A DNA stretch of 64,000 bases, taken from positions 1 through 64,000 of the forward strand of contig CAKMJT010000029.1 of assembly GCA_927407015.1 (NCBI GenBank), read 5' to 3'. Position numbers and translations under genes: made by a program. The DNA is from an uncultured Proteiniphilum sp. Its GTDB lineage: Bacteria > Bacteroidota > Bacteroidia > Bacteroidales > Dysgonomonadaceae. Position 1 is the first letter of the stretch. Every line of letters starts with the position of its first letter. The notes under the pieces were generated by a model, which saw nothing but the letters and a program-made list of their open reading frames with translations, had not been told where the DNA came from and made no database searches. This document shows, piece by piece, positions 1 to 64,000 of this stretch.

Positions 1-132
1 AGCTTATTCAGACATTTTTTGGCAAGAATGAGAAGGAAAACAAAATGTTACTCTAAGAAAGTAGAAATGCTGAAGTTATCCGTGCATTTGTTAATGCATT
101 ATCGAAATGGAACTTTATCTATACTTAATTAG
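1..132 (+). mobile_element. IS1-family transposase, C-terminal fragment (runs off left edge)
   Basis: Frame 1 is open from the first base to a TAG at 130-132 and encodes 43 residues containing FLARMRRKTKCYSKKVEMLK. This basic, serine- and leucine-rich tail resembles the C-terminus of IS1-type (InsB-like) transposases from Bacteroidetes, which end in a similar LARLxRKTxCYSKSxEML stretch. The N-terminal part lies outside the window, so an intact element cannot be told from a relic. I could not identify the right terminal inverted repeat in the AT-rich 170 bases after the stop codon. The call rests on memory of the family, not on a search. Confidence 0.6.
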
Positions 133-295
133 CAATGCCAATTCTTTTTCTTTTTCGTTGGCTTTATATGTTACTAAAATATTTCTCATTTGTGGTAACT
201 TTGAAGGAGACTCATTAATTGATTGTTATGTTTCATATTTTGGGCAACCTGAGTGAGGAATAAAATATACAGGTAAATTTGTCATACTTTTTTAT

Positions 296-861
296 TTAAT
301 TCCTTACAGATTTCAATGCAGTTCCCCAGTTTACAAGTTGGTCGAGCATGGTGTTTAATCTGCATTCTTGCATGGGTGCCGGTTTAAAAACGCTATAGTT
401 TTAAAATCATTGAAAAGAGAAAGCAAGACTTGGTTCCGTACATCAGCCACCTGAAGTTCGTCCATGATTAAGCGAAGTAGTTCTACGGCCCGGGAACCTC
501 CGGCAGAACCATAACTTACAAAACCAGCCGCTTTATTGTTCCACTCGACATACAAATAATCCAAAGCATTTTTTAAAACTGCCGGTAACGAATGATTATA
601 TTCACCCGTAACAAAAATAAAAGCATCAAGCGATTTTATTTTTTTTGCCCGTGCTTTTGTGTGTGGACTCATATATTGCCCCATTGAAGCAGGTAAAGGT
701 TCATCCAACAATGGAAGATTGTAGTCTTTGATATCTACCAGTTCATATTCAGCAGCGATCCCCCATTTCCTTTTACCTAAGCTGAGCGGTTTGAACGAAG
801 TAAAAAATTGCATCCAAAATCTATTTTTATTTATAAACATTATTTTTTGAAATATGTTCAC
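296..861 (-). pseudogene. Decayed NADPH-dependent FMN reductase with C-terminal frameshift
   Basis: The 168-codon ORF contains the core of the NADPH-dependent FMN reductase family: ELVDIKDYNLPLLDEP, the GEYNHSLPAVLKNALDYL active-site loop and GSAGGSRAVELLR. The usual N-terminal flavin-binding beta-alpha unit (GSTRPGR type) is missing; only TSFKPLSLGK stands in that place. The zero frame ends in an atypical tail (FLNRHPCKNAD), while the -1 frame continues PAPMQECRLNTMLDQLVNWGTALK to a stop at 296-298, which is the normal family C-terminus. The frames meet at T_TTA_AAC (388-382 on the minus strand). A one-base indel plus N-terminal decay is the simplest reading, so I call a pseudogene. The flanking IS fragment fits a decayed border. 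Confidence 0.7.
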
Positions 862-1171
862 GAATAAATTTAACCCAACTTGTTATAAATGCCACACAAA
901 AAACAAAAAAAGAATGCACAAATACCGGTTATTTTATTACTCTTAATTTTTATGGATCTGTGTCAATGTATAAACTTTTATGTACATTTGTCAAAGGCTA
1001 CCGGTGTATGCGGGTTTGGTTCACATTATATCCCCTATGGCTACAGTTCCCGTATCGTAGTTGCTCCCCGTGGGATACGGATGCGCTTCGGATTCAAAAA
1101 ATCCGCTTCCAGCAGGATCTGCTGAAGATCACACCGAAAGCGGAGATAAATTATAAATCTGCCGTAAGCCG
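862..1171. other. Gene-free interval between the FMN reductase relic and mutB
   Basis: This 310-base stretch holds two overlapping short plus-strand ORFs (889-1125 and 960-1259) with no recognisable family and no convincing start; the second runs into mutB antisense. A small hairpin (CGGATT, loop CAAAA, AATCCG) lies near 1087-1104 but has no T-tract, so I do not call it a terminator for mutB. Composition changes from AT-rich to GC-rich within this interval. Confidence 0.4.
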
Positions 1172-3319
1172 TTACTCGGCCATGAGCACATGCATGATGT
1201 CACAGGCTGATTTGGTGATAGAGGTGCCCGGGCCAAAGATGGCTGCCACCCCTGCCTGATAGAGATAATCATAATCCTGCGCAGGGATCACTCCGCCGGC
1301 AATGACCACGATATCGGCACGTCCCAGCCTTTTCAGCTCTTCGATCACCTGCGGCACCAGTGTCTTGTGCCCGGCAGCCAGCGAGGAGACCCCCAGCACA
1401 TGCACATCGTTCTCCACCGCCTGACGGGCTGCCTCTGCCGGTGTCTGGAACAAGGGCCCCATGTCCACGTCGAAGCCGCAATCAGCATAACCCGTGGCGA
1501 CGACTTTTGCACCACGGTCATGGCCGTCCTGACCCATCTTGGCGACCATGATCCTGGGTCTGCGCCCCTCTTTTTGGGCGAACTGATCGGTGAGTGCACG
1601 CGCTTCCCCGAGCGTTGCATCTGCTTTTGATTCTGATGAATACACGCCTGCTATTGTTCTGATTACTGCATTATAACGTCCTACTACTTTCTCGCAGGCA
1701 TCGGAGATCTCGCCCAGCGTGGCGCGAACCCTGGCTGCTTCGACAGAGAGCTCAAGAAGGTTTCCTTCCCTGGTCTCCACACAACGGGTGATGGCATCGA
1801 GCGCTCTCTGCACCGCCTCATTGTCGCGGCTGCCTCTCAGCTGACCCAACCGTTCTACTTGCTGTTTACGCACTTCCGTATTGTCAATATCCAGGATATC
1901 GATCGGATCTTCCTGATCGAGCCGGTAGCGGTTCACACCGATGATGCCCTGCACACCCGAGTCGATACGCGCCTGTGTACGGGCGGCAGCCTCCTCGATA
2001 CGCATCTTGGGGATACCGGTCTCAATGGCTTTGGCCATACCGCCCAGCTTCTCTACCTCCTGGATGAGTGTCCACGCCTTATCCACCAGCTCCTGGGTGA
2101 GCGACTCCACATAGTAGGAACCAGCCCAGGGATCTACCTGACGGGTGATCTGCGTCTCCTCCTGGATATAGATCTGTGTGTTGCGGGCGATACGGGCCGA
2201 GAAATCGGTCGGCAGCGCGATCGCCTCATCCAGGGCATTGGTATGGAGCGACTGGGTATGTCCCAACGCTGCAGCCATCGCTTCCACACAGGTACGTCCT
2301 ACGTTGTTGAAGGGGTCCTGCTCGGTGAGCGACCATCCCGATGTCTGGGAGTGGGTGCGCAGCGCCATCGATTTGGGGTTCTTCGCGCCGAAGCTCTTCA
2401 CGATCTTGGCCCATAACAGGCGTGCTGCACGCATCTTGGCGATCTCCATAAAGTGGTTCATGCCGATGGCCCAGAAGAAGGAGAGACGGGGTGCGAAAGC
2501 ATCCACATCGATGCCGGCATTGACCCCTGCACGCAGGTACTCGATACCGTCGGCCAGCGTGTAAGCCAGCTCGATGTCGGCCGTAGCACCTGCCTCCTGC
2601 ATGTGATACCCTGAGATGGAGATGGAGTTGAACTTGGGCATCTTCTGCGAGGTGAACTCGAAAATGTCGGCGATGATCTTCATTGAGAACTCAGGTGGAT
2701 AGATATAAGTGTTACGCACCATGAACTCCTTGAGGATATCGTTCTGGATGGTTCCGGCCATCTCTTCCAGCTTGGCCCCCTGTTCCTGCGCTGCGACGAT
2801 ATAAAATGCCAGCACGGGCAGCACGGCACCGTTCATGGTCATGGAGACAGACATCTTGTTCAGGGGTATCCCATCGAACAGGATCTTCATATCCTCCACC
2901 GAGCAGATAGAGACACCGGCCTTGCCCACATCGCCTACCACACGTTCGTTGTCGGCATCATAACCGCGGTGTGTGGGAAGGTCGAAAGCCACGGAGAGGC
3001 CTTTCTGGCCCGATGCCAGATTGCGGCGGTAGAAGGCGTTGGACTCCTCGGCCGTGGAGAAGCCGGCGTACTGACGGATGGTCCAGGGACGCATCACGTA
3101 CATCGTCGAGTAGGGTCCGCGAAGAAAGGGAGCCAGACCGGCAGCATAGTTCAGGTGTTCCATACCCCGTAGGTCCTCCTTCGTGTACACGGGCTTCACC
3201 GGTATCTGTTCCGGCGTGAGCCAATCGGCTTTGATCTCGTTCTTTTCGGCCCACTCCGCTACGTCGGTAGTCGAAAAACCATCCGATTGAATGTTTATCT
3301 TTTTAAAATCAGGTTTCAT
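1172..3319 (-). CDS. mutB: Methylmalonyl-CoA mutase, large (catalytic) subunit
   Basis: Adenosylcobalamin-dependent interconversion of succinyl-CoA and (R)-methylmalonyl-CoA, the step behind propionate formation or use in Bacteroidales. The 715-residue protein has the usual length. The N-terminal TIM-barrel carries [21 protein letters not shown] and the C-terminal B12 domain has the base-off motif DGHDRG at residues 598-603, followed by [11 protein letters not shown] and [13 protein letters not shown]. The presence of DxHxxG identifies this as the B12-binding subunit. It is the last gene of a minus-strand series after mutA and a UbiA-like gene, from which it is separated by 146 bases. No cobalamin riboswitch was seen upstream. 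Confidence 0.97.
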
Positions 3320-3465
3320 ATAATTGGTTTAATATTCTCATTAAAAGGTATGTAACTTGCCTGCATCACCCTATCGTGTAAGGGATTCTAAACGCCCGTT
3401 TCATACAACTTGTCTGTTTATTGGGTCATATACCCGGAATCGGCTTCCGGCTGTTGTGACTTCTT

Positions 3466-4116
3466 TCAAATAAAAGGTGAACTAAAATTGGCGGCAGCGA
3501 GTAACACGCTGAACAGCAGCACCAACAGCGCAGTCTGCACATCGAGGGAACGGATACTACCCGGATCTTCCGGAACAGCACTTTTCATCCGCCTGATATT
3601 TTGCAGTGCCAGCGGGAAACTGAACAGCACCAGGAACGACAGCGGGCTGAGCAGGTGCAGCATCACCGCAACCGCCACCAGCAGGTAGGCAGCCAGCAAC
3701 ATCGTCTGATAGGTGACCTGCGCTCCTTCGAGCCCCAGCCTGACGGCCTGCGTGTGTCTGCCCGCAGCTTTATCCTGCTGCATATCGCGTGTGTTGCGGG
3801 CATGCAGCATAGCCATATCCAGCAACCCGGCAGGGGCAACCACCAGCAGTATCGGCCAGATCAGCCGGCCCGTCATCACATACACCAGACCTAATGGCAT
3901 CACCATTGCAAACATAATGAAGATGAGCAGGCTTCCCATTGCCGTCTTACTGCATCTGTGGTAGAAAGCAGAGCAGAGGATGGCGACAAGAATTGCCAAT
4001 ACGCCAAAAGTCCAGTTCACGCCGGTGACCACACCGGTTCTGTACAGGTAAAACACGTACGACAGGCCGATCAGCGCGGGTGATGCCAAAGCAGGGATGA
4101 TCCCTAATCTTGTCAT
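3466..4116 (-). CDS. UbiA/MenA-like membrane prenyltransferase homologue, short
   Basis: A 216-residue membrane protein of about six hydrophobic segments. It contains LLDMAMLHARNTRDMQQDKAAGRHTQAVRLG, the second aspartate-rich motif of UbiA prenyltransferases of the MenA type (NxRDxxxDxxxGxxT), preceded by a MenA-like MGSLLIFIMFAMVMPLGLVYV segment. MenA proteins usually have about 300 residues and a first Asp-rich motif (NDxxD type) that binds the prenyl diphosphate; that N-terminal third is absent here. The start overlaps the mutA stop (ATGA), so translation is probably coupled to mutA. It may be a truncated, inactive or repurposed family member; I would not assign menaquinone synthesis to it. 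Confidence 0.7.
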   Translation of the reverse strand: MTRLGIIPALASPALIGLSYVFYLYRTGVVTGVNWTFGVLAILVAILCSAFYHRCSKTAMGSLLIFIMFAMVMPLGLVYVMTGRLIWPILLVVAPAGLLDMAMLHARNTRDMQQDKAAGRHTQAVRLGLEGAQVTYQTMLLAAYLLVAVAVMLHLLSPLSFLVLFSFPLALQNIRRMKSAVPEDPGSIRSLDVQTALLVLLFSVLLAAANFSSPFI

Positions 4117-6011
4117 TTCAATAATTTGCCGTTAAACATTTTCAATGTCTCCAGGATGTTGCTCCGTACATGGATAAAATGCTCGATGCCGTGTGCTTTC
4201 AGATCGTCCATGCAGGCAGGCGCACCGGCCACCACGAACAGCTCTTTGCCACCCTTCAGCAGATCATAGGCTTCCGGTGCGAAGGTTACATACTCATCAT
4301 CGCTGGAGCAGAGCACCACCACATCGGCACCCTTCTCCCGGGCGGCATTCACTCCTTCTTCCACCGTGTTGAATCCGAGGTTGTCGATCAGATCATAACC
4401 GGCACACGAGAAGAAATTGCTGGAGAACTGGGAACGTGCCAGACGCATCGCCAGGTTGCCAATGGTCAGCATGAACACTTTGGGTGTGTTGCCGCTTCGC
4501 TCCGTGGCCAGGCGCAGCTCGTTGAACGCATCTGCCAGACGGACCGATCTGAGCTTTTTGAGCGGCGTTTGCCGGTCATCATGCCCGCAGCCACAGCCAT
4601 GGGCCTGCTCATCCTCTATTTTCTCACTCATCGTCTCCCTGAAATTGGGGTACTGATTGGTGCCCAGCAATATCTCCCGGCGATTGGCCACCGCCTGGAA
4701 ACGGGCATCCGACGATGCGTTGATGGCGTCCTGCACGGTACCGGTTTTCAGCGATTCGTAAAAACCCGTCTCTTCCGTTTCTATGAACAGCTTCCATGCC
4801 TGTTCGGCCAGGGAAGCAGTGAGTGTCTCAATGTAATAGGACCCCGATGAAGGATCGGTGATCTTATCGAAATGAGACTCCTCCTTGAGCAGCAACTGCT
4901 GGTTCACGGCGATGCGTTCGGCAAAGTCGGTGGGCGTTTCGAACGCTTCGTCGAAAGGACGCACCGTGAGCGAGTCCACGGCGCCGATCGTTGCCGACAT
5001 GGTTTCTGTTTGTGTACGCAGCAGGTTGACATAGGGATCGTAAAGCGACTGGTTGAAACGCGAGGTGGTCGCATGTATATTCATCTTGGCAGCGCAACGG
5101 CAGGTGCCATCAGCGGCTTTGTTGTCACAGTCGCGGGCACAGGGCGGCTGGTAGGCGTTCACAATCTCGGCCCAGAGCCAGCGGGCAGCACGGAACTTAG
5201 CGATCTCCATGAAATAATTGGAACCCACGCCCAGTTCAAATTTGATCTTCTTGGCTGCCAGTGAGGGATCAATACCGTTGCCGATCAGCTCCGACAGCAC
5301 CTGGTTGCCGTAAGAAAGGCTGTAGCCAAGCTCCTGATAGCTGTAGGCACCGGCATCGTTCATCCTGTTACCTGTAACAGTGATGGCCCGATACCGGGGA
5401 AGGGAAGCCGTTACCTTCACCATCTCAACCGCTTTCTCCACCCACTGGGGTTCATCCACCCCTTTCTTCAGTATCTTCCTGAAGGGGTCGAATTCAATGG
5501 AACCAAAGCAGTCCATCAGATTCAGACCACGGCTGGTCAGATAATCCACCAGCAGCCCGGCCAGATCGACGGTACGTGAGATGCAGGTGCTGAAATTCAG
5601 CTCCACCTTGTCGGGAGCTATGCCGTTGAGCAGGATGCCCAGATTCTCTGCCGTAAGTGCATTCTTCGGCAGATGAAAACCAAAAGAGTTGATGCCTCTT
5701 TCGAGCAATGCCACAGCTTTTTTGTTGGCTTCAGGGAAGTCCTGCACGTCGATCTCCTGGCGTACATACCACTTGTTATCCTTTCTCGTGCTGCGCACAT
5801 AGGGGAACTGTCCCGGCAGGTTCTCCGCAGCACGGGAGCCTGCAATATCTTCTGCACGATAAAAAGGATTGACCGGAAACCCTTCATTGGTTTTCCATAC
5901 CAGTCTTTTTTGGAAATCGGCCCCTTTCAGGTCTTTGGTAACGACTTCCATCCACTCCTCAGTGGAAACGGGAGGAAAATCCGTGAAAAGTTTTTCTCTC
6001 TGTTTACTCAT
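4113..6011 (-). CDS. mutA: Methylmalonyl-CoA mutase, small subunit
   Basis: Non-catalytic partner of MutB. The 632 residues show the mutase barrel (FELGVGSNYFMEIAKFRAARWLW, YDPYVNLLRTQTETMSA) and a degenerate B12-type domain (PKVFMLTIGNLAMRLARSQFSSNFF) without DxHxxG, as expected for the small subunit. Two cysteine-rich insertions stand out: PPCARDCDNKAADGTCRCAAKM (Cys 291, 295, 304, 306) and HGCGCGHDD (471-479). The gene starts 63 bases after the creatininase gene and overlaps the UbiA-like gene by four bases, so a single transcript through to mutB is likely. Confidence 0.95.
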   Translation of the reverse strand: MSKQREKLFTDFPPVSTEEWMEVVTKDLKGADFQKRLVWKTNEGFPVNPFYRAEDIAGSRAAENLPGQFPYVRSTRKDNKWYVRQEIDVQDFPEANKKAVALLERGINSFGFHLPKNALTAENLGILLNGIAPDKVELNFSTCISRTVDLAGLLVDYLTSRGLNLMDCFGSIEFDPFRKILKKGVDEPQWVEKAVEMVKVTASLPRYRAITVTGNRMNDAGAYSYQELGYSLSYGNQVLSELIGNGIDPSLAAKKIKFELGVGSNYFMEIAKFRAARWLWAEIVNAYQPPCARDCDNKAADGTCRCAAKMNIHATTSRFNQSLYDPYVNLLRTQTETMSATIGAVDSLTVRPFDEAFETPTDFAERIAVNQQLLLKEESHFDKITDPSSGSYYIETLTASLAEQAWKLFIETEETGFYESLKTGTVQDAINASSDARFQAVANRREILLGTNQYPNFRETMSEKIEDEQAHGCGCGHDDRQTPLKKLRSVRLADAFNELRLATERSGNTPKVFMLTIGNLAMRLARSQFSSNFFSCAGYDLIDNLGFNTVEEGVNAAREKGADVVVLCSSDDEYVTFAPEAYDLLKGGKELFVVAGAPACMDDLKAHGIEHFIHVRSNILETLKMFNGKLLK

Positions 6012-6074
6012 AATTGACTACATTTATTATTTTGAAGTTCTTTCATCTACACTGTTCGTTTCATGACCATATCT

Positions 6075-6830
6075 CTACTCCGCATGCTTCAGGTCGGTCA
6101 GCAGCTTCCCGATCTTCTCCGTCACCGCTTTCACATAACGCGCACCCTTTGCGGCAGTCGATTTTTTCGGGTTACCGATGCCGGTATCCGACGATACCTC
6201 ATCCCAATGGCGGGGCATCCATCCGATCTTTTGATCCACCGCCGCTATATGGCCCGGTCTCACCTTCCCGTCGCCGGCCCTCGCCATCGATACCAGTTCG
6301 GGGTGATAATGCAACATCACCGATGTCTCCTGCTCACCGGCATGTTCATCCGGTTTCTCTTCGAAATATCCTTCCGTGGGTACAATAGCCCACCAATCGA
6401 CTACGATCAGGCGGAAATCGGGGAAAGACATCGCCAGGTCACGCACGTACGGTTTCAGCGTGTTTCCGCCGTGACCGTTGATGATCACCATTTTACGAAA
6501 ACCCTGTCCGTAGAGCGATGTCACGATATCCACCAGAATCATTTTCTGCGTTTCGCTGCGCGTGTGCACACAGAAAGGCTTGTTCCATTGTCCTGCATTT
6601 TGTGAACCAAAAAAAACAGGGGGCATCACCATACAGGTGATACCCTTTTCCAGCACTTCATCTGCACAATCGCAGGCAATCTCGTAGGTGAGGATGCAAT
6701 CGGTCAGATAGGGCAGATGGTAGTTATGGGGTTCCACGGCTCCCCAGGGAAGAATGACAATATCGTAACTGTGCTCCAGTATTTCACCGTAATTGGTGTG
6801 AGGAATACGAAGAAAACTATTTTTTGACAT
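6075..6830 (-). CDS. Creatininase-family amidohydrolase
   Basis: A 251-residue protein of the creatininase/creatinine amidohydrolase family (metal-dependent hydrolases that include mycofactocin MftE and riboflavin-pathway ArfB). Family landmarks are LPWGAVEPHNYHLPYLTD, MVIINGHGGNTLKPYVRDL and DEHAGEQETSVMLHYHPELV, supplying the His/Asp/Glu metal ligands. The substrate cannot be told from sequence. It lies between the LuxR-type regulator (35-base gap) and mutA (63-base gap), all on the minus strand, so it is probably co-transcribed with the mutase genes. Confidence 0.85.
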   Translation of the reverse strand: MSKNSFLRIPHTNYGEILEHSYDIVILPWGAVEPHNYHLPYLTDCILTYEIACDCADEVLEKGITCMVMPPVFFGSQNAGQWNKPFCVHTRSETQKMILVDIVTSLYGQGFRKMVIINGHGGNTLKPYVRDLAMSFPDFRLIVVDWWAIVPTEGYFEEKPDEHAGEQETSVMLHYHPELVSMARAGDGKVRPGHIAAVDQKIGWMPRHWDEVSSDTGIGNPKKSTAAKGARYVKAVTEKIGKLLTDLKHAE

Positions 6831-6865
6831 AGTGTGATTGGATGATGGTAAGCCGTCGTAAAATT

Positions 6866-7735
6866 TTACATCGATATCAGACCGTTCCGGATACAGTAAA
6901 ATGTAAGGCCGGAGACCGTTTTGATACCTGTTTTGGCAATGATATTTTTTCGGTGTGTCAACACCGTATTGTGACTGATAGTCAGTGCTTCCGCGATCTC
7001 TTTGTTGAGGTAACCCTGCACAATTAGGCGCAGTATCTCTTTTTCCCGGTTCGACAGCTGATGATTGGGTTCGTGCGCTGGGTGCGGAGGATCGCTGGAA
7101 ATATTTTCCTGCAACTGCCGCATACCCATCGGATCCAGCTCATTCAGCTTGGGACGGAGCACCTTGTTGCGCAACCTGTTGTGTGCAGCGAGGTCCTTCT
7201 CGAATGAATTGAGGGAAAAAATCACCGCATAACATAGGTTCTGATTATAATCTTTTGAGAGATGCTTGATCAGGATGTTCTTCAAATCATGAAGCAAGTC
7301 GTCGGGGAAGTCATCGTCGTAATCTACTGAATTTTGCAGATGATTTGTCATCCTCTCCTTGAACTTCAGGAACAGCAGGCGGAGCATCCCGAGTTCAGTG
7401 TTCTCTGAGCCGCTGAGGGCAATAAACGCATTGAGATGCTTCTCTATATTCGGCACCAGATCGTGGATATAGTTTTGAACGGTTTGGCGAAAATAATCGG
7501 CAATCGATTCGGTATCGAACAATGAAAGGGAGGCATCGGGGATAAAGCTCTCATCCAGATAGACATTGAGCACCGTCATAATGAAATCGGGATTCAGGTC
7601 GTGTTCGATACAGAGATCGAGCACGGTCTTGTCCCCCACCCCAAGCCGTATTCCAAAACGGTTCAGTACGGGAATCAGTTCGTTGTGCGCTGCAAGCACA
7701 ACAGCCATAACGCTATGTAGGTTCAGTAATGGCAC
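6866..7735 (-). CDS. LuxR-type regulator with RIC/hemerythrin-like sensor domain
   Basis: A three-part 289-residue protein. Residues 1-60 (HNELIPVLNRFGIRLGVGDKTV) match the short N-terminal domain of RIC/ScdA-type iron-sulfur repair proteins. Residues 75-200 form a hemerythrin-like helical bundle with possible metal-ligand histidines H91, H100, H132, H149 or H158, and H185 in DLAAHNRLRNKVLRP. Residues 227-289 are a LuxR/GerE helix-turn-helix (LSNREKEILRLIVQGYLNKEIAEAL). Such bundles bind di-iron centres and sense O2, NO or oxidative damage, so a redox or NO sensor is plausible. The start used is GTG at 7735; ATG at 7708 is an alternative but would trim the RIC-like domain. Translation overlaps the upstream YgbA-like ORF by 23 bases. 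Confidence 0.85.
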   Translation of the reverse strand: MPLLNLHSVMAVVLAAHNELIPVLNRFGIRLGVGDKTVLDLCIEHDLNPDFIMTVLNVYLDESFIPDASLSLFDTESIADYFRQTVQNYIHDLVPNIEKHLNAFIALSGSENTELGMLRLLFLKFKERMTNHLQNSVDYDDDFPDDLLHDLKNILIKHLSKDYNQNLCYAVIFSLNSFEKDLAAHNRLRNKVLRPKLNELDPMGMRQLQENISSDPPHPAHEPNHQLSNREKEILRLIVQGYLNKEIAEALTISHNTVLTHRKNIIAKTGIKTVSGLTFYCIRNGLISM

Positions 7736-7847
7736 TTACCTGCTGTTTTGATTTGCATTCTTCGCACAACCCCTCACCGGATCTGTGTTTCGAACGACAA
7801 TAGATTGTAATCATCTTGCCGACGACTCTTTTTTCTCCTTCGTTCAT
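7713..7847 (-). CDS. Small YgbA-like (nitrous-oxide-stimulated promoter family) ORF, short form
   Basis: Not in the ORF track because it has only 44 codons. It starts at ATG 7847 after a strong Shine-Dalgarno (AAGGAGAGGGT) and reads KRVVGKMITIYCRSKHRSGEGLCEECKSK. This matches the N-terminal signature of the YgbA_NO family (K-x-MIxxYCrxxH...LCxxC), with Cys 17, 28 and 31. Full-length family members have roughly 100 residues and more cysteines; here a TAG stops the frame at 7713, inside the start of the LuxR-hemerythrin gene. In Enterobacteria ygbA belongs to the NO-responsive NsrR regulon, which fits the neighbour's domain. It could be a functional short form, a relic, or a leader ORF coupling translation into the regulator. 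Confidence 0.65.
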   Translation of the reverse strand: MNEGEKRVVGKMITIYCRSKHRSGEGLCEECKSKQQVSAITEPT

Positions 7848-7869
7848 ACCCTCTCCTTCAATCGAAGCG

Positions 7870-7901
7870 TAAAATTAGCGATTTTCTTTCTGCTCGCCAA
7901 A
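7870..7901 (-). promoter_or_regulatory. Bacteroidetes-type promoter for the ygbA-like/LuxR genes
   Basis: On the minus strand TTTG (7901-7898) is followed after 20 bases by TAATTTTA (7877-7870), one mismatch from the -7 consensus TAnnTTTG at the expected spacing. The predicted transcript starts near 7863, shortly before the Shine-Dalgarno of the YgbA-like ORF. Confidence 0.55.
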
Positions 7902-7902
7902 C

Positions 7903-7918
7903 AGAATCACCTGATTCT
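7903..7918. promoter_or_regulatory. Palindrome abutting the -33 element
   Basis: AGAATCA-CC-TGATTCT is a perfect 7+7 inverted repeat that ends one base upstream of the -33 TTTG of the preceding promoter. The position suits an activator or autoregulatory site, for example for the LuxR-type regulator itself. The function is inferred from position only. Confidence 0.4.
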
Positions 7919-7933
7919 TTCTTTAGCAGTGCT

Positions 7934-8623
7934 TTACTTTTCATCTTTCCCCTCCTGTAGATGTACCGTGCGCATTTGCCGGAGTATGTGGGCTTTTCTT
8001 TTTTGGATGTAGGGTGAGGGGCTCCTGGAACTATATACCCTCGGATTAGGCAGCGTGGCAGCTATCAGAGCCGACTGACCTTCAGTAAGCTTACCGGCAG
8101 TTGTATTAAAATGATGCCTGGCCACCGCTTCTGCACCATATATTCCCTTACCGGTCTCCATGATGTTCAGGTACACCTCCAGAATCCGCTCCTTGGACCA
8201 AAACAGCTCTATCAGCATGGTAAACCAGGCTTCCAGAGCCTTCCTGAACCATGAAGAACGCGGCCATAAAAAAAGATTCTTTGCCGTCTGTTGTGAGATC
8301 GTGCTGGCCCCGCGTGCTTTCTTCCGTATTTTGTTCTCATGGATGGCTTTTCTTATCTCTACTTTATCGAAGCCCTCGTGGAGATAGAAACGCTGGTCCT
8401 CGGAAGCGATCACGGCACGTTTCAGCGAGTTGGATATCCTGTCGTACGGTACCCAATGATGACGCAGCCGGGGACGCTCTCCCTGATTCAACGACTGGAC
8501 CATTCTGATTCCCATCAGCGGCGTAAAATATACAGGCAGGAATCTGAAAAGAATCACTCCCCCGACAGAGAGTATGAGAAACCATAGCGTGAGTTTACCA
8601 ATAAATCGGACCAGTTTTTTCAT
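7934..8623 (-). CDS. mtgA: Monofunctional biosynthetic peptidoglycan transglycosylase
   Basis: Polymerises lipid II into glycan strands. The 229-residue protein has an N-terminal membrane anchor (about 8-32) and one GT51 domain with the catalytic-Glu motif [14 protein letters not shown] (E75) and [17 protein letters not shown] (105-121), then [20 protein letters not shown]. There is no transpeptidase domain, so it is the monofunctional type. It lies apart from the mre/mrd cluster but on the same strand, with another wall-region gene upstream. Confidence 0.95.
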
Positions 8624-8697
8624 CCACTTTTTACTTTGTTTTCAGACTGCAAAGATAAAAAAAAGAGGGTCAGACCGCTTCACAGAGGGGTGGAAAA

Positions 8698-9996
8698 TTA
8701 CCTTTTCTTCGACAGCAGATAGTCACCGCCGGGAGTCTCCTCAACATAATAACCTTCATTCAGCTCAATCACCCAGCCATCGCCTGTCACTCTCTCTTCC
8801 GTGATCTCCAGCGGTTCCGAGACAATCACCCAGCGCCAGTCCGATCGGAGCAGGGCTCCTCCGCCGTCCACGGTCAGTATCCCCCATCTGTCGCTGATCT
8901 GTATGGACGGGTAGACTGTCCCTTCATCCTCATCGAGCGGGATCAGGTTTTGCAGGTCGAACGACATATTCATATTCTCCAGCCGGATCTCCAGGTGAGG
9001 CTCCTCCAGGAACTTCTCACGATAAATGTCGAGGCGGGCGCTGTTCGAGATCTCCCTTCTCATCTCCTCATCGGCAATGGCTCTCCCGCCGTATTCCTCC
9101 GCAACCTGTTTCACATAGGTCTGCAACAGGATACGCATCTCCATGCCGAATGCTTCCGAGAAAAAATCGGTGAGGAAGGTGTCGGCATCTATCTTCTTAT
9201 TCCATTGATTATCTTTTTGAAAAAGAAAGAAACCATATACAGGGACTGTTTCGTAGGCGAACGACCGTACGAAAGTGGGCATTTTCGCGAATGCACCAAT
9301 CCGCCTGAGCAGATAATCCCTCCACATCCATTTGTCGCGCCCGCTCATCATTTGTCCCGTGTAGGAGGCAAGTCCTTCCAGCAGTTCCAGCGCATTTTCT
9401 GCTGTCTCGGACCCCCGATAAAGTTGATGCCTGTATTTCCTGAAAATAAGTGCATTACGCAGATGATCCTCTGCCCTGACCAGTCGCTGCGCTTTCAGCG
9501 CCTCTTCCAGGGCAGCCATCTCGAGGCGCAGATAGATGCGCCCCTCTCTAAGATCCAGATGGTTATTCTCCTCTCTCTTAAGGTGAAAGCCGAGAGAAGG
9601 CTGGGCACTATGAAACAGTTCATGGGTGATAAGATCGACACGGTCATACCGGTCTGGCGGCAGCGGCAGCCTGACCATCGCCCAGTGTTTGCCACTCCAT
9701 ACCAGGTCGGTGTTGGCAAAGGTAATCTCTTTGGGTAGGACACCCCTGTAGATACCGTTTCTCAGGGTGAGAAAACCCCCTTCATCGGCTTCATTGGCAT
9801 AGATCTCACGGGTATCGGGATTGACAAGCAGTACAGGGCCATAGATGTCTTTGTCCCACAGTCCCCGGTGGGTGGTGGTAGCTTCCTTCACCTGAAGGAA
9901 ATACATAGAGATGCTATCCGCAGAGAGCTGCGGAACCTGAGCGTTGGTTGCTTCCACAAACAAGCTCATCAGCCCTATGCCAATGAGGTGTTTCAT
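8698..9996 (-). CDS. Putative secreted zinc metallopeptidase-like protein (HExxH)
   Basis: I do not recognise a named family. The 432-residue protein has an N-terminal signal sequence (MKHLIGIGLMSLFVEATNAQ). It carries LITHELFHSAQP, an HExxH motif at 125-129, and further on NALELLEGLASYTG, where E207 could be the third zinc ligand as in gluzincin-type peptidases. The C-terminal 100 residues look like a beta-rich domain. Exported location and zinc dependence are inferences from the signal peptide and motif. It precedes mtgA by 74 bases on the same strand. Confidence 0.6.
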   Translation of the reverse strand: MKHLIGIGLMSLFVEATNAQVPQLSADSISMYFLQVKEATTTHRGLWDKDIYGPVLLVNPDTREIYANEADEGGFLTLRNGIYRGVLPKEITFANTDLVWSGKHWAMVRLPLPPDRYDRVDLITHELFHSAQPSLGFHLKREENNHLDLREGRIYLRLEMAALEEALKAQRLVRAEDHLRNALIFRKYRHQLYRGSETAENALELLEGLASYTGQMMSGRDKWMWRDYLLRRIGAFAKMPTFVRSFAYETVPVYGFFLFQKDNQWNKKIDADTFLTDFFSEAFGMEMRILLQTYVKQVAEEYGGRAIADEEMRREISNSARLDIYREKFLEEPHLEIRLENMNMSFDLQNLIPLDEDEGTVYPSIQISDRWGILTVDGGGALLRSDWRWVIVSEPLEITEERVTGDGWVIELNEGYYVEETPGGDYLLSKKR

Positions 9997-10404
9997 TCAT
10001 TTCTTTGGAACAAAATTAAACTATTTTCCTTCTCAACTGTCAAATAGTAAGATATTTTTATGGGGAGATGTTGATAAGGGAGATGTTATTCATGCTGTTC
10101 CTGACGCCGTTGTCGGTAACGGGGCTGCTGAAAAGGCATCCCCTTGCAGTTGGGATGAAACACCCTGCGGGTAAAAGATACAGCTGCCTTCCGGTGAGAA
10201 GGCACGATGAAATTGCAGAGAGAGGGAACTTATTTCCAGATAGGTTTCCACACCCAGAGCTCCTGCAATACTTAATTAAATTGGGTTCTAATTGATCGAG
10301 CGTACCCTGGTTGCGGTAATTAGGGTGCGCTCACTTCATATCTCTTCTGCCTGCTTCCTTTCAGCACCACGGCAGCAGATCATTTTCAACCGTGTTCCTG
10401 CATG
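9997..10404. other. Gene-free interval of about 400 bases, unexplained
   Basis: Short plus-strand ORFs (9944-10174, 10068-10295, 10292-10486) have no recognisable features. The minus strand is open for about 90 codons (NYRNQGTLDQLEPNLIKYC...) but has no plausible start with a ribosome site. Any promoter for the downstream metallopeptidase-like gene would lie here; I saw no clean TTG/TAnnTTTG pair. Confidence 0.4.
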
Positions 10405-11865
10405 CTATATCCGCTTGCGCGATTTATCGATACGGAGAAAGATAAAGAGCAGGATGGTGAATCCCCATAAAGAGGAGCCTCCATAGCTGAAGAACGGCAG
10501 CGGAATACCAATGACCGGCATGATACCGATCACCATCCCTACATTAATGATCATATGAAACAGAAACACACTCACCGCAGCATAGCCATAGACCCGTCCG
10601 AAAACGGTTGTCTGCCGCTCCGCCAGATGCAGCAGACGGAACACGAATGCCATGAACAGTATCAGAATAAGGGTGGAGCCGATGAAGCCATGCTCCTCAC
10701 CTATCGTGCAGAAAATAAAATCGGTGTCCTGCTCGGGAACATACTTCAGTTTCGTTTGTGTGCCATTCAGAAAGCCCTTACCCACCAATCCTCCCGAACC
10801 GATAGCAATCTTCGATTGTCCCACATGATACCCTGCCCCGCTTAAGTCCTGTTCCATCCCGAGTGTCACCTTGATACGCATCTGCTGGTGTGGCTGCAGT
10901 ACATCATAAAAAACATACTCCACCGATTCGAGAAAAGCGAATGAGGATACCATAAAAAGAAAGATAAAGATGTATGTTTTCTTTCGGTACCTGAAAAAGA
11001 GGTAAAGAAGGTAGAGGCCCGTCACCAGAAAGGCAATGATCGCGACCAGTCCCCAGTCTGTCCGTACGGAAAAGAGAGAGACGATAAAAGCAGTCAGGAA
11101 GGTAGTGGCAGCCAGAAGGAGTAACACGGTGACTACGCCACGTCTTTTCATATAGCTCCAGACGAGGCCTGCAGCGAAGATAACAATTAGTATCGTGGTG
11201 ATAAACTCCCCCCGTGAGAGCATACCTACCTGCGTATCGGAGAACTTGATACCCAATATAAAGTAGACTATGCTTGCAATGCCCACAAAGAGAAACCCTC
11301 CCGGCAACCCTTCCCTGTAAAGGACGAGGATAAAGCTCAGATATACCAGTGCTGTACCTGTTTCGCTCTGGGCGATGACCAGCATCACCGGTAACAGAAT
11401 GATGGCAGATACCAGCAGAAGGTTCTTTCGTTCCATGAGCCGAAAACCGTATGAGTTGAATACCTTTGCCATGGCCAGGGCAATGATGAATTTCATGAAT
11501 TCGGCGGGCTGCAGCCGTACCGGGCCAATGATCAGCCACGAACGCGAGCCGTTGATCTCCTGGGCTACCAGCAGCGTGACGAGCAACAATCCTATGCCTG
11601 CCAGATAAAAGACAAAAGCATAGATCTCGTAAAAACCGACGTCGATCTTCAGCAAGGCGAATGCCAGCAGCAGCGAGGTACCTATCCACACAAGCTGCAT
11701 GCCTGCCCTGCCCGACAAGTCGAACAGGCCGGTAGCATTTTCCAGGTCATAGCTGGCAGCGTAGATGTTAAGCCATCCGAGCATGACAAACAAAAGGAAA
11801 AAGATCACTGTTGTCCAGTCGACCCTTCCTTTCTCCACGATCTCTTTGTTGCCCTGGTACACCAT
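10405..11865 (-). CDS. rodA: Rod-shape SEDS glycosyltransferase RodA
   Basis: Integral membrane peptidoglycan polymerase of the elongation machinery, partner of PBP2. The 486-residue protein has multiple membrane segments and the SEDS signatures NGSRSWLIIGPVRLQPAEFMKF, SETGTALVYLSF and GLVGKGFLNGTQTKLKYVPEQDTDFIFCTIGEEHGF. It is longer than many RodA proteins (about 370-420) because of extra hydrophobic segments in the middle (about residues 210-310), a form I associate with Bacteroidetes. It follows mrdA with a 63-base gap at the end of the mre/mrd cluster. Confidence 0.95.
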   Translation of the reverse strand: MVYQGNKEIVEKGRVDWTTVIFFLLFVMLGWLNIYAASYDLENATGLFDLSGRAGMQLVWIGTSLLLAFALLKIDVGFYEIYAFVFYLAGIGLLLVTLLVAQEINGSRSWLIIGPVRLQPAEFMKFIIALAMAKVFNSYGFRLMERKNLLLVSAIILLPVMLVIAQSETGTALVYLSFILVLYREGLPGGFLFVGIASIVYFILGIKFSDTQVGMLSRGEFITTILIVIFAAGLVWSYMKRRGVVTVLLLLAATTFLTAFIVSLFSVRTDWGLVAIIAFLVTGLYLLYLFFRYRKKTYIFIFLFMVSSFAFLESVEYVFYDVLQPHQQMRIKVTLGMEQDLSGAGYHVGQSKIAIGSGGLVGKGFLNGTQTKLKYVPEQDTDFIFCTIGEEHGFIGSTLILILFMAFVFRLLHLAERQTTVFGRVYGYAAVSVFLFHMIINVGMVIGIMPVIGIPLPFFSYGGSSLWGFTILLFIFLRIDKSRKRI

Positions 11866-11928
11866 AATGATTTATTGATTTACTGATTTCAGACTCCTTG
11901 ATTGATGATTGCTGAACTCTGATTATCC

Positions 11929-13806
11929 CTATTCTGTCGGAAGGGTCGTCCTTGTATAGGCATAGGGTAAGATCTCCCGGTTGATGATGGATTTTTCCAG
12001 CCATTGATCACTCTCGGGTATCTCCCCCCTGAAAAATTGCTGCATCATCAAGCGGGCAATAGGTACTGCATTGGTAGCTCCAAACCGGCCATTCTCAACA
12101 ACTACGGCGATAGCGATCTGCGGATCATCTTTCGGTGCAAAACCCATGAACAGTGAGTGGTCATCGCCATGCGGATTCTCAGCTGTACCAGTCTTGCCGC
12201 ATACCTCCACGAGAGGAGCCAGATTGATGCCGCGGCAGGTTCCCTGGGTCACGGCATCGGCCATTCCGTTGACGGTTATCTCAAAATATTCCCTGTTAAT
12301 ACCCGATTCGTGTCTTGTTGTGTATGTTTCTTCCAGCGATACTCCCTTTCTTTCCTTCACCACATGGGGGGTGTAAAAATAGCCTCTGTTGGCTATTGTG
12401 GCCCCCAGATTGGCTATCTGCAGGGGTGTTGCCAGAATCTCTCCCTGTCCAATGGCAATGGAGATAATATTATGCGCATTCCATCGTTCTGTTTTAAATA
12501 CATTGCTATAAAACTTACTGTTGGGGATGAATCCTCTTTTCTCTGAGGGAAGATCCACACCCAGCGGGTATCCAAAGCCCAGGTTCACCAGATGATTCTT
12601 CCATACATCGAAAGCCTCTCCTACCGTTGCATATTTTGTTCTGTTGCTCAACATACCATTGAAGCCATAGCAAAAGAAAGAGTTACACGAGGTGGATAGT
12701 GCATATTGAATGGCCAGGGGGGAGGCGTGCCCGTGACAGGCAGGGCGTCCGCCCAGGGGGGGGTAACCGCCGTAACAGGAGTACCGTGACTCCGGCGTGA
12801 TGATACCTTCCTGCAGAAAGATCAGTCCCTGTGTGGGTTTGAATGTCGACCCGGGAGGATAGGTACCGGCAATAGCCCTGTTGATCAGTGGTTTATAGGG
12901 GTTGTTTTCGAGCGATTGATAGTTGGCACTAAAAGTATTTCCCGTCAGCAGTGACGGATCATAGGTAGGTGCTGAAACCATGCAAAGGATCTCACCTGTT
13001 TTGGGTTCAATCATCACGATGCTGCCTACCTTGTTGTGCATCAGCTGCTCACCGTATGCCTGTAACGCTATGTCAATGCCCAGCGTGAGATCCCTGCCCG
13101 ATACCGGTGCCTTGTCGTGCCTGCCCTCCTCGTAGCGCCCCTGCACCCTTCCGTGTGCATCGCGAAGGAGGACCTCCACCCCTTTCTCACCCCGCAGGTC
13201 TTCCTCGTGCGACAGTTCAATCCCCGACTTACCTACATAATCACCCCGCACGTAATAGGGATCGGCGGCCATCTTATTCTTGTCCACCTCTGCCACGTAA
13301 CCAAGGATGAGTCCCATATTAGGAAAGTTATACTGTCGTTCGGTACGGCTTTGGATATATATTCCCGGAAATTTGTACAGTTTTTCCTGCAACAAGCCAT
13401 ATCCTTTCACGTCAAGCTGCGGCATGAACAGTTGCGGTGTATAGGACGAATAACCCGGGTTCCTGCGCCGGTCTCTCATATCTGCATCCAGGCTGTGGAA
13501 GCTTTCCTTATTGATATTCAGCGTTCGGCAAAAGTCGAGTGTGTCGAACTGCTTCATCTCTCTGACAACCATCATCACATCGTAGGTGGGCCTGTTGTAA
13601 ACCAGCAGATTCCCTTTTCTGTCGTAGATAGCTCCTCTTGCCGGATAAAGAGATCTGCGAAGAAAGGCGTTACTGTCGGCATACTCGCGGTACTGGGGAC
13701 TCAGTATCTGCAGATGAAACAGCTGAACAACGTACACAAGGGCGATGATCACTGCCACTGCGGCAATGATATACCTTCTCTTAGTCAACGAATTATAATT
13801 GCTCAC
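11929..13806 (-). CDS. mrdA: Penicillin-binding protein 2 (elongation transpeptidase)
   Basis: Cross-links peptidoglycan during elongation. The 625 residues comprise an N-terminal membrane anchor (about 11-32), a pedestal domain (PARGAIYDRKGNLLVYNRPTYDV) and a transpeptidase domain with the acyl-serine motif STFK (S320), the SxN motif in STSCN (371-375) and KTGTAE (538-543). It overlaps the end of mreD by 14 bases and is followed by rodA, giving the classical PBP2-RodA pair. Confidence 0.96.
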   Translation of the reverse strand: MSNYNSLTKRRYIIAAVAVIIALVYVVQLFHLQILSPQYREYADSNAFLRRSLYPARGAIYDRKGNLLVYNRPTYDVMMVVREMKQFDTLDFCRTLNINKESFHSLDADMRDRRRNPGYSSYTPQLFMPQLDVKGYGLLQEKLYKFPGIYIQSRTERQYNFPNMGLILGYVAEVDKNKMAADPYYVRGDYVGKSGIELSHEEDLRGEKGVEVLLRDAHGRVQGRYEEGRHDKAPVSGRDLTLGIDIALQAYGEQLMHNKVGSIVMIEPKTGEILCMVSAPTYDPSLLTGNTFSANYQSLENNPYKPLINRAIAGTYPPGSTFKPTQGLIFLQEGIITPESRYSCYGGYPPLGGRPACHGHASPLAIQYALSTSCNSFFCYGFNGMLSNRTKYATVGEAFDVWKNHLVNLGFGYPLGVDLPSEKRGFIPNSKFYSNVFKTERWNAHNIISIAIGQGEILATPLQIANLGATIANRGYFYTPHVVKERKGVSLEETYTTRHESGINREYFEITVNGMADAVTQGTCRGINLAPLVEVCGKTGTAENPHGDDHSLFMGFAPKDDPQIAIAVVVENGRFGATNAVPIARLMMQQFFRGEIPESDQWLEKSIINREILPYAYTRTTLPTE

Positions 13807-14311
13807 TCTGTCTTCTCTTATAAAATAAACTGTCTAACGTGACAATGAGCAGGATAGTAATCACGGAGGAGGTGATCATCCGAAGAAGTGTACTTGTCAG
13901 ATTAAAGAGCGTAAACGACTCGATGAAAAACAGCAGGGTGAGATGCAGGAGCACCATAAAAATGGTGAATCTTACAAAGGGTCCTGTGGCCGTGTAGATG
14001 CCGGGGACAAATTCATCGTACTCTTCCTTTTCGAAGAAAAGGTCCATGACCGGCTTCCTGAGGGCTGCTACGATGGTGATTGCAGCAGCATTCATTCCGG
14101 GTGTATTCAGGAAGATATCTATGATCAATCCCATCAGAAAAGCGGAGATGATCACAAAAAAGGGGTTCCGGCCCATGGGCAGCTTCAGCAGAAAGTAACC
14201 ATACAAGACCGGTGTGGCCAGACCGAACAGACTGATCCTGTTCAGTAACAATACCTGCAGCAGGATCAACAGCACAAACCGGACTATTTCGTACAGATAA
14301 CTTAGTTTCAT
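13793..14311 (-). CDS. mreD: Rod shape-determining protein MreD
   Basis: A small (172-residue) membrane protein with about five hydrophobic segments and the MreD-like pattern LLNRISLFGLATPVLYGYFLLKLP and GLIIDIFLNTPGMNAAA. Sequence conservation in MreD is weak, so position is the main support: it sits between mreC (4-base ATGA overlap) and mrdA (14-base overlap). It links MreC to the membrane elongation complex. Confidence 0.92.
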   Translation of the reverse strand: MKLSYLYEIVRFVLLILLQVLLLNRISLFGLATPVLYGYFLLKLPMGRNPFFVIISAFLMGLIIDIFLNTPGMNAAAITIVAALRKPVMDLFFEKEEYDEFVPGIYTATGPFVRFTIFMVLLHLTLLFFIESFTLFNLTSTLLRMITSSVITILLIVTLDSLFYKRRQSEQL

Positions 14312-15201
14312 TGTAATAATGCTTCGAGTGCTTTTTGTTCTTCGTAGAACCTGTCGTCGATCACCAGCACATCCTGCAGCGTGTAAAAATCGGTTGCCAG
14401 ATCGATATTGAATGTGTTGAAATTATCGTCCTTTGACTCACCCCTGTCACTCACAAACCCAATGATCAGATTGCGGGGAAAGATACGCGAGAAACTGGTC
14501 AATACCGTATCACCATGCTGAAATACTTCATGTCTCGGCAGATCCAGCAACTGTGCCTGCCGGATATTTTTACCGTCCCAGGCGATGGATCCGTAGTTTT
14601 CGGAGTTCTTCAGCTTGCCGCTTAAACGAAACTTAGGGTTGATCACAGGGATTACCAACGAGAAGTTTTGGGATACTTGCGATACCACACCCACCACACC
14701 TCTTTGCGATATCACTCCCATATCTGGTTTGATACCCCGGGCTGATCCTTTGTTGATCGTGATGAAATTGTTGACTCCCGAAAAACTCAGGTTGACAACT
14801 TCCGCGGGAATAAAATCAAATTGAGGGGATTCCACCGTGTCACGCACAAAGGCATTCACCTCCGTCGTGTCAGCAGTGGCAAGGCTGTCAAGATGCGCTC
14901 TCAATGAATAGAGATCTTTCTCCAGTACCGCATTTCGTTCCAGCAGCTGCTGATTGTTTTGCTTCAGGAGAAAGAATGAGGTAAGGTTGTTGGAAATCGT
15001 GTAGAACTGCCCTGTCACCTTGTTGGCAGAAGTCAGATAAACACTTCGCTGGTAGGAATTATGCGTAAAGACAAGATAGAAGCTGAAGGCAATAAGCATT
15101 ATTGCAACCAGCCAGTGACTATATCGAATGATGAAATTAAAAAGATTACGCATGCAAGCCTCTGTCATTATCCGTGACCATAGCCTATCGCTAAGAGCCA
15201 A
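14308..15201 (-). CDS. mreC: Rod shape-determining protein MreC
   Basis: Bitopic protein of the elongation complex, 297 residues. An N-terminal membrane segment (about 25-47) is followed by a coiled coil (LLKQNNQQLLERNAVLEKDLYSLRAHLDSL) and the beta-rich periplasmic domain (VNNFITINKGSARGIKPDMGVISQRGVVGVVSQV). It starts seven bases after mreB and overlaps mreD by four. Confidence 0.95.
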   Translation of the reverse strand: MALSDRLWSRIMTEACMRNLFNFIIRYSHWLVAIMLIAFSFYLVFTHNSYQRSVYLTSANKVTGQFYTISNNLTSFFLLKQNNQQLLERNAVLEKDLYSLRAHLDSLATADTTEVNAFVRDTVESPQFDFIPAEVVNLSFSGVNNFITINKGSARGIKPDMGVISQRGVVGVVSQVSQNFSLVIPVINPKFRLSGKLKNSENYGSIAWDGKNIRQAQLLDLPRHEVFQHGDTVLTSFSRIFPRNLIIGFVSDRGESKDDNFNTFNIDLATDFYTLQDVLVIDDRFYEEQKALEALLQ

Positions 15202-15208
15202 CAGCGGT

Positions 15209-16234
15209 TTATCGCATTAAAAAGGTAAATTTATCAATATTCCTCAAGGCGATACTTGTCCCTTTTGCCACCATATGCAACGGGTCATCGACCACGGTGA
15301 AAGGAATCCCAATTTTCTCGGTCAACCGTTTGTCGAGGCCTCTGAGCAGTGCACCACCACCCGTCAGGTAAATCCCGTTCCTTACAATGTCAGCATATAA
15401 CTCAGGAGGCGTCTGTTCCAGTGCGCTCAGCACGGCAGAATCCACTTTCGACACCGATTTCTCGATGCAATGGGCTATTTCCTGATAGGATACGGGTACA
15501 TCCATCGGTAACGATGTCATCCGGTTAGGGCCGTGTACAACAAAATCTTCCGGCGGATTATCCAGTTCGGTAAGTACTGAACCAACGTTGAACTTGATCT
15601 GTTCAGCCGTGCGGTCCCCCACCTTGATATTGTGCTGACGTCCCATATAATCCTGGATGTCTTCGGTAAAATCATCACCCGCAATTTTGATTGATTTGTT
15701 GCAGACAATGCCACCCAGGGAGATCACCGCGATCTCTGTGGTCCCGCCACCTATATCCACGATCATGTTTCCTTCGGGCGCCTCCACATCCAGGCCTATC
15801 CCAAGTGCAGCAGCCATAGGCTCAAAAATCATGTATACGTCACGCCCTCCGGCATGTTCGGCTGAGTCACGCACAGCACGTATCTCCACTTCCGTGCTTC
15901 CCGAAGGAATACAGATCACTACACGCAGCGAGGGAGAAAACAATCCCCCTTTATTTTTGTTTGCCATCTTGATCATACCGCGGATCATCTGCTCCGCAGC
16001 ATTAAAATCAGCAATCACCCCATCTCTCAACGGTCTTACCGTACGTATATTCTCATGTGTCTTTCCATGCATCTGCCTCGCTTTCTCGCCCAAAGCAATC
16101 ATTTTGTCGGTTTTGCGATCCAGTGCCACGATGGAGGGTTCGTCCAGCAGAATTTTACCGGCATTGTTCACAATAACGGAATTGGCGGTACCGAGGTCCA
16201 TGGCCAGCTCCTGTGTAAATGAAAATAAGCCCAT
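15209..16234 (-). CDS. mreB: Rod shape-determining protein MreB
   Basis: Actin-like cytoskeletal ATPase that directs lateral wall synthesis. The 341-residue protein has the phosphate-binding motifs MDLGTANSVIVN and VDIGGGTTEIAVISLGG and the adenosine motif YLTGGGALLRGLDKRL. It begins 48 bases after purH ends, so the mre genes may be read from the purH promoter as well as their own. Confidence 0.98.
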   Translation of the reverse strand: MGLFSFTQELAMDLGTANSVIVNNAGKILLDEPSIVALDRKTDKMIALGEKARQMHGKTHENIRTVRPLRDGVIADFNAAEQMIRGMIKMANKNKGGLFSPSLRVVICIPSGSTEVEIRAVRDSAEHAGGRDVYMIFEPMAAALGIGLDVEAPEGNMIVDIGGGTTEIAVISLGGIVCNKSIKIAGDDFTEDIQDYMGRQHNIKVGDRTAEQIKFNVGSVLTELDNPPEDFVVHGPNRMTSLPMDVPVSYQEIAHCIEKSVSKVDSAVLSALEQTPPELYADIVRNGIYLTGGGALLRGLDKRLTEKIGIPFTVVDDPLHMVAKGTSIALRNIDKFTFLMR

Positions 16235-16282
16235 ATTCTATTTATGTTATACTGTTAGTTGTAGTGCTGTTATCTTTTTATC

Positions 16283-17806
16283 TCAATGTTTAAAATGTCG
16301 TATACCCGTGGTTACCATGACGAGGCTATGCCTGTTGCAGTAGTCAATCGATTCAGCATCCCGTATTGACCCACCCGGTTGAATGACGGCTGTGATACCC
16401 GCTTTATGTGCTATCTCCACACAATCGGGGAAGGGAAAGAAAGCGTCACTGGCCATCACCGCTCCCTGCAGATCGAAATGAAACGTCCCCGCTTTTTCGA
16501 TGGCCTGGTTCAGTGCATCCACCCTGGATGTCTGCCCTGTGCCGCTGGCGATGAGCTGTTTGTTCTTTGCCAGGACGATGGCATTCGATTTGGTATGCTT
16601 CACCAGTATATTGGCAAAGAGGAGGTCCTCCTGCTCTGTTGCGCTGGGTGCCTGGCTGGTAACCACCTGTAAATTGTCCCCGTTTTGTACGCTCACGTTT
16701 TTGTCCTGTACCAGTACTCCGTTCAACACAGAACGGTACTGGATCTTCTGCGAAGCCTTTTCTGCCGATTTAAGCACCAAAATTATACGATTTTTCTTTT
16801 GAAACAAAATATCCAGTGCATCTTTATCGTAACCGGGTGCAATGATCACTTCGAAGAAAATCTCGTGGATGGCTTCAGCAGCCTCTTTATCCACCGGTCT
16901 GTTGGTGACGACAATGCCACCGAACGCAGAAACCGGATCGGCAGCCAGTGCGGCGGCCCATGCCTCTTTAACGGTTGGGCGACAAGCCATGCCGCAGGCG
17001 TTGTTGTGCTTCAGGATAGCCAGCGCTGTCTCGTCGAAATCGGAGATCAGGGAGACAGCGGCATCAATATCCAGGAGATTGTTATAAGAGATCTCCCTGC
17101 CGTGCAGTTGTTCGAAGACCTCATCGAAATCACCATAGAAGATACCCTGCTGGTGTGGGTTCTCACCGTAACGGAGCTTCTTTCCGTCGTTCAGTGCTAC
17201 ACGAAGTGCCGTGTGGTCGTCCTGATCGAAATAACGGAAAATAGCGGAGTCATAGCCTGAGGAGACTTTAAAGGCCTCCCTGGCAAACCAGCGGCGTTCT
17301 TCCAGTCCGGTGATGCCCTGCTTCTCTTGCAGCAGCGCGAGCAGTGGCTTATATTGATCTTTTGATGCTACAATGAGCACGTCCTTGTGGTTCTTCGCAG
17401 CTCCCCTTATGAGGGAAATACCGCCTATATCAATCTTTTCGATGATTTCCTCCTCTGAGCCACCAGTTGAAACCGTTTCTTCGAACGGGTACAAGTCGAC
17501 AATCACCAGGTCGATGGAAGGAATATCGTACGATTTCACCTGCTTCTTATCCGATTCGCAGTCGCGCCGATAGAGGATGCCGCCGAAGATCTTCGGGTGA
17601 AGGGTTTTTACTCTTCCACCCAGTATGGAAGGATATCCACTCACATCCTCCACCGATTCACACTCGTAACCCAACGATTGAATAAATTCCTGTGTTCCGC
17701 CTGTAGATATGAATTTAACCCGTAAGTTGTTTAACTCCTGAAGGATCTCTTCTAATCCTTCCTTGTGATATACCGAAATGAGGGCTGTTTGAATTTTTTG
17801 TGACAT
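16283..17806 (-). CDS. purH: Bifunctional AICAR transformylase/IMP cyclohydrolase
   Basis: Catalyses the last two steps of IMP synthesis. The N-terminal methylglyoxal-synthase-like cyclohydrolase domain (about 1-195; STGGTQEFIQSLG, TLHPKIFGGILYRR) precedes the transformylase domain (KLRYGENPHQQGIFYG, ILKHNNACGMACRP). The ORF track starts at 17917, but the homologous region begins at MSQKIQTALISVYHKEG, the ATG at 17806, and a -7 promoter box lies between the two starts, so I use 17806 (507 residues, the usual length). It leads the mreBCD-mrdA-rodA series. Confidence 0.96.
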   Translation of the reverse strand: MSQKIQTALISVYHKEGLEEILQELNNLRVKFISTGGTQEFIQSLGYECESVEDVSGYPSILGGRVKTLHPKIFGGILYRRDCESDKKQVKSYDIPSIDLVIVDLYPFEETVSTGGSEEEIIEKIDIGGISLIRGAAKNHKDVLIVASKDQYKPLLALLQEKQGITGLEERRWFAREAFKVSSGYDSAIFRYFDQDDHTALRVALNDGKKLRYGENPHQQGIFYGDFDEVFEQLHGREISYNNLLDIDAAVSLISDFDETALAILKHNNACGMACRPTVKEAWAAALAADPVSAFGGIVVTNRPVDKEAAEAIHEIFFEVIIAPGYDKDALDILFQKKNRIILVLKSAEKASQKIQYRSVLNGVLVQDKNVSVQNGDNLQVVTSQAPSATEQEDLLFANILVKHTKSNAIVLAKNKQLIASGTGQTSRVDALNQAIEKAGTFHFDLQGAVMASDAFFPFPDCVEIAHKAGITAVIQPGGSIRDAESIDYCNRHSLVMVTTGIRHFKH

Positions 17807-17844
17807 TGTCTGCCTTTTTGACACGTTATTTTTTAAAAAGAATA

Positions 17845-17852
17845 CAAAGGTA
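17845..17852 (-). promoter_or_regulatory. Promoter -7 element of purH
   Basis: The minus strand reads TACCTTTG, a perfect match to TAnnTTTG, 39 bases before the chosen purH ATG. No clear TTG stands at the -33 position. It supports the 17806 start over the longer ORF. Confidence 0.5.
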
Positions 17853-17970
17853 CAAAATCTATCGCTCATTTTCGAGAATTGATTCATTAGTTTTGTGAAA
17901 CTTTGAGAAAATGACAATCAAGACGGAAGTGAAGCGGGAAGCGGTCAGAATAAGATAATACAGTCCGGAA

Positions 17971-19584
17971 TCACTTGCGGACAGAACCATGTGACTGATG
18001 AATTGAGTGACAGAGCGGCGCATCCTCTGCACGTTGGGCCGGTACCGGTAAGGGATGGGCAGGCTTCATCCCGATTGTCACCCGTAGATCATCCGCTTTT
18101 CCGTATACGAGCTTCCGTCCGCTACCGTTTTGTATATCAACATGATCATCCCAGATACTTGATATGGATTCTTTTGCTTTTCTGATGACCGGGGTACGTA
18201 GTATAAACCGCTCCGTGATACCGGCAAAGTTGCCGGAAGCAGCACCGGTGAGTGCATGGATAAAATTATCGAGGGAGGCAAGCATTTCCTCTTTTTGGAC
18301 GGAAGCATCATCCCGCTGGTCCTCGTTGCCGCTGTAATGGGCAAGCATCATCTCAATGGCCGGATCGGAGAGATCCTTCATGACCATCTCCGTCAGCACA
18401 GCAGCGTCGGGGATGGTGATAAAAGATTTTGCCCACCTGGGCAGATACCCGGCTAAAGCAGGATGGTAGTCGTTGATGAATCCGGCGAACATCTCCCTGA
18501 ATCCATGCTCGATGGTCTGCCTGGCATATGTCTGAAAATCGGCTTCTCCTAATAGTGGGTAATCAATTTCTTCAATATATTTTGTTTCAACGGATAGTGA
18601 GTCTCCGGCGACCTCCACAATCCTGTAGGGAGATGGATAGGTTACAATCGATCCGGTTTCCACCTCGTAGAAGCAGTTGCCATCCGGTCCCTCAACCATC
18701 GAAATGTCAGACGAGTGAAAATGTCCCGTAAACAAAACATGTATACCATAGTCGATGAATTTCTCCTGTACATCCCTGAAGTTATCCACCATATAGGGTG
18801 CGGCAAAGAGCCCCTGATGTGTAAAATGTTCCACCACATTGTGATGCATCATCACCAGTATCTGCTTACCAAGGTTTTGAGCCACCTGCATCTCGGTACG
18901 CAGCCATGCCATGGTTTGGGGCCTGATGGCACCACCCGTGGTATTGTGATCGTCCTCATCGCCTTTGGAGATAAAACGGTTGTCATCATAGCGGCAGGCA
19001 TCCATACACATTACCCTTAAACCGTTTACCGGCTCGCTCACGTAACTCAAAGAATGTGCATCGCGGCTGACCGCTCTGTCATAACCGTAATCTGAATAAA
19101 TAACGGCAAAATCTTCCGCGGAGATGATCGCCTCTCTGCGGACTGTATCCCCATGAAAACTAACGGCATCAGGATTATTCACGTCGTGATTACCAGGGAT
19201 CACCAACACCCTTACCCCTCTTTCCCGCAATGGTTTTAACAGCTCTGCCACCTCAAGGTGACTCACCAGCTCTCCGTCTTTTGTTAAATCACCCGGGATA
19301 AGAACAATATCCGGATTCTCCTGCAGCAAAAGCTGCACAGTCTGCCGGAGTATTGCATCACTCTCCATAAGCATTTTCCTGTCTCCGTTAAGATAGTCAT
19401 ACAGCGCTTTTCCACGTTCAACGATCAGTGAAGGGTGGGTATAGTGGATGTCGGAGATAACGCCTATGCGGATTGTCTGAGCGGTCATCGAGTGGCTATA
19501 TGTGTACAAAACGAAAGCAGCAAGCGTGGATAAAACGATACTCCCTATTCCAGTATGCCGTAGTCTTATCATCTCTTTTTTCAT
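17971..19584 (-). CDS. Exported calcineurin-like metallophosphoesterase
   Basis: A 537-residue protein with an N-terminal hydrophobic export/anchor segment (about 12-34) and all metallophosphoesterase motifs in order: SDIH (D45, H47), GDLTKDGE (D99), GNHDVNNP (N132, H133), MMHHNVVEH and GHFHSSD. The fold gives a binuclear-metal phosphoesterase; the substrate is unknown. A helical C-terminal extension of about 200 residues follows the catalytic core. It lies 164 bases upstream of the purH start on the same strand. Confidence 0.88.
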   Translation of the reverse strand: MKKEMIRLRHTGIGSIVLSTLAAFVLYTYSHSMTAQTIRIGVISDIHYTHPSLIVERGKALYDYLNGDRKMLMESDAILRQTVQLLLQENPDIVLIPGDLTKDGELVSHLEVAELLKPLRERGVRVLVIPGNHDVNNPDAVSFHGDTVRREAIISAEDFAVIYSDYGYDRAVSRDAHSLSYVSEPVNGLRVMCMDACRYDDNRFISKGDEDDHNTTGGAIRPQTMAWLRTEMQVAQNLGKQILVMMHHNVVEHFTHQGLFAAPYMVDNFRDVQEKFIDYGIHVLFTGHFHSSDISMVEGPDGNCFYEVETGSIVTYPSPYRIVEVAGDSLSVETKYIEEIDYPLLGEADFQTYARQTIEHGFREMFAGFINDYHPALAGYLPRWAKSFITIPDAAVLTEMVMKDLSDPAIEMMLAHYSGNEDQRDDASVQKEEMLASLDNFIHALTGAASGNFAGITERFILRTPVIRKAKESISSIWDDHVDIQNGSGRKLVYGKADDLRVTIGMKPAHPLPVPAQRAEDAPLCHSIHQSHGSVRK

Positions 19585-19803
19585 GTTGCTAAGTTACACC
19601 ATAAACCAGACATAAAGAAAACTTCCCGGTTAAGTTAAAATGAAGTTACAGCTGTAAACAGAGTATACCGGCAGACGTCATGCTGCCGAGGTGTGAGGGG
19701 TGCGAGTCGGCGGCATCAGAACGATCTATCATTGAAACGGGAGTGCCACTCATGCGACACCCCCGCTTACAAAAATTATCTTCTATTCAATGAACGAGAA
19801 AAG

Positions 19804-20766
19804 TTATTTCACCTCCCAACCCAGGGCACTTGCACCCAGAACGGCTGCATCACTTTCCTTGAGTTCGGAGAACAGCAGCTTCACCTTGTTCTTGAATATA
19901 TTTAACAGGTTCTTCTCCATACTCTCACGGATGGGGTTCATGATGAGGTCACCGGCCTTAGCCAGGCCACCAAAAAGTATGATCGCCTCGGGACTGGAGA
20001 ATGCAACGAAATCGGCAAAAGCCTCACCCAGCATCTCTCCCGTGAAACGGAAAATCTCCTTTGCCATCTCGTCTCCTGCCATAGCGGCATCGAACACATC
20101 CTTTGAGGTGATGTCATCCATCGGTATGTTACGCAAGCGTGTATCTATCTCAGGCCTCAGCTCCAGATATTCGCGTGCGGTGCGTGCAACACCCGTGGCC
20201 GAGGAGTAGGCTTCGAGACATCCTGCTCTGCCACAACCGCACAGACGGCCGTTGTGACGTCGTACAATCACGTGGCCCAGCTCACCGGCGAAGCCATCAT
20301 GGCCGTATACCAGCTGTCCGTTGACCACGATACCGCTACCCACGCCTGTACCCAGCGTGATCACGATAAAATCTTTCATGCCGCGGGCAGCACCGTAGGT
20401 CATCTCACCAATGGCTGCAGCGTTTGCATCATTCGTGAGTGCTACGGGGATTCCCACACGGTCCTCCAGCATTTGTGCAAAGGGAATCACCCCTTTCCAG
20501 CGCAGGTTGGGTGCAAACTCGATGCTACCGGTAAAGTAATTGCCGTTGGGTGTCCCTGCACCAATACCTTTGATTTGATCCTTGGTCGTTGTCTCTCCAA
20601 TGAGGTTGTTGATCAGTTCTGTCAGCTCATCCAGATAGTTTTCAATTTGTGCATGTTTCGCGGTTTTAATGCTGCCGCTGATTAAGATCTGGCCTCTTTT
20701 GTCAACAATGCCGACGACGGTATTTGTTCCGCCGACATCAATACCTATTACATAGGGTTTATCCAT
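19804..20766 (-). CDS. ROK-family sugar kinase (glucokinase-like)
   Basis: A 320-residue cytoplasmic ATP-dependent hexose kinase. It shows the ATP-binding start IGIDVGGTNTVVGIVD, the sugar-binding ALTNDANAAAIGE, ExGH in GELGHVIV, and the ROK zinc motif CGCGRAGCLEAY. ROK kinases in Bacteroidales include glucokinase, but the family also phosphorylates fructose, N-acetylmannosamine and others, so the sugar is not fixed. It is monocistronic by spacing and divergent from the tryptophanase-like gene. Confidence 0.9.
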   Translation of the reverse strand: MDKPYVIGIDVGGTNTVVGIVDKRGQILISGSIKTAKHAQIENYLDELTELINNLIGETTTKDQIKGIGAGTPNGNYFTGSIEFAPNLRWKGVIPFAQMLEDRVGIPVALTNDANAAAIGEMTYGAARGMKDFIVITLGTGVGSGIVVNGQLVYGHDGFAGELGHVIVRRHNGRLCGCGRAGCLEAYSSATGVARTAREYLELRPEIDTRLRNIPMDDITSKDVFDAAMAGDEMAKEIFRFTGEMLGEAFADFVAFSSPEAIILFGGLAKAGDLIMNPIRESMEKNLLNIFKNKVKLLFSELKESDAAVLGASALGWEVK

Positions 20767-20819
20767 GATTCGTTTTATTAAAAGTTAGTCAATGATAATT
20801 GTAAGTAAATTCTTTGCCA

Positions 20820-20827
20820 CAAATATA
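20820..20827 (-). promoter_or_regulatory. Possible promoter -7 element of the ROK kinase gene
   Basis: The minus strand reads TATATTTG, matching TAnnTTTG, 53 bases before the ROK ATG. A TTG at the -33 position was not found, so this is a partial match only. Confidence 0.35.
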
Positions 20828-20923
20828 TGGAAATTTCATTAAACAGCTTATCGGAAGGTTGATTTATTACAATTATATTTCGAAAGCAGGTGTGCTGATA
20901 TCAATATTGAAGAAAAAAAATGA

Positions 20924-20953
20924 TTGCCACATTCATAAATTTATCTACATTTG
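20924..20953 (+). promoter_or_regulatory. Promoter of the tryptophanase-like gene
   Basis: TTG (20924-20926), a 19-base spacer and TACATTTG (20946-20953), a perfect -7 box. A second TACATTTG follows at 20966-20973 but lacks a -33 partner. The predicted leader is about 95 bases long. Confidence 0.6.
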
Positions 20954-21056
20954 CACCTTTAAATTTACATTTGATGCCGGAAGGCTGTCATAAATATCAT
21001 TTTAGAACCAAATAACACAATTATATATATACAAAGACTATACAGAAACGATTATC

Positions 21057-22505
21057 ATGAATGAAATTAAATTTTATAACGGGGAGAATATCCCGTTGGA
21101 ACTACACAAAGTACGGGTTGTACAGAAATTATTTTTAGTACCTATTGAAAGACGGTTAGCGGCGTTACAGGAGGGTGGATTCAACACCTTCAGGCTAAGC
21201 ACGAAAGATGTTTTTCTGGACATGCTTACCGATAGCGGCACCAATGCCATGAGTGACAACCAGATGGCCGCCATGATGCAGGCTGACGATGCCTATGCGG
21301 GTTCACAAAGTTTTTTCCGTCTGCAGAAGGCAGTAGAGGATGTCCTGGGTAAAAAGTATTACCTGCCGGTACACCAGGGACGAGCAGCTGAGAATATCTT
21401 ATCGAATGCCTATGTGCGGAAAGGCAATCTCGTACCCATGAATTATCATTTTACCACCGCCATGGCGCACATCACCCAGTACGGTGGAAATATAGCAGAA
21501 TTACTATACGACGAAGCTTATGTAATCAATTCCTCCCACCCCTTCAAGGGAAACATGAACATTGAAAAACTGGAGGAGATTATCAAGATACACGGAGCTA
21601 AAAATATTCCGTTCATTCGCATGGAAGCCTCAACCAATCTTATCGGAGGTCAGCCGTTTTCGGTACAAAACCTGAGGGATGTAAGGATTATTGCCGATAA
21701 ATACAACCTCCGGCTTGTGCTCGATGCAAGCCTGCTGGGCGAAAACGCTTATCTGGTTATCCAGCGTGAAGAAGAGTTCAAAAACAGCAGCATGGGTGAA
21801 GTGATCCAGATCATGACGGGTCTGGCCGATATTGTTTACTTCTCTGCCCGCAAGTTGAGCTCTTCGCGCGGTGGCGGCATCTGTACAAATAATTTCGAAA
21901 TATACCGTGAACTCGAAGCGCTGGTTCCTCTGTTTGAAGGGTTTCTCACTTACGGCGGCATCTCGGTACGTGAAATTGAAGCAATGGCGGTAGGGTTATA
22001 TGAAACACTCGATGAAACAATGATCAGTCAGAGTCCCAATTTCATCGCCTATCTGGTGAACTCACTCGATGCCCATGGCGTTCCCATGGTAAAACCGGCC
22101 GGAGTGCTGGGTGCACACGTCGATGCGATGCAGGTATGTGCCCATATTCCGCAGAAAGAATACCCTGCCGGATCCCTGGCAGCTGCTCTCTATCTGATTT
22201 CCGGCATTCGTGGCATGGAGCGCGGTTCCATCTCGAATCAACGGGACGAGTATGGCAACGAGACGTATGCCGATATGGAACTGGTACGATTGGCAGTACC
22301 CCGCCGCGTATTCACCCTCTCCCAAATTAAATATGTGGAGGATCGCATGACCTGGCTTTACGAAAACCGGGAATTGATTGGTGGTCTTCGCTTTGTCTAT
22401 GAGCCACCGGTGCTCCGCTTCTTCATGGGAGGCCTGGAACCGGTTAGCGACTGGCCACTGAAACTAATTGCGAAGTTCAAGGAAGACTTCGGCGATAGTT
22501 TATAA
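21057..22505 (+). CDS. Tryptophanase/tyrosine phenol-lyase-family PLP lyase
   Basis: A 482-residue fold-type I PLP enzyme. DVFLDMLTDSGTNAMSDNQMAAMMQADDAYAGSQSFFRLQKAV and LPVHQGRAAENIL closely follow tryptophanase and tyrosine phenol-lyase, D222 is in the cofactor-binding VLDAS, and the Schiff-base lysine is probably K266 in SARKLSSSRGGGI. In classical tryptophanase the corresponding stretch is SAKKDxMVxMGG, so the cofactor loop is altered and indole production should not be assumed. A beta-elimination of an amino acid to pyruvate and ammonia is the likely chemistry. It is monocistronic, with its own promoter and terminator. Confidence 0.8.
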   Translation: MNEIKFYNGENIPLELHKVRVVQKLFLVPIERRLAALQEGGFNTFRLSTKDVFLDMLTDSGTNAMSDNQMAAMMQADDAYAGSQSFFRLQKAVEDVLGKKYYLPVHQGRAAENILSNAYVRKGNLVPMNYHFTTAMAHITQYGGNIAELLYDEAYVINSSHPFKGNMNIEKLEEIIKIHGAKNIPFIRMEASTNLIGGQPFSVQNLRDVRIIADKYNLRLVLDASLLGENAYLVIQREEEFKNSSMGEVIQIMTGLADIVYFSARKLSSSRGGGICTNNFEIYRELEALVPLFEGFLTYGGISVREIEAMAVGLYETLDETMISQSPNFIAYLVNSLDAHGVPMVKPAGVLGAHVDAMQVCAHIPQKEYPAGSLAAALYLISGIRGMERGSISNQRDEYGNETYADMELVRLAVPRRVFTLSQIKYVEDRMTWLYENRELIGGLRFVYEPPVLRFFMGGLEPVSDWPLKLIAKFKEDFGDSL

Positions 22506-22516
22506 AATGTATCCTG

Positions 22517-22546
22517 AAAAGAGAAAGAGGTACCTCTTTCTCTTTT
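22517..22546. terminator. Bidirectional rho-independent terminator
   Basis: A perfect 30-base palindrome (AAAAGAGAAAGAGGT/ACCTCTTTCTCTTTT) between the convergent tryptophanase-like gene and namA. The A-rich and T-rich flanks give a U-tract on either strand. Confidence 0.9.
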
Positions 22547-22551
22547 TTATT

Positions 22552-23598
22552 TCATTTTCTTCGTTTGCCCCTCATATATTGTCCGGGCCATTCAACATCA
22601 GTTTCATTCAATACAAAATAGGGATTGCGCAATAATTCGCGACCAAGAAATACCATGTCTGCCTGTTTATTCTCCAGAATAGTTTCAATCTCTTCTTTGG
22701 TAGTGATTAAACCCACGGCAGATGTCAGAATGCCTGTTTTGCGGATGGCTTCCGCGAAAGAAACCTGATATAGAGGCTTTAGAACGATATTTTGCGTGAT
22801 AATATTACCCCCTGTGGAACAGTCGATAAGATCTACTCCCATACTTTTTAAGATGGCGGAAAGCTTTACAGCCTCTGCAACATCCCAGCCACCTTCAGCC
22901 CATTCTGTGATGGAAAGGCGTACAAATAAGGGCAAATTTTCAGGCCATACTGTTTTGACAGATTCTACTATTTGTAATAAAAAGCGAATACGATTTTCAA
23001 AACTACCGCCATATTCGTCGGTACGATGATTACTCAATGGCGATAGGAATTGGTGTATCAAATAGCCATGGGCCCCATGTATTTCTATTACCTGAAATCC
23101 GGCTTCCAATGCCCGCTGTGCAGCATCTTTAAATTTCACGGTCAGCATTTGGATTTCCGATACCGTCAGTTGTTTGGGAGGAATTTCATCCGGTGAGAAA
23201 GGAATGGGAGAAGGTGCCATGGTTTGCCAACCACCGTTTTCAATAGTTAACTGTTTACCACCGGGATAATCAGTTGAGGCCTTGCGTCCGGCGTGTGCGA
23301 GTTGAATAGCTGGAACAGCATCTTGAGAACGTATAAAATCTGTAATTTTTTTTAGGGGAGCAATCTGTTCATCTTTCCATAGTCCCATGTCGTAAGGTGA
23401 TATTCTTCCTTCCGGTACAACAGCTGTAGCTTCCTGAATGATGAGTCCCGCACCGCCTACCGCACGTGTACCATAATGAACAAGATGCCATTCGGTGGCA
23501 AAACCATTCACTGAGGAATACATACACATAGGGGACATTCCGATACGGTTTTTGATAGTTAAGGACTTTATCGATAGCGGTTCGTTTATTATATTCAT
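22552..23598 (-). CDS. namA: NADPH dehydrogenase NamA (old yellow enzyme family)
   Basis: A 348-residue FMN-dependent ene-reductase of the YqjM/NamA class. It has KNRIGMSPMCMYSS with the Cys that tunes the flavin, WHLVHYGTRAVGGAGLIIQEATAV, and EIHGAHGYLIHQFLSPLSNHRTDEYGGS, where His and Tyr position the substrate. The physiological substrate of this class is usually unknown; it reduces activated alkenes. It is convergent with the tryptophanase-like gene and divergent from the sulfatase block. Confidence 0.93.
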   Translation of the reverse strand: MNIINEPLSIKSLTIKNRIGMSPMCMYSSVNGFATEWHLVHYGTRAVGGAGLIIQEATAVVPEGRISPYDMGLWKDEQIAPLKKITDFIRSQDAVPAIQLAHAGRKASTDYPGGKQLTIENGGWQTMAPSPIPFSPDEIPPKQLTVSEIQMLTVKFKDAAQRALEAGFQVIEIHGAHGYLIHQFLSPLSNHRTDEYGGSFENRIRFLLQIVESVKTVWPENLPLFVRLSITEWAEGGWDVAEAVKLSAILKSMGVDLIDCSTGGNIITQNIVLKPLYQVSFAEAIRKTGILTSAVGLITTKEEIETILENKQADMVFLGRELLRNPYFVLNETDVEWPGQYMRGKRRK

Positions 23599-23629
23599 AA
23601 ATTATAAAAAAAATTATATTGCATTCTGA

Positions 23630-23637
23630 CAAACTTA
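23630..23637 (-). promoter_or_regulatory. Possible promoter -7 element of namA
   Basis: The minus strand reads TAAGTTTG, matching TAnnTTTG, 31 bases before the namA ATG. The -33 element is not evident. Confidence 0.4.
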
Positions 23638-23718
23638 CATAAAAAATTCTTTTCAAGTGAGGATTTTATAACCTTTTACAAAGGTATGTTGTAAAACACA
23701 TAAAAACATTTTTTTATG

Positions 23719-23779
23719 TAATATTAACCGGATATCTTTGCCATCGTAATCAGCACAGAACAGAACAGAACAGTACACC
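23719..23779 (+). promoter_or_regulatory. Promoter-operator repeat, copy 1 (sulfatase block)
   Basis: This 61-base segment matches 33253-33313 upstream of fucR at 59 positions. It contains a perfect -7 box, TATCTTTG (23733-23740), then CCATCGT and AATCAGCACAG followed by the direct repeat CAGAACAGAACAG. The AATCAGCACAG core recurs upstream of fucI. The core begins eight bases after the -7 box, around the predicted transcription start, where a repressor would block initiation. FucR is the obvious candidate because its own gene carries the other full copy. Confidence 0.7.
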
Positions 23780-23789
23780 ATGACGTGTC

Positions 23790-23876
23790 ATGAGAAAAAC
23801 TTTTACATTATTCATTTTAGGGATTTTCCTTTGCACCGGGCATTTCCTCAGCAGGCAATCTGGAACGAAACGATAA
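23790..23876 (+). CDS. 28-codon leader ORF or signal-peptide relic
   Basis: ATG at 23790 opens MRKTFTLFILGIFLCTGHFLSRQSGTKR and a TAA follows at 23874. The peptide is a textbook export signal (basic start, hydrophobic core) with nothing behind it. It lies between the promoter-operator repeat and the sulfatase start (21 bases after its stop). It could be what remains of a deleted secreted enzyme, or a short translated leader. Only position and composition support it. Confidence 0.35.
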   Translation: MRKTFTLFILGIFLCTGHFLSRQSGTKR

Positions 23877-23897
23877 GAATCAAAAACAACTTATCCT

Positions 23898-25502
23898 ATG
23901 AAAACTAATTTGCTCACTGCCGCTACATTATTCGGAGTAAGTTCCACAGCACTCCTGGGAGCTGGTCAGACCCAGGAAAAAAAAGGGGAGCAACGACCAA
24001 ACATCATCTTCATCATGAGCGATGATCACGCCTATCAGGCCATCAGCGCCTATGGTCACGGATTAAATCAGACACCCAACATCGACCGGCTGGCTACAGA
24101 GGGAGCCATGTTTACACGTTCTACCGTCACCAATTCAATCAGCGCTCCCAGTCGTGCTGTGCTGCTAACCGGTAAGCATAGTTTTATAAACGGGAAAGTG
24201 GATAACTTACAGCCGTTCAACTGGGATCAGCCCAATTTCCCGAAACTGATGCAGGCCAACGGATACCAAACGGCCATGATCGGCAAGATTCACCTCGACG
24301 GCATCCCCCAGGGTTTTGACTACTCTATGGTGCTGCCTGGACAGGGAGAGTACTACAACCCCGATTTTCTGATTGATGGGAAAAGAGTAAGAAAAGAGGG
24401 TTATTGTACCGAAATAATTACGGAAGAGACACTCGACTGGCTCAAAAACAAACGCGACCCGGAGAAACCGTTCTGTGTACTCTATCACCAAAAAGCGCCT
24501 CACCGCAACTGGCTGCCGGCACCCGAATATCTGACACTCTACGACGATATGACGTTTGAACCGCCGGCAACCTTCTTCGATAATTATGAAGGTCGCGGCA
24601 CCGCCGCCAAAGAACAGGAGATGCAAATTCACGGACATGCAAGATGGGGACGTGACTTTAAAATGATCGTCGACCCCAATGGTGACAGCACCGGCTTTTA
24701 CAATCAACTGAAGCGGTTTACGTCCCAACAGCGAGCGGACTGGCTGGCCGCGTATACGCCCAAAAACGAGGCATTTAAAGCCAATTATGCCAATATGACG
24801 GACAGAGAGATTGCTCTCTGGAAATACAACCGGTATATCAAAGATTATCTGCGTACGATCAAGTCGGTGGACGACGGCGTAGGTGAAATGCTGGATTATC
24901 TGGAAGAATCGGGACTGGCGGAAAATACCATCGTTGTCTACACCTCCGACCAGGGATTTTACCTCGGTGAACATGGCTGGTTCGACAAACGGTTCATGTA
25001 TGAAGAATCCTTCAGAACCCCTCTGTTAATCCGATATCCCAAAGAGATAAAGGCAGGTACCGTGATCGGTGAGCTGGTGCAGAATCTCGATTTTGCTCCT
25101 ACCCTGCTCGATTATGCGGGTATTTCAGCGCCGAAGGAGATGCAGGGAGAATCGTTTCGTAAACTGGTTGCAGGAAAAACCGATACATGGCGCGATGCGG
25201 TGTATTACACGTACTACGAATACCCGGCGGAGCATATGGTGAAACGGCATTACGGCGTTGCCACCGACCGGTACAAACTGATCCATTTCTATTACGACAT
25301 CGATGAATGGGAAATGTATGATCTGAAGACAGACCCGCATGAGTTGAAAAATATCTATAATGATCCGGCTTATACTGAGGTACAGGAGAAGCTTCACAAA
25401 AGACTGGAAGAACTTCGGAAACAATATGGCGACAGTGATGCATTGAACGACAGGTTTCTGAAGGAATTCCTCGACCATCAGGCAAAACGTACACAAAAAT
25501 GA
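23898..25502 (+). CDS. Secreted S1 sulfatase, serine type (S1_11-like)
   Basis: Hydrolyses sulfate esters on glycans after export. The 534 residues start with a signal peptide (about 1-24), then the metal-binding NIIFIMSDDH (DD 42-43) and the formylglycine motif SAPSR with S82 as the residue to be oxidised, so a radical-SAM maturase is required. YTSDQGFYLGEHGWFDKRFMYEESFRTPLLIRYP resembles the S1_11 group, whose characterised Bacteroides members remove 6-O-sulfate from GlcNAc; that subfamily assignment is from memory and tentative. It is the first complete gene after the fucR-like promoter-operator copy. Confidence 0.9.
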   Translation: MKTNLLTAATLFGVSSTALLGAGQTQEKKGEQRPNIIFIMSDDHAYQAISAYGHGLNQTPNIDRLATEGAMFTRSTVTNSISAPSRAVLLTGKHSFINGKVDNLQPFNWDQPNFPKLMQANGYQTAMIGKIHLDGIPQGFDYSMVLPGQGEYYNPDFLIDGKRVRKEGYCTEIITEETLDWLKNKRDPEKPFCVLYHQKAPHRNWLPAPEYLTLYDDMTFEPPATFFDNYEGRGTAAKEQEMQIHGHARWGRDFKMIVDPNGDSTGFYNQLKRFTSQQRADWLAAYTPKNEAFKANYANMTDREIALWKYNRYIKDYLRTIKSVDDGVGEMLDYLEESGLAENTIVVYTSDQGFYLGEHGWFDKRFMYEESFRTPLLIRYPKEIKAGTVIGELVQNLDFAPTLLDYAGISAPKEMQGESFRKLVAGKTDTWRDAVYYTYYEYPAEHMVKRHYGVATDRYKLIHFYYDIDEWEMYDLKTDPHELKNIYNDPAYTEVQEKLHKRLEELRKQYGDSDALNDRFLKEFLDHQAKRTQK

Positions 25503-25511
25503 CACTGTTTT

Positions 25512-25574
25512 GCCGGTTTTACGTGATAAGATGAGTCCACTCCGAAGGGCTTTCTGTCCGTTCGGGAAACCGGC
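25512..25574 (+). other. Inverted repeat structure in the sulfatase-M23 gap
   Basis: Outer arms GCCGGTTT (25512-25519) and AAACCGGC (25567-25574) enclose a smaller pair TCCGAA/TTCGG, so the RNA could fold into a branched stem. There is no T-tract, so this may be an intercistronic stability element rather than a terminator. Confidence 0.3.
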
Positions 25575-25653
25575 CTGTTCAATTCCGCGATTTTACCAAT
25601 GATTCCTGGGTACGAAAGGAAGTATATTTATCCGGTAGAGAGACAGTATAATT

Positions 25654-27015
25654 ATGAGAAAAGTAGTATTGATTTTATATCTCAGTCTATTAGGTTCCTG
25701 TGTCATCGGGCAGGAAACCAATTCTTCACCGGTAAAATGGGGAAACGCTTTCTACCTTAATCTGTCTGTCGGTGAATCGACCGAATTTCTTGGGAAAAAC
25801 ATTCACCTTGTTTCCATGGAAAATAACTGGTGCCTGGTGGATGTCGACGGTGTAAGGGAAAATCTCATTGTCGCCCGACGGGCTTTGCCGGTTGTTGTGA
25901 ACGGAATCCGCATTTTTATAGCCGATAACAGAAATGTTGAAAAGCTAACTACGGACGAGACAAACCCTCATGTTCATGACGCACTCACAAAAGATGCTTT
26001 ACTATGTCTGTCCGATGCATCGAAGCCGCTCCTCGACAACGGGAAATTTACCTTCCCGGTCGATCGTTCCGATGGATTTGAATGGACCAAAGCCGAAAAC
26101 AGTCATACCTGGGCATACCTCAGACCAACCCGTTCGCATGAAGGAACAGATATTAACCTGAACCGTGCCAGAGGAAAAGAAATCGATGCAATTGTTTCCA
26201 TTGAAGACGGGATTGTTCATTGGAAAGCCGATGAAAATCCCAATGAATCTTGCTTGTTTATCGAAAGCCATTCATCACCAGGAGTTTACTATATTTACCA
26301 GCATCTCAACAGGAAAACGGTATCGCTTAAAGAAGGAGACCGTGTAAAGAAAGGTCAATTTCTTGCCTATATCTGGGGCGACTGGAAATGGGGACATCTC
26401 CATTTTGCTGTAAAAGGTCAGGAAGGAGTATCGGACTACAAAAACCGATATAGCACACTGATCAACTGTTTTCCGCAATTGTATGAATTGTGGCATGGTG
26501 ATTTGAAATCACACACACCGGTTCGCACTACCGGGCATTACCATTTTGCCAAACATTACTGGCTTTACGGTAATGAACAAGCGTTGAACGGCTACGACGA
26601 AATACTCGGTTACGGATGGAATCTCGGAAGATGGTGTACGGCCTATACCGTAGAAACATCGGTGACCAATGAAGGAAATAGCCCGGATCAAAGCGCTGTT
26701 TTGCGTAAAACCATCCACAAAAATACGGGAATGCCTGCCAGCAATCCCAATAATTTTTATGATTTCGAGGTAAAGGTTTCCGACGGAGAATACCGTGTAA
26801 ACGTGAAGGCAGGGAACATGTACGCTCCCACCTGGCAAAGAATCGAAATAGAAAATATCGATTCAGGAACCTACGAACTCAAAGCCGGAGAGTTAAAGTG
26901 GACCGGTGAAAAACGTGTTAAGATATCGGATGGAAAGTTGACCATCCGCATATATTTAAAAGATGATGTCACCGAGGCGGGCATTTTTGAGATCTATTTT
27001 ACAATAGCAGGATAA
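25654..27015 (+). CDS. Secreted M23-type metallopeptidase-like protein with C-terminal beta domain
   Basis: The 453-residue protein has a signal peptide (1-20) and the complete LytM/M23 zinc signature: HEGTD (H162, D166), YQHL (H217) and HLHF (H248, H250). M23 enzymes usually cut peptidoglycan cross-bridges. Residues about 300-453 form a beta-rich domain whose GEYRVNVKAGNMYAPTWQRIEIEN stretch recalls malectin-like carbohydrate-binding folds. Lying between a sulfatase and a GH30-like gene on the same strand, it may act on a glycoconjugate rather than on the cell's own wall. The substrate is unknown. Confidence 0.75.
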   Translation: MRKVVLILYLSLLGSCVIGQETNSSPVKWGNAFYLNLSVGESTEFLGKNIHLVSMENNWCLVDVDGVRENLIVARRALPVVVNGIRIFIADNRNVEKLTTDETNPHVHDALTKDALLCLSDASKPLLDNGKFTFPVDRSDGFEWTKAENSHTWAYLRPTRSHEGTDINLNRARGKEIDAIVSIEDGIVHWKADENPNESCLFIESHSSPGVYYIYQHLNRKTVSLKEGDRVKKGQFLAYIWGDWKWGHLHFAVKGQEGVSDYKNRYSTLINCFPQLYELWHGDLKSHTPVRTTGHYHFAKHYWLYGNEQALNGYDEILGYGWNLGRWCTAYTVETSVTNEGNSPDQSAVLRKTIHKNTGMPASNPNNFYDFEVKVSDGEYRVNVKAGNMYAPTWQRIEIENIDSGTYELKAGELKWTGEKRVKISDGKLTIRIYLKDDVTEAGIFEIYFTIAG

Positions 27016-27172
27016 ATATAAAATTTTGCGTAAAGCAGGTTACCAAATAGCTGTTTTCGGTAGATGGCACTTAAAATTTGAAGTTAAATGATAAATCAAG
27101 TTTTCATAAATAACCTTGTGAAACCTGACCGATAATAATTGAAAAATCATCAAAACTAAAAAAATACCTAAG

Positions 27173-28636
27173 ATGAGAATTATCAAATTAATAGCATTAT
27201 GTCTTTTCCCGGTATGCCTTAATGCCCAAACCGATAACTATACAACAATCCGCGCCGAAGTACGGTTCAATCATATTTTAAGGCCTTGGGACGGATTTGG
27301 TTTCAACTACGTAGAGGAAGCCCAATCACGAAACCTCGATACATTTAGACAGGAATACGGAGGATTTAGTTTGCTGAATGACAAAAGTAAAGGCGAAATA
27401 CTGAACATGGTTTTCGGGGATGATGGTTTAAAACCCGGCATTGTAAAAATGTTTCTCGACCCCTGGCACCAAAAAGAACAAGGTGGCGACTACAACCATA
27501 CTTATTCTGCAGCGAATATGCTCGAATTTGTACGGAAAGGATATAAAATCATAAAGGAAAGCGGCCGTGATCTCCAGATAATTACTACCCTTTACGGACC
27601 ACCTGCATATGTAACAAAACAAAAAGTGCTTCGCGGGCGAAACCTCGATACGAAATATAAAAACGACCTTGCCAATTATTATATCGACTGGGCAAGGTTT
27701 TTAATCGAAGAGGAAGGTCTTCCATTAAAATACATCTCCCTGCATAACGAAGGGGACGATTGGCAAAGATGGCCATCAGACGGTGGTGACAATGAGAAAT
27801 GGCACTCTCACGACTACAATATGCACTGGCCGCCGGAACAGGTTGTCGATTTTTTAAAATTGTTGCCGGATAAACTTCAAGCAGCAGGTTTAAAAAATGT
27901 AGGCGTTACCCCCGGTGAGACCTATGGTTGGGACCGTTTTGTGGATTACGGTTATGCCAGTGCAATTTGTTCTGACAAAGAGGCATTAGATAAGATGGCG
28001 ATAATTACTTCCCATGGTTTTCATAATTGCGGATGGCTCAGGTGGAATCCCTACCACACAAGTGCAGGTATCGATATGATAAGGGAACTGCGTCCTGAAA
28101 TACATGCGTGGGTTCCATCGTCGAGTTGGAGTAGTATGGATACGGAATTTGTCCGTGAAATGTACGGGAATATTTATGATAGCAAAGTAAACGCCATTAT
28201 CCCGTGGGCGGGAATTCAGCGCCCCAACCTTTGGTTAAAGGGAGATCCGAATTCAGGTTCTGCATTTAATGTGTTTGATAATGGTACGTATAAGGTGCGG
28301 AAAGGATATTATTTCTACAAACAGGTTTCCCGTGCCGGTCAGCCCGGAATGGGTGTTGCAGAAACAATTGTTTTGGACGGGGAGGTAAAAATCATAGGGT
28401 TCGCATCGAATAAAACCGAAAATTCCGATGCTTTCATAGTGATTAACATGGGCGGGCAACCCAAAAATTTAAATATAAATGTTTCAGGAACATCTTCAGT
28501 TCTTTTCGAAGCTTTCCGCTCATTGGACAGCGAGAAGGAACTCTTTTCAGAAATTGGTCAGTTTAGCAAAAAAGAAGATGTTATAATGTATGAAGCGCCA
28601 GGGAAGTCTGTCACAACATTTTTTGGGGCAAGATGA
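27173..28636 (+). CDS. GH30-like (clan GH-A) secreted glycoside hydrolase homologue
   Basis: A 487-residue protein with a signal peptide (1-18), a TIM-barrel region (about 30-390) and a short C-terminal beta domain, the layout of GH30. HILRPWDGFGFNYVEEAQ and KYISLHNEGDDW supply the barrel start and the acid/base glutamate (E193). In GH30 the nucleophile glutamate sits after strand 7 in a W-x-[TS]-E context; here the stretch reads IHAWVPSSSWSSMDTEF (310-326) with no glutamate at the obvious place. It may use another residue, belong to an unclassified family, or be inactive. The surrounding sulfatases suggest a sulfated substrate. Confidence 0.65.
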   Translation: MRIIKLIALCLFPVCLNAQTDNYTTIRAEVRFNHILRPWDGFGFNYVEEAQSRNLDTFRQEYGGFSLLNDKSKGEILNMVFGDDGLKPGIVKMFLDPWHQKEQGGDYNHTYSAANMLEFVRKGYKIIKESGRDLQIITTLYGPPAYVTKQKVLRGRNLDTKYKNDLANYYIDWARFLIEEEGLPLKYISLHNEGDDWQRWPSDGGDNEKWHSHDYNMHWPPEQVVDFLKLLPDKLQAAGLKNVGVTPGETYGWDRFVDYGYASAICSDKEALDKMAIITSHGFHNCGWLRWNPYHTSAGIDMIRELRPEIHAWVPSSSWSSMDTEFVREMYGNIYDSKVNAIIPWAGIQRPNLWLKGDPNSGSAFNVFDNGTYKVRKGYYFYKQVSRAGQPGMGVAETIVLDGEVKIIGFASNKTENSDAFIVINMGGQPKNLNINVSGTSSVLFEAFRSLDSEKELFSEIGQFSKKEDVIMYEAPGKSVTTFFGAR

Positions 28637-28680
28637 AAATCTCGAGCTCCATAAGAAAACCGAAATAAAAACGTGTATAT

Positions 28681-30024
28681 ATGAAACTTACTAAACGAGT
28701 ATTGATTTTTTTAGTCATCTTTTCTTTTACCTGTATTAAAACCAATGCGGAAATTACACATAAAAAAGAATTGGAAGATATCAAGGACCAAGGGCTGTTT
28801 TGCAGTGTTCCGGGAGGCAAGATTTACCAGGTGACTCTCAGAGATGAGTCTTTTAAATTTGAACGTGCGGAATATTCCGTTTTTATCCCGGACGGGGTAA
28901 AAAAGATTAGAGGAGTTTTTGTTCATCAGCATGGTTGCACGATGGAAGGTCGTGGCGTTGCAACGGCCCATGATTTGCAATATCAGGCATTTGCAAAAAA
29001 ATGGCATTTGGCCGTAGTAGGACCAGACCTTTTCCCCAAGCCTGATTCAAACTGCCATGAATGGATACATCCTGTCGATGACGGTTCAGGTCCTGCTTTA
29101 ATGGCAGGCCTTAACACTGTTGCCAAACTTTCAGGACATAAAGAACTTTCAACTGCCCCATGGCTTTTATGGGGACATTCGGGAGGTGGGCACTGGGTTC
29201 TTGCCATGTTGAATGAATATCCCGAACGTATTATCGCAGTTGCAGGCTATTCGCCTGCCTTTGACCCGCAGTTCCCATATTCTTATGCAGCGGCAAAAGT
29301 ACCTGTGTTGATTCGTCATGCAGGTGCAGGCGATTTCAACAAACCTGGTATTGATTGCTGGGGGACTGCCCTACATACATTTTCGAAATTGCGTGGTATG
29401 GGGGGGATGGTAAGCTTGGCCTACAATGCCCGACAGAACCATAATTTTACCTATTTGAGGGAAATGATAATACCTTTCTATGAGTCGGTACTAGAACAGC
29501 GTCTTCCATCAGATGGTTCAAATCGTCTGAAAGATATGGATCAGACAAAAGCATGGCTTTGCGACACCATCACCAAAGGCGTACCGCAAATTTATAAAGC
29601 AGTATTGTTTTCGGGAGACCCGCAAACCATGTCGTGGTTGCCGGATTCGGTCTGTGCTGTGAAATTCAGTGAATATATCAGCACAGGCAGGGTAAAGGAT
29701 GTTACGCCTCCCCTTTCCCCAAACAACGTGAAACTTAAAAAGAAGGACAGTGCTTTAACAATTAACTGGACTGCAGAGGCTGACATTGAATCAGGTATCC
29801 GGTGTTTTAACTTTTACAGGAACGGGGAATTATTCATGCAATACCCGCCGTTTGGGGATTTTCAATCGTTCAGCACTAATGGCGACGATGCTGTTCCGGT
29901 TGTTCCCCCTCCTATGTCGGTAACGTTGGTCTGGAATGATATTAGCGCAAAAGACACAATATCGCTTACAACTGTCAACAGGTTTGGGTTGGAATCTGCA
30001 AAAGCCCAAATAAAGTTTAAATGA
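28681..30024 (+). CDS. Secreted alpha/beta hydrolase (possible carbohydrate esterase) with FN3-like tail
   Basis: The 447-residue protein has a signal peptide (1-23) and a serine-hydrolase domain with the nucleophile elbow GHSGG (S167), the oxyanion-loop-like VFVHQHGCTMEGRG and a likely catalytic histidine H254 (RQNHNF). Residues about 340-447 read like a fibronectin type III module (SPNNVKLKKKDSALTINWTAEADIESGIRCFNFYRNG). In a glycan locus such enzymes often remove acetyl or other ester groups; the specificity here is not known. It starts 44 bases after the GH30-like gene. Confidence 0.7.
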   Translation: MKLTKRVLIFLVIFSFTCIKTNAEITHKKELEDIKDQGLFCSVPGGKIYQVTLRDESFKFERAEYSVFIPDGVKKIRGVFVHQHGCTMEGRGVATAHDLQYQAFAKKWHLAVVGPDLFPKPDSNCHEWIHPVDDGSGPALMAGLNTVAKLSGHKELSTAPWLLWGHSGGGHWVLAMLNEYPERIIAVAGYSPAFDPQFPYSYAAAKVPVLIRHAGAGDFNKPGIDCWGTALHTFSKLRGMGGMVSLAYNARQNHNFTYLREMIIPFYESVLEQRLPSDGSNRLKDMDQTKAWLCDTITKGVPQIYKAVLFSGDPQTMSWLPDSVCAVKFSEYISTGRVKDVTPPLSPNNVKLKKKDSALTINWTAEADIESGIRCFNFYRNGELFMQYPPFGDFQSFSTNGDDAVPVVPPPMSVTLVWNDISAKDTISLTTVNRFGLESAKAQIKFK

Positions 30025-30108
30025 AATTCAACAAATTATTGTGAGGATAACGGCACCCCTAATGCACCTGTGCCTTTATATTTGAATTCTCATTAAAATA
30101 ATCAGGTT

Positions 30109-31509
30109 ATGCACATCAAAATCAAATCCCTTACCTTAGGATTAGCGGCTTATACAGCTCTCAGTGCTCAGCAGAAGCCAAACGTTGTGTTTATTATTAC
30201 AGACGATTTGGGTTATGGCGATTTAAGTTGTTACGGACAGGAGAAATTTCAGACACCCAATATCGATCGACTGGCGCTCAACGGAATCCGATTCACGCGC
30301 TCGTATTCAGGAACCACTGTGAGCGCTCCTTCCCGTGCCAGCCTCATGACAGGATGGCATACCGGCCACACACCCATTCGGGGCAACAAAGAAATGCAGC
30401 CCGAGGGGCAATTTCCGCTTCCTGCAGATACGCGCACGCTGTTCCACGTTTTTAAAGATGCAGGATATATTACAGGCGCATTCGGGAAATGGGGATTGGG
30501 ACCTGTAGGCTCTTCGGGTGACCCGAATAATCAGGGTGTGGACGAATTTTTCGGTTACAATTGTCAGATGTTGGCGCACAACTATTATCCGGGCCATTTG
30601 TGGCACAATCAAAAGAAAATTGAATACCCCGAAAACAACAATGGCGCATTCGGCGCTTATTCTCAGGATATTATCCAGGAAAAAACGTTGGAGTTTATTG
30701 AAAATCAAAAAAACAACCCGTTTTTTCTTTTCGTGCCCATAGTGCTTCCCCATGCTGAACTGGTAGTACCAGAAGATTCCATTATTCAACGGCTTCGAGG
30801 ACAATTTGATGAACAGCCGTATAAAGGAGTGGATTCGGGGCCAAATTTCAGGAAAGGTCCGTATATGTCGCAGGAATACCCAAGAGCGACGTTTGCTGCC
30901 ATGGTTACGCGTATTGACGTGTATGTGGGGCAGATAATAGACAAACTCAAGGCCAAAGGCGTTTACGAAAATACGCTCATTATTTTTACAAGTGACAATG
31001 GTCCGCACCGTGAAGGAGGCGGTGATCCTGACTTCTTTAATAGCAACGGTATTTACCGGGGCTTTAAGCGTGATCTGTATGAAGGCGGAATACGCGTTCC
31101 AACTATAGTTACGTGGGAAAACCAAGTTCCCAAGGGCGTTGAAAGTAATATTGCTTTCGCATTTTGGGATTATTTGCCTACATTTGCGGAATTGCTTGGA
31201 CAGGAATATCCCAAAAATACCGATGGCATAAGCGTTTTACCAACGTTTTTAAACCAAGGCGAACAGAAAAAGCGAGATTATTTCTATTTTGAATTTCTCG
31301 AAATGAACGGAAAGCAAGCTGTTATTCAGGGCGATTGGAAACTGTTGCATCAAAATATCCGTCAAAGTCCAACCTGGGAATTATATAATTTAGCGTCCGA
31401 CCCATCAGAAAATCATAATATCATCTCGATTTTTCCTGAAAAAGCGGAAGAATTGAAAAAAATGATGAAATGCTCCCGAACGGATGACCCGAATTGGAAA
31501 TTGTTTTAA
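30109..31509 (+). CDS. Secreted S1 sulfatase, serine type
   Basis: A 466-residue arylsulfatase-fold enzyme with signal peptide (about 1-21), NVVFIITDDLGYGDLSCYG and the formylglycine motif SAPSR (S72), then LMTGWHTGHTPIRGN and the late metal motif FTSDNGPHREGGGDPDFFN. I cannot assign a subfamily with confidence. It is followed 11 bases later by another sulfatase, with which it is surely co-transcribed. Confidence 0.9.
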   Translation: MHIKIKSLTLGLAAYTALSAQQKPNVVFIITDDLGYGDLSCYGQEKFQTPNIDRLALNGIRFTRSYSGTTVSAPSRASLMTGWHTGHTPIRGNKEMQPEGQFPLPADTRTLFHVFKDAGYITGAFGKWGLGPVGSSGDPNNQGVDEFFGYNCQMLAHNYYPGHLWHNQKKIEYPENNNGAFGAYSQDIIQEKTLEFIENQKNNPFFLFVPIVLPHAELVVPEDSIIQRLRGQFDEQPYKGVDSGPNFRKGPYMSQEYPRATFAAMVTRIDVYVGQIIDKLKAKGVYENTLIIFTSDNGPHREGGGDPDFFNSNGIYRGFKRDLYEGGIRVPTIVTWENQVPKGVESNIAFAFWDYLPTFAELLGQEYPKNTDGISVLPTFLNQGEQKKRDYFYFEFLEMNGKQAVIQGDWKLLHQNIRQSPTWELYNLASDPSENHNIISIFPEKAEELKKMMKCSRTDDPNWKLF

Positions 31510-31520
31510 AACGTAATAAA

Positions 31521-33038
31521 ATGAAAAAATTATCTACTTATTTATCCGGTTCATTAGTCGTTGCAGGATTAGTCGCTCAGGAGAAGCCCAACATCGTCCT
31601 CATTTACGCCGACGATATCGGCTACGGTGATCTTTCGTGCTACGGGGCAACACGCGTACAAACCCCTAATGTTGACGCGCTTGCCAACAAGGGTGTGCGG
31701 TTTCGTAACGCCCATTCTGCCGCGGCAACCAGCACGCCTTCGCGGTATGGACTGTTCACAGGTGAATATCCGTGGCGGAGAAAAGGAACGGGAGTTGCCG
31801 CCGGTGATGCTGCACTTATTATCCGTCCCAGCCGTTATACGTTGCCCAAAATGATGAAGGAAGCCGGATACATTACCGGTGCCGTGGGCAAATGGCATTT
31901 GGGGATGGGTGCCGAAAGCGGAAAACAAAACTGGAACGAAAGGGTATCTCCAGGACCGGCAGAAATCGGATTTGATTATTCCTACATCATGGCAGCCACG
32001 GGCGACCGTGTCCCGTGCGTGTTTATGGAAAATCAGCGGGCAGTGGGACTTGAACCCAACGATCCTATCGAGGTAAGTTATACCCGCAACTTCCCGGGTG
32101 AACCCACCGGCAAGGATAATCCCGAATTGCTAACGAAACTGAAACCCAGCCACGGACACGATATGGCTGTAGTAAACGGTATTTCGCGTATTGGATTCAT
32201 GAAAGGGGGAAATTCGGCCCGCTGGCAAGACGAAAACATTGCCGACAGCATTACGGTACACGCCGTCCGGTTTATCGAGAGAAACAAAGACAAACCGTTT
32301 TTCCTTTATTTCGGTACCAACGATATCCATGTGCCGCGTTATCCGCACGAACGCTTCCGGGGAAAAACCGATATGGGACACCGCGGGGATGCCATCGTAC
32401 AGTTCGACTGGTCGGTGGGAGAAGTGGTCCGGGCCTTGAAAGAAGCCGGGATTTACGATAATACACTCATTATTATTACAAGTGATAACGGCCCTGTTGT
32501 AGATGACGGTTATGCAGATAAAGCCGTTGAGAGACTTAGAAATCATAAACCGTGGGGCCCTTTTAGGGGTGGAAAGTACAGTGCGTTTGAAGCAGGAACA
32601 CGCGTGCCTTTTATTGTTCATTGGACAGGAAACGTTCGTACGGGAGTTTCCAAAGCGTTGGTATCCCAGATTGATATGTTGGGCACTCTTGCTGAACTTA
32701 CAGAAATAGACCTTTCCGAAGCCTGGCAGTCCGACAGTCAAAAACAACTTTCCGCCTGGTTGGGCAATGACCCTAAAGGAAGGGATTATATTATTGGGGC
32801 TGCCGGTTCATTGACCGTGCTGACCCGTGATTGGAAATACATAGAACCGGGCACGGGAAATGTTTATGATCCGAGTACCAACACTGAGTTAGGAAATAGT
32901 GTGAAAGACCAGCTGTACAATATGGTTGTCGATCGGGGTGAGTACGAAAACGTTGCTGATGAAAACCCGCTGGCAGTTAAATTCCTGAAGCAACTGTTGG
33001 AGGAAGAAAAAGTTAAAGGAATGGGGCTGGAGCTTTAA
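31521..33038 (+). CDS. Secreted S1 sulfatase, serine type
   Basis: A 505-residue sulfatase. The ORF track begins at a TTG (31494) inside the previous gene; the signal peptide starts at ATG 31521 (MKKLSTYLSGSLVVAGLVAQ), which I use. It has NIVLIYADDIGYGDLSCYG, the formylglycine motif STPSR (S71), and RYGLFTGEYPWRRKGTGVAAGDAALII, a sequence type I associate with Bacteroides glycosaminoglycan 6-O-sulfatases; that link is tentative. It closes the block read from 23.7 kb and is followed by a terminator. Confidence 0.9.
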   Translation: MKKLSTYLSGSLVVAGLVAQEKPNIVLIYADDIGYGDLSCYGATRVQTPNVDALANKGVRFRNAHSAAATSTPSRYGLFTGEYPWRRKGTGVAAGDAALIIRPSRYTLPKMMKEAGYITGAVGKWHLGMGAESGKQNWNERVSPGPAEIGFDYSYIMAATGDRVPCVFMENQRAVGLEPNDPIEVSYTRNFPGEPTGKDNPELLTKLKPSHGHDMAVVNGISRIGFMKGGNSARWQDENIADSITVHAVRFIERNKDKPFFLYFGTNDIHVPRYPHERFRGKTDMGHRGDAIVQFDWSVGEVVRALKEAGIYDNTLIIITSDNGPVVDDGYADKAVERLRNHKPWGPFRGGKYSAFEAGTRVPFIVHWTGNVRTGVSKALVSQIDMLGTLAELTEIDLSEAWQSDSQKQLSAWLGNDPKGRDYIIGAAGSLTVLTRDWKYIEPGTGNVYDPSTNTELGNSVKDQLYNMVVDRGEYENVADENPLAVKFLKQLLEEEKVKGMGLEL

Positions 33039-33062
33039 CGTAGAAGCTTGTCTCTCATTTCT

Positions 33063-33112
33063 CAACACCCCATTCAGCAATTCACAGCTGTTTGGGGTTT
33101 TGTTTTATTTTA
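33063..33112 (+). terminator. Rho-independent terminator after the sulfatase block
   Basis: CAACACCCCA (33063-33072) pairs with TGGGGTTTTG (33093-33102) at 9 of 10 positions, with an inner CAGC/GCTG stem, followed by TTTTATTTTA. It separates the sulfatase block from fucR. Confidence 0.7.
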
Positions 33113-33252
33113 TGGTTAAAACTTGTTGCCTGAAATAAAAAATACAGAAAAAATGGAAATCCGTTGCCGGTTTATCTTCAAGGGTACCCCTCAAATGTTC
33201 CTGTACATGTTTTAAAAATATGCTGTTAAACATATCAATTTTATTTTTTATT

Positions 33253-33313
33253 TAATATTAACCTGATATCTTTGCCATCGTAATCAGCACAGAACAGAAC
33301 AGAACAGAACACC
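33253..33313 (+). promoter_or_regulatory. Promoter-operator repeat, copy 2 (fucR)
   Basis: Second copy of the 61-base segment seen at 23719-23779, with two mismatches. It contains the -7 box TATCTTTG (33267-33274) and AATCAGCACAG followed by a CAGAA direct-repeat tract. The fucR start codon lies about 25 bases downstream, consistent with autoregulation. Confidence 0.7.
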
Positions 33314-33337
33314 GTATCTGAAAAGTGAAACTTGCAC

Positions 33338-34324
33338 ATGATGGATTTCAAATTTGACGGGAAGAGCACAAAAGTACAGCAGTTGGCTGAACACATCCAG
33401 GATGCCATTGCAACAAATGAATGGAAAGTAGGGGAAAAAATACCCTCCATCAACCATTTAAGCCGGCAATTTTCGGTATCGAGAGATACAGTGTTTAAGG
33501 CTCTTTCCGATTTGCGTGCACGCGGCGTGATTGATGCTATTCATGGAAAAAACTATTATGTGGCTTCTCACTCCAGGAATATCCTGTTATTGCTCGACGA
33601 GTATTCTCCTTTCAAGGAGGTCTTGCATACGACTCTCGTATCCGGATTGCCCAAATCCTATAAGATAGATCTGTGGTTTCATCAGTACAACGAACATCTG
33701 TTCCACAATATCGTCAATGAATCTATCGGAAGGTATAACAAGTACCTGGTCATGAATTACGACAATGAAAAATTCTCTGATGCATTAGCGAAAATCGACA
33801 GGAAAAAACTGCTGTTGCTCGATTTCGGGAAATTTGACAAAGACGGATACTCCTATGTTTGCCAGGATTTTGACAAGGGATTGTATGATGCATTAGCCTC
33901 CATCAAAAGTGAATTGAATAAATACAAAAAGCTGGTGTTTGTATTCAACAAATTCCATAAGCACCCACAGAGCAGCAAAATAGCGTTCAGCAACTTTTGT
34001 CTTGAAAATCACTTTGAATTCGGCATTTTGGATGAAATTTTGGAAAGGGCCGTGATCCAGGAAGATTATTTTTACCTGGTTATTAAACAGGAAGACGTGG
34101 TGAAGATTGTAAAACAAGGGCACACAGAGGGATTAATACCGGGGAAAAACTACGGTTTATTGGCCTATAATGAAAACCCTTTCTATGAGGTGATTGAAAA
34201 CGGCATTTCCAGTATCGGGATAGATTGGCAAGAAATGGGAAGGATTGCTGCCGGATTTGTATTGAATAATCTGGCTGTGAAAACCTATCTGCCAACAGTA
34301 ATCAAAAAAAGAGATTCATTTTAA
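33338..34324 (+). CDS. fucR: GntR-family L-fucose-responsive repressor FucR
   Basis: The N-terminal winged helix (WKVGEKIPSINHLSRQFSVSRDTVFKALSDLRARGVIDAIHGKNYYV, about 15-70) is of GntR type; the rest resembles a periplasmic-binding-protein-like effector domain (NILLLLDEYSPF..., IGIDWQEMGRIAAGFVLNN). This architecture and the adjacent fucI and fucP match FucR of Bacteroides thetaiotaomicron, a repressor that responds to L-fucose. The ORF track starts at TTG 33332; ATG 33338 or 33341 is more likely. The repeated sequence just upstream, and its copies before the sulfatase block and fucI, are the probable binding sites. Confidence 0.88.
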   Translation: MMDFKFDGKSTKVQQLAEHIQDAIATNEWKVGEKIPSINHLSRQFSVSRDTVFKALSDLRARGVIDAIHGKNYYVASHSRNILLLLDEYSPFKEVLHTTLVSGLPKSYKIDLWFHQYNEHLFHNIVNESIGRYNKYLVMNYDNEKFSDALAKIDRKKLLLLDFGKFDKDGYSYVCQDFDKGLYDALASIKSELNKYKKLVFVFNKFHKHPQSSKIAFSNFCLENHFEFGILDEILERAVIQEDYFYLVIKQEDVVKIVKQGHTEGLIPGKNYGLLAYNENPFYEVIENGISSIGIDWQEMGRIAAGFVLNNLAVKTYLPTVIKKRDSF

Positions 34325-34381
34325 TCAGATTCGATCAATTTTATCAAGTATTTTAAAAAAATATAGAATATTTATGTATAT

Positions 34382-34411
34382 TCATTTTGGAATCAGCACA
34401 GTTCAGAATTC
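34382..34411 (+). promoter_or_regulatory. Putative FucR operator and promoter -7 box before fucI
   Basis: TCATTTTG (34382-34389, one mismatch from TAnnTTTG) is followed directly by GAATCAGCACAGTTCAGAATT. AATCAGCACAGTTCAGAA matches AATCAGCACAGAACAGAA of the two 61-base copies at 16 of 18 positions. In all three cases the core begins within eight bases of the -7 box. The leader to the fucI ATG is about 200 bases. Confidence 0.6.
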
Positions 34412-34614
34412 TAACAAGGAGTCCGCTCCAAAAACCCCGAGAAAAGATTTTAATGAATTGCAACATATTGAAAATAACGGTGCTTTTTTGTACATTATGC
34501 GCATAAAAGACTTATCGGAGGAGACTCAATAATTAAAATTATAAACCAGTTATACCGGAAAAAATAATTTACCCGACTTATCAATTTATCAAAAAAATAA
34601 CTTACAAAAAAACC

Positions 34615-36384
34615 ATGTATCAATATCCAAAAATCGGTATTCGCCCTACCATCGACGGTCGTCAGGGCGGCGTAAGGGAAAGCCTGGAAGAGAAAACGAT
34701 GAATCTGGCCAAATCGGTTGCCCGGTTAATCGAATCCAACTTAAAGAACGGCGACGGCACTCCCGTTGAGTGTGTGATAGCCGACGGCACCATCGGCCGT
34801 GTAGGGGAAAGTGCCGCCTGTGCCGCAAAATTTGAACGCGTGGGAGTCGGTTCCACCATCACGGTCACATCGAGTTGGTGTTACGGATCGGAGACGATGG
34901 ATATGAATCCCCACTACCCGAAAGCTGTCTGGGGATTCAACGGGACGGAACGTCCCGGCGCCGTATACCTGGCAGCCGTTCTGGCAGCGCATTCTCAGAA
35001 GGGATTGCCTGCTTTTGGCATTTATGGCCGTGAAATACAGGATGCTACGGATAATACGATTCCGGAGGACGTGGCAGCGGAGTTGCTTCGGTTTGCCCGT
35101 GCCGCACAGGCTGTGGCCACGATGCGGGGACAATCGTATCTATCCATAGGAAGCACAGCCATGGGTATTGCCGGCTCAATGGTGAATCCCGATTTTTTCC
35201 AGAAGTACCTGGGTATGCGCAACGAATCGGTCGATTCCACCGAGATCATCCGCCGGATTCAGGAGGGTATATACGATCAGGATGAGTTTGAAAAAGCGAT
35301 GGACTGGACTTCCACCTATTGCAAGGTAAATGAAGGAGCAGACGACAATCGTCCGGAGAAACAAAAAGATCGGGAAGGCAAAGACCAGGATTGGGAGTTT
35401 GTGGTCAAGATGACCATCATCATCCGTGACCTGATGAAAGGAAATCCCAGACTGAAAGAGATGGGGTTTAAGGAAGAGGCCATCGGACACAATGCGCTCC
35501 TGGGAGGTTTTCAGGGTCAGCGCCAGTGGACCGATTTCCTGCCGAACGGCGATTTCAGCGAGACAATACTGAACAGCTCGTTCGACTGGAACGGAATCCG
35601 TGAAGCCTATGTCCTGGCCACGGAAAACGATGCGCTGAACGGGGTTTCCATGTTGTTCGGCCACCTGCTCTCCAACAAGGCGCAGCTCTTCTCCGACGTA
35701 CGCACCTACTGGAGCCCTGAATCGGTAAAACGCGTCACGGGAAAGGAGCTTACCGGACAGGCTGCGAACGGCATCATTCACTTGCTCAATTCGGGGGCAA
35801 CAACCCTGGATGCGACCGGCAAGCAGAAATTAAACGGCGAGCCGGCCATGAAGGAACCCTGGAACATCCATGAAGAAGAAGTAGAAGCGTGTCTCAGGGC
35901 CACTACATGGTCACCTGCCAACAGGGATTACTTCCGCGGCGGCGGTTACTCCTCCACGTTCCTCTCAGAAGGAGGGATGCCTGTGACCATGTGCAGGTTA
36001 AATCTGGTAGATGGCCTGGGGCCGGTGCTCCAGATCGCCGAAGGATGGACCGTGGAGATTGACCCGGAGATACACGACATCATCAACCAGCGTACCGACA
36101 AGACCTGGCCTACCACCTGGTTTGCACCCCGTTTAACGGGCAAAGGACCTTTCAGGGATGTCTACTCGGTAATGAATAACTGGGGAGCCAATCACGGTGC
36201 CATCAGCTACGGACACATCGGACAGGATCTGATCACACTGGCATCTATGCTGCGAATCCCCGTTTGTATGCACAATGTGGAGGATGAAGAGATCTTCCGT
36301 CCTTCGGCATGGAACGCTTTCGGCATGGACAAAGAGGGAGCCGATTTCAGGGCCTGCAAGAACTTTGGACCCATCTATAAGTAA
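34615..36384 (+). CDS. fucI: L-fucose isomerase
   Basis: Converts L-fucose to L-fuculose in the cytoplasm; the family also accepts D-arabinose. The 589-residue length is typical and the sequence has the family start [40 protein letters not shown] and [29 protein letters not shown] near the C-terminus. It starts 290 bases after fucR, behind a putative FucR site, and is followed three bases later by fucP. Fuculokinase and fuculose-1-phosphate aldolase genes are not in the window. Confidence 0.97.
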
Positions 36385-36387
36385 ATT

Positions 36388-37713
36388 ATGGACGCATCCA
36401 AATCATCGTTACTAAAACACAACGGCGTAAACTACTTGCTGCCGTTCATCCTCATCACTGCCTGTTTTTCACTGTGGGGTTTTGCTAACGATATCACCAA
36501 TCCCATGGTGAAAGCTTTCTCCAAGATATTTCGAATGAGTGTTACAGAGGGAGCCCTGGTGCAATTGGCTTTCTATGGCGGATATTTTGCCATGGCATTT
36601 CCGGCAGCAATTTTTATCCGAAAATTCTCCTACAAGAAAGGGATCATGCTCGGGTTGCTGCTCTATGCTGTGGGAGCGTTTCTCTTTTTTCCCGCAAAAG
36701 AATCCGGAAGCTTCTATCCGTTTCTGGCCGCCTACTTTATCCTTACCTGCGGATTATCTTTTCTGGAAACAAGTGCCAATCCCTATATCCTTACGATGGG
36801 ACCGGAAGAATCGGCCACCCGCAGGCTCAATCTGGCACAATCATTCAACCCGATCGGGTCTCTGGCAGGAATGTATGTGGCCATGAACTTTATTCAGTCA
36901 AGGTTGAACCCCCTGAGCACAGCAGAGCGGGCTGCGCTCCCTGATGCGGAATTTGGGGTATTAAAGCAGTCCGATCTGTCGGTTCTGATTGCGCCCTATC
37001 TGTTTATTGGCGTCGTGGTTTTGGTCATGTTTCTGATTATCTGGATTGCGCGTATGCCGATAAACGGAGATAAGAACAAACAAATCAACTTCTTCCCTAC
37101 CCTGAAACGGATCTTCTCCGTACCCAACTACCGACAGGGAGTGATCGCTCAGTTTTTTTACGTGGGGGCGCAAATCATGTGCTGGACCTTCATCATTCAG
37201 TACGGCACACGAATATTTATGGCACAGGGAATGGAAGAACAGGCGGCAGAAGTACTTTCACAGAAGTACAATATTGTGGCCATGATCATCTTTTGTGTAA
37301 GCCGCTTTGTATGCACTTATCTGTTGAAATTCTTCAATCCGGGTAAGCTGTTACGGATACTTGCCATCGCAGCTGCAATATTTACGCTGGGTGTCATCTT
37401 TTCCCAGAACATTTGGGGATTATATTCCCTTGTGGCCGTGTCGGCCTGTATGTCGCTGATGTTCCCCACGATATACGGAATTGCATTGAAAGGCATGGGG
37501 GACGATGCCAAGTTCGGCGCAGCAGGATTGATCATGGCCATTCTGGGCGGATCGGTGCTGCCACCGCTGCAAGCCTCTATCATAGATCTGGGCAGCATCG
37601 GGAACTCGTTTCCGGCTGTAAACGCCTCTTTTATCCTGCCATTTATCTGTTTTGTGGTGGTGGCATGGTACGGAGCACAAGCCTATAGAAGAAGTATGAT
37701 CATGTACCGATAA
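36388..37713 (+). CDS. fucP: L-fucose:H+ symporter
   Basis: A 441-residue major-facilitator permease with about 12 membrane segments. The FucP family hallmark is the N-terminal LLPFILITACFSLWGFANDITNPMVKAFSKIF, including the conserved Asn-Asp, and FLETSANPYILTMGPEESATRRLNLAQSFNPIGS. The start is three bases after the fucI stop, so translation is coupled. It imports free L-fucose across the inner membrane. Confidence 0.96.
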   Translation: MDASKSSLLKHNGVNYLLPFILITACFSLWGFANDITNPMVKAFSKIFRMSVTEGALVQLAFYGGYFAMAFPAAIFIRKFSYKKGIMLGLLLYAVGAFLFFPAKESGSFYPFLAAYFILTCGLSFLETSANPYILTMGPEESATRRLNLAQSFNPIGSLAGMYVAMNFIQSRLNPLSTAERAALPDAEFGVLKQSDLSVLIAPYLFIGVVVLVMFLIIWIARMPINGDKNKQINFFPTLKRIFSVPNYRQGVIAQFFYVGAQIMCWTFIIQYGTRIFMAQGMEEQAAEVLSQKYNIVAMIIFCVSRFVCTYLLKFFNPGKLLRILAIAAAIFTLGVIFSQNIWGLYSLVAVSACMSLMFPTIYGIALKGMGDDAKFGAAGLIMAILGGSVLPPLQASIIDLGSIGNSFPAVNASFILPFICFVVVAWYGAQAYRRSMIMYR

Positions 37714-37809
37714 ATCTCAATAAATAAAAGAGCCTTTGGGCAGACACACTAAATCTACAAAATATTGAATAATTAGTAATGAAAAATTAAAGTTAATATT
37801 AAATGCTTT

Positions 37810-37841
37810 ATTGTGCTCGAGCACAATATATAATATGTTTT
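37810..37841 (+). promoter_or_regulatory. Promoter with overlapping LacI-type palindromic operator
   Basis: ATTGTGCTCGAGCACAAT (37810-37827) is a perfect 18-base palindrome with a central CG, and its outer half-sites are identical to those of the ideal lac operator. TTG (37811-37813) inside it serves as the -33 element and TATGTTTT (37834-37841) lies 20 bases downstream as the -7 box (one mismatch). A repressor bound here would cover the promoter of the second glycan block. No LacI-family gene is in the window. Confidence 0.65.
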
Positions 37842-37906
37842 TAAAATTCAATAATATACAACCGAAAATGGTTCATAACAAATAATCTGAAATATTTACA
37901 CCCAGA

Positions 37907-39448
37907 ATGAGTATAAAATATAAAATAGCCATCCTGATTTGCTTATTTGTTGTACAGATGAGTTATTCACAGACTAAAACGTCATCAATTTGGCAATCAA
38001 GCCTTGTTAGAATGGACGAATCGGGAAAACTGACTTATACACCCGATAAAGAGGGAAACATTATACCCGATTTTAGTCGGGTTGGATATCATCACGGAAA
38101 TAAAAGTATCCCCTGTTATCCCGTTGTTAAAATAGTTGAACCCGTGGAGGGAGATAATTGGGAGAACATCCAAAAAGCCATTGATGAAGTCTCTCGGAAT
38201 AAACAAAACATTGACGGGCACAGGGGGACAGTCTTATTGAAAAGAGGTGAATACAGAGTCGCCAGAACTATCCACATTTCATCCGGTGGAATAATTCTTA
38301 AAGGAGAAGGAGATAACGCAAATGAAACGCGGATTATTGCTACGGGCAGGCAGAGATATCCTCTCATTGAAATTAAAGGAAATGGAAGATACCAGGAGGT
38401 AATCAATTCGCGCGTAAAGATTACGGATCAATTTGTTCCTGTTGGATCGCATTCCTTTCATGTTACATCAACCGATCAGTATAAGGTTGGTGATCGCATC
38501 ATCGTATTTCGTCCAGGCACATCTCAATGGATTGAAGCCATCCGGATGAATCGGATCATTGAAAGGCAGGGTACCCGTCAATGGAAAGCAGAAGAATATA
38601 ACCTGGCTTTTGAGAGAGAGATCACCAAGATTGAGGGTAACTGCCTCTTTATTGATAATCCGGTAGTGATGCAGATGGAAGAGCAGTATGGTGGTGGTGA
38701 AGTCTATAAATATACATTTGAAGGGCGCATTCACGAAGTGGGCTTATCCGATATGTATCTTGAATCTGAGTTTGAAAACGACAACGATACGGAGCACGGA
38801 TGGATCGCAGTTCAGTTGGAAAATACCGAGAACTGTTGGGTTAAAAATATGACCACGCAAAATTTCGGATATTCGGCTGTTAGTTGTGAACGTTTTGCGA
38901 AAAATATCACTATTTCCAATGTTCGCTGCTTTGATCCAAAATCTCCGATTACAGGAGGAATGCGTTACTCTTTTAACAATAACGGCCAGCAAAATCTGTT
39001 TATGAATTGCCTGAGTAGAAACGGGAGGCATGATTATGTAACCGGCGCTCGTGTCTGTGGTCCAAATGTGTTTTACAACTGTATTTCAATCAATGCTTTT
39101 TCTGATATTGGGCCACATCACAGGTGGGCAACAGGGACATTGTATGACAATGTTGTTACCGATAGAGAAATTAATATTCAGGACCGGGGGAATATGGGAA
39201 GCGGACATGGTTGGGCAGGCGTAACCCAGGTTTTGTGGAATTGCCGTGCCAATCGGGCAACAGTACAAAAACCATGGACATCGGGCAACAACTATAATAT
39301 CGGAATGAAAGGTAATTACACTCCAGGACATTTTAAAGACCGGGAAGATGGTTTCTGGGAAGGACTGCAAGAAGAAAATATTTTGCCCCGTTCATTGTAT
39401 CAGGCACAATTACGAGCAAGGAGTAAAGAAAAATTAAATTATTATTAA
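37907..39448 (+). CDS. Secreted parallel beta-helix (pectate-lyase-fold) protein, family unknown
   Basis: A 513-residue protein with a signal peptide (1-21). From about residue 80 it shows pectin-lyase-fold features: NWENIQKAIDEVSRNKQNIDGHRGTVLLKRGEYRVARTIHISSGGIILKGEG, then repeated beta-helix turns (VQLENTENCWVKNMTTQNFGYSAVSC, NITISNVRCFDP). Histidine, aspartate and arginine cluster in SRNGRHDYVTGARVCG and FSDIGPHHRWATGTLYDN, a possible catalytic cleft. I cannot place it in a known lyase or hydrolase family. It is the first gene behind the palindromic operator and precedes susC, so an early depolymerase is plausible. Confidence 0.65.
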   Translation: MSIKYKIAILICLFVVQMSYSQTKTSSIWQSSLVRMDESGKLTYTPDKEGNIIPDFSRVGYHHGNKSIPCYPVVKIVEPVEGDNWENIQKAIDEVSRNKQNIDGHRGTVLLKRGEYRVARTIHISSGGIILKGEGDNANETRIIATGRQRYPLIEIKGNGRYQEVINSRVKITDQFVPVGSHSFHVTSTDQYKVGDRIIVFRPGTSQWIEAIRMNRIIERQGTRQWKAEEYNLAFEREITKIEGNCLFIDNPVVMQMEEQYGGGEVYKYTFEGRIHEVGLSDMYLESEFENDNDTEHGWIAVQLENTENCWVKNMTTQNFGYSAVSCERFAKNITISNVRCFDPKSPITGGMRYSFNNNGQQNLFMNCLSRNGRHDYVTGARVCGPNVFYNCISINAFSDIGPHHRWATGTLYDNVVTDREINIQDRGNMGSGHGWAGVTQVLWNCRANRATVQKPWTSGNNYNIGMKGNYTPGHFKDREDGFWEGLQEENILPRSLYQAQLRARSKEKLNYY

Positions 39449-39501
39449 TTAATATATTATTGTGAGAGTTTTATGAATATTTATTTAAAAATTAAAATTG
39501 A

Positions 39502-42500
39502 ATGAAAAAGGAGAAGTCAAACCCAAAGCCGTTCTTGTTACGGCTTGCTGTTGTGTTGTTCATGACATTTTCGGGTTTCAGTGCTTTCGGGCAAAACGTG
39601 ATTTCCGGAAAAGTGTTGGACAAAACAACCAATGAACCAATGATTGGTGTCACTGTAATCGTTAAAGGGACATCAAAAGGTACTGTTACCGATTTGGATG
39701 GAACTTTTCAGATTTCAGCTTCGATTGGTGACAATTTAGTCGTATCTTACATGGGATATATAGAACAGGAGGTTAGGATAACTTCCGACAGACTGACTAT
39801 AACCATGCAGGAAGATACACAGCAACTGGAGGAAGTTGTTGTGATCGGATACGGGACGATGCAAAAGCGGGATATTACCGGTGCGATCACTTCCGTAGAT
39901 GCTAAAATTATTGAAGAACGAAATGCGGTCAATGTCTACGACGCATTACAGGGAGCAGCACCCGGCGTTTCGATCGTATCCAGTTCCGGTGCTCCGGGGG
40001 CATCTACCTCTATTCAGGTTCGTGGTGCATCAACCTTTGAAGATGGAGGTGTTACGCCGCTTTTTGTGGTAGACGGTACCATTGTGGATGATATCGACAA
40101 CATCAATCCAACCGATATCAAAAGTGTTGAAATCCTGAAAGATGCTGCTTCTGCTTCTATCTACGGGGCACGTTCGGCAAATGGTGTAGTCATTATCACC
40201 ACAAAATCGGGAGAGGCAGGTAAGCCACGTGTTGATTTCCGTTATGTACAGAGTTACAGCAAGATATCCAACAAGCTGCCACAGGTGAATGCATTTGAAA
40301 GCCGCTTAAGTATGGCAGCATCCGATCTGGGTAATCCCGCGAGAACATTGGAGAAATTTACGGATCGAACAGATTCCGTAGGTCTTGTTAACAGTACGAA
40401 CTACTATTATCAGGATCTGCTTTTACAGACCGGTATACGGAATGATGCCAATTTAAACATCAGTGGCGGTACCGATAAGGCTAAATACAGAGCTTCATTG
40501 GGATACATCGGTGTGCAGGGTGTCATTTTAACCTCTTATCAAAAAAAATATACGGGTCAGTTCAATATGGATTATCAGCCGTGGAAAGGAATCACATTTA
40601 CAACCCAGGTGCGGTTGAGCAGCGATGACACCAACAGCATCAACGAGGGAGATGTGATTCAGGGTTCTCTCCGGCGCGATCCCGATATGATTGTCTGGTA
40701 TCCCGACGGGACACTGATCCCTTACTACTCTTCCGGTGGCCGGCGTAATCCGATTCAGGAGCTGGTAGATCGTGAAAGGCTGGATAAAAGGTACCAGATG
40801 GCCATTACACAGGGATTACGGTGGGAGTTCAATGATTGGTTAAGCCTGACGACGAATATAACCGGCGACTTCAGGGTAGATCGTAACACCCGGTTCGATT
40901 CGAAAGAGCGGGATGGTAGTGCCGATGAAAATACCCGCAAAAACAGTGGTGAAGACCGTACGGGATGGACGCAGAAATATGCTGCCGATTCTTATCTGAA
41001 TTTCAATAAAACGTTTTTAAATGCACATGCCGTTGGGGCGACTCTGGGTGCTTCCCTGGAAACACAAAAAAGGGAAAATGCGGATTTTTATGGCAGTTAT
41101 TTTGTGACGGAGAATATTCATACCATGAACATGGCCACAGTCTACGATCTGGGAAGTACGAATACAACGGCCAGCGAATATGCCCTGATCGGTTTCTTTG
41201 GACGACTGAATTACAGTTACAAAGGACGTTACATCCTTCAGGGAACACTGCGCAGAGACGGATCATCCCGTTTCGGACCGGAAAGTCGTTGGGGCTGGTT
41301 CCCATCAGCATCTGCCGGATGGCGTTTCTCGGATGAGCCATTTATGCAATGGGCAAATGATGTGCTGACCGACGGAAAATTCCGGGCAAGTTACGGTATA
41401 ACAGGTAATGACAAAGTGGGTTACTATGAGTCCGTAACTCGTTACACATCCGGAAGTTATTCCTATAACGGTGTTGGAGGTGTGGTACCCGTATCCACTT
41501 ATGGCAATCCGGCACTTCGCTGGGAGGAGACCCGACAATCGAATATCGGAGTAGATTTAAATCTATTCAGGGGGAAAGTGTCCATTGTGGCAGACTACTA
41601 TGTAAAAAACACAAAAGACCTGCTATCCGATTTAAACCTTCCTTTCACAACCGGTTACAATAGAATGCGTGTAAACCTGGCAAGTCTGGAAAACAGGGGT
41701 TGGGAATTCTCAGTGAGTGCATATCCTCTACGTACAAGGGATTTTTCCTGGAATACGATTGCTAACTGGTGGAAGAACGATAACAAGATTACCGATCTGG
41801 CAAAAGATGATTATGTTCAGAGCGGATATTGGATGGTTGCCAAAGGAAAAGCGGCCGGGCAGTGGTTTGGCTATAAAAATCTGGGTGTGTTTGAGTATGA
41901 TGTGAGCAATGCCTATACAGAGGATTTTGCGCAACGTTTAACCCCTGTATTAACCAGAGACGCAGAGGGGAATGTGATTATCGGTTTAAACGGACAACCT
42001 ATTTTGGAAAAGTATCTCAATCTGGACGGATCTGAATATACCGGCGAAGTAAAACAAATCAAACACGCGGGAGCAGTTGCAGCAGGCGGAGATGTTATCT
42101 GGGAGAATCTGCCCAATGCAGAAGGTGAATATGATGAAAAAATTGATGACAGCGACCGGCAGATACTGGGTAAAGCCACGCCCGACTGGTATGCATCCTG
42201 GAATAATATTTTGACATACAAGGATTTTTCGCTCTCTTTTAGTTTTTATTATAGTCATGGAGGGCTTATATACAACAAGTTGAAACAATATGTGACGACA
42301 TGGGGTGGAAATACACACAAGCAACATCCGGAGTATATCAGAACCGGATGGAAATATCAGGGTCAAATCACCGATTGGTATGCATTGGATACGAGGGGTC
42401 GTAAAACGATGAACAGGCAGGAATTAAACAGTCAGTACCTGGAAGACGGCTCTTTCTTAAGATTAAAAAATGTACGATTGGCTTACAATCTGAATAGCAG

Positions 42501-42684
42501 GATATTGGAAAGACTTCCGCTGAACAGGGTACAAACTTATATTTACGGCAATGATCTTTTAACCTGGACCAATTATACCGGATTTGATCCGGAAATTGGA
42601 GGCAGTGTGCTGACTCCAGGTCGGGACAGTTCTGCTTATCCGCGTAAAAGAGAATTTGGCTTTGGAATCAATGTAGGTTTTTAA
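39502..42684 (+). CDS. SusC-like TonB-dependent glycan transporter (pair 1)
   Basis: A 1060-residue outer-membrane importer. After the signal peptide (about 1-30) come a carboxypeptidase-regulatory-like domain (ISGKVLDKTTNEPMIGVTVIVKGTSKGTVTDLDG), the box EEVVVIGYGTMQKRDITGAI, a plug domain (VNVYDALQGAAPGVSIVSSSGAPGAS, SASIYGARSANGVVIITTK) and a beta-barrel ending in FGFGINVGF. It forms a pair with the SusD-like lipoprotein 20 bases downstream. The substrate is set by the locus, not visible in the protein. Confidence 0.96.
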   Translation: MKKEKSNPKPFLLRLAVVLFMTFSGFSAFGQNVISGKVLDKTTNEPMIGVTVIVKGTSKGTVTDLDGTFQISASIGDNLVVSYMGYIEQEVRITSDRLTITMQEDTQQLEEVVVIGYGTMQKRDITGAITSVDAKIIEERNAVNVYDALQGAAPGVSIVSSSGAPGASTSIQVRGASTFEDGGVTPLFVVDGTIVDDIDNINPTDIKSVEILKDAASASIYGARSANGVVIITTKSGEAGKPRVDFRYVQSYSKISNKLPQVNAFESRLSMAASDLGNPARTLEKFTDRTDSVGLVNSTNYYYQDLLLQTGIRNDANLNISGGTDKAKYRASLGYIGVQGVILTSYQKKYTGQFNMDYQPWKGITFTTQVRLSSDDTNSINEGDVIQGSLRRDPDMIVWYPDGTLIPYYSSGGRRNPIQELVDRERLDKRYQMAITQGLRWEFNDWLSLTTNITGDFRVDRNTRFDSKERDGSADENTRKNSGEDRTGWTQKYAADSYLNFNKTFLNAHAVGATLGASLETQKRENADFYGSYFVTENIHTMNMATVYDLGSTNTTASEYALIGFFGRLNYSYKGRYILQGTLRRDGSSRFGPESRWGWFPSASAGWRFSDEPFMQWANDVLTDGKFRASYGITGNDKVGYYESVTRYTSGSYSYNGVGGVVPVSTYGNPALRWEETRQSNIGVDLNLFRGKVSIVADYYVKNTKDLLSDLNLPFTTGYNRMRVNLASLENRGWEFSVSAYPLRTRDFSWNTIANWWKNDNKITDLAKDDYVQSGYWMVAKGKAAGQWFGYKNLGVFEYDVSNAYTEDFAQRLTPVLTRDAEGNVIIGLNGQPILEKYLNLDGSEYTGEVKQIKHAGAVAAGGDVIWENLPNAEGEYDEKIDDSDRQILGKATPDWYASWNNILTYKDFSLSFSFYYSHGGLIYNKLKQYVTTWGGNTHKQHPEYIRTGWKYQGQITDWYALDTRGRKTMNRQELNSQYLEDGSFLRLKNVRLAYNLNSRILERLPLNRVQTYIYGNDLLTWTNYTGFDPEIGGSVLTPGRDSSAYPRKREFGFGINVGF

Positions 42685-42704
42685 TATGTATAATAATTGA
42701 TAAA

Positions 42705-44243
42705 ATGAAGAAAAATATTATCGCTATCATTTGCAGCATATTTATCTTAGCCGGCTGTGACGATTTTCTGGACAGACAACCGTTATCCGACATGTCACCC
42801 GGCACCTTTTTTCAAACGAAAGGTGATATGCGAACCTGGAATGCAGGTATTTACGATGCACTTCAATCGACACTCCACCAAAGACATCTCGATTGGGGAG
42901 ATCTTCGCTCAGATAATTATCACACAACAGGATATGAAAGTGCGAAAGTTTATATGAACGCCATGGAATCGACCATGGGCGAAACAAGCTGGCAAGACCT
43001 GTATACAACGATCAATCTATGCAATATTGCCATAAAACGCTATCCTACTATTCCTCAGGTGCTTGAATCAGAAACCAATCCTTATATGGGACAAGCCTAT
43101 GGCATCAGGGCATTGATGTATTTTTATGGAATCAGGGTATGGGGCAGAGTTCCGCTCATCACAGAACCCTGGGAAGGTGATCTGACCCAAATTGCGGTAC
43201 CCAGGAATTCAATTGAAGAAGTAAAAGCACAAATCCTGGAAGATATTGATCTTTCGTTGGCTGCCCTTGGCAATGATGTCTCTGATAAATTCTATTTTAA
43301 CAGAGCGGCTGCTTATGCACTGAAAACAGATGTACACATGTGGTTTAAGGAATATGATGAAGCATTGGCAGCTTCTGCGTATTTTGTTGGAAACTCCAAT
43401 TTTTCATTGGTAAATAATTCAGATGAATGGAAAGAAATGTTTACAAAACCTGCTTCTTCCAAAGAATCTATTTTCAATCTTGCATGGAGTTTCGATGCTG
43501 ATGGGAGTCACGGTTGGGCACAGCGCGTGGGTGCAAACAACACCAACAACGGATATAAAATGTCTCAACCGATATATGAAGAATTCATTGACAGACTTCG
43601 GTCCGGTCATGGTGCAGACGGGCGGTTCTGGAATAATGTAGATACGGTGAAATTATTTTATAACGGCCAGCGTCTACCGTTGACCTATGCAAACTGGACA
43701 ACCTCTGGTATTGAAAAATGTACCAAATACAGTATCGTTGATCCCGATAGAAGTTTTGATGCCAATAATGGCGTTTATAGATCCTTCTGGGCTGTTCTGT
43801 CTTCAGAAAACGCAGAGATTCAAATCCCCATTTATCGTCTGGCAGATGTGCTTTTGCTGCGTGCAGAAGCATTGAGCAAGAAAGGCAATCCGACCGAAGC
43901 ATTAAACATTGTCAATCAAATGCGAAACAGGGTTGGTTATACGGCAGATGCGAAATTGGAAGTAAATATGGCTGACCAAACGGCTGTTGAAATGCTTATC
44001 CTTCAAGAAAGACAATTAGAATTTATTGCCGAAGGGAAACGTTGGTTCGATCTGGTACGGACAGATCATTTGCTTGAGGTGATGGATCCTGTAATCAGAG
44101 CAAGACAAGAAGCGGCCGGAGTTCAGGTGACCGGTTTTACACAGGCAGAAGAAGGGAAAAAATATATGCCCATATATTACCGCGAATTTGAATCAAATAC
44201 AGCATTAAAAGGCGATCAAAATCCCCCCTATTCCGAAGGATAG
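42705..44243 (+). CDS. SusD-like glycan-binding lipoprotein (pair 1)
   Basis: The 512-residue surface lid of the first SusC. A lipoprotein signal ends at C18 (ILAGCDDFLDRQPLSDMSPGTFF), followed by helical TPR-like repeats and the family C-terminal stretch MLILQERQLEFIAEGKRWFDLVRT. Spacing to susC and to the next lipoprotein gene (23 bases) indicates one operon. Confidence 0.95.
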   Translation: MKKNIIAIICSIFILAGCDDFLDRQPLSDMSPGTFFQTKGDMRTWNAGIYDALQSTLHQRHLDWGDLRSDNYHTTGYESAKVYMNAMESTMGETSWQDLYTTINLCNIAIKRYPTIPQVLESETNPYMGQAYGIRALMYFYGIRVWGRVPLITEPWEGDLTQIAVPRNSIEEVKAQILEDIDLSLAALGNDVSDKFYFNRAAAYALKTDVHMWFKEYDEALAASAYFVGNSNFSLVNNSDEWKEMFTKPASSKESIFNLAWSFDADGSHGWAQRVGANNTNNGYKMSQPIYEEFIDRLRSGHGADGRFWNNVDTVKLFYNGQRLPLTYANWTTSGIEKCTKYSIVDPDRSFDANNGVYRSFWAVLSSENAEIQIPIYRLADVLLLRAEALSKKGNPTEALNIVNQMRNRVGYTADAKLEVNMADQTAVEMLILQERQLEFIAEGKRWFDLVRTDHLLEVMDPVIRARQEAAGVQVTGFTQAEEGKKYMPIYYREFESNTALKGDQNPPYSEG

Positions 44244-44266
44244 TTGATTTTTAAAAATTTACAGAT

Positions 44267-44944
44267 ATGTTGAAGATAATAAATTTAAAAATAGTATTGA
44301 TGGTATTACTTGTACCATTTATGATGGAGAGTTGCGAGATCTTTGGACTGGAGCTCCAACAACCGTACGAATATGATTATAAAATTGGGGTTCCCGATAA
44401 TCATGTCAATTTAAAAACATTGGACTTTATCAAGTCCAGACCTGATCTATTCAGTCTTCTACTGGAGGCTATTGAATATGCTGATGCGGCAAATCTTTAT
44501 GCAGAACCAAATGCAACCTTTATTCTCCCCACGAACAGAGCTTTTAATTCTGAAACAGAATCGGATTTAAGTTATTTTCAGACACATAAATTGCTCTTTA
44601 TTGAAAATGGAGATTCCCTGTTAGTAGCTCCAAGTTCCATGAATTCTTATCCCAAAGAGCAGGTAAAGGAATTTTTGCTTTACCATATTGTCAGGGGAAA
44701 GTATACATGGAGTAATCTGCCTGCAGCTCCAACCTGGTTCGATACGTTTGCATCTGCAGATACAGCGAAAGTAAATCTATATTTAATTAAAGATCGAAAT
44801 CCAAATATTGCTTTCAATGATTTTAGCGGACATTACAAATCCAATATCAGACCCCGCACCTCTAATCTTTTATCAGATGAAGGTGCATACATTCATGTTG
44901 TTGAATCCTGGCTAGACAGGCCTACTTCGGATTTATTCAGATAA
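44267..44944 (+). CDS. FAS1 (fasciclin)-domain lipoprotein
   Basis: A 225-residue lipoprotein (Cys 23 in MMESCEIF) with one fasciclin-like domain: RPDLFSLLLEAIEYADAANLYAEPNATFILPTNRAF, VKEFLLYHIVRGKYTW and RTSNLLSDEGAYIHVVESWLD. FAS1 modules act in adhesion and ligand binding. Lying between susD and a putative glycan-binding lipoprotein, it is probably part of the surface complex. Its role there is not known. Confidence 0.75.
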   Translation: MLKIINLKIVLMVLLVPFMMESCEIFGLELQQPYEYDYKIGVPDNHVNLKTLDFIKSRPDLFSLLLEAIEYADAANLYAEPNATFILPTNRAFNSETESDLSYFQTHKLLFIENGDSLLVAPSSMNSYPKEQVKEFLLYHIVRGKYTWSNLPAAPTWFDTFASADTAKVNLYLIKDRNPNIAFNDFSGHYKSNIRPRTSNLLSDEGAYIHVVESWLDRPTSDLFR

Positions 44945-44963
44945 AATATTAATATAAAAAATT

Positions 44964-46058
44964 ATGAAAGGGAAATATAAATTAATAATCGGATTATTCT
45001 TTTTTACCTGGCTGATCAGTTGCTCCGATGAAAGTTTCATTGAAATCGACTCCCTGAGTTCGGATGGAAATGAATTCTATTGCAACCAGAAAGTAAAAAT
45101 ATGGATGAACGTTCGCTCAAGCGATCTTTGGCATACTGATTATGAGTGGAGTGCCGACGGTGGTACCCTCACACAGCCACAGGGATTGGATGAGATGACC
45201 TGGAAGGCGCCAAATGTTCCGGGTACCTATACCATACGTTGTAAAGTAACCGTAGGAGATAAAACAGACATCAGGGAAAAAAAGATGTTCGTTTCCAGTT
45301 ATTTTTTCGAGAAGTTTGAGAAATCACCCTATGCCTTTTCGGGACAATCGAGTACAACTCTGTCTCTGAGAACTGAAACTGTAAACGGACAGACTAACGG
45401 GTGGCTGCGGGCCAATGTGAACTCTTCAAGTGAGGTTAATCGCTATCTGAATCGCTCTTTTGGAGATCCTGAACTTGCCACACCCATTTCCATTCGGGCC
45501 AAAATAGGATTTGAATCAAACGCTCCTACGCTAGCAACAATTAAAGTGGGTAACAAAACCGGGAATACGATGTTGGAATATCAACTGAATTGTTTGAAGG
45601 ATCCATCATCGGAAACGGGCTTTGTGAGCAGAATCTCATTCATGTGGTATCCTACGAATGTATCCCCCGGATTTCCAGTCGTTCCGGAAGGCAGCATTTC
45701 GCCTGATGGCTCTGCAACTTACAATTCGAGAGTTACAATTCAAACGAGAAATGTGCTGGGTCTGACCACTACATACGATTACTATTACACGATCAGTAAA
45801 ATGTCAACCTTCACCAATAAAAATTACAAAAAGGTGGGAATGGCTATTGATGAGAATTATCAGCTCCACGTCTTTCTGGAAGGAGAGGAGGTTCTGACAA
45901 CACCGGTTATCAGTGAGCTTCGTACATTAAATCAGATACAAGGAGGTGTTTTCATTGACAACTGGCGGGTCGTTTTCCCGAATGGAAACGGAGGTGCCAA
46001 CAGGCCAATGCTCTATTTTGATGATGCCTACGCATCAACCACAGAGTTATTAAAATAG
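44964..46058 (+). CDS. Putative surface glycan-binding lipoprotein
   Basis: A 364-residue lipoprotein (C20 in WLISCSDES). Residues about 30-115 look like an Ig/PKD-type module (YEWSADGGTLTQPQGLDEMTWKAPNVPGTYTIRCKVTVGD); the remainder is beta-rich, possibly a concanavalin-like sandwich (FEKFEKSPYAFSGQ...GVFIDNWRVVFPNG...LYFDDAYAST). No catalytic motif is evident. Its position after susC/susD is where SusE/SusF-like binding proteins occur. Function by position only. Confidence 0.6.
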   Translation: MKGKYKLIIGLFFFTWLISCSDESFIEIDSLSSDGNEFYCNQKVKIWMNVRSSDLWHTDYEWSADGGTLTQPQGLDEMTWKAPNVPGTYTIRCKVTVGDKTDIREKKMFVSSYFFEKFEKSPYAFSGQSSTTLSLRTETVNGQTNGWLRANVNSSSEVNRYLNRSFGDPELATPISIRAKIGFESNAPTLATIKVGNKTGNTMLEYQLNCLKDPSSETGFVSRISFMWYPTNVSPGFPVVPEGSISPDGSATYNSRVTIQTRNVLGLTTTYDYYYTISKMSTFTNKNYKKVGMAIDENYQLHVFLEGEEVLTTPVISELRTLNQIQGGVFIDNWRVVFPNGNGGANRPMLYFDDAYASTTELLK

Positions 46059-46112
46059 GAATTTATTCGAAAAAAGAAATGACCGGCTTTTGAGCTGTGA
46101 AAATGTAGTATT

Positions 46113-46157
46113 CCCGTGATCCGGATGCTGATAATAAAATGTGCATCGGATCATGGG
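46113..46157 (+). other. Intercistronic hairpin
   Basis: CCCGTGATCCGGATGC (46113-46128) pairs with GCATCGGATCATGGG (46143-46157) with one bulge and one G-U pair. No T-tract follows, so it may stabilise the susC/susD end of the transcript or limit read-through. Confidence 0.45.
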
Positions 46158-46199
46158 GATCTTAATCGATTGAAATGAAACATTCATAAATTCAAGCAG

Positions 46200-46877
46200 A
46201 TGAAAACACAGGTATTATTCATAGGATTGCTGCTCTGTTCTTCAATCCTTACAGCACAGGATACAATAAAAGGTGTCATTATTTCCGACAAGGGAAAACC
46301 TGTACGTCGAATGAATGTATGGGTAAAAAATTCGCTGGACGGAGTTAAAACGGACAAACAAGGTGAATTTATATTACAGGATCTGAGTGAAAAAGATACA
46401 CTGATCATCTCTGTTTCAAAAAAACAGGATGCCGTGATACCACTGAAAGATAGGGGAGATGAGTTAATAATTAAGTTGAAAAAGAACGAATTTATTTTGC
46501 AAGACAATTCGCAGGAATTCACATACCCTTATTCAAACAAAACATTGTTGGCATTCAATCCGAATATTCTTACCCGCCGCCAAATTGAACAGAGTGGTGC
46601 AAACTCCCTGTATGATTTGTTGAGAGGGAATCTCCCGGGAGTGACGGTCTCCGAGGTCAATGGCAATACCCTCGTAACCATTCGTGGAGGAAGTTCTTTT
46701 GATCTGAACAATGAACCGCTTTTTATTATAGACGGGATCGAATACAGAGGAAGTTATGATGCCGATCGTGCTGTGAATATACATGATATTGAACAATTAG
46801 AGGTGCAGAGCGATGGAGCGATGTACGGAATTAAAGGATCAAATGGGGCAATTGTAATTACAACCAAAAAAAAGTAG
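46200..46877 (+). CDS. Plug-only SusC-like protein without beta-barrel
   Basis: The 225-residue protein has a signal peptide (1-20), a carboxypeptidase-regulatory-like domain (IKGVIISDKGKPVRRMNVWVKNSLDGVKTDKQGEF) and a TonB-receptor plug (LYDLLRGNLPGVTVSEVNGNTLVTIRGGSSFDLNNEPLFIIDGIEY, MYGIKGSNGAIVITTKKK), then stops exactly where the barrel would begin. No barrel remnant follows; the next gene starts 31 bases later. Stand-alone plug proteins occur in Bacteroidetes but are poorly understood. It might cap or modulate a SusC, or interact with TonB. Confidence 0.75.
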   Translation: MKTQVLFIGLLLCSSILTAQDTIKGVIISDKGKPVRRMNVWVKNSLDGVKTDKQGEFILQDLSEKDTLIISVSKKQDAVIPLKDRGDELIIKLKKNEFILQDNSQEFTYPYSNKTLLAFNPNILTRRQIEQSGANSLYDLLRGNLPGVTVSEVNGNTLVTIRGGSSFDLNNEPLFIIDGIEYRGSYDADRAVNIHDIEQLEVQSDGAMYGIKGSNGAIVITTKKK

Positions 46878-46908
46878 AGATGGGCGTGCTGACATTATAG
46901 AAAAAGTC

Positions 46909-47910
46909 ATGGATATCAATTATGTAAAATACTTTTCAATCTGTATTTTAATGCTGCTTCCTCTGTTATCCTGTCATTCACAGGAAGAAACGAAAACAAT
47001 ACCCCCATCCTCGACAGAAGATAAGGAAAAAAAGGATGTGGATAATCCTACTGCAAATGGATACCTGTTACAAAGTTCCATGCAGGGGGCTTCTTCGTTG
47101 ACAGACAAGGACTATACCGTGATTCACAACTACATGAGGCTATATGGATGGGATTATACGGAACATCCGAATTCATCTGAAAAAGACCATCATGATGGCG
47201 TACATTGCCTGAATATTTACGATGAGAGCTTGCAACAATATGTATTTCAACTTATTTCCCATGTCAACCCGTTTTTGGATGGCGACAGAGGTAAACTGGA
47301 AGACAGGCAGCGGAATGAAATGAAGTCGCAGACGTCAGAAAATTGGTTTAAGATGAATGGGAATTGGGATGAACGACAATGGTTGGAATGGAAATTCAAA
47401 ATACCGAAAGGGTTTCGTCCATCAACCAGTTTTTGCCATATTCATCAGCTAAAAGCTCAGGAAGGAAATAACGGGGCTCCCATTATTACGATTACGCTAC
47501 GTGGAAACAACAACGGTACAAACAGAAGGGTACAGGTAATCCATACCGGGGATGTTTCTTCCACGAACAAAGGTACTATTGTGGACAATATTCCCATGGA
47601 GGAATTCGAAGACGAATGGGTGCAGGTACAGGAAGAGGTTCACTATATCCACAACGGTTTTTTCCGGATCAAAATTATCCGGATAAGAGACAATAAAGTA
47701 TTGATGGATTATTCCATCGACAACATTGATATGTGGCGAAAAGGTGCTACGAATATTCGCAATAAATTTGGTATTTACCGCAGCTACGGAAAGACATTAA
47801 GCGATCAGAACGACAGGCCAAGTAACGGCATCAAAGACGAATCGCTACTCCTGGGGGATTTTTACATCTACGAAAAAAACACAAATCCGAATCCTCAACC
47901 GCATGATTGA
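46909..47910 (+). CDS. Lipoprotein with heparinase-I/PL20-type jelly-roll, candidate polysaccharide lyase
   Basis: A 333-residue lipoprotein (C22 in LLPLLSCHSQ) with a low-complexity linker to about residue 48. The domain that follows has DRQRNEMKSQ (132-141), WLEWKFKIPKGFRPSTSFCHIHQLKA with H177 and H179, and NKFGIYRSYG (285-294). This order resembles concanavalin-like lyases such as PL13, PL14 and PL20 and relatives, in which an Arg-Asn-Glu patch and histidines neutralise and deprotonate uronate. Two GH105 domains downstream would use the unsaturated products. The family assignment is tentative. Confidence 0.6.
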   Translation: MDINYVKYFSICILMLLPLLSCHSQEETKTIPPSSTEDKEKKDVDNPTANGYLLQSSMQGASSLTDKDYTVIHNYMRLYGWDYTEHPNSSEKDHHDGVHCLNIYDESLQQYVFQLISHVNPFLDGDRGKLEDRQRNEMKSQTSENWFKMNGNWDERQWLEWKFKIPKGFRPSTSFCHIHQLKAQEGNNGAPIITITLRGNNNGTNRRVQVIHTGDVSSTNKGTIVDNIPMEEFEDEWVQVQEEVHYIHNGFFRIKIIRIRDNKVLMDYSIDNIDMWRKGATNIRNKFGIYRSYGKTLSDQNDRPSNGIKDESLLLGDFYIYEKNTNPNPQPHD

Positions 47911-48015
47911 GAATTAATACTCAACCGTCTCAAATTATGTCAATAAAAAGTAATTGAAAACTAAAAAATTACTCAAGAAAAAAGAGTATGATTAAATCTT
48001 CTAAATGCATTACAC

Positions 48016-49875
48016 ATGGATAAATTCAAATATAAGCTATTAATTTTTTTGTTGATCTGTTTTATGGGAGAAGCCTGTTCTCCAAAATCTGTTTTCACGG
48101 TCTCTTCTCCTGATGGCCAAATTAAAGCCATTGTGAAGTTCGATAAAGAACAAGGAACTGTTCACTATATAGTGAAGAGCAGGAATCAGGAAGTTATATC
48201 ATTTAGTTCGATGGGAATTTCTACCAATCTGGGGGAATTTACATCAGGGATGAAGCTCGAAGACTCTTCGAAAAAAACGATTGACGAAACATATAATCTT
48301 CCCCAAGGGAAAGTCTCTGCCTACCGGAATTATGCAAATGAGCAAACGTTGACTTTGAGTAAAAATGGCCAACAATTGATCATTGTATTCCGGGTATACA
48401 ATGATGGTATCGCATATCGTTATGAAATACCGGGGGAAGGCGGGATTGAATTTAGCGGTGAAATCAGTTCCATTAACCTGGCTGATACGAATCTCACCTA
48501 TTACGGACAAAATCATCCGAACAGGTATGGATATGAAAGCGCTCTTGGCCCCATTGACGGCGAGAGGATGTCAAATCCTGTGCTGGCTCACCTGAAGGAT
48601 AAAAACCATTTTGTGTTGATGGGACAGGCGGCAACCTATGGCAATTATGTACAGACCCACTTTCAACGATCAGGTAACCGGTTCACTTACGCCTATCCAC
48701 TGGATCAGGAAAAAATTGGACCAGTTCGTGCCGCACTACCCTTTCAATCTCCCTGGAGAATGGTCATTATTTCTCCTGAAAATCCCGGGAAAATTGTGGA
48801 ATCTTATCTGGCTGAAAATTTAAATCCTCCTACAAATCCAGCCTATCTGAATCAGGATGTCACAATGAAAGACTGGGTGAGACCGGGACGTGTCATGTGG
48901 GATTATATTGCCAGGGATGGTGACAAACCCCGTATGTGGATTGATGCGGTTGCCGAAATGGGCTGGGAATACTATATGGCTGATGCCGGATTCGCAAACC
49001 GCTGGGGAGGAAATGATTCTGTTTTGAATGTAGTTAAATATGCCGATGCGAAGAATGTGGGGGTGATAGGCTGGGCACATACCCGTGAATTTGATACTCT
49101 TGCAAAAGCCGACTCAACAATGAAGAGATATGCAGACTGGGGACTGAAAGGGGCTAAAATTGACTTTTTCGACAACAATACACTCAGTGAAAATCCCCGC
49201 GACTGGAGAGACTACGAAGATACACAGCAAAGTTTGCAAATGAGGGACTGGATCTTTGAGCTGGGTATAGAGTACTCATTTCTCCTTGAACTCCACGGAA
49301 ATACGATTCCAACAGGTGAACGCAGACAATATCCTAACCTGATGACGCTCGAAGGGGTTGATGGTATGGAAAGAAGAACAAAACCTGCCGCAAACGATCT
49401 TACCATTCCCTATGTCAGAAATGTAATGGGGCCCGTCAGCTATACTGTCATCCACTTTGAGCGGTCTCCCGGCACACATGCCTATCAGTTAGCCATGCCC
49501 ATTGTTTATGAAGCCGGCCTGATGATATATGCGGAACACGGACAAAAACTACTTGACTGGCCAGGCAGAGAAATGATTAAGGATCTTCCTTCAACATGGG
49601 ATGAAACGAGATATTTGGAAGGAATGCCTGCTAGTCATATCGTAATAGCACGCAGAAAAGGTGAGGACTGGTATATCGGCGGCATGACCGATGCAGCTCG
49701 CACGGTTACTATTCAACCGGATTTTCTGGATAAAGAGAAAAGTTACAATGCTTTGATTTTTAGTGATGATACGCATACCACAATGAAAAGGGAATCGAAC
49801 CAGATTACGAATAGTGATAGTCTATCATTCAATTTATTGGAGAGAGGCGGTTTTGCATTGCGACTAAGACCATAG
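48016..49875 (+). CDS. GH97 glycoside hydrolase (retaining, alpha-galactosidase-like type)
   Basis: A 619-residue enzyme with an N-terminal lipoprotein-like signal (C21), an N-terminal beta-super-sandwich domain (VFTVSSPDGQIKAIVKF) and a TIM-barrel (MWIDAVAEMGWEYYMADAGFANRWGG). The motif GAKIDFFD (D383) places an aspartate where retaining GH97 alpha-galactosidases have their nucleophile, unlike inverting SusB-type alpha-glucosidases. It is calcium-dependent in known members. It probably removes alpha-linked galactose (or a related sugar) from imported fragments. Confidence 0.88.
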   Translation: MDKFKYKLLIFLLICFMGEACSPKSVFTVSSPDGQIKAIVKFDKEQGTVHYIVKSRNQEVISFSSMGISTNLGEFTSGMKLEDSSKKTIDETYNLPQGKVSAYRNYANEQTLTLSKNGQQLIIVFRVYNDGIAYRYEIPGEGGIEFSGEISSINLADTNLTYYGQNHPNRYGYESALGPIDGERMSNPVLAHLKDKNHFVLMGQAATYGNYVQTHFQRSGNRFTYAYPLDQEKIGPVRAALPFQSPWRMVIISPENPGKIVESYLAENLNPPTNPAYLNQDVTMKDWVRPGRVMWDYIARDGDKPRMWIDAVAEMGWEYYMADAGFANRWGGNDSVLNVVKYADAKNVGVIGWAHTREFDTLAKADSTMKRYADWGLKGAKIDFFDNNTLSENPRDWRDYEDTQQSLQMRDWIFELGIEYSFLLELHGNTIPTGERRQYPNLMTLEGVDGMERRTKPAANDLTIPYVRNVMGPVSYTVIHFERSPGTHAYQLAMPIVYEAGLMIYAEHGQKLLDWPGREMIKDLPSTWDETRYLEGMPASHIVIARRKGEDWYIGGMTDAARTVTIQPDFLDKEKSYNALIFSDDTHTTMKRESNQITNSDSLSFNLLERGGFALRLRP

Positions 49876-49934
49876 TCTCATGATATTAATTGCAATCAAC
49901 CTTATTATGTTTAAAAAAATAAAAAAACAAACAC

Positions 49935-52900
49935 ATGAAAAAAAGTAAATTATTAAATCTTCTGAGGTGTTCTTCATTCATCGTTCTTTGGATGATATCC
50001 TTGAACATGTTTGCACAAGGCATTACCGTAAAAGGTACGGTAACAGACGCAAATAACGAACCAATTATTGGGGCAACCATTGTTGAGCAAGGCAATACAG
50101 CACATGGTACAGTCACCGATATAGATGGAAATTATATGCTGATTAATGTACCGGCTAATGCTGTCTTACAAATTACATATGTTGGCATGAAATCTCAGGC
50201 TATTCCTGTGAATGGACGTACGACCATCTTTATTACCCTGGAATCGGATACTGAATTATTGGAAGAAGTTGTGGTGGTTGGGTATGGAACACAAAGGAAG
50301 ATAAATTTAACAGGGGCTGTAGGAAATGTGAGTTCCGATGAAATTAATTCTCGCATAGCTCCAAGTACCTCTTCTCTTTTGCAAGGGAGAACTCCCGGGC
50401 TACAAATTACACAAAATTCCGCAATGCCCGGAAATGAAAACGTTGAAATACGTATTCGAGGCATGGGTACTTTTAGCTCTGCAGGAAATAATCCCCTTAT
50501 CCTCATTGATGGTGTAGAAGGAGATTTCAACAAACTAAATCCAAATATGATCGAGAGTATTTCAATACTGAAAGATGCTGCCTCGGCCTCAATTTATGGA
50601 TCACGTGCTGCGAACGGTGTGATTTTAGTAACTACTAAAACAGGGAAAGAAGGACGAATTGGGGTAGAATACCAATTTAACTATTCTATGCAAAAACCTA
50701 CTGAGCCTATGCATCGAGTGACTAACTCAGTTGAATATATGGAGTTAATCAATAAAGCGATAGACTTTTCCGGAAATGTAAATGCAGGCTGGAGATATAC
50801 GGATGATGAAATAAATCGTTACAGAAAAGGACAAGACCCTAATGATCCCAGCTATAACCCTTTACAGTATCCGAATTGTGACTGGTTAGATTATTTAATT
50901 CGTGATGCTGCCATCCAACAACATTTTATAAGCATCAACGGAGGAAGGGGCGGCACGAGTTTTAATGCAGGATTAGGCTATATGGATCAAACAGGACTCT
51001 TATTAGGAACAAGTTACAAGCGGTACGATGGACAAATTAATTTCAAATCGTCTCTTACAGAAAGAATTACTTTTGGTTCTAATATATCGATGAATTATGG
51101 AGTCAGGCACGACACTTCATTCAATGACACAGATCTAGGCAATATGAATGCATCACGCGATCAGATGAGGTCGGCTTATGCAGCTTCCCCGTTGATGACC
51201 CCTCAATTACCGGATGGAAGTGGACGATGGTCATCCTATGCATATGAAAATAAAGGGGGAAATAAAAACCCTATTGCAAACGCTGTTGCTGGTGGCGGTC
51301 AATTAGAAGACAATAACTATATATTGGCCAGTTCTTTCTTGAATCTAAAAATTATCGAAGGTCTCAACGCTGAAGTGAAGGGAGCTGTAAAATTCAATGA
51401 AGAACAAAATAAAATCATGAATGCCACCTGGGATGGCGCTGTCTTCTTACCGGATGCCAATGGAGTATATGAGGACCGTCCTTCAACTTCTATGCAAAGT
51501 TTTCGTCAGAGAAATAGCCGTTCAAAGCAATATACCCTTTATGGAACACTGAATTATTTGAAAACATTGAATGAAGTTCATAACCTCAATATTCTGGGCG
51601 GATATAGCCAGGAAAGTTATAAGTTTGAACAGATCGAAGGCTATCGAACTGGCTACACGGTTACGGATATGTGGTACCTGAGTATGGGTCCAACCCCGGC
51701 TCAAACGAATGATAGTTCCGTAGATGAGTGGGCATTATCATCATTCTTCGGACGCCTTAATTATGATTATTTACAAAAATATTTGTTTGAAGCAAATATC
51801 CGGTACGATGGTACTTCACGTCTTCCCGACACTGGCAGATGGGGTGTTTTCCCCTCTGTATCTGCAGGCTGGAGAGTAACCGAGGAAGCATTCATGAAAG
51901 ATTTTTCATTTATTGATAATTTTAAAATTAGGGCATCCTGGGGTCAGCTGGGAAATCAAAATATTGGTAATTATCCCTATCAGGCTATTTTGACGACTTC
52001 AGGCTATAATTTTGGGGGTACAATGAGCAACGGTTATTATAGTAACAAAATGGTAAATACCAATATTAAATGGGAAACAACCACTTCAACCAATATTGGA
52101 GTAGATTTTGGATTTTTTAAAAATAAATTATCGGGATCGATAGATTGGTATCACAAGTACACTACAGATATACTCCGCAATTTGCAAGTCCCAAATTTTG
52201 TCGGCATCAGTGGCCCAACAGTTAATCAAGGTGAAATGAAAAACGTTGGATGGGATTTTATTGTGGGATATGAGGATAAAATAGGTGATTTTAGATACAG
52301 TTTTAAGGCTAATTTTGATACTTACAAAAACACATTGATAAAATACGGTGCTCAAGAAATTAGTGGGGTTAACATCCGGCGGGAAGGGTTACCCTGGAAC
52401 ACATTTTATGTCTTGATACAGGATGGTGTATATCAAAATCAAAAAGAAATTGATGACGAAAAATTTAATGGTCAACCCGTCGAGCGAAAATATGCCGGTT
52501 CCATTACTATTAAACCCGGCGATATCAGATATAAAGATATTAGCGGGCCGGATGGTGTACCCGATGGTGTAATTGATGCCAATTACGATCGTACACCCGT
52601 ATTGGGTTCTTTCCCAAAGTTTGGTTATGGGTTCAATATTAATTTATCCTATAAGATTTTTGATTTAAGTTGTTTCTTTCAAGGTGTTCAGGGAAGGAAA
52701 CTTTATGTATCCTCCTGGGGTATTTCTCCATTCAATCAGGCATCACCTCCTCCGACATTTTGGAGAGATGCCTGGGATGGAGAAGGTACATCTAATTATA
52801 TTCCTCATATTTACATGGATGGATACGGACCAATGCAAGCAGGAAATTCATCTTTCTTCCTTAGAGATGCTTCTTATCTGCGCATGAAAAGTCTTCAAAT

Positions 52901-53099
52901 TGGAATCAATTTGCCTGAAAAAACAATAAACAAAGTGTATATAAAGAATGCACGATTATTCTTCTCCGGTGATAACTTGCTTACGTTTACAAAATTCTTT
53001 GATGGACAGATTGATCCGGAACGCACAGGGCAAGGCTCAAGCGATGCTTTGTATCCGCAAGCAAAAATCTACACGGTAGGGTTAAGGGTAATGTTTTGA
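49935..53099 (+). CDS. SusC-like TonB-dependent glycan transporter (pair 2)
   Basis: A 1054-residue second importer: signal peptide (about 1-27), regulatory-like domain (TVKGTVTDANNEPIIGATIVEQGNTAHGTVTDIDG), EEVVVVGYGTQRKINLTGAV, plug (SLLQGRTPGLQITQNSAMPGNENVEIRIRGMGTF) and beta-barrel. It is clearly different from pair 1, so the locus can take up two kinds of fragment. The SusD-like partner follows after 76 bases. Confidence 0.96.
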   Translation: MKKSKLLNLLRCSSFIVLWMISLNMFAQGITVKGTVTDANNEPIIGATIVEQGNTAHGTVTDIDGNYMLINVPANAVLQITYVGMKSQAIPVNGRTTIFITLESDTELLEEVVVVGYGTQRKINLTGAVGNVSSDEINSRIAPSTSSLLQGRTPGLQITQNSAMPGNENVEIRIRGMGTFSSAGNNPLILIDGVEGDFNKLNPNMIESISILKDAASASIYGSRAANGVILVTTKTGKEGRIGVEYQFNYSMQKPTEPMHRVTNSVEYMELINKAIDFSGNVNAGWRYTDDEINRYRKGQDPNDPSYNPLQYPNCDWLDYLIRDAAIQQHFISINGGRGGTSFNAGLGYMDQTGLLLGTSYKRYDGQINFKSSLTERITFGSNISMNYGVRHDTSFNDTDLGNMNASRDQMRSAYAASPLMTPQLPDGSGRWSSYAYENKGGNKNPIANAVAGGGQLEDNNYILASSFLNLKIIEGLNAEVKGAVKFNEEQNKIMNATWDGAVFLPDANGVYEDRPSTSMQSFRQRNSRSKQYTLYGTLNYLKTLNEVHNLNILGGYSQESYKFEQIEGYRTGYTVTDMWYLSMGPTPAQTNDSSVDEWALSSFFGRLNYDYLQKYLFEANIRYDGTSRLPDTGRWGVFPSVSAGWRVTEEAFMKDFSFIDNFKIRASWGQLGNQNIGNYPYQAILTTSGYNFGGTMSNGYYSNKMVNTNIKWETTTSTNIGVDFGFFKNKLSGSIDWYHKYTTDILRNLQVPNFVGISGPTVNQGEMKNVGWDFIVGYEDKIGDFRYSFKANFDTYKNTLIKYGAQEISGVNIRREGLPWNTFYVLIQDGVYQNQKEIDDEKFNGQPVERKYAGSITIKPGDIRYKDISGPDGVPDGVIDANYDRTPVLGSFPKFGYGFNINLSYKIFDLSCFFQGVQGRKLYVSSWGISPFNQASPPPTFWRDAWDGEGTSNYIPHIYMDGYGPMQAGNSSFFLRDASYLRMKSLQIGINLPEKTINKVYIKNARLFFSGDNLLTFTKFFDGQIDPERTGQGSSDALYPQAKIYTVGLRVMF

Positions 53100-53175
53100 T
53101 CAAGGCATATAAGTTACTTTGCATCACAACAATTATTGTAAAATTGAAAATTTAGAACAATAAATAATTAAACCT

Positions 53176-54774
53176 ATGAAATACTTAACGATTTTATTCT
53201 GTTTTTTGGGTATTGCCATTTTGAATAGTTGCGATGGGTTTCTGGATAGACAACCGCTCGATCAGCTCAGCCAAAATACTTTTTTTAAAAATAAACAAGA
53301 TATAGAACAGGGGCTTATTCCTACTTATCTTCGCTATCGCTCCCAGGTGATTGGAGGAATGGGAGCGGGAAACGGTTCGTCGATGGATTTAGAAGCATTG
53401 AGTGACAATGCATATTCTTCTTCGGGATTTCAGAGTTTACAAAATATCGCACAAGGGGGAATGACGGCCTCAACCGGAGGAGCCGTAACTACCATGTGGA
53501 ATGATGCCTGGCAAGGTGTGGCATATTGCAATTTCTTCTTAGATAACCTGGAAAGAGAAGAAGTAAAAAAATTACTTTCCGAAGCTGATTATAAACAAAT
53601 TAAAGGTGAGGCTCTTTTCAACCGCTGTTATTTCTATTTTTTGCTTATTCAGCAATATGGAAATATTCCTCTTGTTGTGAATGCTGTAACTGCTGAAATG
53701 CCATATATGAATTTACCACGCGATCCTGTAAGTAAGATAGTTTCTCAATTACTTTCAGACATTGATTTGGCGATTGAAGGACTTCCCCTGAAAGTTTACA
53801 CAACTGGCCATGCAGTAAAGGGCTCTGCCATTCTATTGAAAACCAGAATATTGATATATGATAAACAATATGCCGAAGCAGCGACTACGGCCTATTCTTT
53901 GATAGGAGATGCAAAAAATCCTCACAAACTTTCCGATGATTATGCCGGTATTTTCTTCGGCAACCAGATAAATAACCCAGAGATTATGTTTTCCGTATGG
54001 TACTCATCGCCAGATGATATGCATCAGTTTGATCAGTATACCGGAAGCCGCATGTCATGTTATCCTTTATTTGATTTGGTGAAAGCATATGAAGAAAAAT
54101 CCCCGGGTGTGAAAGATCCACGATTGGGCATGACCATTTTTATGGTGGGCGATCCTTGGGAAATGTATAACGGGACATCAACCAAAACATTCCAATATAC
54201 GACATGGAATACAGAGACAGGAAAGCAAGATAAAATTCTTGATCCTACAATCTACACATATTCGACAAAACAATTTCCGCCCCGCGATGGATCTCCAAGA
54301 ACTTCAGAAGGTAATATACCCGTAAGTTCCCTTGCCTGGAAAAAAGGTGTCAATAAGTCTTTGGTACAGGCAAGAGATAAAATTAGTGCACAACATCGGG
54401 TATTGATGCGATATGCAGACTTACTTTTATTATATGCCGAGGCAATGTTTGAATCGGGACAAGGTAATGATCCAAGAGCTTTAAAAGCGCTGAATGATGT
54501 TCGGGGACGTAAAGGGGTGGAAATGCCTCCGAAAACAGGACTCACACGAGAAATCATACGCAATGAACGACGGGTGGAGCTGGCCTATGAAGGAATTAGA
54601 TACTATGATATAAAAAGATGGGACATAGCAAAAGATGTAATTCCACTTAAAATTCCAAATCCAATGTTATCAAAAGGTATTGTGTGTAAATGGGATGGAA
54701 ATTTATGGCCGATCCCTCAAAACGTGATGAATATAATGCTTCCTGCAGGGTGGGAAAATAATGCTCCTTATTAA
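53176..54774 (+). CDS. SusD-like glycan-binding lipoprotein (pair 2)
   Basis: A 532-residue lipoprotein (C19 in AILNSCDGFLDRQPLDQLSQNTFF) with SusD helical repeats and the C-terminal stretch REIIRNERRVELAYEGIRYYDIKRWDIAK. A strong hairpin follows the stop codon before the enzyme genes. Confidence 0.95.
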   Translation: MKYLTILFCFLGIAILNSCDGFLDRQPLDQLSQNTFFKNKQDIEQGLIPTYLRYRSQVIGGMGAGNGSSMDLEALSDNAYSSSGFQSLQNIAQGGMTASTGGAVTTMWNDAWQGVAYCNFFLDNLEREEVKKLLSEADYKQIKGEALFNRCYFYFLLIQQYGNIPLVVNAVTAEMPYMNLPRDPVSKIVSQLLSDIDLAIEGLPLKVYTTGHAVKGSAILLKTRILIYDKQYAEAATTAYSLIGDAKNPHKLSDDYAGIFFGNQINNPEIMFSVWYSSPDDMHQFDQYTGSRMSCYPLFDLVKAYEEKSPGVKDPRLGMTIFMVGDPWEMYNGTSTKTFQYTTWNTETGKQDKILDPTIYTYSTKQFPPRDGSPRTSEGNIPVSSLAWKKGVNKSLVQARDKISAQHRVLMRYADLLLLYAEAMFESGQGNDPRALKALNDVRGRKGVEMPPKTGLTREIIRNERRVELAYEGIRYYDIKRWDIAKDVIPLKIPNPMLSKGIVCKWDGNLWPIPQNVMNIMLPAGWENNAPY

Positions 54775-54787
54775 CATTATAGTGTTG

Positions 54788-54820
54788 GATGAATGGTGAT
54801 TATGAAAATCACCATTCATC
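54788..54820 (+). other. Strong hairpin after the second susD
   Basis: GATGAATGGTGATT (54788-54801) and AATCACCATTCATC (54807-54820) are perfectly complementary, 14 base pairs around a 5-base loop. The following bases are AT-rich but lack a clean T-tract. It could terminate part of the transcripts or protect the susC/susD message. Confidence 0.65.
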
Positions 54821-54895
54821 TTCATAGAATGTTTAATTTTGATAATGTGCGATTTGTTTTATCAAAGAATGTCAACCCCTACAACAAGTTTTAAT

Positions 54896-57394
54896 ATGAA
54901 ACATCCCGTATTTTTTATTTTAATATTCCTTTTCGCCATAATACCGATTAAAATTATTGGACAAGAAGGTTTAACGCCACAAATTGATTTCAAACAATAT
55001 GCGTCTTCTGCCGATTTGAAATATGAGACTCCGGCGTCAACCAGTGAGGAAGGACTTCCCATTGGCAACGGAGTGATGGGAACATTACAATGGACCACCC
55101 CTACTTCAATCCGGTATCAACTGAACAGAGTCGACGTTTTTGGAAATAACGCAGAAAGTAATAATTTCTATGAACGACATACGGATTATTGCGGTGGTGT
55201 AGGGTTTATTGACATTGATTTCCCGAATTATAACGATCTGTTCGCCGGCGATGAGTTTTTGCAGCATTTGTCATGTTATACAGCCACTGTGGCGACCAAA
55301 GGGAAGCATGTAAATACCGAAACTTTTGTGTGGAGCGATGAGGATGTGATGGTGATGAATGTGGCATATGATGAATCCTCTCCCATTGTCGTTCATTTAA
55401 GGTCTTTACGACCCTTAATCACGAAAACGGGAGACCATTCTGCCATCTCATCACTGAAGCAAGGAACAGACAACACAATCGTACTCCTGCAGACATTCAA
55501 AGAAAAAGACTATGTTTGCAAGTCTGCTGTTGTGGTGAAGATAGTAGGTGTTCCGTCTAAATCGAGATTCGCAAATGAAACGGATATTACTTTAACGGCA
55601 ATCCCGGAAAATGGAAACGCTTTTCAGGTATATGTGGCAAGTGCGGCATCATTCAACGAAGATGCGGATGTTGAGGGGGAGGCAATACAAAAGCTTCAAA
55701 GAGCAATTGGATTGGGATATGATACTGTTTTATCGCATCATCAGCAATGGTGGAAATCATTCTGGGAAAAATCGTTCGTTAAATTGCACAGCAATGATGG
55801 CGTAGCCGATAAAATAATGGAGAATTACACCTATTTCCAATACGTGATGGGATCATCCTCTCGGGGTACATATGCACCAAAATTTAACGGCATGCTCTGG
55901 ACTACCGGAGGCGATTCGCGGAAATGGGGAAATCTGTTTTGGGGAGCCAACCAGAGTTGTTATTACAACGGATTATTTCCAACAAACCGGCTGGAATTGA
56001 TGAAGCCGTTCTTTGACATGTATTCCCAAATGATGCCATCTCTCGAGCGTGCCGCCGTACAACAATGGGACAGTAAAGGAATCTTCATTCCTGAAACCGT
56101 AGGTTTCGACGGCCTGCCGGAGCTACCAGATGAAATTGCAAAGGAGATGCGGGATTTGTATTTGCTGAGAAAGTCTTGGGATGAGCGATCAGATTCCTTC
56201 AACGAATATGCAAAAACAAAAATGCCGTTCAACAGCCGCTGGAACTGGAAACAGGATGAAGGCTGGAAGGATGGCACCTGGCATTTCTCAGATAAGGGAG
56301 GCGGCCCTTTCGGGCATGTCACACATATTTTCTCCCGGGGAGCTAAAATTGCCTATCAATATTGGATGTATTATGAATATACCCAAGACAAAGCATGGCT
56401 TAGAGAACGAGCATATCCGATGTTAAAGGGGGTAGCAGAGTTTTACCGGAACTTTCCCCATCTGAAAAAGGAGCGTGACGGAAAATATCATATCCGGCAT
56501 GTAAACGACAATGAGTCGGTATGGGACGGACACAATACGGTGGAAGAGATTTCGTCCATGATGGGAATTTTACCGGTAACGATCCGTGCAGCGGAAATTT
56601 TGGACATTGATGCTGATTTACGTGAACTATGGGAAGAGATCTTGGTAAATCTGTCACCTTTGCCTATCAGTGATTCATATCCTGAATTAATGGAACGTCC
56701 CGTTACATTTGTGCGATCACTCCAACCGGTATTAAAAGGGCCTGCTTCACGCGTTCCGGATCCTAATACCATGCCTGTATGGTTTTTCGATTTATACACG
56801 TTAGAATCCACAGACCAGAAAATGATGCAAATAGCAAACAACACGTTTGATGCCTATTTCCCTTCCGGGATTACCAGGAATTCTCCTGTATATGTCTTAT
56901 CCAAGCTTCCGGTAGCAGGAACACAACTCGGACGTGCAGATGCAACAAGATATCTGATTTCCAATCAGGTTGAATCTCAGGAAACGGTGATTCTGAGAAA
57001 CCGGATGGACTTACGCGAAGGCTTTCAAACTACAGGTGTGCAACGCCTGGGTCGCGCAGCCGATGCGCTTCATAATGCATTGTGTCAAAGCATTCCGGCC
57101 TCACCCGGAAAAGATCCGGTGATTCATCTATTTCCTGCCTGGCCAGAAGAATGGGAGGCTGATTTTAGTTTATTGACTCGGGGTAACTTCATGGTAACGT
57201 CAAGCATGCATAACGGGAAAATCGAGTTCGTGGAAATTAAATCGAACTCTGGCATGCAATGTAATTTACACAATCCCTGGGAAAAAGGAAAAGTATCTAT
57301 TTATAAAAATAACAGGAAAGTTTTAGAGACAACCGACAGGCTTATCTCAATTTCTACAGAACCCGAGGACCATTTATTTATTTACAATAAATAA
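54896..57394 (+). CDS. Secreted DUF5703/GH95-like glycoside hydrolase homologue
   Basis: The ORF opens at 54839, but ATG 54896 gives a proper signal peptide (MKHPVFFILIFLFAIIPIKIIGQ) and is used here (832 residues). The N-terminal beta-sandwich contains SEEGLPIGNGVMGTLQWTTPTSIRYQLNRVDVFGNN, which parallels the LPIGNGRLGAM start of GH95 alpha-fucosidases/galactosidases and matches my memory of DUF5703. An (alpha/alpha)6-barrel follows (WGNLFWGANQSCYYNGLFPTN..., RPVTFVRSLQPVLKGPASRVPDPN). GH95-type activity would fit a fucose- or galactose-containing glycan but is not proven. Confidence 0.65.
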   Translation: MKHPVFFILIFLFAIIPIKIIGQEGLTPQIDFKQYASSADLKYETPASTSEEGLPIGNGVMGTLQWTTPTSIRYQLNRVDVFGNNAESNNFYERHTDYCGGVGFIDIDFPNYNDLFAGDEFLQHLSCYTATVATKGKHVNTETFVWSDEDVMVMNVAYDESSPIVVHLRSLRPLITKTGDHSAISSLKQGTDNTIVLLQTFKEKDYVCKSAVVVKIVGVPSKSRFANETDITLTAIPENGNAFQVYVASAASFNEDADVEGEAIQKLQRAIGLGYDTVLSHHQQWWKSFWEKSFVKLHSNDGVADKIMENYTYFQYVMGSSSRGTYAPKFNGMLWTTGGDSRKWGNLFWGANQSCYYNGLFPTNRLELMKPFFDMYSQMMPSLERAAVQQWDSKGIFIPETVGFDGLPELPDEIAKEMRDLYLLRKSWDERSDSFNEYAKTKMPFNSRWNWKQDEGWKDGTWHFSDKGGGPFGHVTHIFSRGAKIAYQYWMYYEYTQDKAWLRERAYPMLKGVAEFYRNFPHLKKERDGKYHIRHVNDNESVWDGHNTVEEISSMMGILPVTIRAAEILDIDADLRELWEEILVNLSPLPISDSYPELMERPVTFVRSLQPVLKGPASRVPDPNTMPVWFFDLYTLESTDQKMMQIANNTFDAYFPSGITRNSPVYVLSKLPVAGTQLGRADATRYLISNQVESQETVILRNRMDLREGFQTTGVQRLGRAADALHNALCQSIPASPGKDPVIHLFPAWPEEWEADFSLLTRGNFMVTSSMHNGKIEFVEIKSNSGMQCNLHNPWEKGKVSIYKNNRKVLETTDRLISISTEPEDHLFIYNK

Positions 57395-57434
57395 ATGGTC
57401 CATCAGAAACAAATATGATTAAAACTTATCGGAA

Positions 57435-58562
57435 ATGAAAAAAATAATTCTATTATTACTCATAATATATCCATACAGTATTTATTCTCAGAATATTAAT
57501 CTGAATAAATGGAAGGATAACGATGATCCGAAAAAAATCGGACTGCTTGTTTCGAATCGTTTTGTGGAGAGTCCGCATAATAGTTTCCGCCCTCCCACCC
57601 CGACAAAATCAATCACATACCCCGAAGTGTGTGCCTGGTACGGTGCATTGCGATTTGCAAAAGTCACCGAAAACAGTTTGCTGTCAAATCAGCTCAATGA
57701 CCGGTTTAAGCATTTGATAAATAATGAAAAGCACTTAATACCGAAGCCGGCACATGTAGATAATACGGTTTTTGGCGCAGTTCCTTTCGAACTTTTTTTA
57801 CAAACCGGAGAAAAAAAGTATTTAGATCTTGCCCTTCAGATTGCAGATGCACAATGGGAAATGCCGGAGAATGTATCTCCAGAGAAAGCTGCATCTTATA
57901 AGGCACTGCTGGATAACAACCTGACATGGCAGACACGCTATTGGATTGACGATATGTTTATGATTACCATGGTGCAGACGCAGGCCTACAGGGCAACGGG
58001 GGATAAGAAATATATCGACAGAACTGCTTATGAGATGTATGTGTATCTCGATACCCTGCAGCAGGCTAACGGCTTGTTTTATCATTCTCCCGATGCTCCT
58101 TACTTCTGGGGACGCGGAAATGGATGGATGGCAGCCGGAATGGCTGAACTTCTCATTTCATTGCCTGAAGATAATAAATACAGAACACCTATCATGGCAT
58201 CTTATCTGAGAATGATGGAGAGTTTAAAAAAATATCAAAAACAATCAGGCCTTTGGGGACAGCTTATCGATGACAAAGAAGCGTGGGACGAAACTTCCTG
58301 CTCGGCCATGTTTACCTATGCAATGATTGTGGGCGTAAAACGGGGATGGCTGGATAAAAAGACATATGTACCGGTAATTGAGAAAGCCTGGCCTGCACTG
58401 GTAAAACATATTAATCCTGATGGAGACATTGATGAAGTTTGCGAGGGAACAAATCGTAAAAATGATCGTCAATATTACCTCGACAGAAAAAGAAAGACAG
58501 GCGATATGCACGGTCAGGCACCCATTTTATGGTGTGCAGCAGCTCTCTTGGAAGATTTGTAA
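57435..58562 (+). CDS. GH105 unsaturated glycuronyl hydrolase
   Basis: A 375-residue enzyme with a signal peptide (1-19) and the GH105 (alpha/alpha)6 motifs WIDDMFMITMVQTQAYRATGD (Asp 172/173), PYFWGRGNGWMAAGMAELL, DETSCSAMFTYAM and DMHGQAPILWCAAALLED. Family members remove the 4,5-unsaturated uronate left at the non-reducing end by polysaccharide lyases, by hydration. It starts 40 bases after the DUF5703/GH95-like gene. Confidence 0.9.
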   Translation: MKKIILLLLIIYPYSIYSQNINLNKWKDNDDPKKIGLLVSNRFVESPHNSFRPPTPTKSITYPEVCAWYGALRFAKVTENSLLSNQLNDRFKHLINNEKHLIPKPAHVDNTVFGAVPFELFLQTGEKKYLDLALQIADAQWEMPENVSPEKAASYKALLDNNLTWQTRYWIDDMFMITMVQTQAYRATGDKKYIDRTAYEMYVYLDTLQQANGLFYHSPDAPYFWGRGNGWMAAGMAELLISLPEDNKYRTPIMASYLRMMESLKKYQKQSGLWGQLIDDKEAWDETSCSAMFTYAMIVGVKRGWLDKKTYVPVIEKAWPALVKHINPDGDIDEVCEGTNRKNDRQYYLDRKRKTGDMHGQAPILWCAAALLEDL

Positions 58563-58579
58563 ACAAAAGGATGATTAAA

Positions 58580-60733
58580 ATGAAAAGTAAGAAAATCACA
58601 CTTAGTATTTTCTTTTTACTGTTGGTTCTGCCATTTAAGGTAAAGTCACAGCAATATGAAAGCATCAAAGAATATCTGTCTCCTGCTGTAAAAAACGGGG
58701 GTTTTTCCATGAATGATTACATTCTATGGTGTCCCACAGTGATAAAAGTAGATGGTACCTATCACATGTTTGCTTCCCGTTGGCCCGTAAAATACGGACT
58801 TGGGGGTTGGACCAAATATTCGGAATGTGTCAGGGCGACTTCCGAAAATTTATACGGCCCTTATGAATTTCAGGAAGTCGTTTTACAAAAGAGACCGGAT
58901 GCTTGGGATAATTCCCGCGTACACAACGTGAAAATTGTAAAAACAAAAGATAAGTTTGTGCTCTACTATATCAACTCGGCCAATCAGATCGGTTATGCAG
59001 AAGCTGATAAAATAACAGGCCCGTGGACGAGGGTAGATGAACCGATTCTCCACTTTAGCAACCCTGCTCCTCTTGTGAGAGAAGATGGAAGTATCTATAT
59101 TTTTGGCCGCTTGCGCGATACTGAGGACAAAAACAGAGGTGTGGCCGCCGTTGCTCCCTCTTATAAAGATCCGTATGCGCTGATCGAAGAGGGGAAAAAT
59201 CTCCTGCCCAATGACTATGAATTGGAAGACCCAACAATCTGGTGGGCAAACAATCAATACAACATCATCTGTAACGATTGGAAAGCGAAAGCCACGGGGG
59301 TAACAAAAGGTGGGGCTCAATATTACTCAAAAGATGGCGTAACCTACCATCTGGTATCGCAAAAACCAATCTTTAACCGAAATGAACCGGTAGTTTATGA
59401 TGACGGATCGGCGGAGAAATTTGCAAGAATTGAACGTCCCTTTGTCTTTACAAACGAAAAAAATGAGGTAATTGCCCTTTTCACAGCCAATCTTTACTCC
59501 GATTCATTGGGAGGAAGAGCCAAAATTGTGGTTCATCCAGTAAATAATTACTATCCTAAAGAGGTAGCTGCCAAAGCACGGCGTGGCACATCACAGGGAT
59601 TGCCCGATGCACGCCTGCCATATACACCCGGCAAACCCGTAAAGTATTGGTCATTAGCCACGGCGGCCAGTATAATGTCACGTTACCCCGATTATCGTGA
59701 AGCGTACTGGAAACCCTGGTCGTATGTGCAGGGATATATGTTCTATGGTTTTGAAATGTTGTATCGTCTCACCGGAGATACACAATACATGGATTTTATA
59801 AAAAAATATGTCGACCATTTCGTGGATGAGCAGGGGAATTTTCATGGGGATAAACTGACTAATCTGGATAACTTAATGACGGGTAACAGCATTGTAGGTT
59901 TGTATGAGTACACAAAAGACATTCGTTACAAAACCGCTGCAGATCAGTTTCGAAAAGTATTCGATACCTATCCCCGAAGTGCGGATGGTCAGTTCTGGCA
60001 TGGGGATAAATCTCCCAATATGTGGATCGACGGAGTTTTCATGGGACAAATGTTTTTAATCAGATATGGAAAATCAATCGGCGATACATACTATTGTTTT
60101 GATGAAGCTGCCCGGCAGGTTTTGGTTTGTGCAAAGCATTTAAGAAAAGGAAATTCCGGATTGTATCTGCATGCCTGGACCGAAAAACCGGAGTTGGTGA
60201 AATGGGCTGACCCGAAAACCGGACTTTCGCCCGAAGTATGGAGTGAAGGAATGGGCTGGTTTGCTTTGATGGTAGCTGAATTGCTTGCTGAAATGCCCCA
60301 AACGCATCCGAAATACAATGAGATTCAAAAATTATATGTGGAGATGGCTTCGGATCTAAAAAAATACCAGGATAAAAAAACAGGCGGCTGGTATATGATT
60401 GTAGACAAAGGCAATCATCCTGACAACTGGATTGACCCGTCGGGTACCGGAATGTTTTTGTATGCCTTACAAAAAGGGATTGAATTAAATCTTATATCTC
60501 AAAAAGAATTCAATCCTGTTGTGAAAAAAGCGTACAAATGTTTGATCTCGTTTGCCAAAATCAACGAAAGAGGATTGGTAGATATTGAAGGCGGGGGCGA
60601 TGGAATTTCAGTAAAACCGGATTATGAAACCTATGTGCATTATCAAAAAATGACAAATGCAAAAGAAACGGTAGGTGCTTTCCTCTGGGGCACAACGATC
60701 ATGGAGAAACCCCGAAAGTTAATATTAGAATAA
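58580..60733 (+). CDS. Beta-propeller glycosidase-like domain fused to GH105
   Basis: A 717-residue secreted fusion. ATG 58580 has AAGG nine bases upstream and a signal peptide (1-24); the ORF-track start lies inside the previous gene. Residues about 30-335 look like a five-bladed propeller of GH43/GH117-type enzymes (ILWCPTVIKVDGTYHMFASRWP, ELEDPTIWWANNQYNIICNDW, RIERPFVFTNEKNEVIALFTANL). Residues about 355-717 are a GH105-like (alpha/alpha)6 domain (NMWIDGVFMGQMFLIRYGK with D484; EVWSEGMGWFALMVAELLAEMP; DPSGTGMFLYALQKG). The two activities would act on successive bonds of a lyase product. Confidence 0.78.
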   Translation: MKSKKITLSIFFLLLVLPFKVKSQQYESIKEYLSPAVKNGGFSMNDYILWCPTVIKVDGTYHMFASRWPVKYGLGGWTKYSECVRATSENLYGPYEFQEVVLQKRPDAWDNSRVHNVKIVKTKDKFVLYYINSANQIGYAEADKITGPWTRVDEPILHFSNPAPLVREDGSIYIFGRLRDTEDKNRGVAAVAPSYKDPYALIEEGKNLLPNDYELEDPTIWWANNQYNIICNDWKAKATGVTKGGAQYYSKDGVTYHLVSQKPIFNRNEPVVYDDGSAEKFARIERPFVFTNEKNEVIALFTANLYSDSLGGRAKIVVHPVNNYYPKEVAAKARRGTSQGLPDARLPYTPGKPVKYWSLATAASIMSRYPDYREAYWKPWSYVQGYMFYGFEMLYRLTGDTQYMDFIKKYVDHFVDEQGNFHGDKLTNLDNLMTGNSIVGLYEYTKDIRYKTAADQFRKVFDTYPRSADGQFWHGDKSPNMWIDGVFMGQMFLIRYGKSIGDTYYCFDEAARQVLVCAKHLRKGNSGLYLHAWTEKPELVKWADPKTGLSPEVWSEGMGWFALMVAELLAEMPQTHPKYNEIQKLYVEMASDLKKYQDKKTGGWYMIVDKGNHPDNWIDPSGTGMFLYALQKGIELNLISQKEFNPVVKKAYKCLISFAKINERGLVDIEGGGDGISVKPDYETYVHYQKMTNAKETVGAFLWGTTIMEKPRKLILE

Positions 60734-60746
60734 AAATAATACCGGT

Positions 60747-63632
60747 ATGAGAACTTTTCCTTATTTACTACAAATACTTATCTTTATTGCAATAAATGCA
60801 GAGGCAAGGCTGGCGGATAATTCCGGTAACGCATCCGACTCTTCATTTTTGCCTAAGTCGCACATATATAAAGAGACACCCGATTCACTAATTTTCATTT
60901 CTGGCTTAACCCAAGTCTTTACCGTGGATACACCCGAAGACGAGGGGTTAACAGCCACGACTCTTAGAGTAGAAGATCTGTTAAAAGCAGCCGAAAAAGA
61001 GGCCGGATTTCGTTACAAGGTTTTTAGCTCTGTTGGCCATGAAAAGAAAGAAGGCATTTTTGAATCGGGAGACTATATCGAAAAAACTAATCATAAAACA
61101 GGTAAAAAACAGGTAAAAAAAGTAGGAATAAAACGTGCTGCCATTAGAGGAACGCTCCTGTTGGATAAGACCCGGATGACGGTCGGCAGCAAGAACGACA
61201 TTATTCTCACTTTCTATGCAGGCCAACGTTCTCCGATGACGGATGTGGTTATCACCATTCCCAACGGAATACGCATAACCCCGGATAATACCTTCATCAA
61301 TGTGATAGGTCGCGGTGAAGTGCTCCTTAAGGACCTGGCCAAACAATCGATAGGCCGTACAGGAACGAATTATTCCTATCGCCGGGTGGGAAGTGTGGAA
61401 ATTAAAGAGAATGAATGCAACGGGCAGCAGCTTATAATTTCAAATCTCGACTTCAGGCCTGCAAACGGAGCTGATTTAATCATTCGGATTCAACATCCCG
61501 GTATCAACAAAACGGGACAATACTTGTTTTCGTCGCGTTATAAAACTTCTGAGCCTGAAAGTTTCACGAGCCCGGGTGGAGGAATAGAAAATGTAGTTTT
61601 AACAGTTGTCAATGAGATTAGCGACTTTGTCAGAATCATGCCGCAACCCAGGAAATATGAAAGATCGGAACTTACAACGGCCGGTTTTTCGTGGACCCCT
61701 GCAAAAGATGCCTCCATGGTCAGATTGTTACAATCCACAGACAAAGGGAATACGTGGCAAAACGCCAACGTGATCATTGCTCCGGGAAGTGATAAGGCAA
61801 CAATTCGTAACCTGACACCCAATCAGCTTTATGCATTTAAGTTAGAAGTCGATGATGGTCTTAACCAGGGAATTTCCAACATTGCCTGGCTTTATTCGGG
61901 CATGCTGGATGTGAAAACGATGGGCGTAACGGGGGACGGGAAAACCGATGACACGGAAAAAATCAACGAAGCATTGGACTTCATCAATAAGATTGGGGGT
62001 GGCATCGTGCTGTTTTCCGAAGGACAATACAACGTACGGACCGTGTACCTGCAAAGCAACGTTTGGCTCTACATCGACAGAAAAGCTGCCATTCAGGCCA
62101 TAGAAGGAAGTGACGAGCCGGAAGCAACCTGGTTCAGTGATCTTGCTTATCGTTCGGGATTATCGCCCACCGATCCGAAACCCTATCAGGATCCCGAAAA
62201 TTATCTGACAAAACAGGATGTGGGGCATACATTCTTTCGCAACGCGATGTTCTTTGCCGAAAGAGCGGATAACATCAAAATTATAGGAAACGGGTATATC
62301 ACTGGAAATGGAGTTTTGGCTACTTCCGATCGCGTAATGAACAATGTTCCCGGAAAAAGAGCAGATAAGATGTTTTCTTTAAAATTGTGCTCCAATATCG
62401 AGATTGGCGGATTGGATAACGGAAAGGACTTATGGTACGACCCCGATAAAGATCTCCCCTATTATATTGATGGAACTGAGTATGACGATAGTAACATGCT
62501 GCAAATAGACAGAGGGGGGCATTTTATTCTCCTGGCTACGGGAACCGATAACGTATATGTACATAATACCTGCTTTGCAAAAAGGAACAGCTTAAACGCG
62601 CGTGACATTTACGACTTTATGGCTTGTAATAACGTTATAGTTACCAATATTTACTCAAAAGTCAGTTCCGATGATATTGTAAAATTGGGATCAGATTGTG
62701 CATTGGGATTCACACGACCGGTAAAAAATTATAGGATACGAAATATCATTGGAGATACGAACTGTAACTTATTTCAAATAGGTTCCGAAACAGCTGACGA
62801 CATTCAGGATGTGTATGTAGACAATATCTATGTACTGGGATCGAATAAAGCAGGCTTTTCAATCTCTACAAACGATGGAGGCCATATAAAAAACATACAC
62901 CTGAACAGTGGACGGACAGGAACTCTTCATTCACGCTCGGTCATGAAACGTACAAGAGCACCTTTCTTTATTTCCATTTCAAACAGGGCGCGCGTTATCG
63001 GAGCAGATGTAGCAAAATTTTCATTTAATGAGAATGGAGCAACAAGAAGTGAATTACTGGTAACAAACGTGAGTATTGGAAAAGTTGAGAACGTCACGAT
63101 CAACAAAGTCGATATTTCGGAGGTATACGGAGGAAGTTCTTTCCGTGGGGACAGGTGGAAAGCGTATGACGGTTCTCAAAATAAAGCAACGGCGATAATT
63201 GCGGGCTACAAGTTACCCGATGAAGCGGACGTGGAAGGTGGACTTAACTTCAAGTTGCCAAACGGGCAACACAACGGCTATATTGAAAATATCAGCTTTA
63301 GCGACGTGAACCTGACAGTAAAGGGAGGGCACGCTGCTGCCGACGCCGGATTGATCCCCCCGGAATTGGGTGTGGGACGTTACAACGTGTCTGATTTCCA
63401 GATACAACCCTCCTACGGTTTTTGGATACGCCATGTAAAAAATCTTACCTTGAAAAATTGTAACATAAAAACAGAAAAAGCCGATGGCCGCTACGCAGTG
63501 GTTTTAGATGACGTACACAATGCCAAAATAACCCGATTGAAGGTGACAAACGAAGGAGTTGCCGATGAGGCGATAAAAATTATTCGTTCTTCCGGAATAA
63601 AAATTATTAACTGTTCATATAAAGTGTTATGA
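60747..63632 (+). CDS. Large GH28-like beta-helix glycosidase with N-terminal extension
   Basis: A 961-residue secreted protein. After a signal peptide come about 280 residues of unknown, partly helical and beta structure, an FN3-like module (about 300-385; FSWTPAKDASMVRLLQSTDKGNTW) and a right-handed beta-helix (386-961) starting DVKTMGVTGDGKTDDTEKINEALDFINKIGGGIVLFSEGQY, a GH28/pectin-lyase start. Catalytic-region equivalents are LNARDIYDF and VSSDDIVKLGSD (D642, D643). The usual GHG histidine is replaced by DTNCNLFQIGSET, so the family fit is loose. It follows the GH105 fusion by 13 bases and overlaps the next start (ATGA). Confidence 0.7.
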   Translation: MRTFPYLLQILIFIAINAEARLADNSGNASDSSFLPKSHIYKETPDSLIFISGLTQVFTVDTPEDEGLTATTLRVEDLLKAAEKEAGFRYKVFSSVGHEKKEGIFESGDYIEKTNHKTGKKQVKKVGIKRAAIRGTLLLDKTRMTVGSKNDIILTFYAGQRSPMTDVVITIPNGIRITPDNTFINVIGRGEVLLKDLAKQSIGRTGTNYSYRRVGSVEIKENECNGQQLIISNLDFRPANGADLIIRIQHPGINKTGQYLFSSRYKTSEPESFTSPGGGIENVVLTVVNEISDFVRIMPQPRKYERSELTTAGFSWTPAKDASMVRLLQSTDKGNTWQNANVIIAPGSDKATIRNLTPNQLYAFKLEVDDGLNQGISNIAWLYSGMLDVKTMGVTGDGKTDDTEKINEALDFINKIGGGIVLFSEGQYNVRTVYLQSNVWLYIDRKAAIQAIEGSDEPEATWFSDLAYRSGLSPTDPKPYQDPENYLTKQDVGHTFFRNAMFFAERADNIKIIGNGYITGNGVLATSDRVMNNVPGKRADKMFSLKLCSNIEIGGLDNGKDLWYDPDKDLPYYIDGTEYDDSNMLQIDRGGHFILLATGTDNVYVHNTCFAKRNSLNARDIYDFMACNNVIVTNIYSKVSSDDIVKLGSDCALGFTRPVKNYRIRNIIGDTNCNLFQIGSETADDIQDVYVDNIYVLGSNKAGFSISTNDGGHIKNIHLNSGRTGTLHSRSVMKRTRAPFFISISNRARVIGADVAKFSFNENGATRSELLVTNVSIGKVENVTINKVDISEVYGGSSFRGDRWKAYDGSQNKATAIIAGYKLPDEADVEGGLNFKLPNGQHNGYIENISFSDVNLTVKGGHAAADAGLIPPELGVGRYNVSDFQIQPSYGFWIRHVKNLTLKNCNIKTEKADGRYAVVLDDVHNAKITRLKVTNEGVADEAIKIIRSSGIKIINCSYKVL

Positions 63633-64000
63633 TACAAAGAGATTTGATTTTTATTGGGTTATTATTGGTTCTCCCTTTACAACTTGTACAGGCGAAAATA
63701 TATCCTGTTGCAAACCTGCAAGAATTTAACAAAACAGTTTCCCGACTCACACCCGGGGATGAGATTGTCCTAAAAAACGGTGTGTGGAACAATGTGGAAC
63801 TTCAGTTTTCTGGCAAAGGATCTCCTGAGGCCCCAATTACATTAAGGGCAGAGACTCCCGGAAAAGTAAGCATCGAAGGTAGATCAAACCTGAAACTGAG
63901 CGGAGAATATCTGCATGTATCGGGATTGATTTTCAGAAATGGTTATACCCCCTCAGGCAGTGTGATTGAATTTAGGAACAAGAACGAAGTTGCAAATAAC
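63629..64000 (+). CDS. PL6-family polysaccharide lyase (alginate lyase/chondroitinase B type), 5' part
   Basis: Absent from the ORF track because it runs off the right edge. ATG 63629 overlaps the stop of the GH28-like gene (ATGA) and 124 codons are visible. A signal peptide (about 1-22) is followed by YPVANLQEFNKTVSRLTPGDEIVLKNGVWNNVELQFSGKGSPEAPITLRAETPGKVSIEG and LKLSGEYLHVSGLIFRNGYTPSGSVIEFR, the N-terminal cap and first helix turns of PL6. Family members cleave alginate or dermatan sulfate by beta-elimination with calcium. The catalytic Lys/Arg region lies outside the window. Confidence 0.85.
   Translation, partial: MIQRDLIFIGLLLVLPLQLVQAKIYPVANLQEFNKTVSRLTPGDEIVLKNGVWNNVELQFSGKGSPEAPITLRAETPGKVSIEGRSNLKLSGEYLHVSGLIFRNGYTPSGSVIEFRNKNEVANN

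Follow-up and report, generated by a model that had tools for sequence, protein, structure and literature searches.

A 26-gene polysaccharide locus with two importers, predicted to target an acidic galactose- and fucose-containing polymer, in an uncultured Proteiniphilum sp.

In the draft genome of an uncultured Proteiniphilum sp. (3.18 Mb), a Bacteroidales bacterium of gut or digester type, a run of 26 genes on the plus strand (contig positions 37907-85092, approximately 47 kb) probably constitutes one PUL dedicated to an acidic heteropolysaccharide; judged from the sequence, the probability of this reading is about 0.6. The window, i.e., the 64,000-nucleotide stretch that was analyzed, corresponds to the start of a 261-kb contig and covers the first half of the locus, with its end cutting the run, which goes on to position 85092. 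The target polymer would contain 4-linked uronate, α-D-galacturonate, α-D-galactose, partly linked to L-fucose, and terminal L-fucose and/or L-galactose.

The features of the window are compiled in Table 1. Twelve further genes, including that of the PL6 lyase, lie wholly or mostly past the window end; 3′ of the locus, a glycerophosphodiester phosphodiesterase is encoded, followed by housekeeping genes. Intergenic gaps range from -4 to 141 bp throughout the run. Its G+C content of 43.3%, versus 49.5% and 49.7% in the two flanks, is in keeping with an acquired block. As in Sus-like PULs, the locus contains adjacent SusC/SusD pairs, namely two, among 40 SusD-like matches across the draft genome, and co-directional carbohydrate-active enzymes. 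The one-strand arrangement with such short gaps, together with a near-identical order in sister genomes (79-95% identity), argues for more than a chance assembly. All components that the sequence-only reading had listed on one strand, i.e., the beta-helix protein, both SusC/SusD pairs, a lipoprotein, GH97, the DUF5703/GH95-like protein, GH105, the propeller-GH105 fusion, the GH28-like protein, and PL6, were found again on the plus strand between 37907 and 64000; missing from that list are the fasciclin protein (44267), the PKD/jelly-roll-like lipoprotein (44964), and the plug-only SusC fragment (46200). Among the ORFs of 37907-85092, no HTCS, ECF/anti-sigma, or SusR regulator was detected, a GntR regulator being located upstream only; local sensors or regulators are common in Sus-like PULs, but not obligatory. 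In a promoter and terminator scan of positions 37700-50000, promoter-like sites stayed below chance level.

Table 1. Features of the locus and of the adjoining fucose genes (window positions; PL6 continues on the contig).
Feature	Position	Strand	Basis
GntR-type regulator, FucR-like	33338..34324	+	reading frame; adjoins fucose genes; name by resemblance
L-fucose isomerase FucI	34615..36384	+	sequence
L-fucose permease FucP	36388..37713	+	sequence; upstream of locus in sister genomes as well
Beta-helix protein, putative lyase or hydrolase	37907..39448	+	conserved family
SusC-like TonB-dependent importer 1	39502..42684	+	Pfam Plug, CarbopepD_reg_2, TonB_dep_Rec
SusD-like lipoprotein 1	42705..44243	+	PF07980, PF14322
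Fasciclin-domain protein	44267..44944	+	PF02469; beside SusD1 in relatives also
Lipoprotein, putative surface glycan-binding protein	44964..46058	+	position after SusD1; lipobox
Plug-only SusC-like protein (CarbopepD_reg_2 + Plug, no barrel)	46200..46877	+	Pfam/TIGR04056
333-aa lipoprotein, PL7-like motifs (RNE, HIH, KFGIY), putative lyase	46909..47910	+	motif resemblance
GH97, retaining α-galactosidase type	48016..49875	+	PF10566
SusC-like TonB-dependent importer 2	49935..53099	+	family match
SusD-like lipoprotein 2	53176..54774	+	family match
DUF5703_N + GH95-like glycosidase	54896..57394	+	PF18961, PF22124, PF21307
GH105/GH88 unsaturated uronyl hydrolase	57435..58562	+	PF07470
N-terminal domain (propeller-like by eye) fused to GH105/GH88	58571..60733	+	PF07470 at residues 364-712
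GH28-like beta-helix enzyme, 961 aa, locus family marker	60747..63632	+	80 relatives; SSDD...GSE motif
PL6 lyase, chondroitinase-B-type	63629..64000, on to contig 64975	+	PF14592, 379 bits
Past the window, in order: PL6, GH28, PL38-like lyase, GH31, GH36, unkAA, GH29, GH95, GH29, Gfo/Idh/MocA oxidoreductase, GH88, GH2	up to 85092	+	

Near copies of the locus are present in the sister genomes Proteiniphilum sp., Bacteroidetes GWC2_46_850, and Porphyromonadaceae bin.24, all three with near-identical gene order and identities of mostly 79-95%. At approximately 50-75% identity, the enzyme core is also found in Bacteroides, Prevotella, Muribaculaceae, Dysgonomonas, and soil Sphingobacteriales, and in Dysgonomonas alginatilytica both importer pairs reside in one locus with the core (SusC1 63%, SusC2 75%). 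Carriers of the relatives kept for the 961-aa GH28-like query include Bacteroidota of human gut, rumen, and soil, with few marine names among them. In the vicinity of this marker, GH28 was found in at least 34 of the 80 cases, GH31 in at least 19, the beta-helix protein in at least 15, GH36 and GH29 in at least 12 each, PL38 in at least 11, and unkAA in at least 10, all of which are lower bounds, counted at an identity of at least 45% in flanks of at most 10 kb. Outside the sister genomes, the GH28 orthologues share 66-74% identity, while paralogues of the same genomes reach at most 41%. In many soil Bacteroidota (Chitinophaga, Niastella, Pedobacter; L027-L093), the GH28-like gene occurs with no other part of the core in the 10 kb around it. 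In many related loci (L018:12739-16611 and L014:12905-14371; one cluster in 18 loci), DUF362 proteins adjoin the GH28-like gene; they are absent from the window.

Both importer pairs are distinct, as had been proposed from the sequence, with SusC1 and SusC2 sharing 29% and SusD1 and SusD2 25% identity. The lipoprotein encoded at 44964 has no significant Pfam match. That the plug-only gene is a broken SusC was considered and rejected, since its stand-alone orthologues in Bacteroides (L138) and Prevotella (L139) stop at the same point; there, an MG2-domain protein is encoded next.

Concerning the glycoside hydrolases, the best PDB matches of the GH97 protein are GH97 α-galactosidases, with 3A24 at the top, and NF053844 is matched below cut-off. 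The protein contains an Asp in the K-x-D-F motif (KIDF), which is the nucleophile of retaining GH97 α-galactosidases. The GH31 enzyme encoded past the window is approximately 68% like PsGal31A of Pseudopedobacter saltans (1140 bits), which in sequence terms is an orthologue-level match; PsGal31A is an α-galactosidase that was crystallized with fucose in the +1 site, and the equivalents of W486, Y274, E366, R418, and Y432 named in that study are kept, if a one-residue numbering offset is allowed (PMC9491548). In the GH95 enzyme, likewise past the window, a Thr precedes the Asn pair by two residues; this position is occupied by Thr370 in the L-galactosidase BACOVA_03438 and by His in the fucosidase AfcA, a polymorphism that alone is no proof (PMC4491172). 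The 961-aa GH28-like protein has its DD kept, while equivalents of the usual GH28 His and Arg-x-Lys (RIK) were not seen by eye; its SSDD...GSE motif recurs in 73 loci. No Pfam match was obtained for the N-terminal domain of the fused GH105/GH88 protein; in the sister genome L015, the two halves of this protein are encoded individually, on either side of a GH29 gene. None of the 26 genes was recognizable as encoding a rhamnosidase, arabinofuranosidase, xylosidase, or mannosidase. Given this absence and the presence of GH31, GH97, PL6, GH95, and the fucose genes, the reading with the best support is an acidic polymer built from uronate, galactose, and either fucose or L-galactose.

Three proteins of the locus are, as far as sequence comparison goes, conserved but without match to a catalytic family. 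The beta-helix protein (14 members in the alignment) belongs to no Pfam or NCBIfam family, and its sequence profile gave at most weak beta-helix matches to solved structures; its AlphaFold model (pLDDT 84.9) resembles phage capsule depolymerases, GH110, and GH28 at a TM of approximately 0.4 or less, which supports the predicted fold, not an activity. The RNE, HIH, and KFGIY stretches of the 333-aa lipoprotein, which we take to be reminiscent of PL7, are mostly conserved in four homologues; the protein yielded no meaningful Pfam match, lyase profiles remained unmatched up to E 10, and its structure model (pLDDT 41.7) is too poor for a fold search. The third, unkAA, a 674-aa protein encoded past the window, has no Pfam match, and its profile found nothing among solved structures. 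As to the remaining lyases, the PL38-like enzyme past the window matches the Alginate_lyase profile with 298 bits, contains an NNHG motif, and is closest to the solved structure 3NFV (202 bits), the label PL38 having been assigned in this analysis and the Pfam profile being common to PL5/PL39 as well. The PL6 gene overlaps the preceding GH28-like gene by 4 bp. In agreement with membership of that family, its product keeps the VKS and LRHG motifs of the catalytic Lys/Arg stretch; the closest solved structures are alginate lyases, chondroitinase B being only distantly related, and the PL6_1 subfamily is not predictive of specificity (PMC4954714). PL6 is not part of the core, as B. clarus has none in the vicinity of its marker gene. 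Specificity cannot be read from orthology here, since PL6 and GH28 are polyspecific families.

Upstream, the predicted fucose catabolic genes, unlike the sulfatases, stay with the locus. In the sister genomes, the GntR-type regulator is linked to the locus, a FucI orthologue of 90-91% identity lies upstream of it, and in L015 and L017 the order GntR-FucI-(FucU)-FucP runs straight into the beta-helix gene. The FucU-like (fucose mutarotase) gene between FucI and FucP in L015 and L017 is missing here (36384-36388). In the window, the fucose genes adjoin a separate block (23898-33038) in which three Ser-type sulfatases are accompanied by GH30, M23-like, and esterase-like genes. A probably sulfated substrate had been deduced, an element that is not supported: in both L015 and L017, the counterpart of the gene at window positions 21057-22505 directly precedes GntR, FucI, FucP, and the gene of the beta-helix protein, sulfatases being absent, and in the genome of L015 the three sulfatases are grouped on a different contig. 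Linkage of sulfatases to the locus, as expected of a locus for a sulfated glycan, was found in neither of these genomes. Homologues of sulfatase 1 occur in 59 of 101 family genomes, many of them without the locus, the beta-helix gene (at least 60% identity) in 8. On these grounds, the block is regarded as a neighbor, not as a proven part of the locus.

Gene content and order, family membership, conservation, and the kept GH31 residues are established here; for the degradation pathway, we infer localization, linkages, order of cleavage, and regulation, as well as the service of both importers to one glycan. SusD1 and SusD2, the putative binding protein, the PL7-like lipoprotein, and the PL38-like lyase would bind and cut the polymer at the cell surface, and SusC1 and SusC2 would each import different oligosaccharides derived from this one glycan. 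Unsaturated uronates would be exposed in the periplasm by PL6/PL38, possibly together with the beta-helix protein, and removed by the three GH88/GH105 enzymes. The remainder would be stripped by the α-galactosidase-type enzymes GH31, GH36, and GH97, the two GH29 enzymes, GH95, the GH95-like protein, two GH28 enzymes, and GH2. Freed fucose would be taken up via FucP and isomerized by FucI under control of the FucR-like GntR regulator. Of the sequence-only reading, the single locus, the uronate, the α-galactose, and the fucose, for which L-galactose may stand instead, are supported.

Other substrates would account for parts of this gene set. A pectin-type locus, with GH28 and GH105 acting on the plant galacturonan of rhamnogalacturonan I, xylogalacturonan, or mucilage and the glycosidases on its side chains, would suit the carriers from human gut, rumen, and soil, and both GH28 proteins are closest to the rhamnogalacturonidase BT4146, at 280 and 180 bits, i.e., below the cut-off of 500. 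It is rendered unlikely by the lack of a recognizable GH78/GH106, arabinofuranosidase, β-xylosidase, or PL1/9/11 in the 26 genes, although the 674-aa protein could hide one, and PL6 and PL38 are not pectin lyase families. The predicted sugar list also fits common enterobacterial capsules; the Klebsiella K63 capsule, for instance, contains Gal, GalA, and Fuc. A target of bacterial origin, namely a capsule or exopolysaccharide made up of galactose, galacturonate/glucuronate, and fucose, would further agree with carriers from soil, gut, and rumen and with phage capsule depolymerases and lyases as nearest folds of the beta-helix protein; fold matches at a TM of approximately 0.4, however, are expected for any beta-helix, and with no direct link to any capsule this proposal appears improbable. 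Very unlikely is a locus for brown-algal cell walls, i.e., alginate plus a fucan that the sulfatase neighbors would mark as sulfated. The PL6 enzyme is closest to alginate lyases, with Pedsa3628 of P. saltans cleaving poly-MG alginate (PMC4954714), PL38 alginate lyases exist (PMC11381880), and D. alginatilytica carries the locus; yet the sulfatases are unlinked in sister genomes, PL6 stands outside the core, GH28 and three α-galactosidase-type enzymes are unexpected for alginate or fucan, and few carriers have marine names.

A different objection concerns the unity of the locus. Two independent loci for two glycans could adjoin here, one comprising importer 1 and the lipoproteins, the other importer 2 with GH97, the GH95-like protein, and GH105. 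Within the stretches examined, L017 has importer 1 only and L090 importer 2 only, and in the 101 family genomes SusD2 is found in 4 and the beta-helix gene, at an identity of at least 60%, in 8; the modules being separable, the importers could serve two glycans. Each half, however, still accompanies the GH28-like marker, both are united with the core in D. alginatilytica, and the spacing shows no break between them, which makes two separate loci a rather doubtful explanation.

A characterized system with this gene set was not found in the literature searched, most subscription journals and PULDB being outside the search, which agrees with the earlier statement that no characterized locus has exactly this set. 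The suggestion that the locus is possibly undescribed needs qualification: the core is widespread, and from its P. saltans counterpart two enzymes, PsGal31A and Pedsa3628, have been assayed, each on its own rather than within the system (PMC9491548, PMC4954714). In that counterpart (Pedsa_3617-3628), a SusC2/SusD2-like pair (48/44%), GH31 (68%), the GH28-like marker (54%), GH28 (66%), GH29, and PL6 form one cluster, and the locus tag of Pedsa3628 fits a PL6 gene therein; unlike in the present locus, no close relative of SusC1 is encoded nearby, nor are GH36, GH97, PL38, or an orthologue of the beta-helix protein. The core of Bacteroides cellulosilyticus DSM 14838 comprises GH28 (72%), GH31 (74%), GH36 (68%), unkAA (72%), PL38 (67%), the beta-helix protein (68%), and SusC1 (60%), as well as GH88 and GH2, with SusD1, the fasciclin protein, and the plug protein accompanying SusC1 further along. 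There and in its relatives, however, these genes are scattered across more than 60 kb and interrupted by unrelated ones; long sensor-regulator genes that are HTCS-like by length and sequence, additional DUF362 and GH97 genes, and a different second importer are further differences. The most expressed CAZyme of B. cellulosilyticus on a plant-rich diet is reported to be a GH36, BWH2_1228, which may or may not be the core GH36 (McNulty et al., PMC3747994). PUL-XylL of B. ovatus, for complex xylan, likewise combines two SusD-like proteins with GH31, GH95, and GH97 (PMC4491172), but has GH30 and GH98 xylanases where the present locus has uronate lyases, GH28, and GH105. The alginate PUL of B. ovatus CP926 (PL6, PL17, PL38) shares PL6 and PL38 in one locus (PMC11381880), whereas PL17 is absent here and α-galactosidases, fucosidases, and GH28 are present.

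Loci of this kind determine which bacteria eat which fibre. Tentatively, the present one may be the best-equipped example here of a widespread locus type for an acidic polysaccharide with α-galactosyl-fucose, in which the beta-helix, PL7-like, and 674-aa proteins might found new families of lyases or hydrolases and the plug protein might represent a novel accessory of the importer. Beyond these three conserved families, none of which matches a catalytic family, the locus yields a narrow prediction, namely an acidic polymer with α-Gal on L-Fuc. With Bacteroides of the human gut, Prevotella of the rumen, and bacteria from soil as carriers of the core, the substrate is probably a common one.

Follow-up and report, generated by a model that had tools for sequence, protein, structure and literature searches.

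A secreted fusion of a GH105 domain with a GH117/GH43-fold propeller that lacks two of three canonical catalytic residues

Introduction

Can one secreted protein carry two glycosidase active sites that serve the same lyase-cut oligosaccharide? The question is raised by a gene in the window, the 64,000-nucleotide stretch of an uncultured Proteiniphilum sp. contig analyzed here (features in Table 1). A first-pass annotation of this gene had described two complete-looking catalytic-type domains, a GH43/GH117-type propeller and a GH105 enzyme, in one secreted chain next to a separate GH105, and had proposed that the protein performs two consecutive steps on a lyase product.

Table 1. Positions in the window of the fusion gene, its domains and key residues, and neighboring genes.
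Feature	Position	Strand	Evidence or remark
Propeller–GH105 fusion gene	58580..60733	+	717 aa: signal peptide, five-bladed propeller, linker, GH105
Signal peptide, residues 1–23, without lipobox Cys	58580..58648	+	sequence; low pLDDT for residues 1–24
GH117/GH43-fold five-bladed propeller, residues 23–328	58646..59563	+	profile, Pfam, model, Foldseek
Flexible linker, residues 328–342	59561..59605	+	pLDDT <50; junction compared with L015, L016
GH105 domain, YteR-like, residues 346–716	59615..60727	+	Pfam, best solved relative, pocket residues
Cys51, blade 1, at GH117 base Asp90 position	58730..58732	+	hhalign
His115-Asn116, blade 2, invariant	58922..58927	+	alignment of relatives
Asn161, blade 3, at GH117 Asp245/GH43 pKa modulator position; invariant Asn	59060..59062	+	motif match NP vs DP
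Glu216-Asp217, blade 4, invariant; Glu216 at GH43 acid position, beside GH117 His302; Asp217 at GH117 Glu303	59225..59230	+	
Glu285-Arg286, blade 5, invariant; Glu285 aligns with catalytic Gln of GH43_24	59432..59437	+	
Asp430, equivalent to YteR Asp88	59867..59869	+	alignment
Asp484, equivalent to YteR Asp143, C=C hydration residue	60029..60031	+	alignment
Glu556, at YteR Arg213; invariant Glu in this GH105 group	60245..60247	+	alignment
Separate GH105	57435..58562	+	Pfam; adjacent upstream of fusion gene
GH28-like protein, BT4146 rhamnogalacturonidase-like	60747..63632	+	relative fused to propeller in L016
GH95/GH65-like hydrolase	54839..57394	+	Pfam
L-fucose isomerase and L-fucose permease	34615..37713	+	upstream of fusion

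Results

Architecture of the fusion protein

The secreted propeller–GH105 chain is real: a single open reading frame with a signal peptide encodes it, and the same fused frame is found in G029 (locus L013) and G026 (L014), making three related genomes in all. The dN/dS values (0.03–0.06 for the propeller, 0.05–0.10 for the GH105 half) indicate strong purifying selection on both halves; thus neither is decaying, and together with the recurrence of the frame they exclude a chance event. In-frame ATGs at 58571 and 58529 permit a longer N-terminus. The secreted protein is probably periplasmic. The separate GH105 does lie directly upstream, its stop 17 bases before the fusion gene, which itself ends 13 bases before the gene for the GH28-like protein. 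The full-length model (pLDDT 87.6, pTM 0.60) contains two well-predicted domains joined by a low-confidence linker, and therefore predicts no fixed mutual orientation of the two. We found no report of this fusion in the open-licence literature, and an NCBIfam search returned no specific family.

The GH105 half retains a complete pocket

The GH105 half matches Pfam PF07470 (GH88/GH105) with an E-value of 3.5e-78 over profile positions 5–349 of 352, and its best solved relative is the GH105 enzyme YteR (E 1.5e-65). We aligned it with YteR and about 45 relatives, taking the pocket residues and their roles from PMC4528949. The equivalents of YteR Tyr41, Asp88, His132, Asp143, Met147, His189, Trp211, and Trp217 are all present. 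Two other positions differ: YteR Lys133 is replaced by Gly in the fusion, and the Arg213 position is Glu throughout the close GH105 relatives and Arg in more distant YteR-like proteins. Arg213, kept in YteR and Cac_GH105, is a pocket residue and not the catalytic Asp (PMC4528949), and we read its replacement as a difference in specificity, not a departure from the GH105 family. With its pocket complete and these two positions changed, the GH105 half is expected to be catalytically competent with an altered specificity; to judge from Glu in place of Arg213 and the missing Lys133, the neighboring sugar may be other than that of YteR.

The propeller has the GH117/GH43 fold and a different conserved site

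A Pfam scan of the whole protein left residues 23–328 without a match; scanned alone, the propeller reached GH43 barely above the cut-off (32.7 vs 32.2 bits), and 20 of its 21 relatives also matched Pfam GH43 (E up to 1). A profile search against GH117 structures gave 3p2n with an E-value of 2.9e-10, the match spanning part of the chain only. The model (pLDDT 94.1) is confidently a five-bladed propeller, so the fold feature of GH117 is present, and Foldseek returned as best match the GH117 structure 3p2n (E 1e-12), followed by GH137 BT_0996, GH159, GH43, and GH62. The relatives carry the annotation “glycoside hydrolase family protein” only.

Propellers of this fold carry their catalytic residues where the first strand of a blade begins, or close by. 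In the model these strands begin from fragment residues 25, 93, 138, 193, and 261, and the conserved residues of the propeller lie at or near these points. Nine residues (W50, W68, H115, N116, N161, E216, D217, E285, and R286) are identical in 22 of 22 relatives, down to 26% identity, and the motifs recur in Paenibacillus, Catenovulum, and Bacteroides (B. finegoldii) plasmid copies. The site is thus conserved, yet it is not that of GH117 or of a standard GH43.

We compared the propeller with eight GH117 proteins by hhalign, using the residue roles given in PMC11574756. The GH117 general base, Asp90 of the RRDP motif, is absent and Cys51 lies opposite it; across the 22 relatives this blade-1 residue is Cys in 15, Gly in 4, and Asp in 3. 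The general acid His302 with Glu303 and Asp320 is likewise not kept: Glu216-Asp217 is found there, with Asp217 opposite Glu303, and Asp233, retained in 19 of 22 relatives, probably takes the place of Asp320. The Glu167 position is Lys, and the blade-3 motif is SNP, not HDP. Of the standard GH43 triad (blade-1 base Asp, blade-3 Asp, blade-4 Glu) the propeller has Cys51, Asn161, and Glu216, so that one position of three is retained. A cysteine nucleophile, as in GH127, was ruled out by the occurrence of Cys, Asp, or Gly at this position. Among characterized GH43 and GH117 enzymes we found no match for the loss of both the base and the pKa-modulator positions.

By sequence and profile alignment, then, the propeller has the GH117/GH43 fold without the catalytic set of GH117 or of standard GH43. 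The first-pass annotation had named the lack of catalytic carboxylates in one half as what would refute it; in this half they are lacking at two of three positions, although the replacement set is invariant. Its description of two complete-looking domains applies to the GH105 half and not to the propeller, for which it was right about the fold and not about the canonical catalytic residues. The propeller probably acts with a non-standard residue set, in a poorly known enzyme family.

Candidate acid and base residues

GH43_24 enzymes are active without the blade-1 Asp and use a Gln instead, Gln263 in Pc1,3Gal43A and, as predicted, Gln577 in BT3683 (PMC7939473); because of this precedent, the absence of the base Asp need not mean inactivity. 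A GH43_24 domain encoded in the same genome as the fusion has the exact BT3683 spacing of 367/541/577 (E367-W541-Q577: 174 and 210), which fixes its catalytic Gln. In a gapped global profile alignment (E 8.8e-7), the acid Glu of GH43_24 is matched by E216 of the propeller and its catalytic Gln by E285; the local alignment leaves blade 5 unplaced. BT3683 and Pc1,3Gal43A are absent among the sequence matches of the propeller and appear only as profile matches (E 8.8e-7 to 1.2e-7). From the alignment we infer that E216 is the acid and E285 the base.

That GH43_24 domain belongs to a 1020-residue GH105–GH43_24–GH16 protein (G000:C16:105867–108926; L130:868–3927, minus strand), with best PDB matches to 5noa for the GH105 half, 6eug (E 1.7e-158) for the propeller, and GH16 laminarinases. 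Relatives with frames of about 1000 residues occur in several genomes of the genus. With its three catalytic modules, the protein resembles an enzyme for arabinogalactan. Its presence shows that multi-step chains of this kind exist.

Genomic neighborhood

Upstream of the fusion, the window also contains two sulfatases, GH97, and two SusCD pairs. The hydrolase at 54839–57394 gives partial matches to GH95, GH65, and DUF5703_N, with no clear single membership. Past the window, the same contig encodes a PL6-type lyase, GH28, a PF05426 (alginate-lyase-family) lyase, GH31, GH36, GH29, GH95, and GH29; the PL6-type and PF05426 genes, which belong to the same cluster as the fusion and lie just past the window, mean that a lyase source for an unsaturated end exists. 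This set of partner genes suggests a target glycan containing fucose and uronate.

Among 23 propeller loci without the GH105 half, GH29 occurs in eight, GH95 in eight, and GH28 in five. A recognizable GH105 is present in one of the 23, with none found in the other 22 within the DNA examined. GH29 near the propeller (8 of 23 loci vs 5 of 31 GH105b loci) is not significantly enriched (Fisher p 0.20). In Paenibacillus, a propeller copy lies between genes annotated as glucuronate isomerase and GH88, followed by an alpha-L-fucosidase. This “GH88” has no recognizable relation to the GH105 proteins of the window at E 1e-4, and the neighbors annotated as glucuronate isomerase in Paenibacillus and fucose isomerase in B. 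finegoldii are unrelated to each other.

A conserved stand-alone N-terminus of a TonB receptor (regulatory and plug domains, 225–233 residues, no barrel) is encoded at 46200–46877 of the window and at 6251–6949 of L016. It adjoins two proteins without Pfam matches (44964–46058 and 46909–47910).

History of the fusion

In G034 (L015) the same gene order is found as separate genes: the propeller, a GH29 fucosidase, and a GH105b with its own signal peptide. At the fusion junction, the propeller C-terminus YYPK is followed directly by RRGTSQGL, the N-terminus of mature GH105. Compared with L015, the junction lacks precisely the stop codon of the propeller gene, the gene for GH29, and the signal peptide of GH105. 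In L016 the propeller is fused to a GH28-like protein related to the product of the gene that follows the fusion, and the junction holds a 33-base stretch resembling the GH105 N-terminus (26 of 33 identical). Random draws from L016 matched this stretch equally well about 12 times in 200,000, the number expected from the junction itself. Given this scar, L016 probably descends from a fused ancestor and has lost the GH105 domain. The two halves differ in synonymous distance (L014–L015, dS 0.23 for GH105b and 0.83 for the propeller), which points to recombination between loci. What looked like an insertion in the G026 propeller (L014, L003) proved to be masked sequence, about 75 codons of N, and was ruled out.

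Most propeller relatives are stand-alone genes; apart from the GH28-like protein, the other fusion partner is a sulfatase (L073). Same-class relatives of the propeller in L073 and L080 adjoin, and are fused to, a sulfatase. GH105b is fused to PL6 (L021), GH97 (L006), another GH105 (L026, L029), Mal s 1/arylsulfotransferase-type domains (L018, L024), and beta-helix proteins (L037, L045). At L037:5535–9191, L045:6273–9248, and L021:4799–7354, GH105b follows domains of beta-helix or lyase type (PL6-type, weak PF14099), and these chains probably combine a lyase and an unsaturated uronidase in one protein.

Discussion

We lean, by a modest measure, toward a secreted enzyme with two active sites on a flexible linker, a GH105 uronidase and a propeller with acid Glu216 and base Glu285, directed at a lyase-cut, uronate-rich, and probably fucose-containing polysaccharide. 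Lyases encoded nearby would make a terminal unsaturated uronate, and the GH105 half would hydrate its C4=C5 bond, releasing the uronate. The propeller, as an inverting exo-glycosidase of a putative GH43/GH117-fold family, would rely on Glu216 as acid, and Glu285 of blade 5 would stand in as base for the missing blade-1 Asp, by analogy with the blade-5 Gln of GH43_24. Both halves may act on the same oligosaccharide, in either order. The two consecutive steps first proposed for this protein are plausible: nearby lyase genes, the full GH105 pocket, and the GH105–GH43_24–GH16 parallel speak for them, and the single GH105 among 23 propeller-only loci and the GH29 between the halves in L015 speak against. 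A bolder version, about which we are somewhat more doubtful than hopeful, is that the propeller founds an uncatalogued GH family with members in Bacteroidota, Verrucomicrobiota, Bacillota, Gammaproteobacteria, and one archaeon. Such a family would have given up the two canonical Asp residues and would use a Glu of blade 4 as acid and a Glu of blade 5 as base; in the present protein it would be joined to an unsaturated uronidase whose +1 specificity is new.

The propeller could instead be a true GH117 or an ordinary GH43 exo-hydrolase with standard residues, as originally supposed. GH117 is indeed the best fold and profile match, and Pfam GH43 is at the cut-off; but the substitutions at Asp90 (Cys/Asp/Gly), His302-Glu303 (Glu-Asp), Asp245 (Asn), and Glu167 (Lys), the partial profile match, and the absence of an agar-type context make this very improbable, the sequence already contradicting it largely. 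Alternatively, the propeller may only bind sugar and so keep the GH105 enzyme attached to its oligosaccharide. This non-catalytic role would account for the loss of two of three canonical carboxylates, and, as binding modules do, the propeller joins varied enzymes across genomes (GH105, GH28-like, sulfatase). We nevertheless consider it unlikely, since binding alone would not usually demand that E216, D217, and E285 be invariant in 22 of 22 relatives, most of these relatives are stand-alone genes, and GH43_24 enzymes work without the base Asp (PMC7939473).

A further alternative concerns the meaning of the fusion and is compatible with our preferred reading of each half: two active enzymes may have been joined by gene deletion and act on different oligosaccharides of one polysaccharide, the fusion saving a signal peptide and having no catalytic meaning. 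The separate halves in L015, the exact content of the deletion, the apparent loss of the GH105 half in L016, the restriction of the fusion to three genomes, and the rarity of a GH105 near the propeller all favor this, and we give it a substantial chance, a little below even. Against it, three diverged genomes retain the fused form, on which purifying selection is strong, and fusions to other enzymes of this type of gene cluster are seen repeatedly, both for GH105b and for the propeller.

If the propeller of the two-active-site enzyme is active, it would represent a second route by which the GH43/GH117 fold works without a base aspartate, and would assign a role to a widespread family whose members are at present annotated just as “glycoside hydrolase family protein”. 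Domains of the GH105, PL6, GH97, GH28, sulfatase, and propeller types are fused to one another repeatedly; these combinations give a clue to the activities that converge on a single oligosaccharide and could help to work out the fucose- and uronate-containing glycan.

Among known systems, YteR (1nc5/2gh4) shares the catalytic pocket of the GH105 half, including Asp88 and Asp143, and differs in Lys133 (Gly in the fusion) and Arg213 (Glu in the whole group). The GH117 enzymes (BpGH117, 3p2n/4ak5; Zg3615, 4u6d) resemble the propeller in their five blades and give its best Foldseek and profile matches, but their Asp90, His302, and Asp245 positions are not kept, and identity in the structural match is 14–19%. 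GH43_24 (BT3683, 6eug; Pc1,3Gal43A, 7bys) likewise lacks the blade-1 base Asp and, as proposed for the propeller, has a blade-4 acid Glu and a blade-5 side chain at the base place, whereas the propeller has Glu-Arg in place of the blade-5 Gln, Asn for the blade-3 Asp, His115 for the blade-2 Glu102, and weak overall similarity. The GH43-like CbE1Xyn43-l, outside the CAZy classification when its description appeared, is active with Asn at the blade-3 pKa-modulator position, as in the propeller (PMC11022575), but it is an endo-xylanase that retains the blade-1 base Asp. The trimodular protein of the same genome also combines, within one polypeptide, an unsaturated uronidase and a propeller lacking the base, but in reverse domain order, with an additional GH16, a true GH43_24 propeller, and a 5noa-type GH105.
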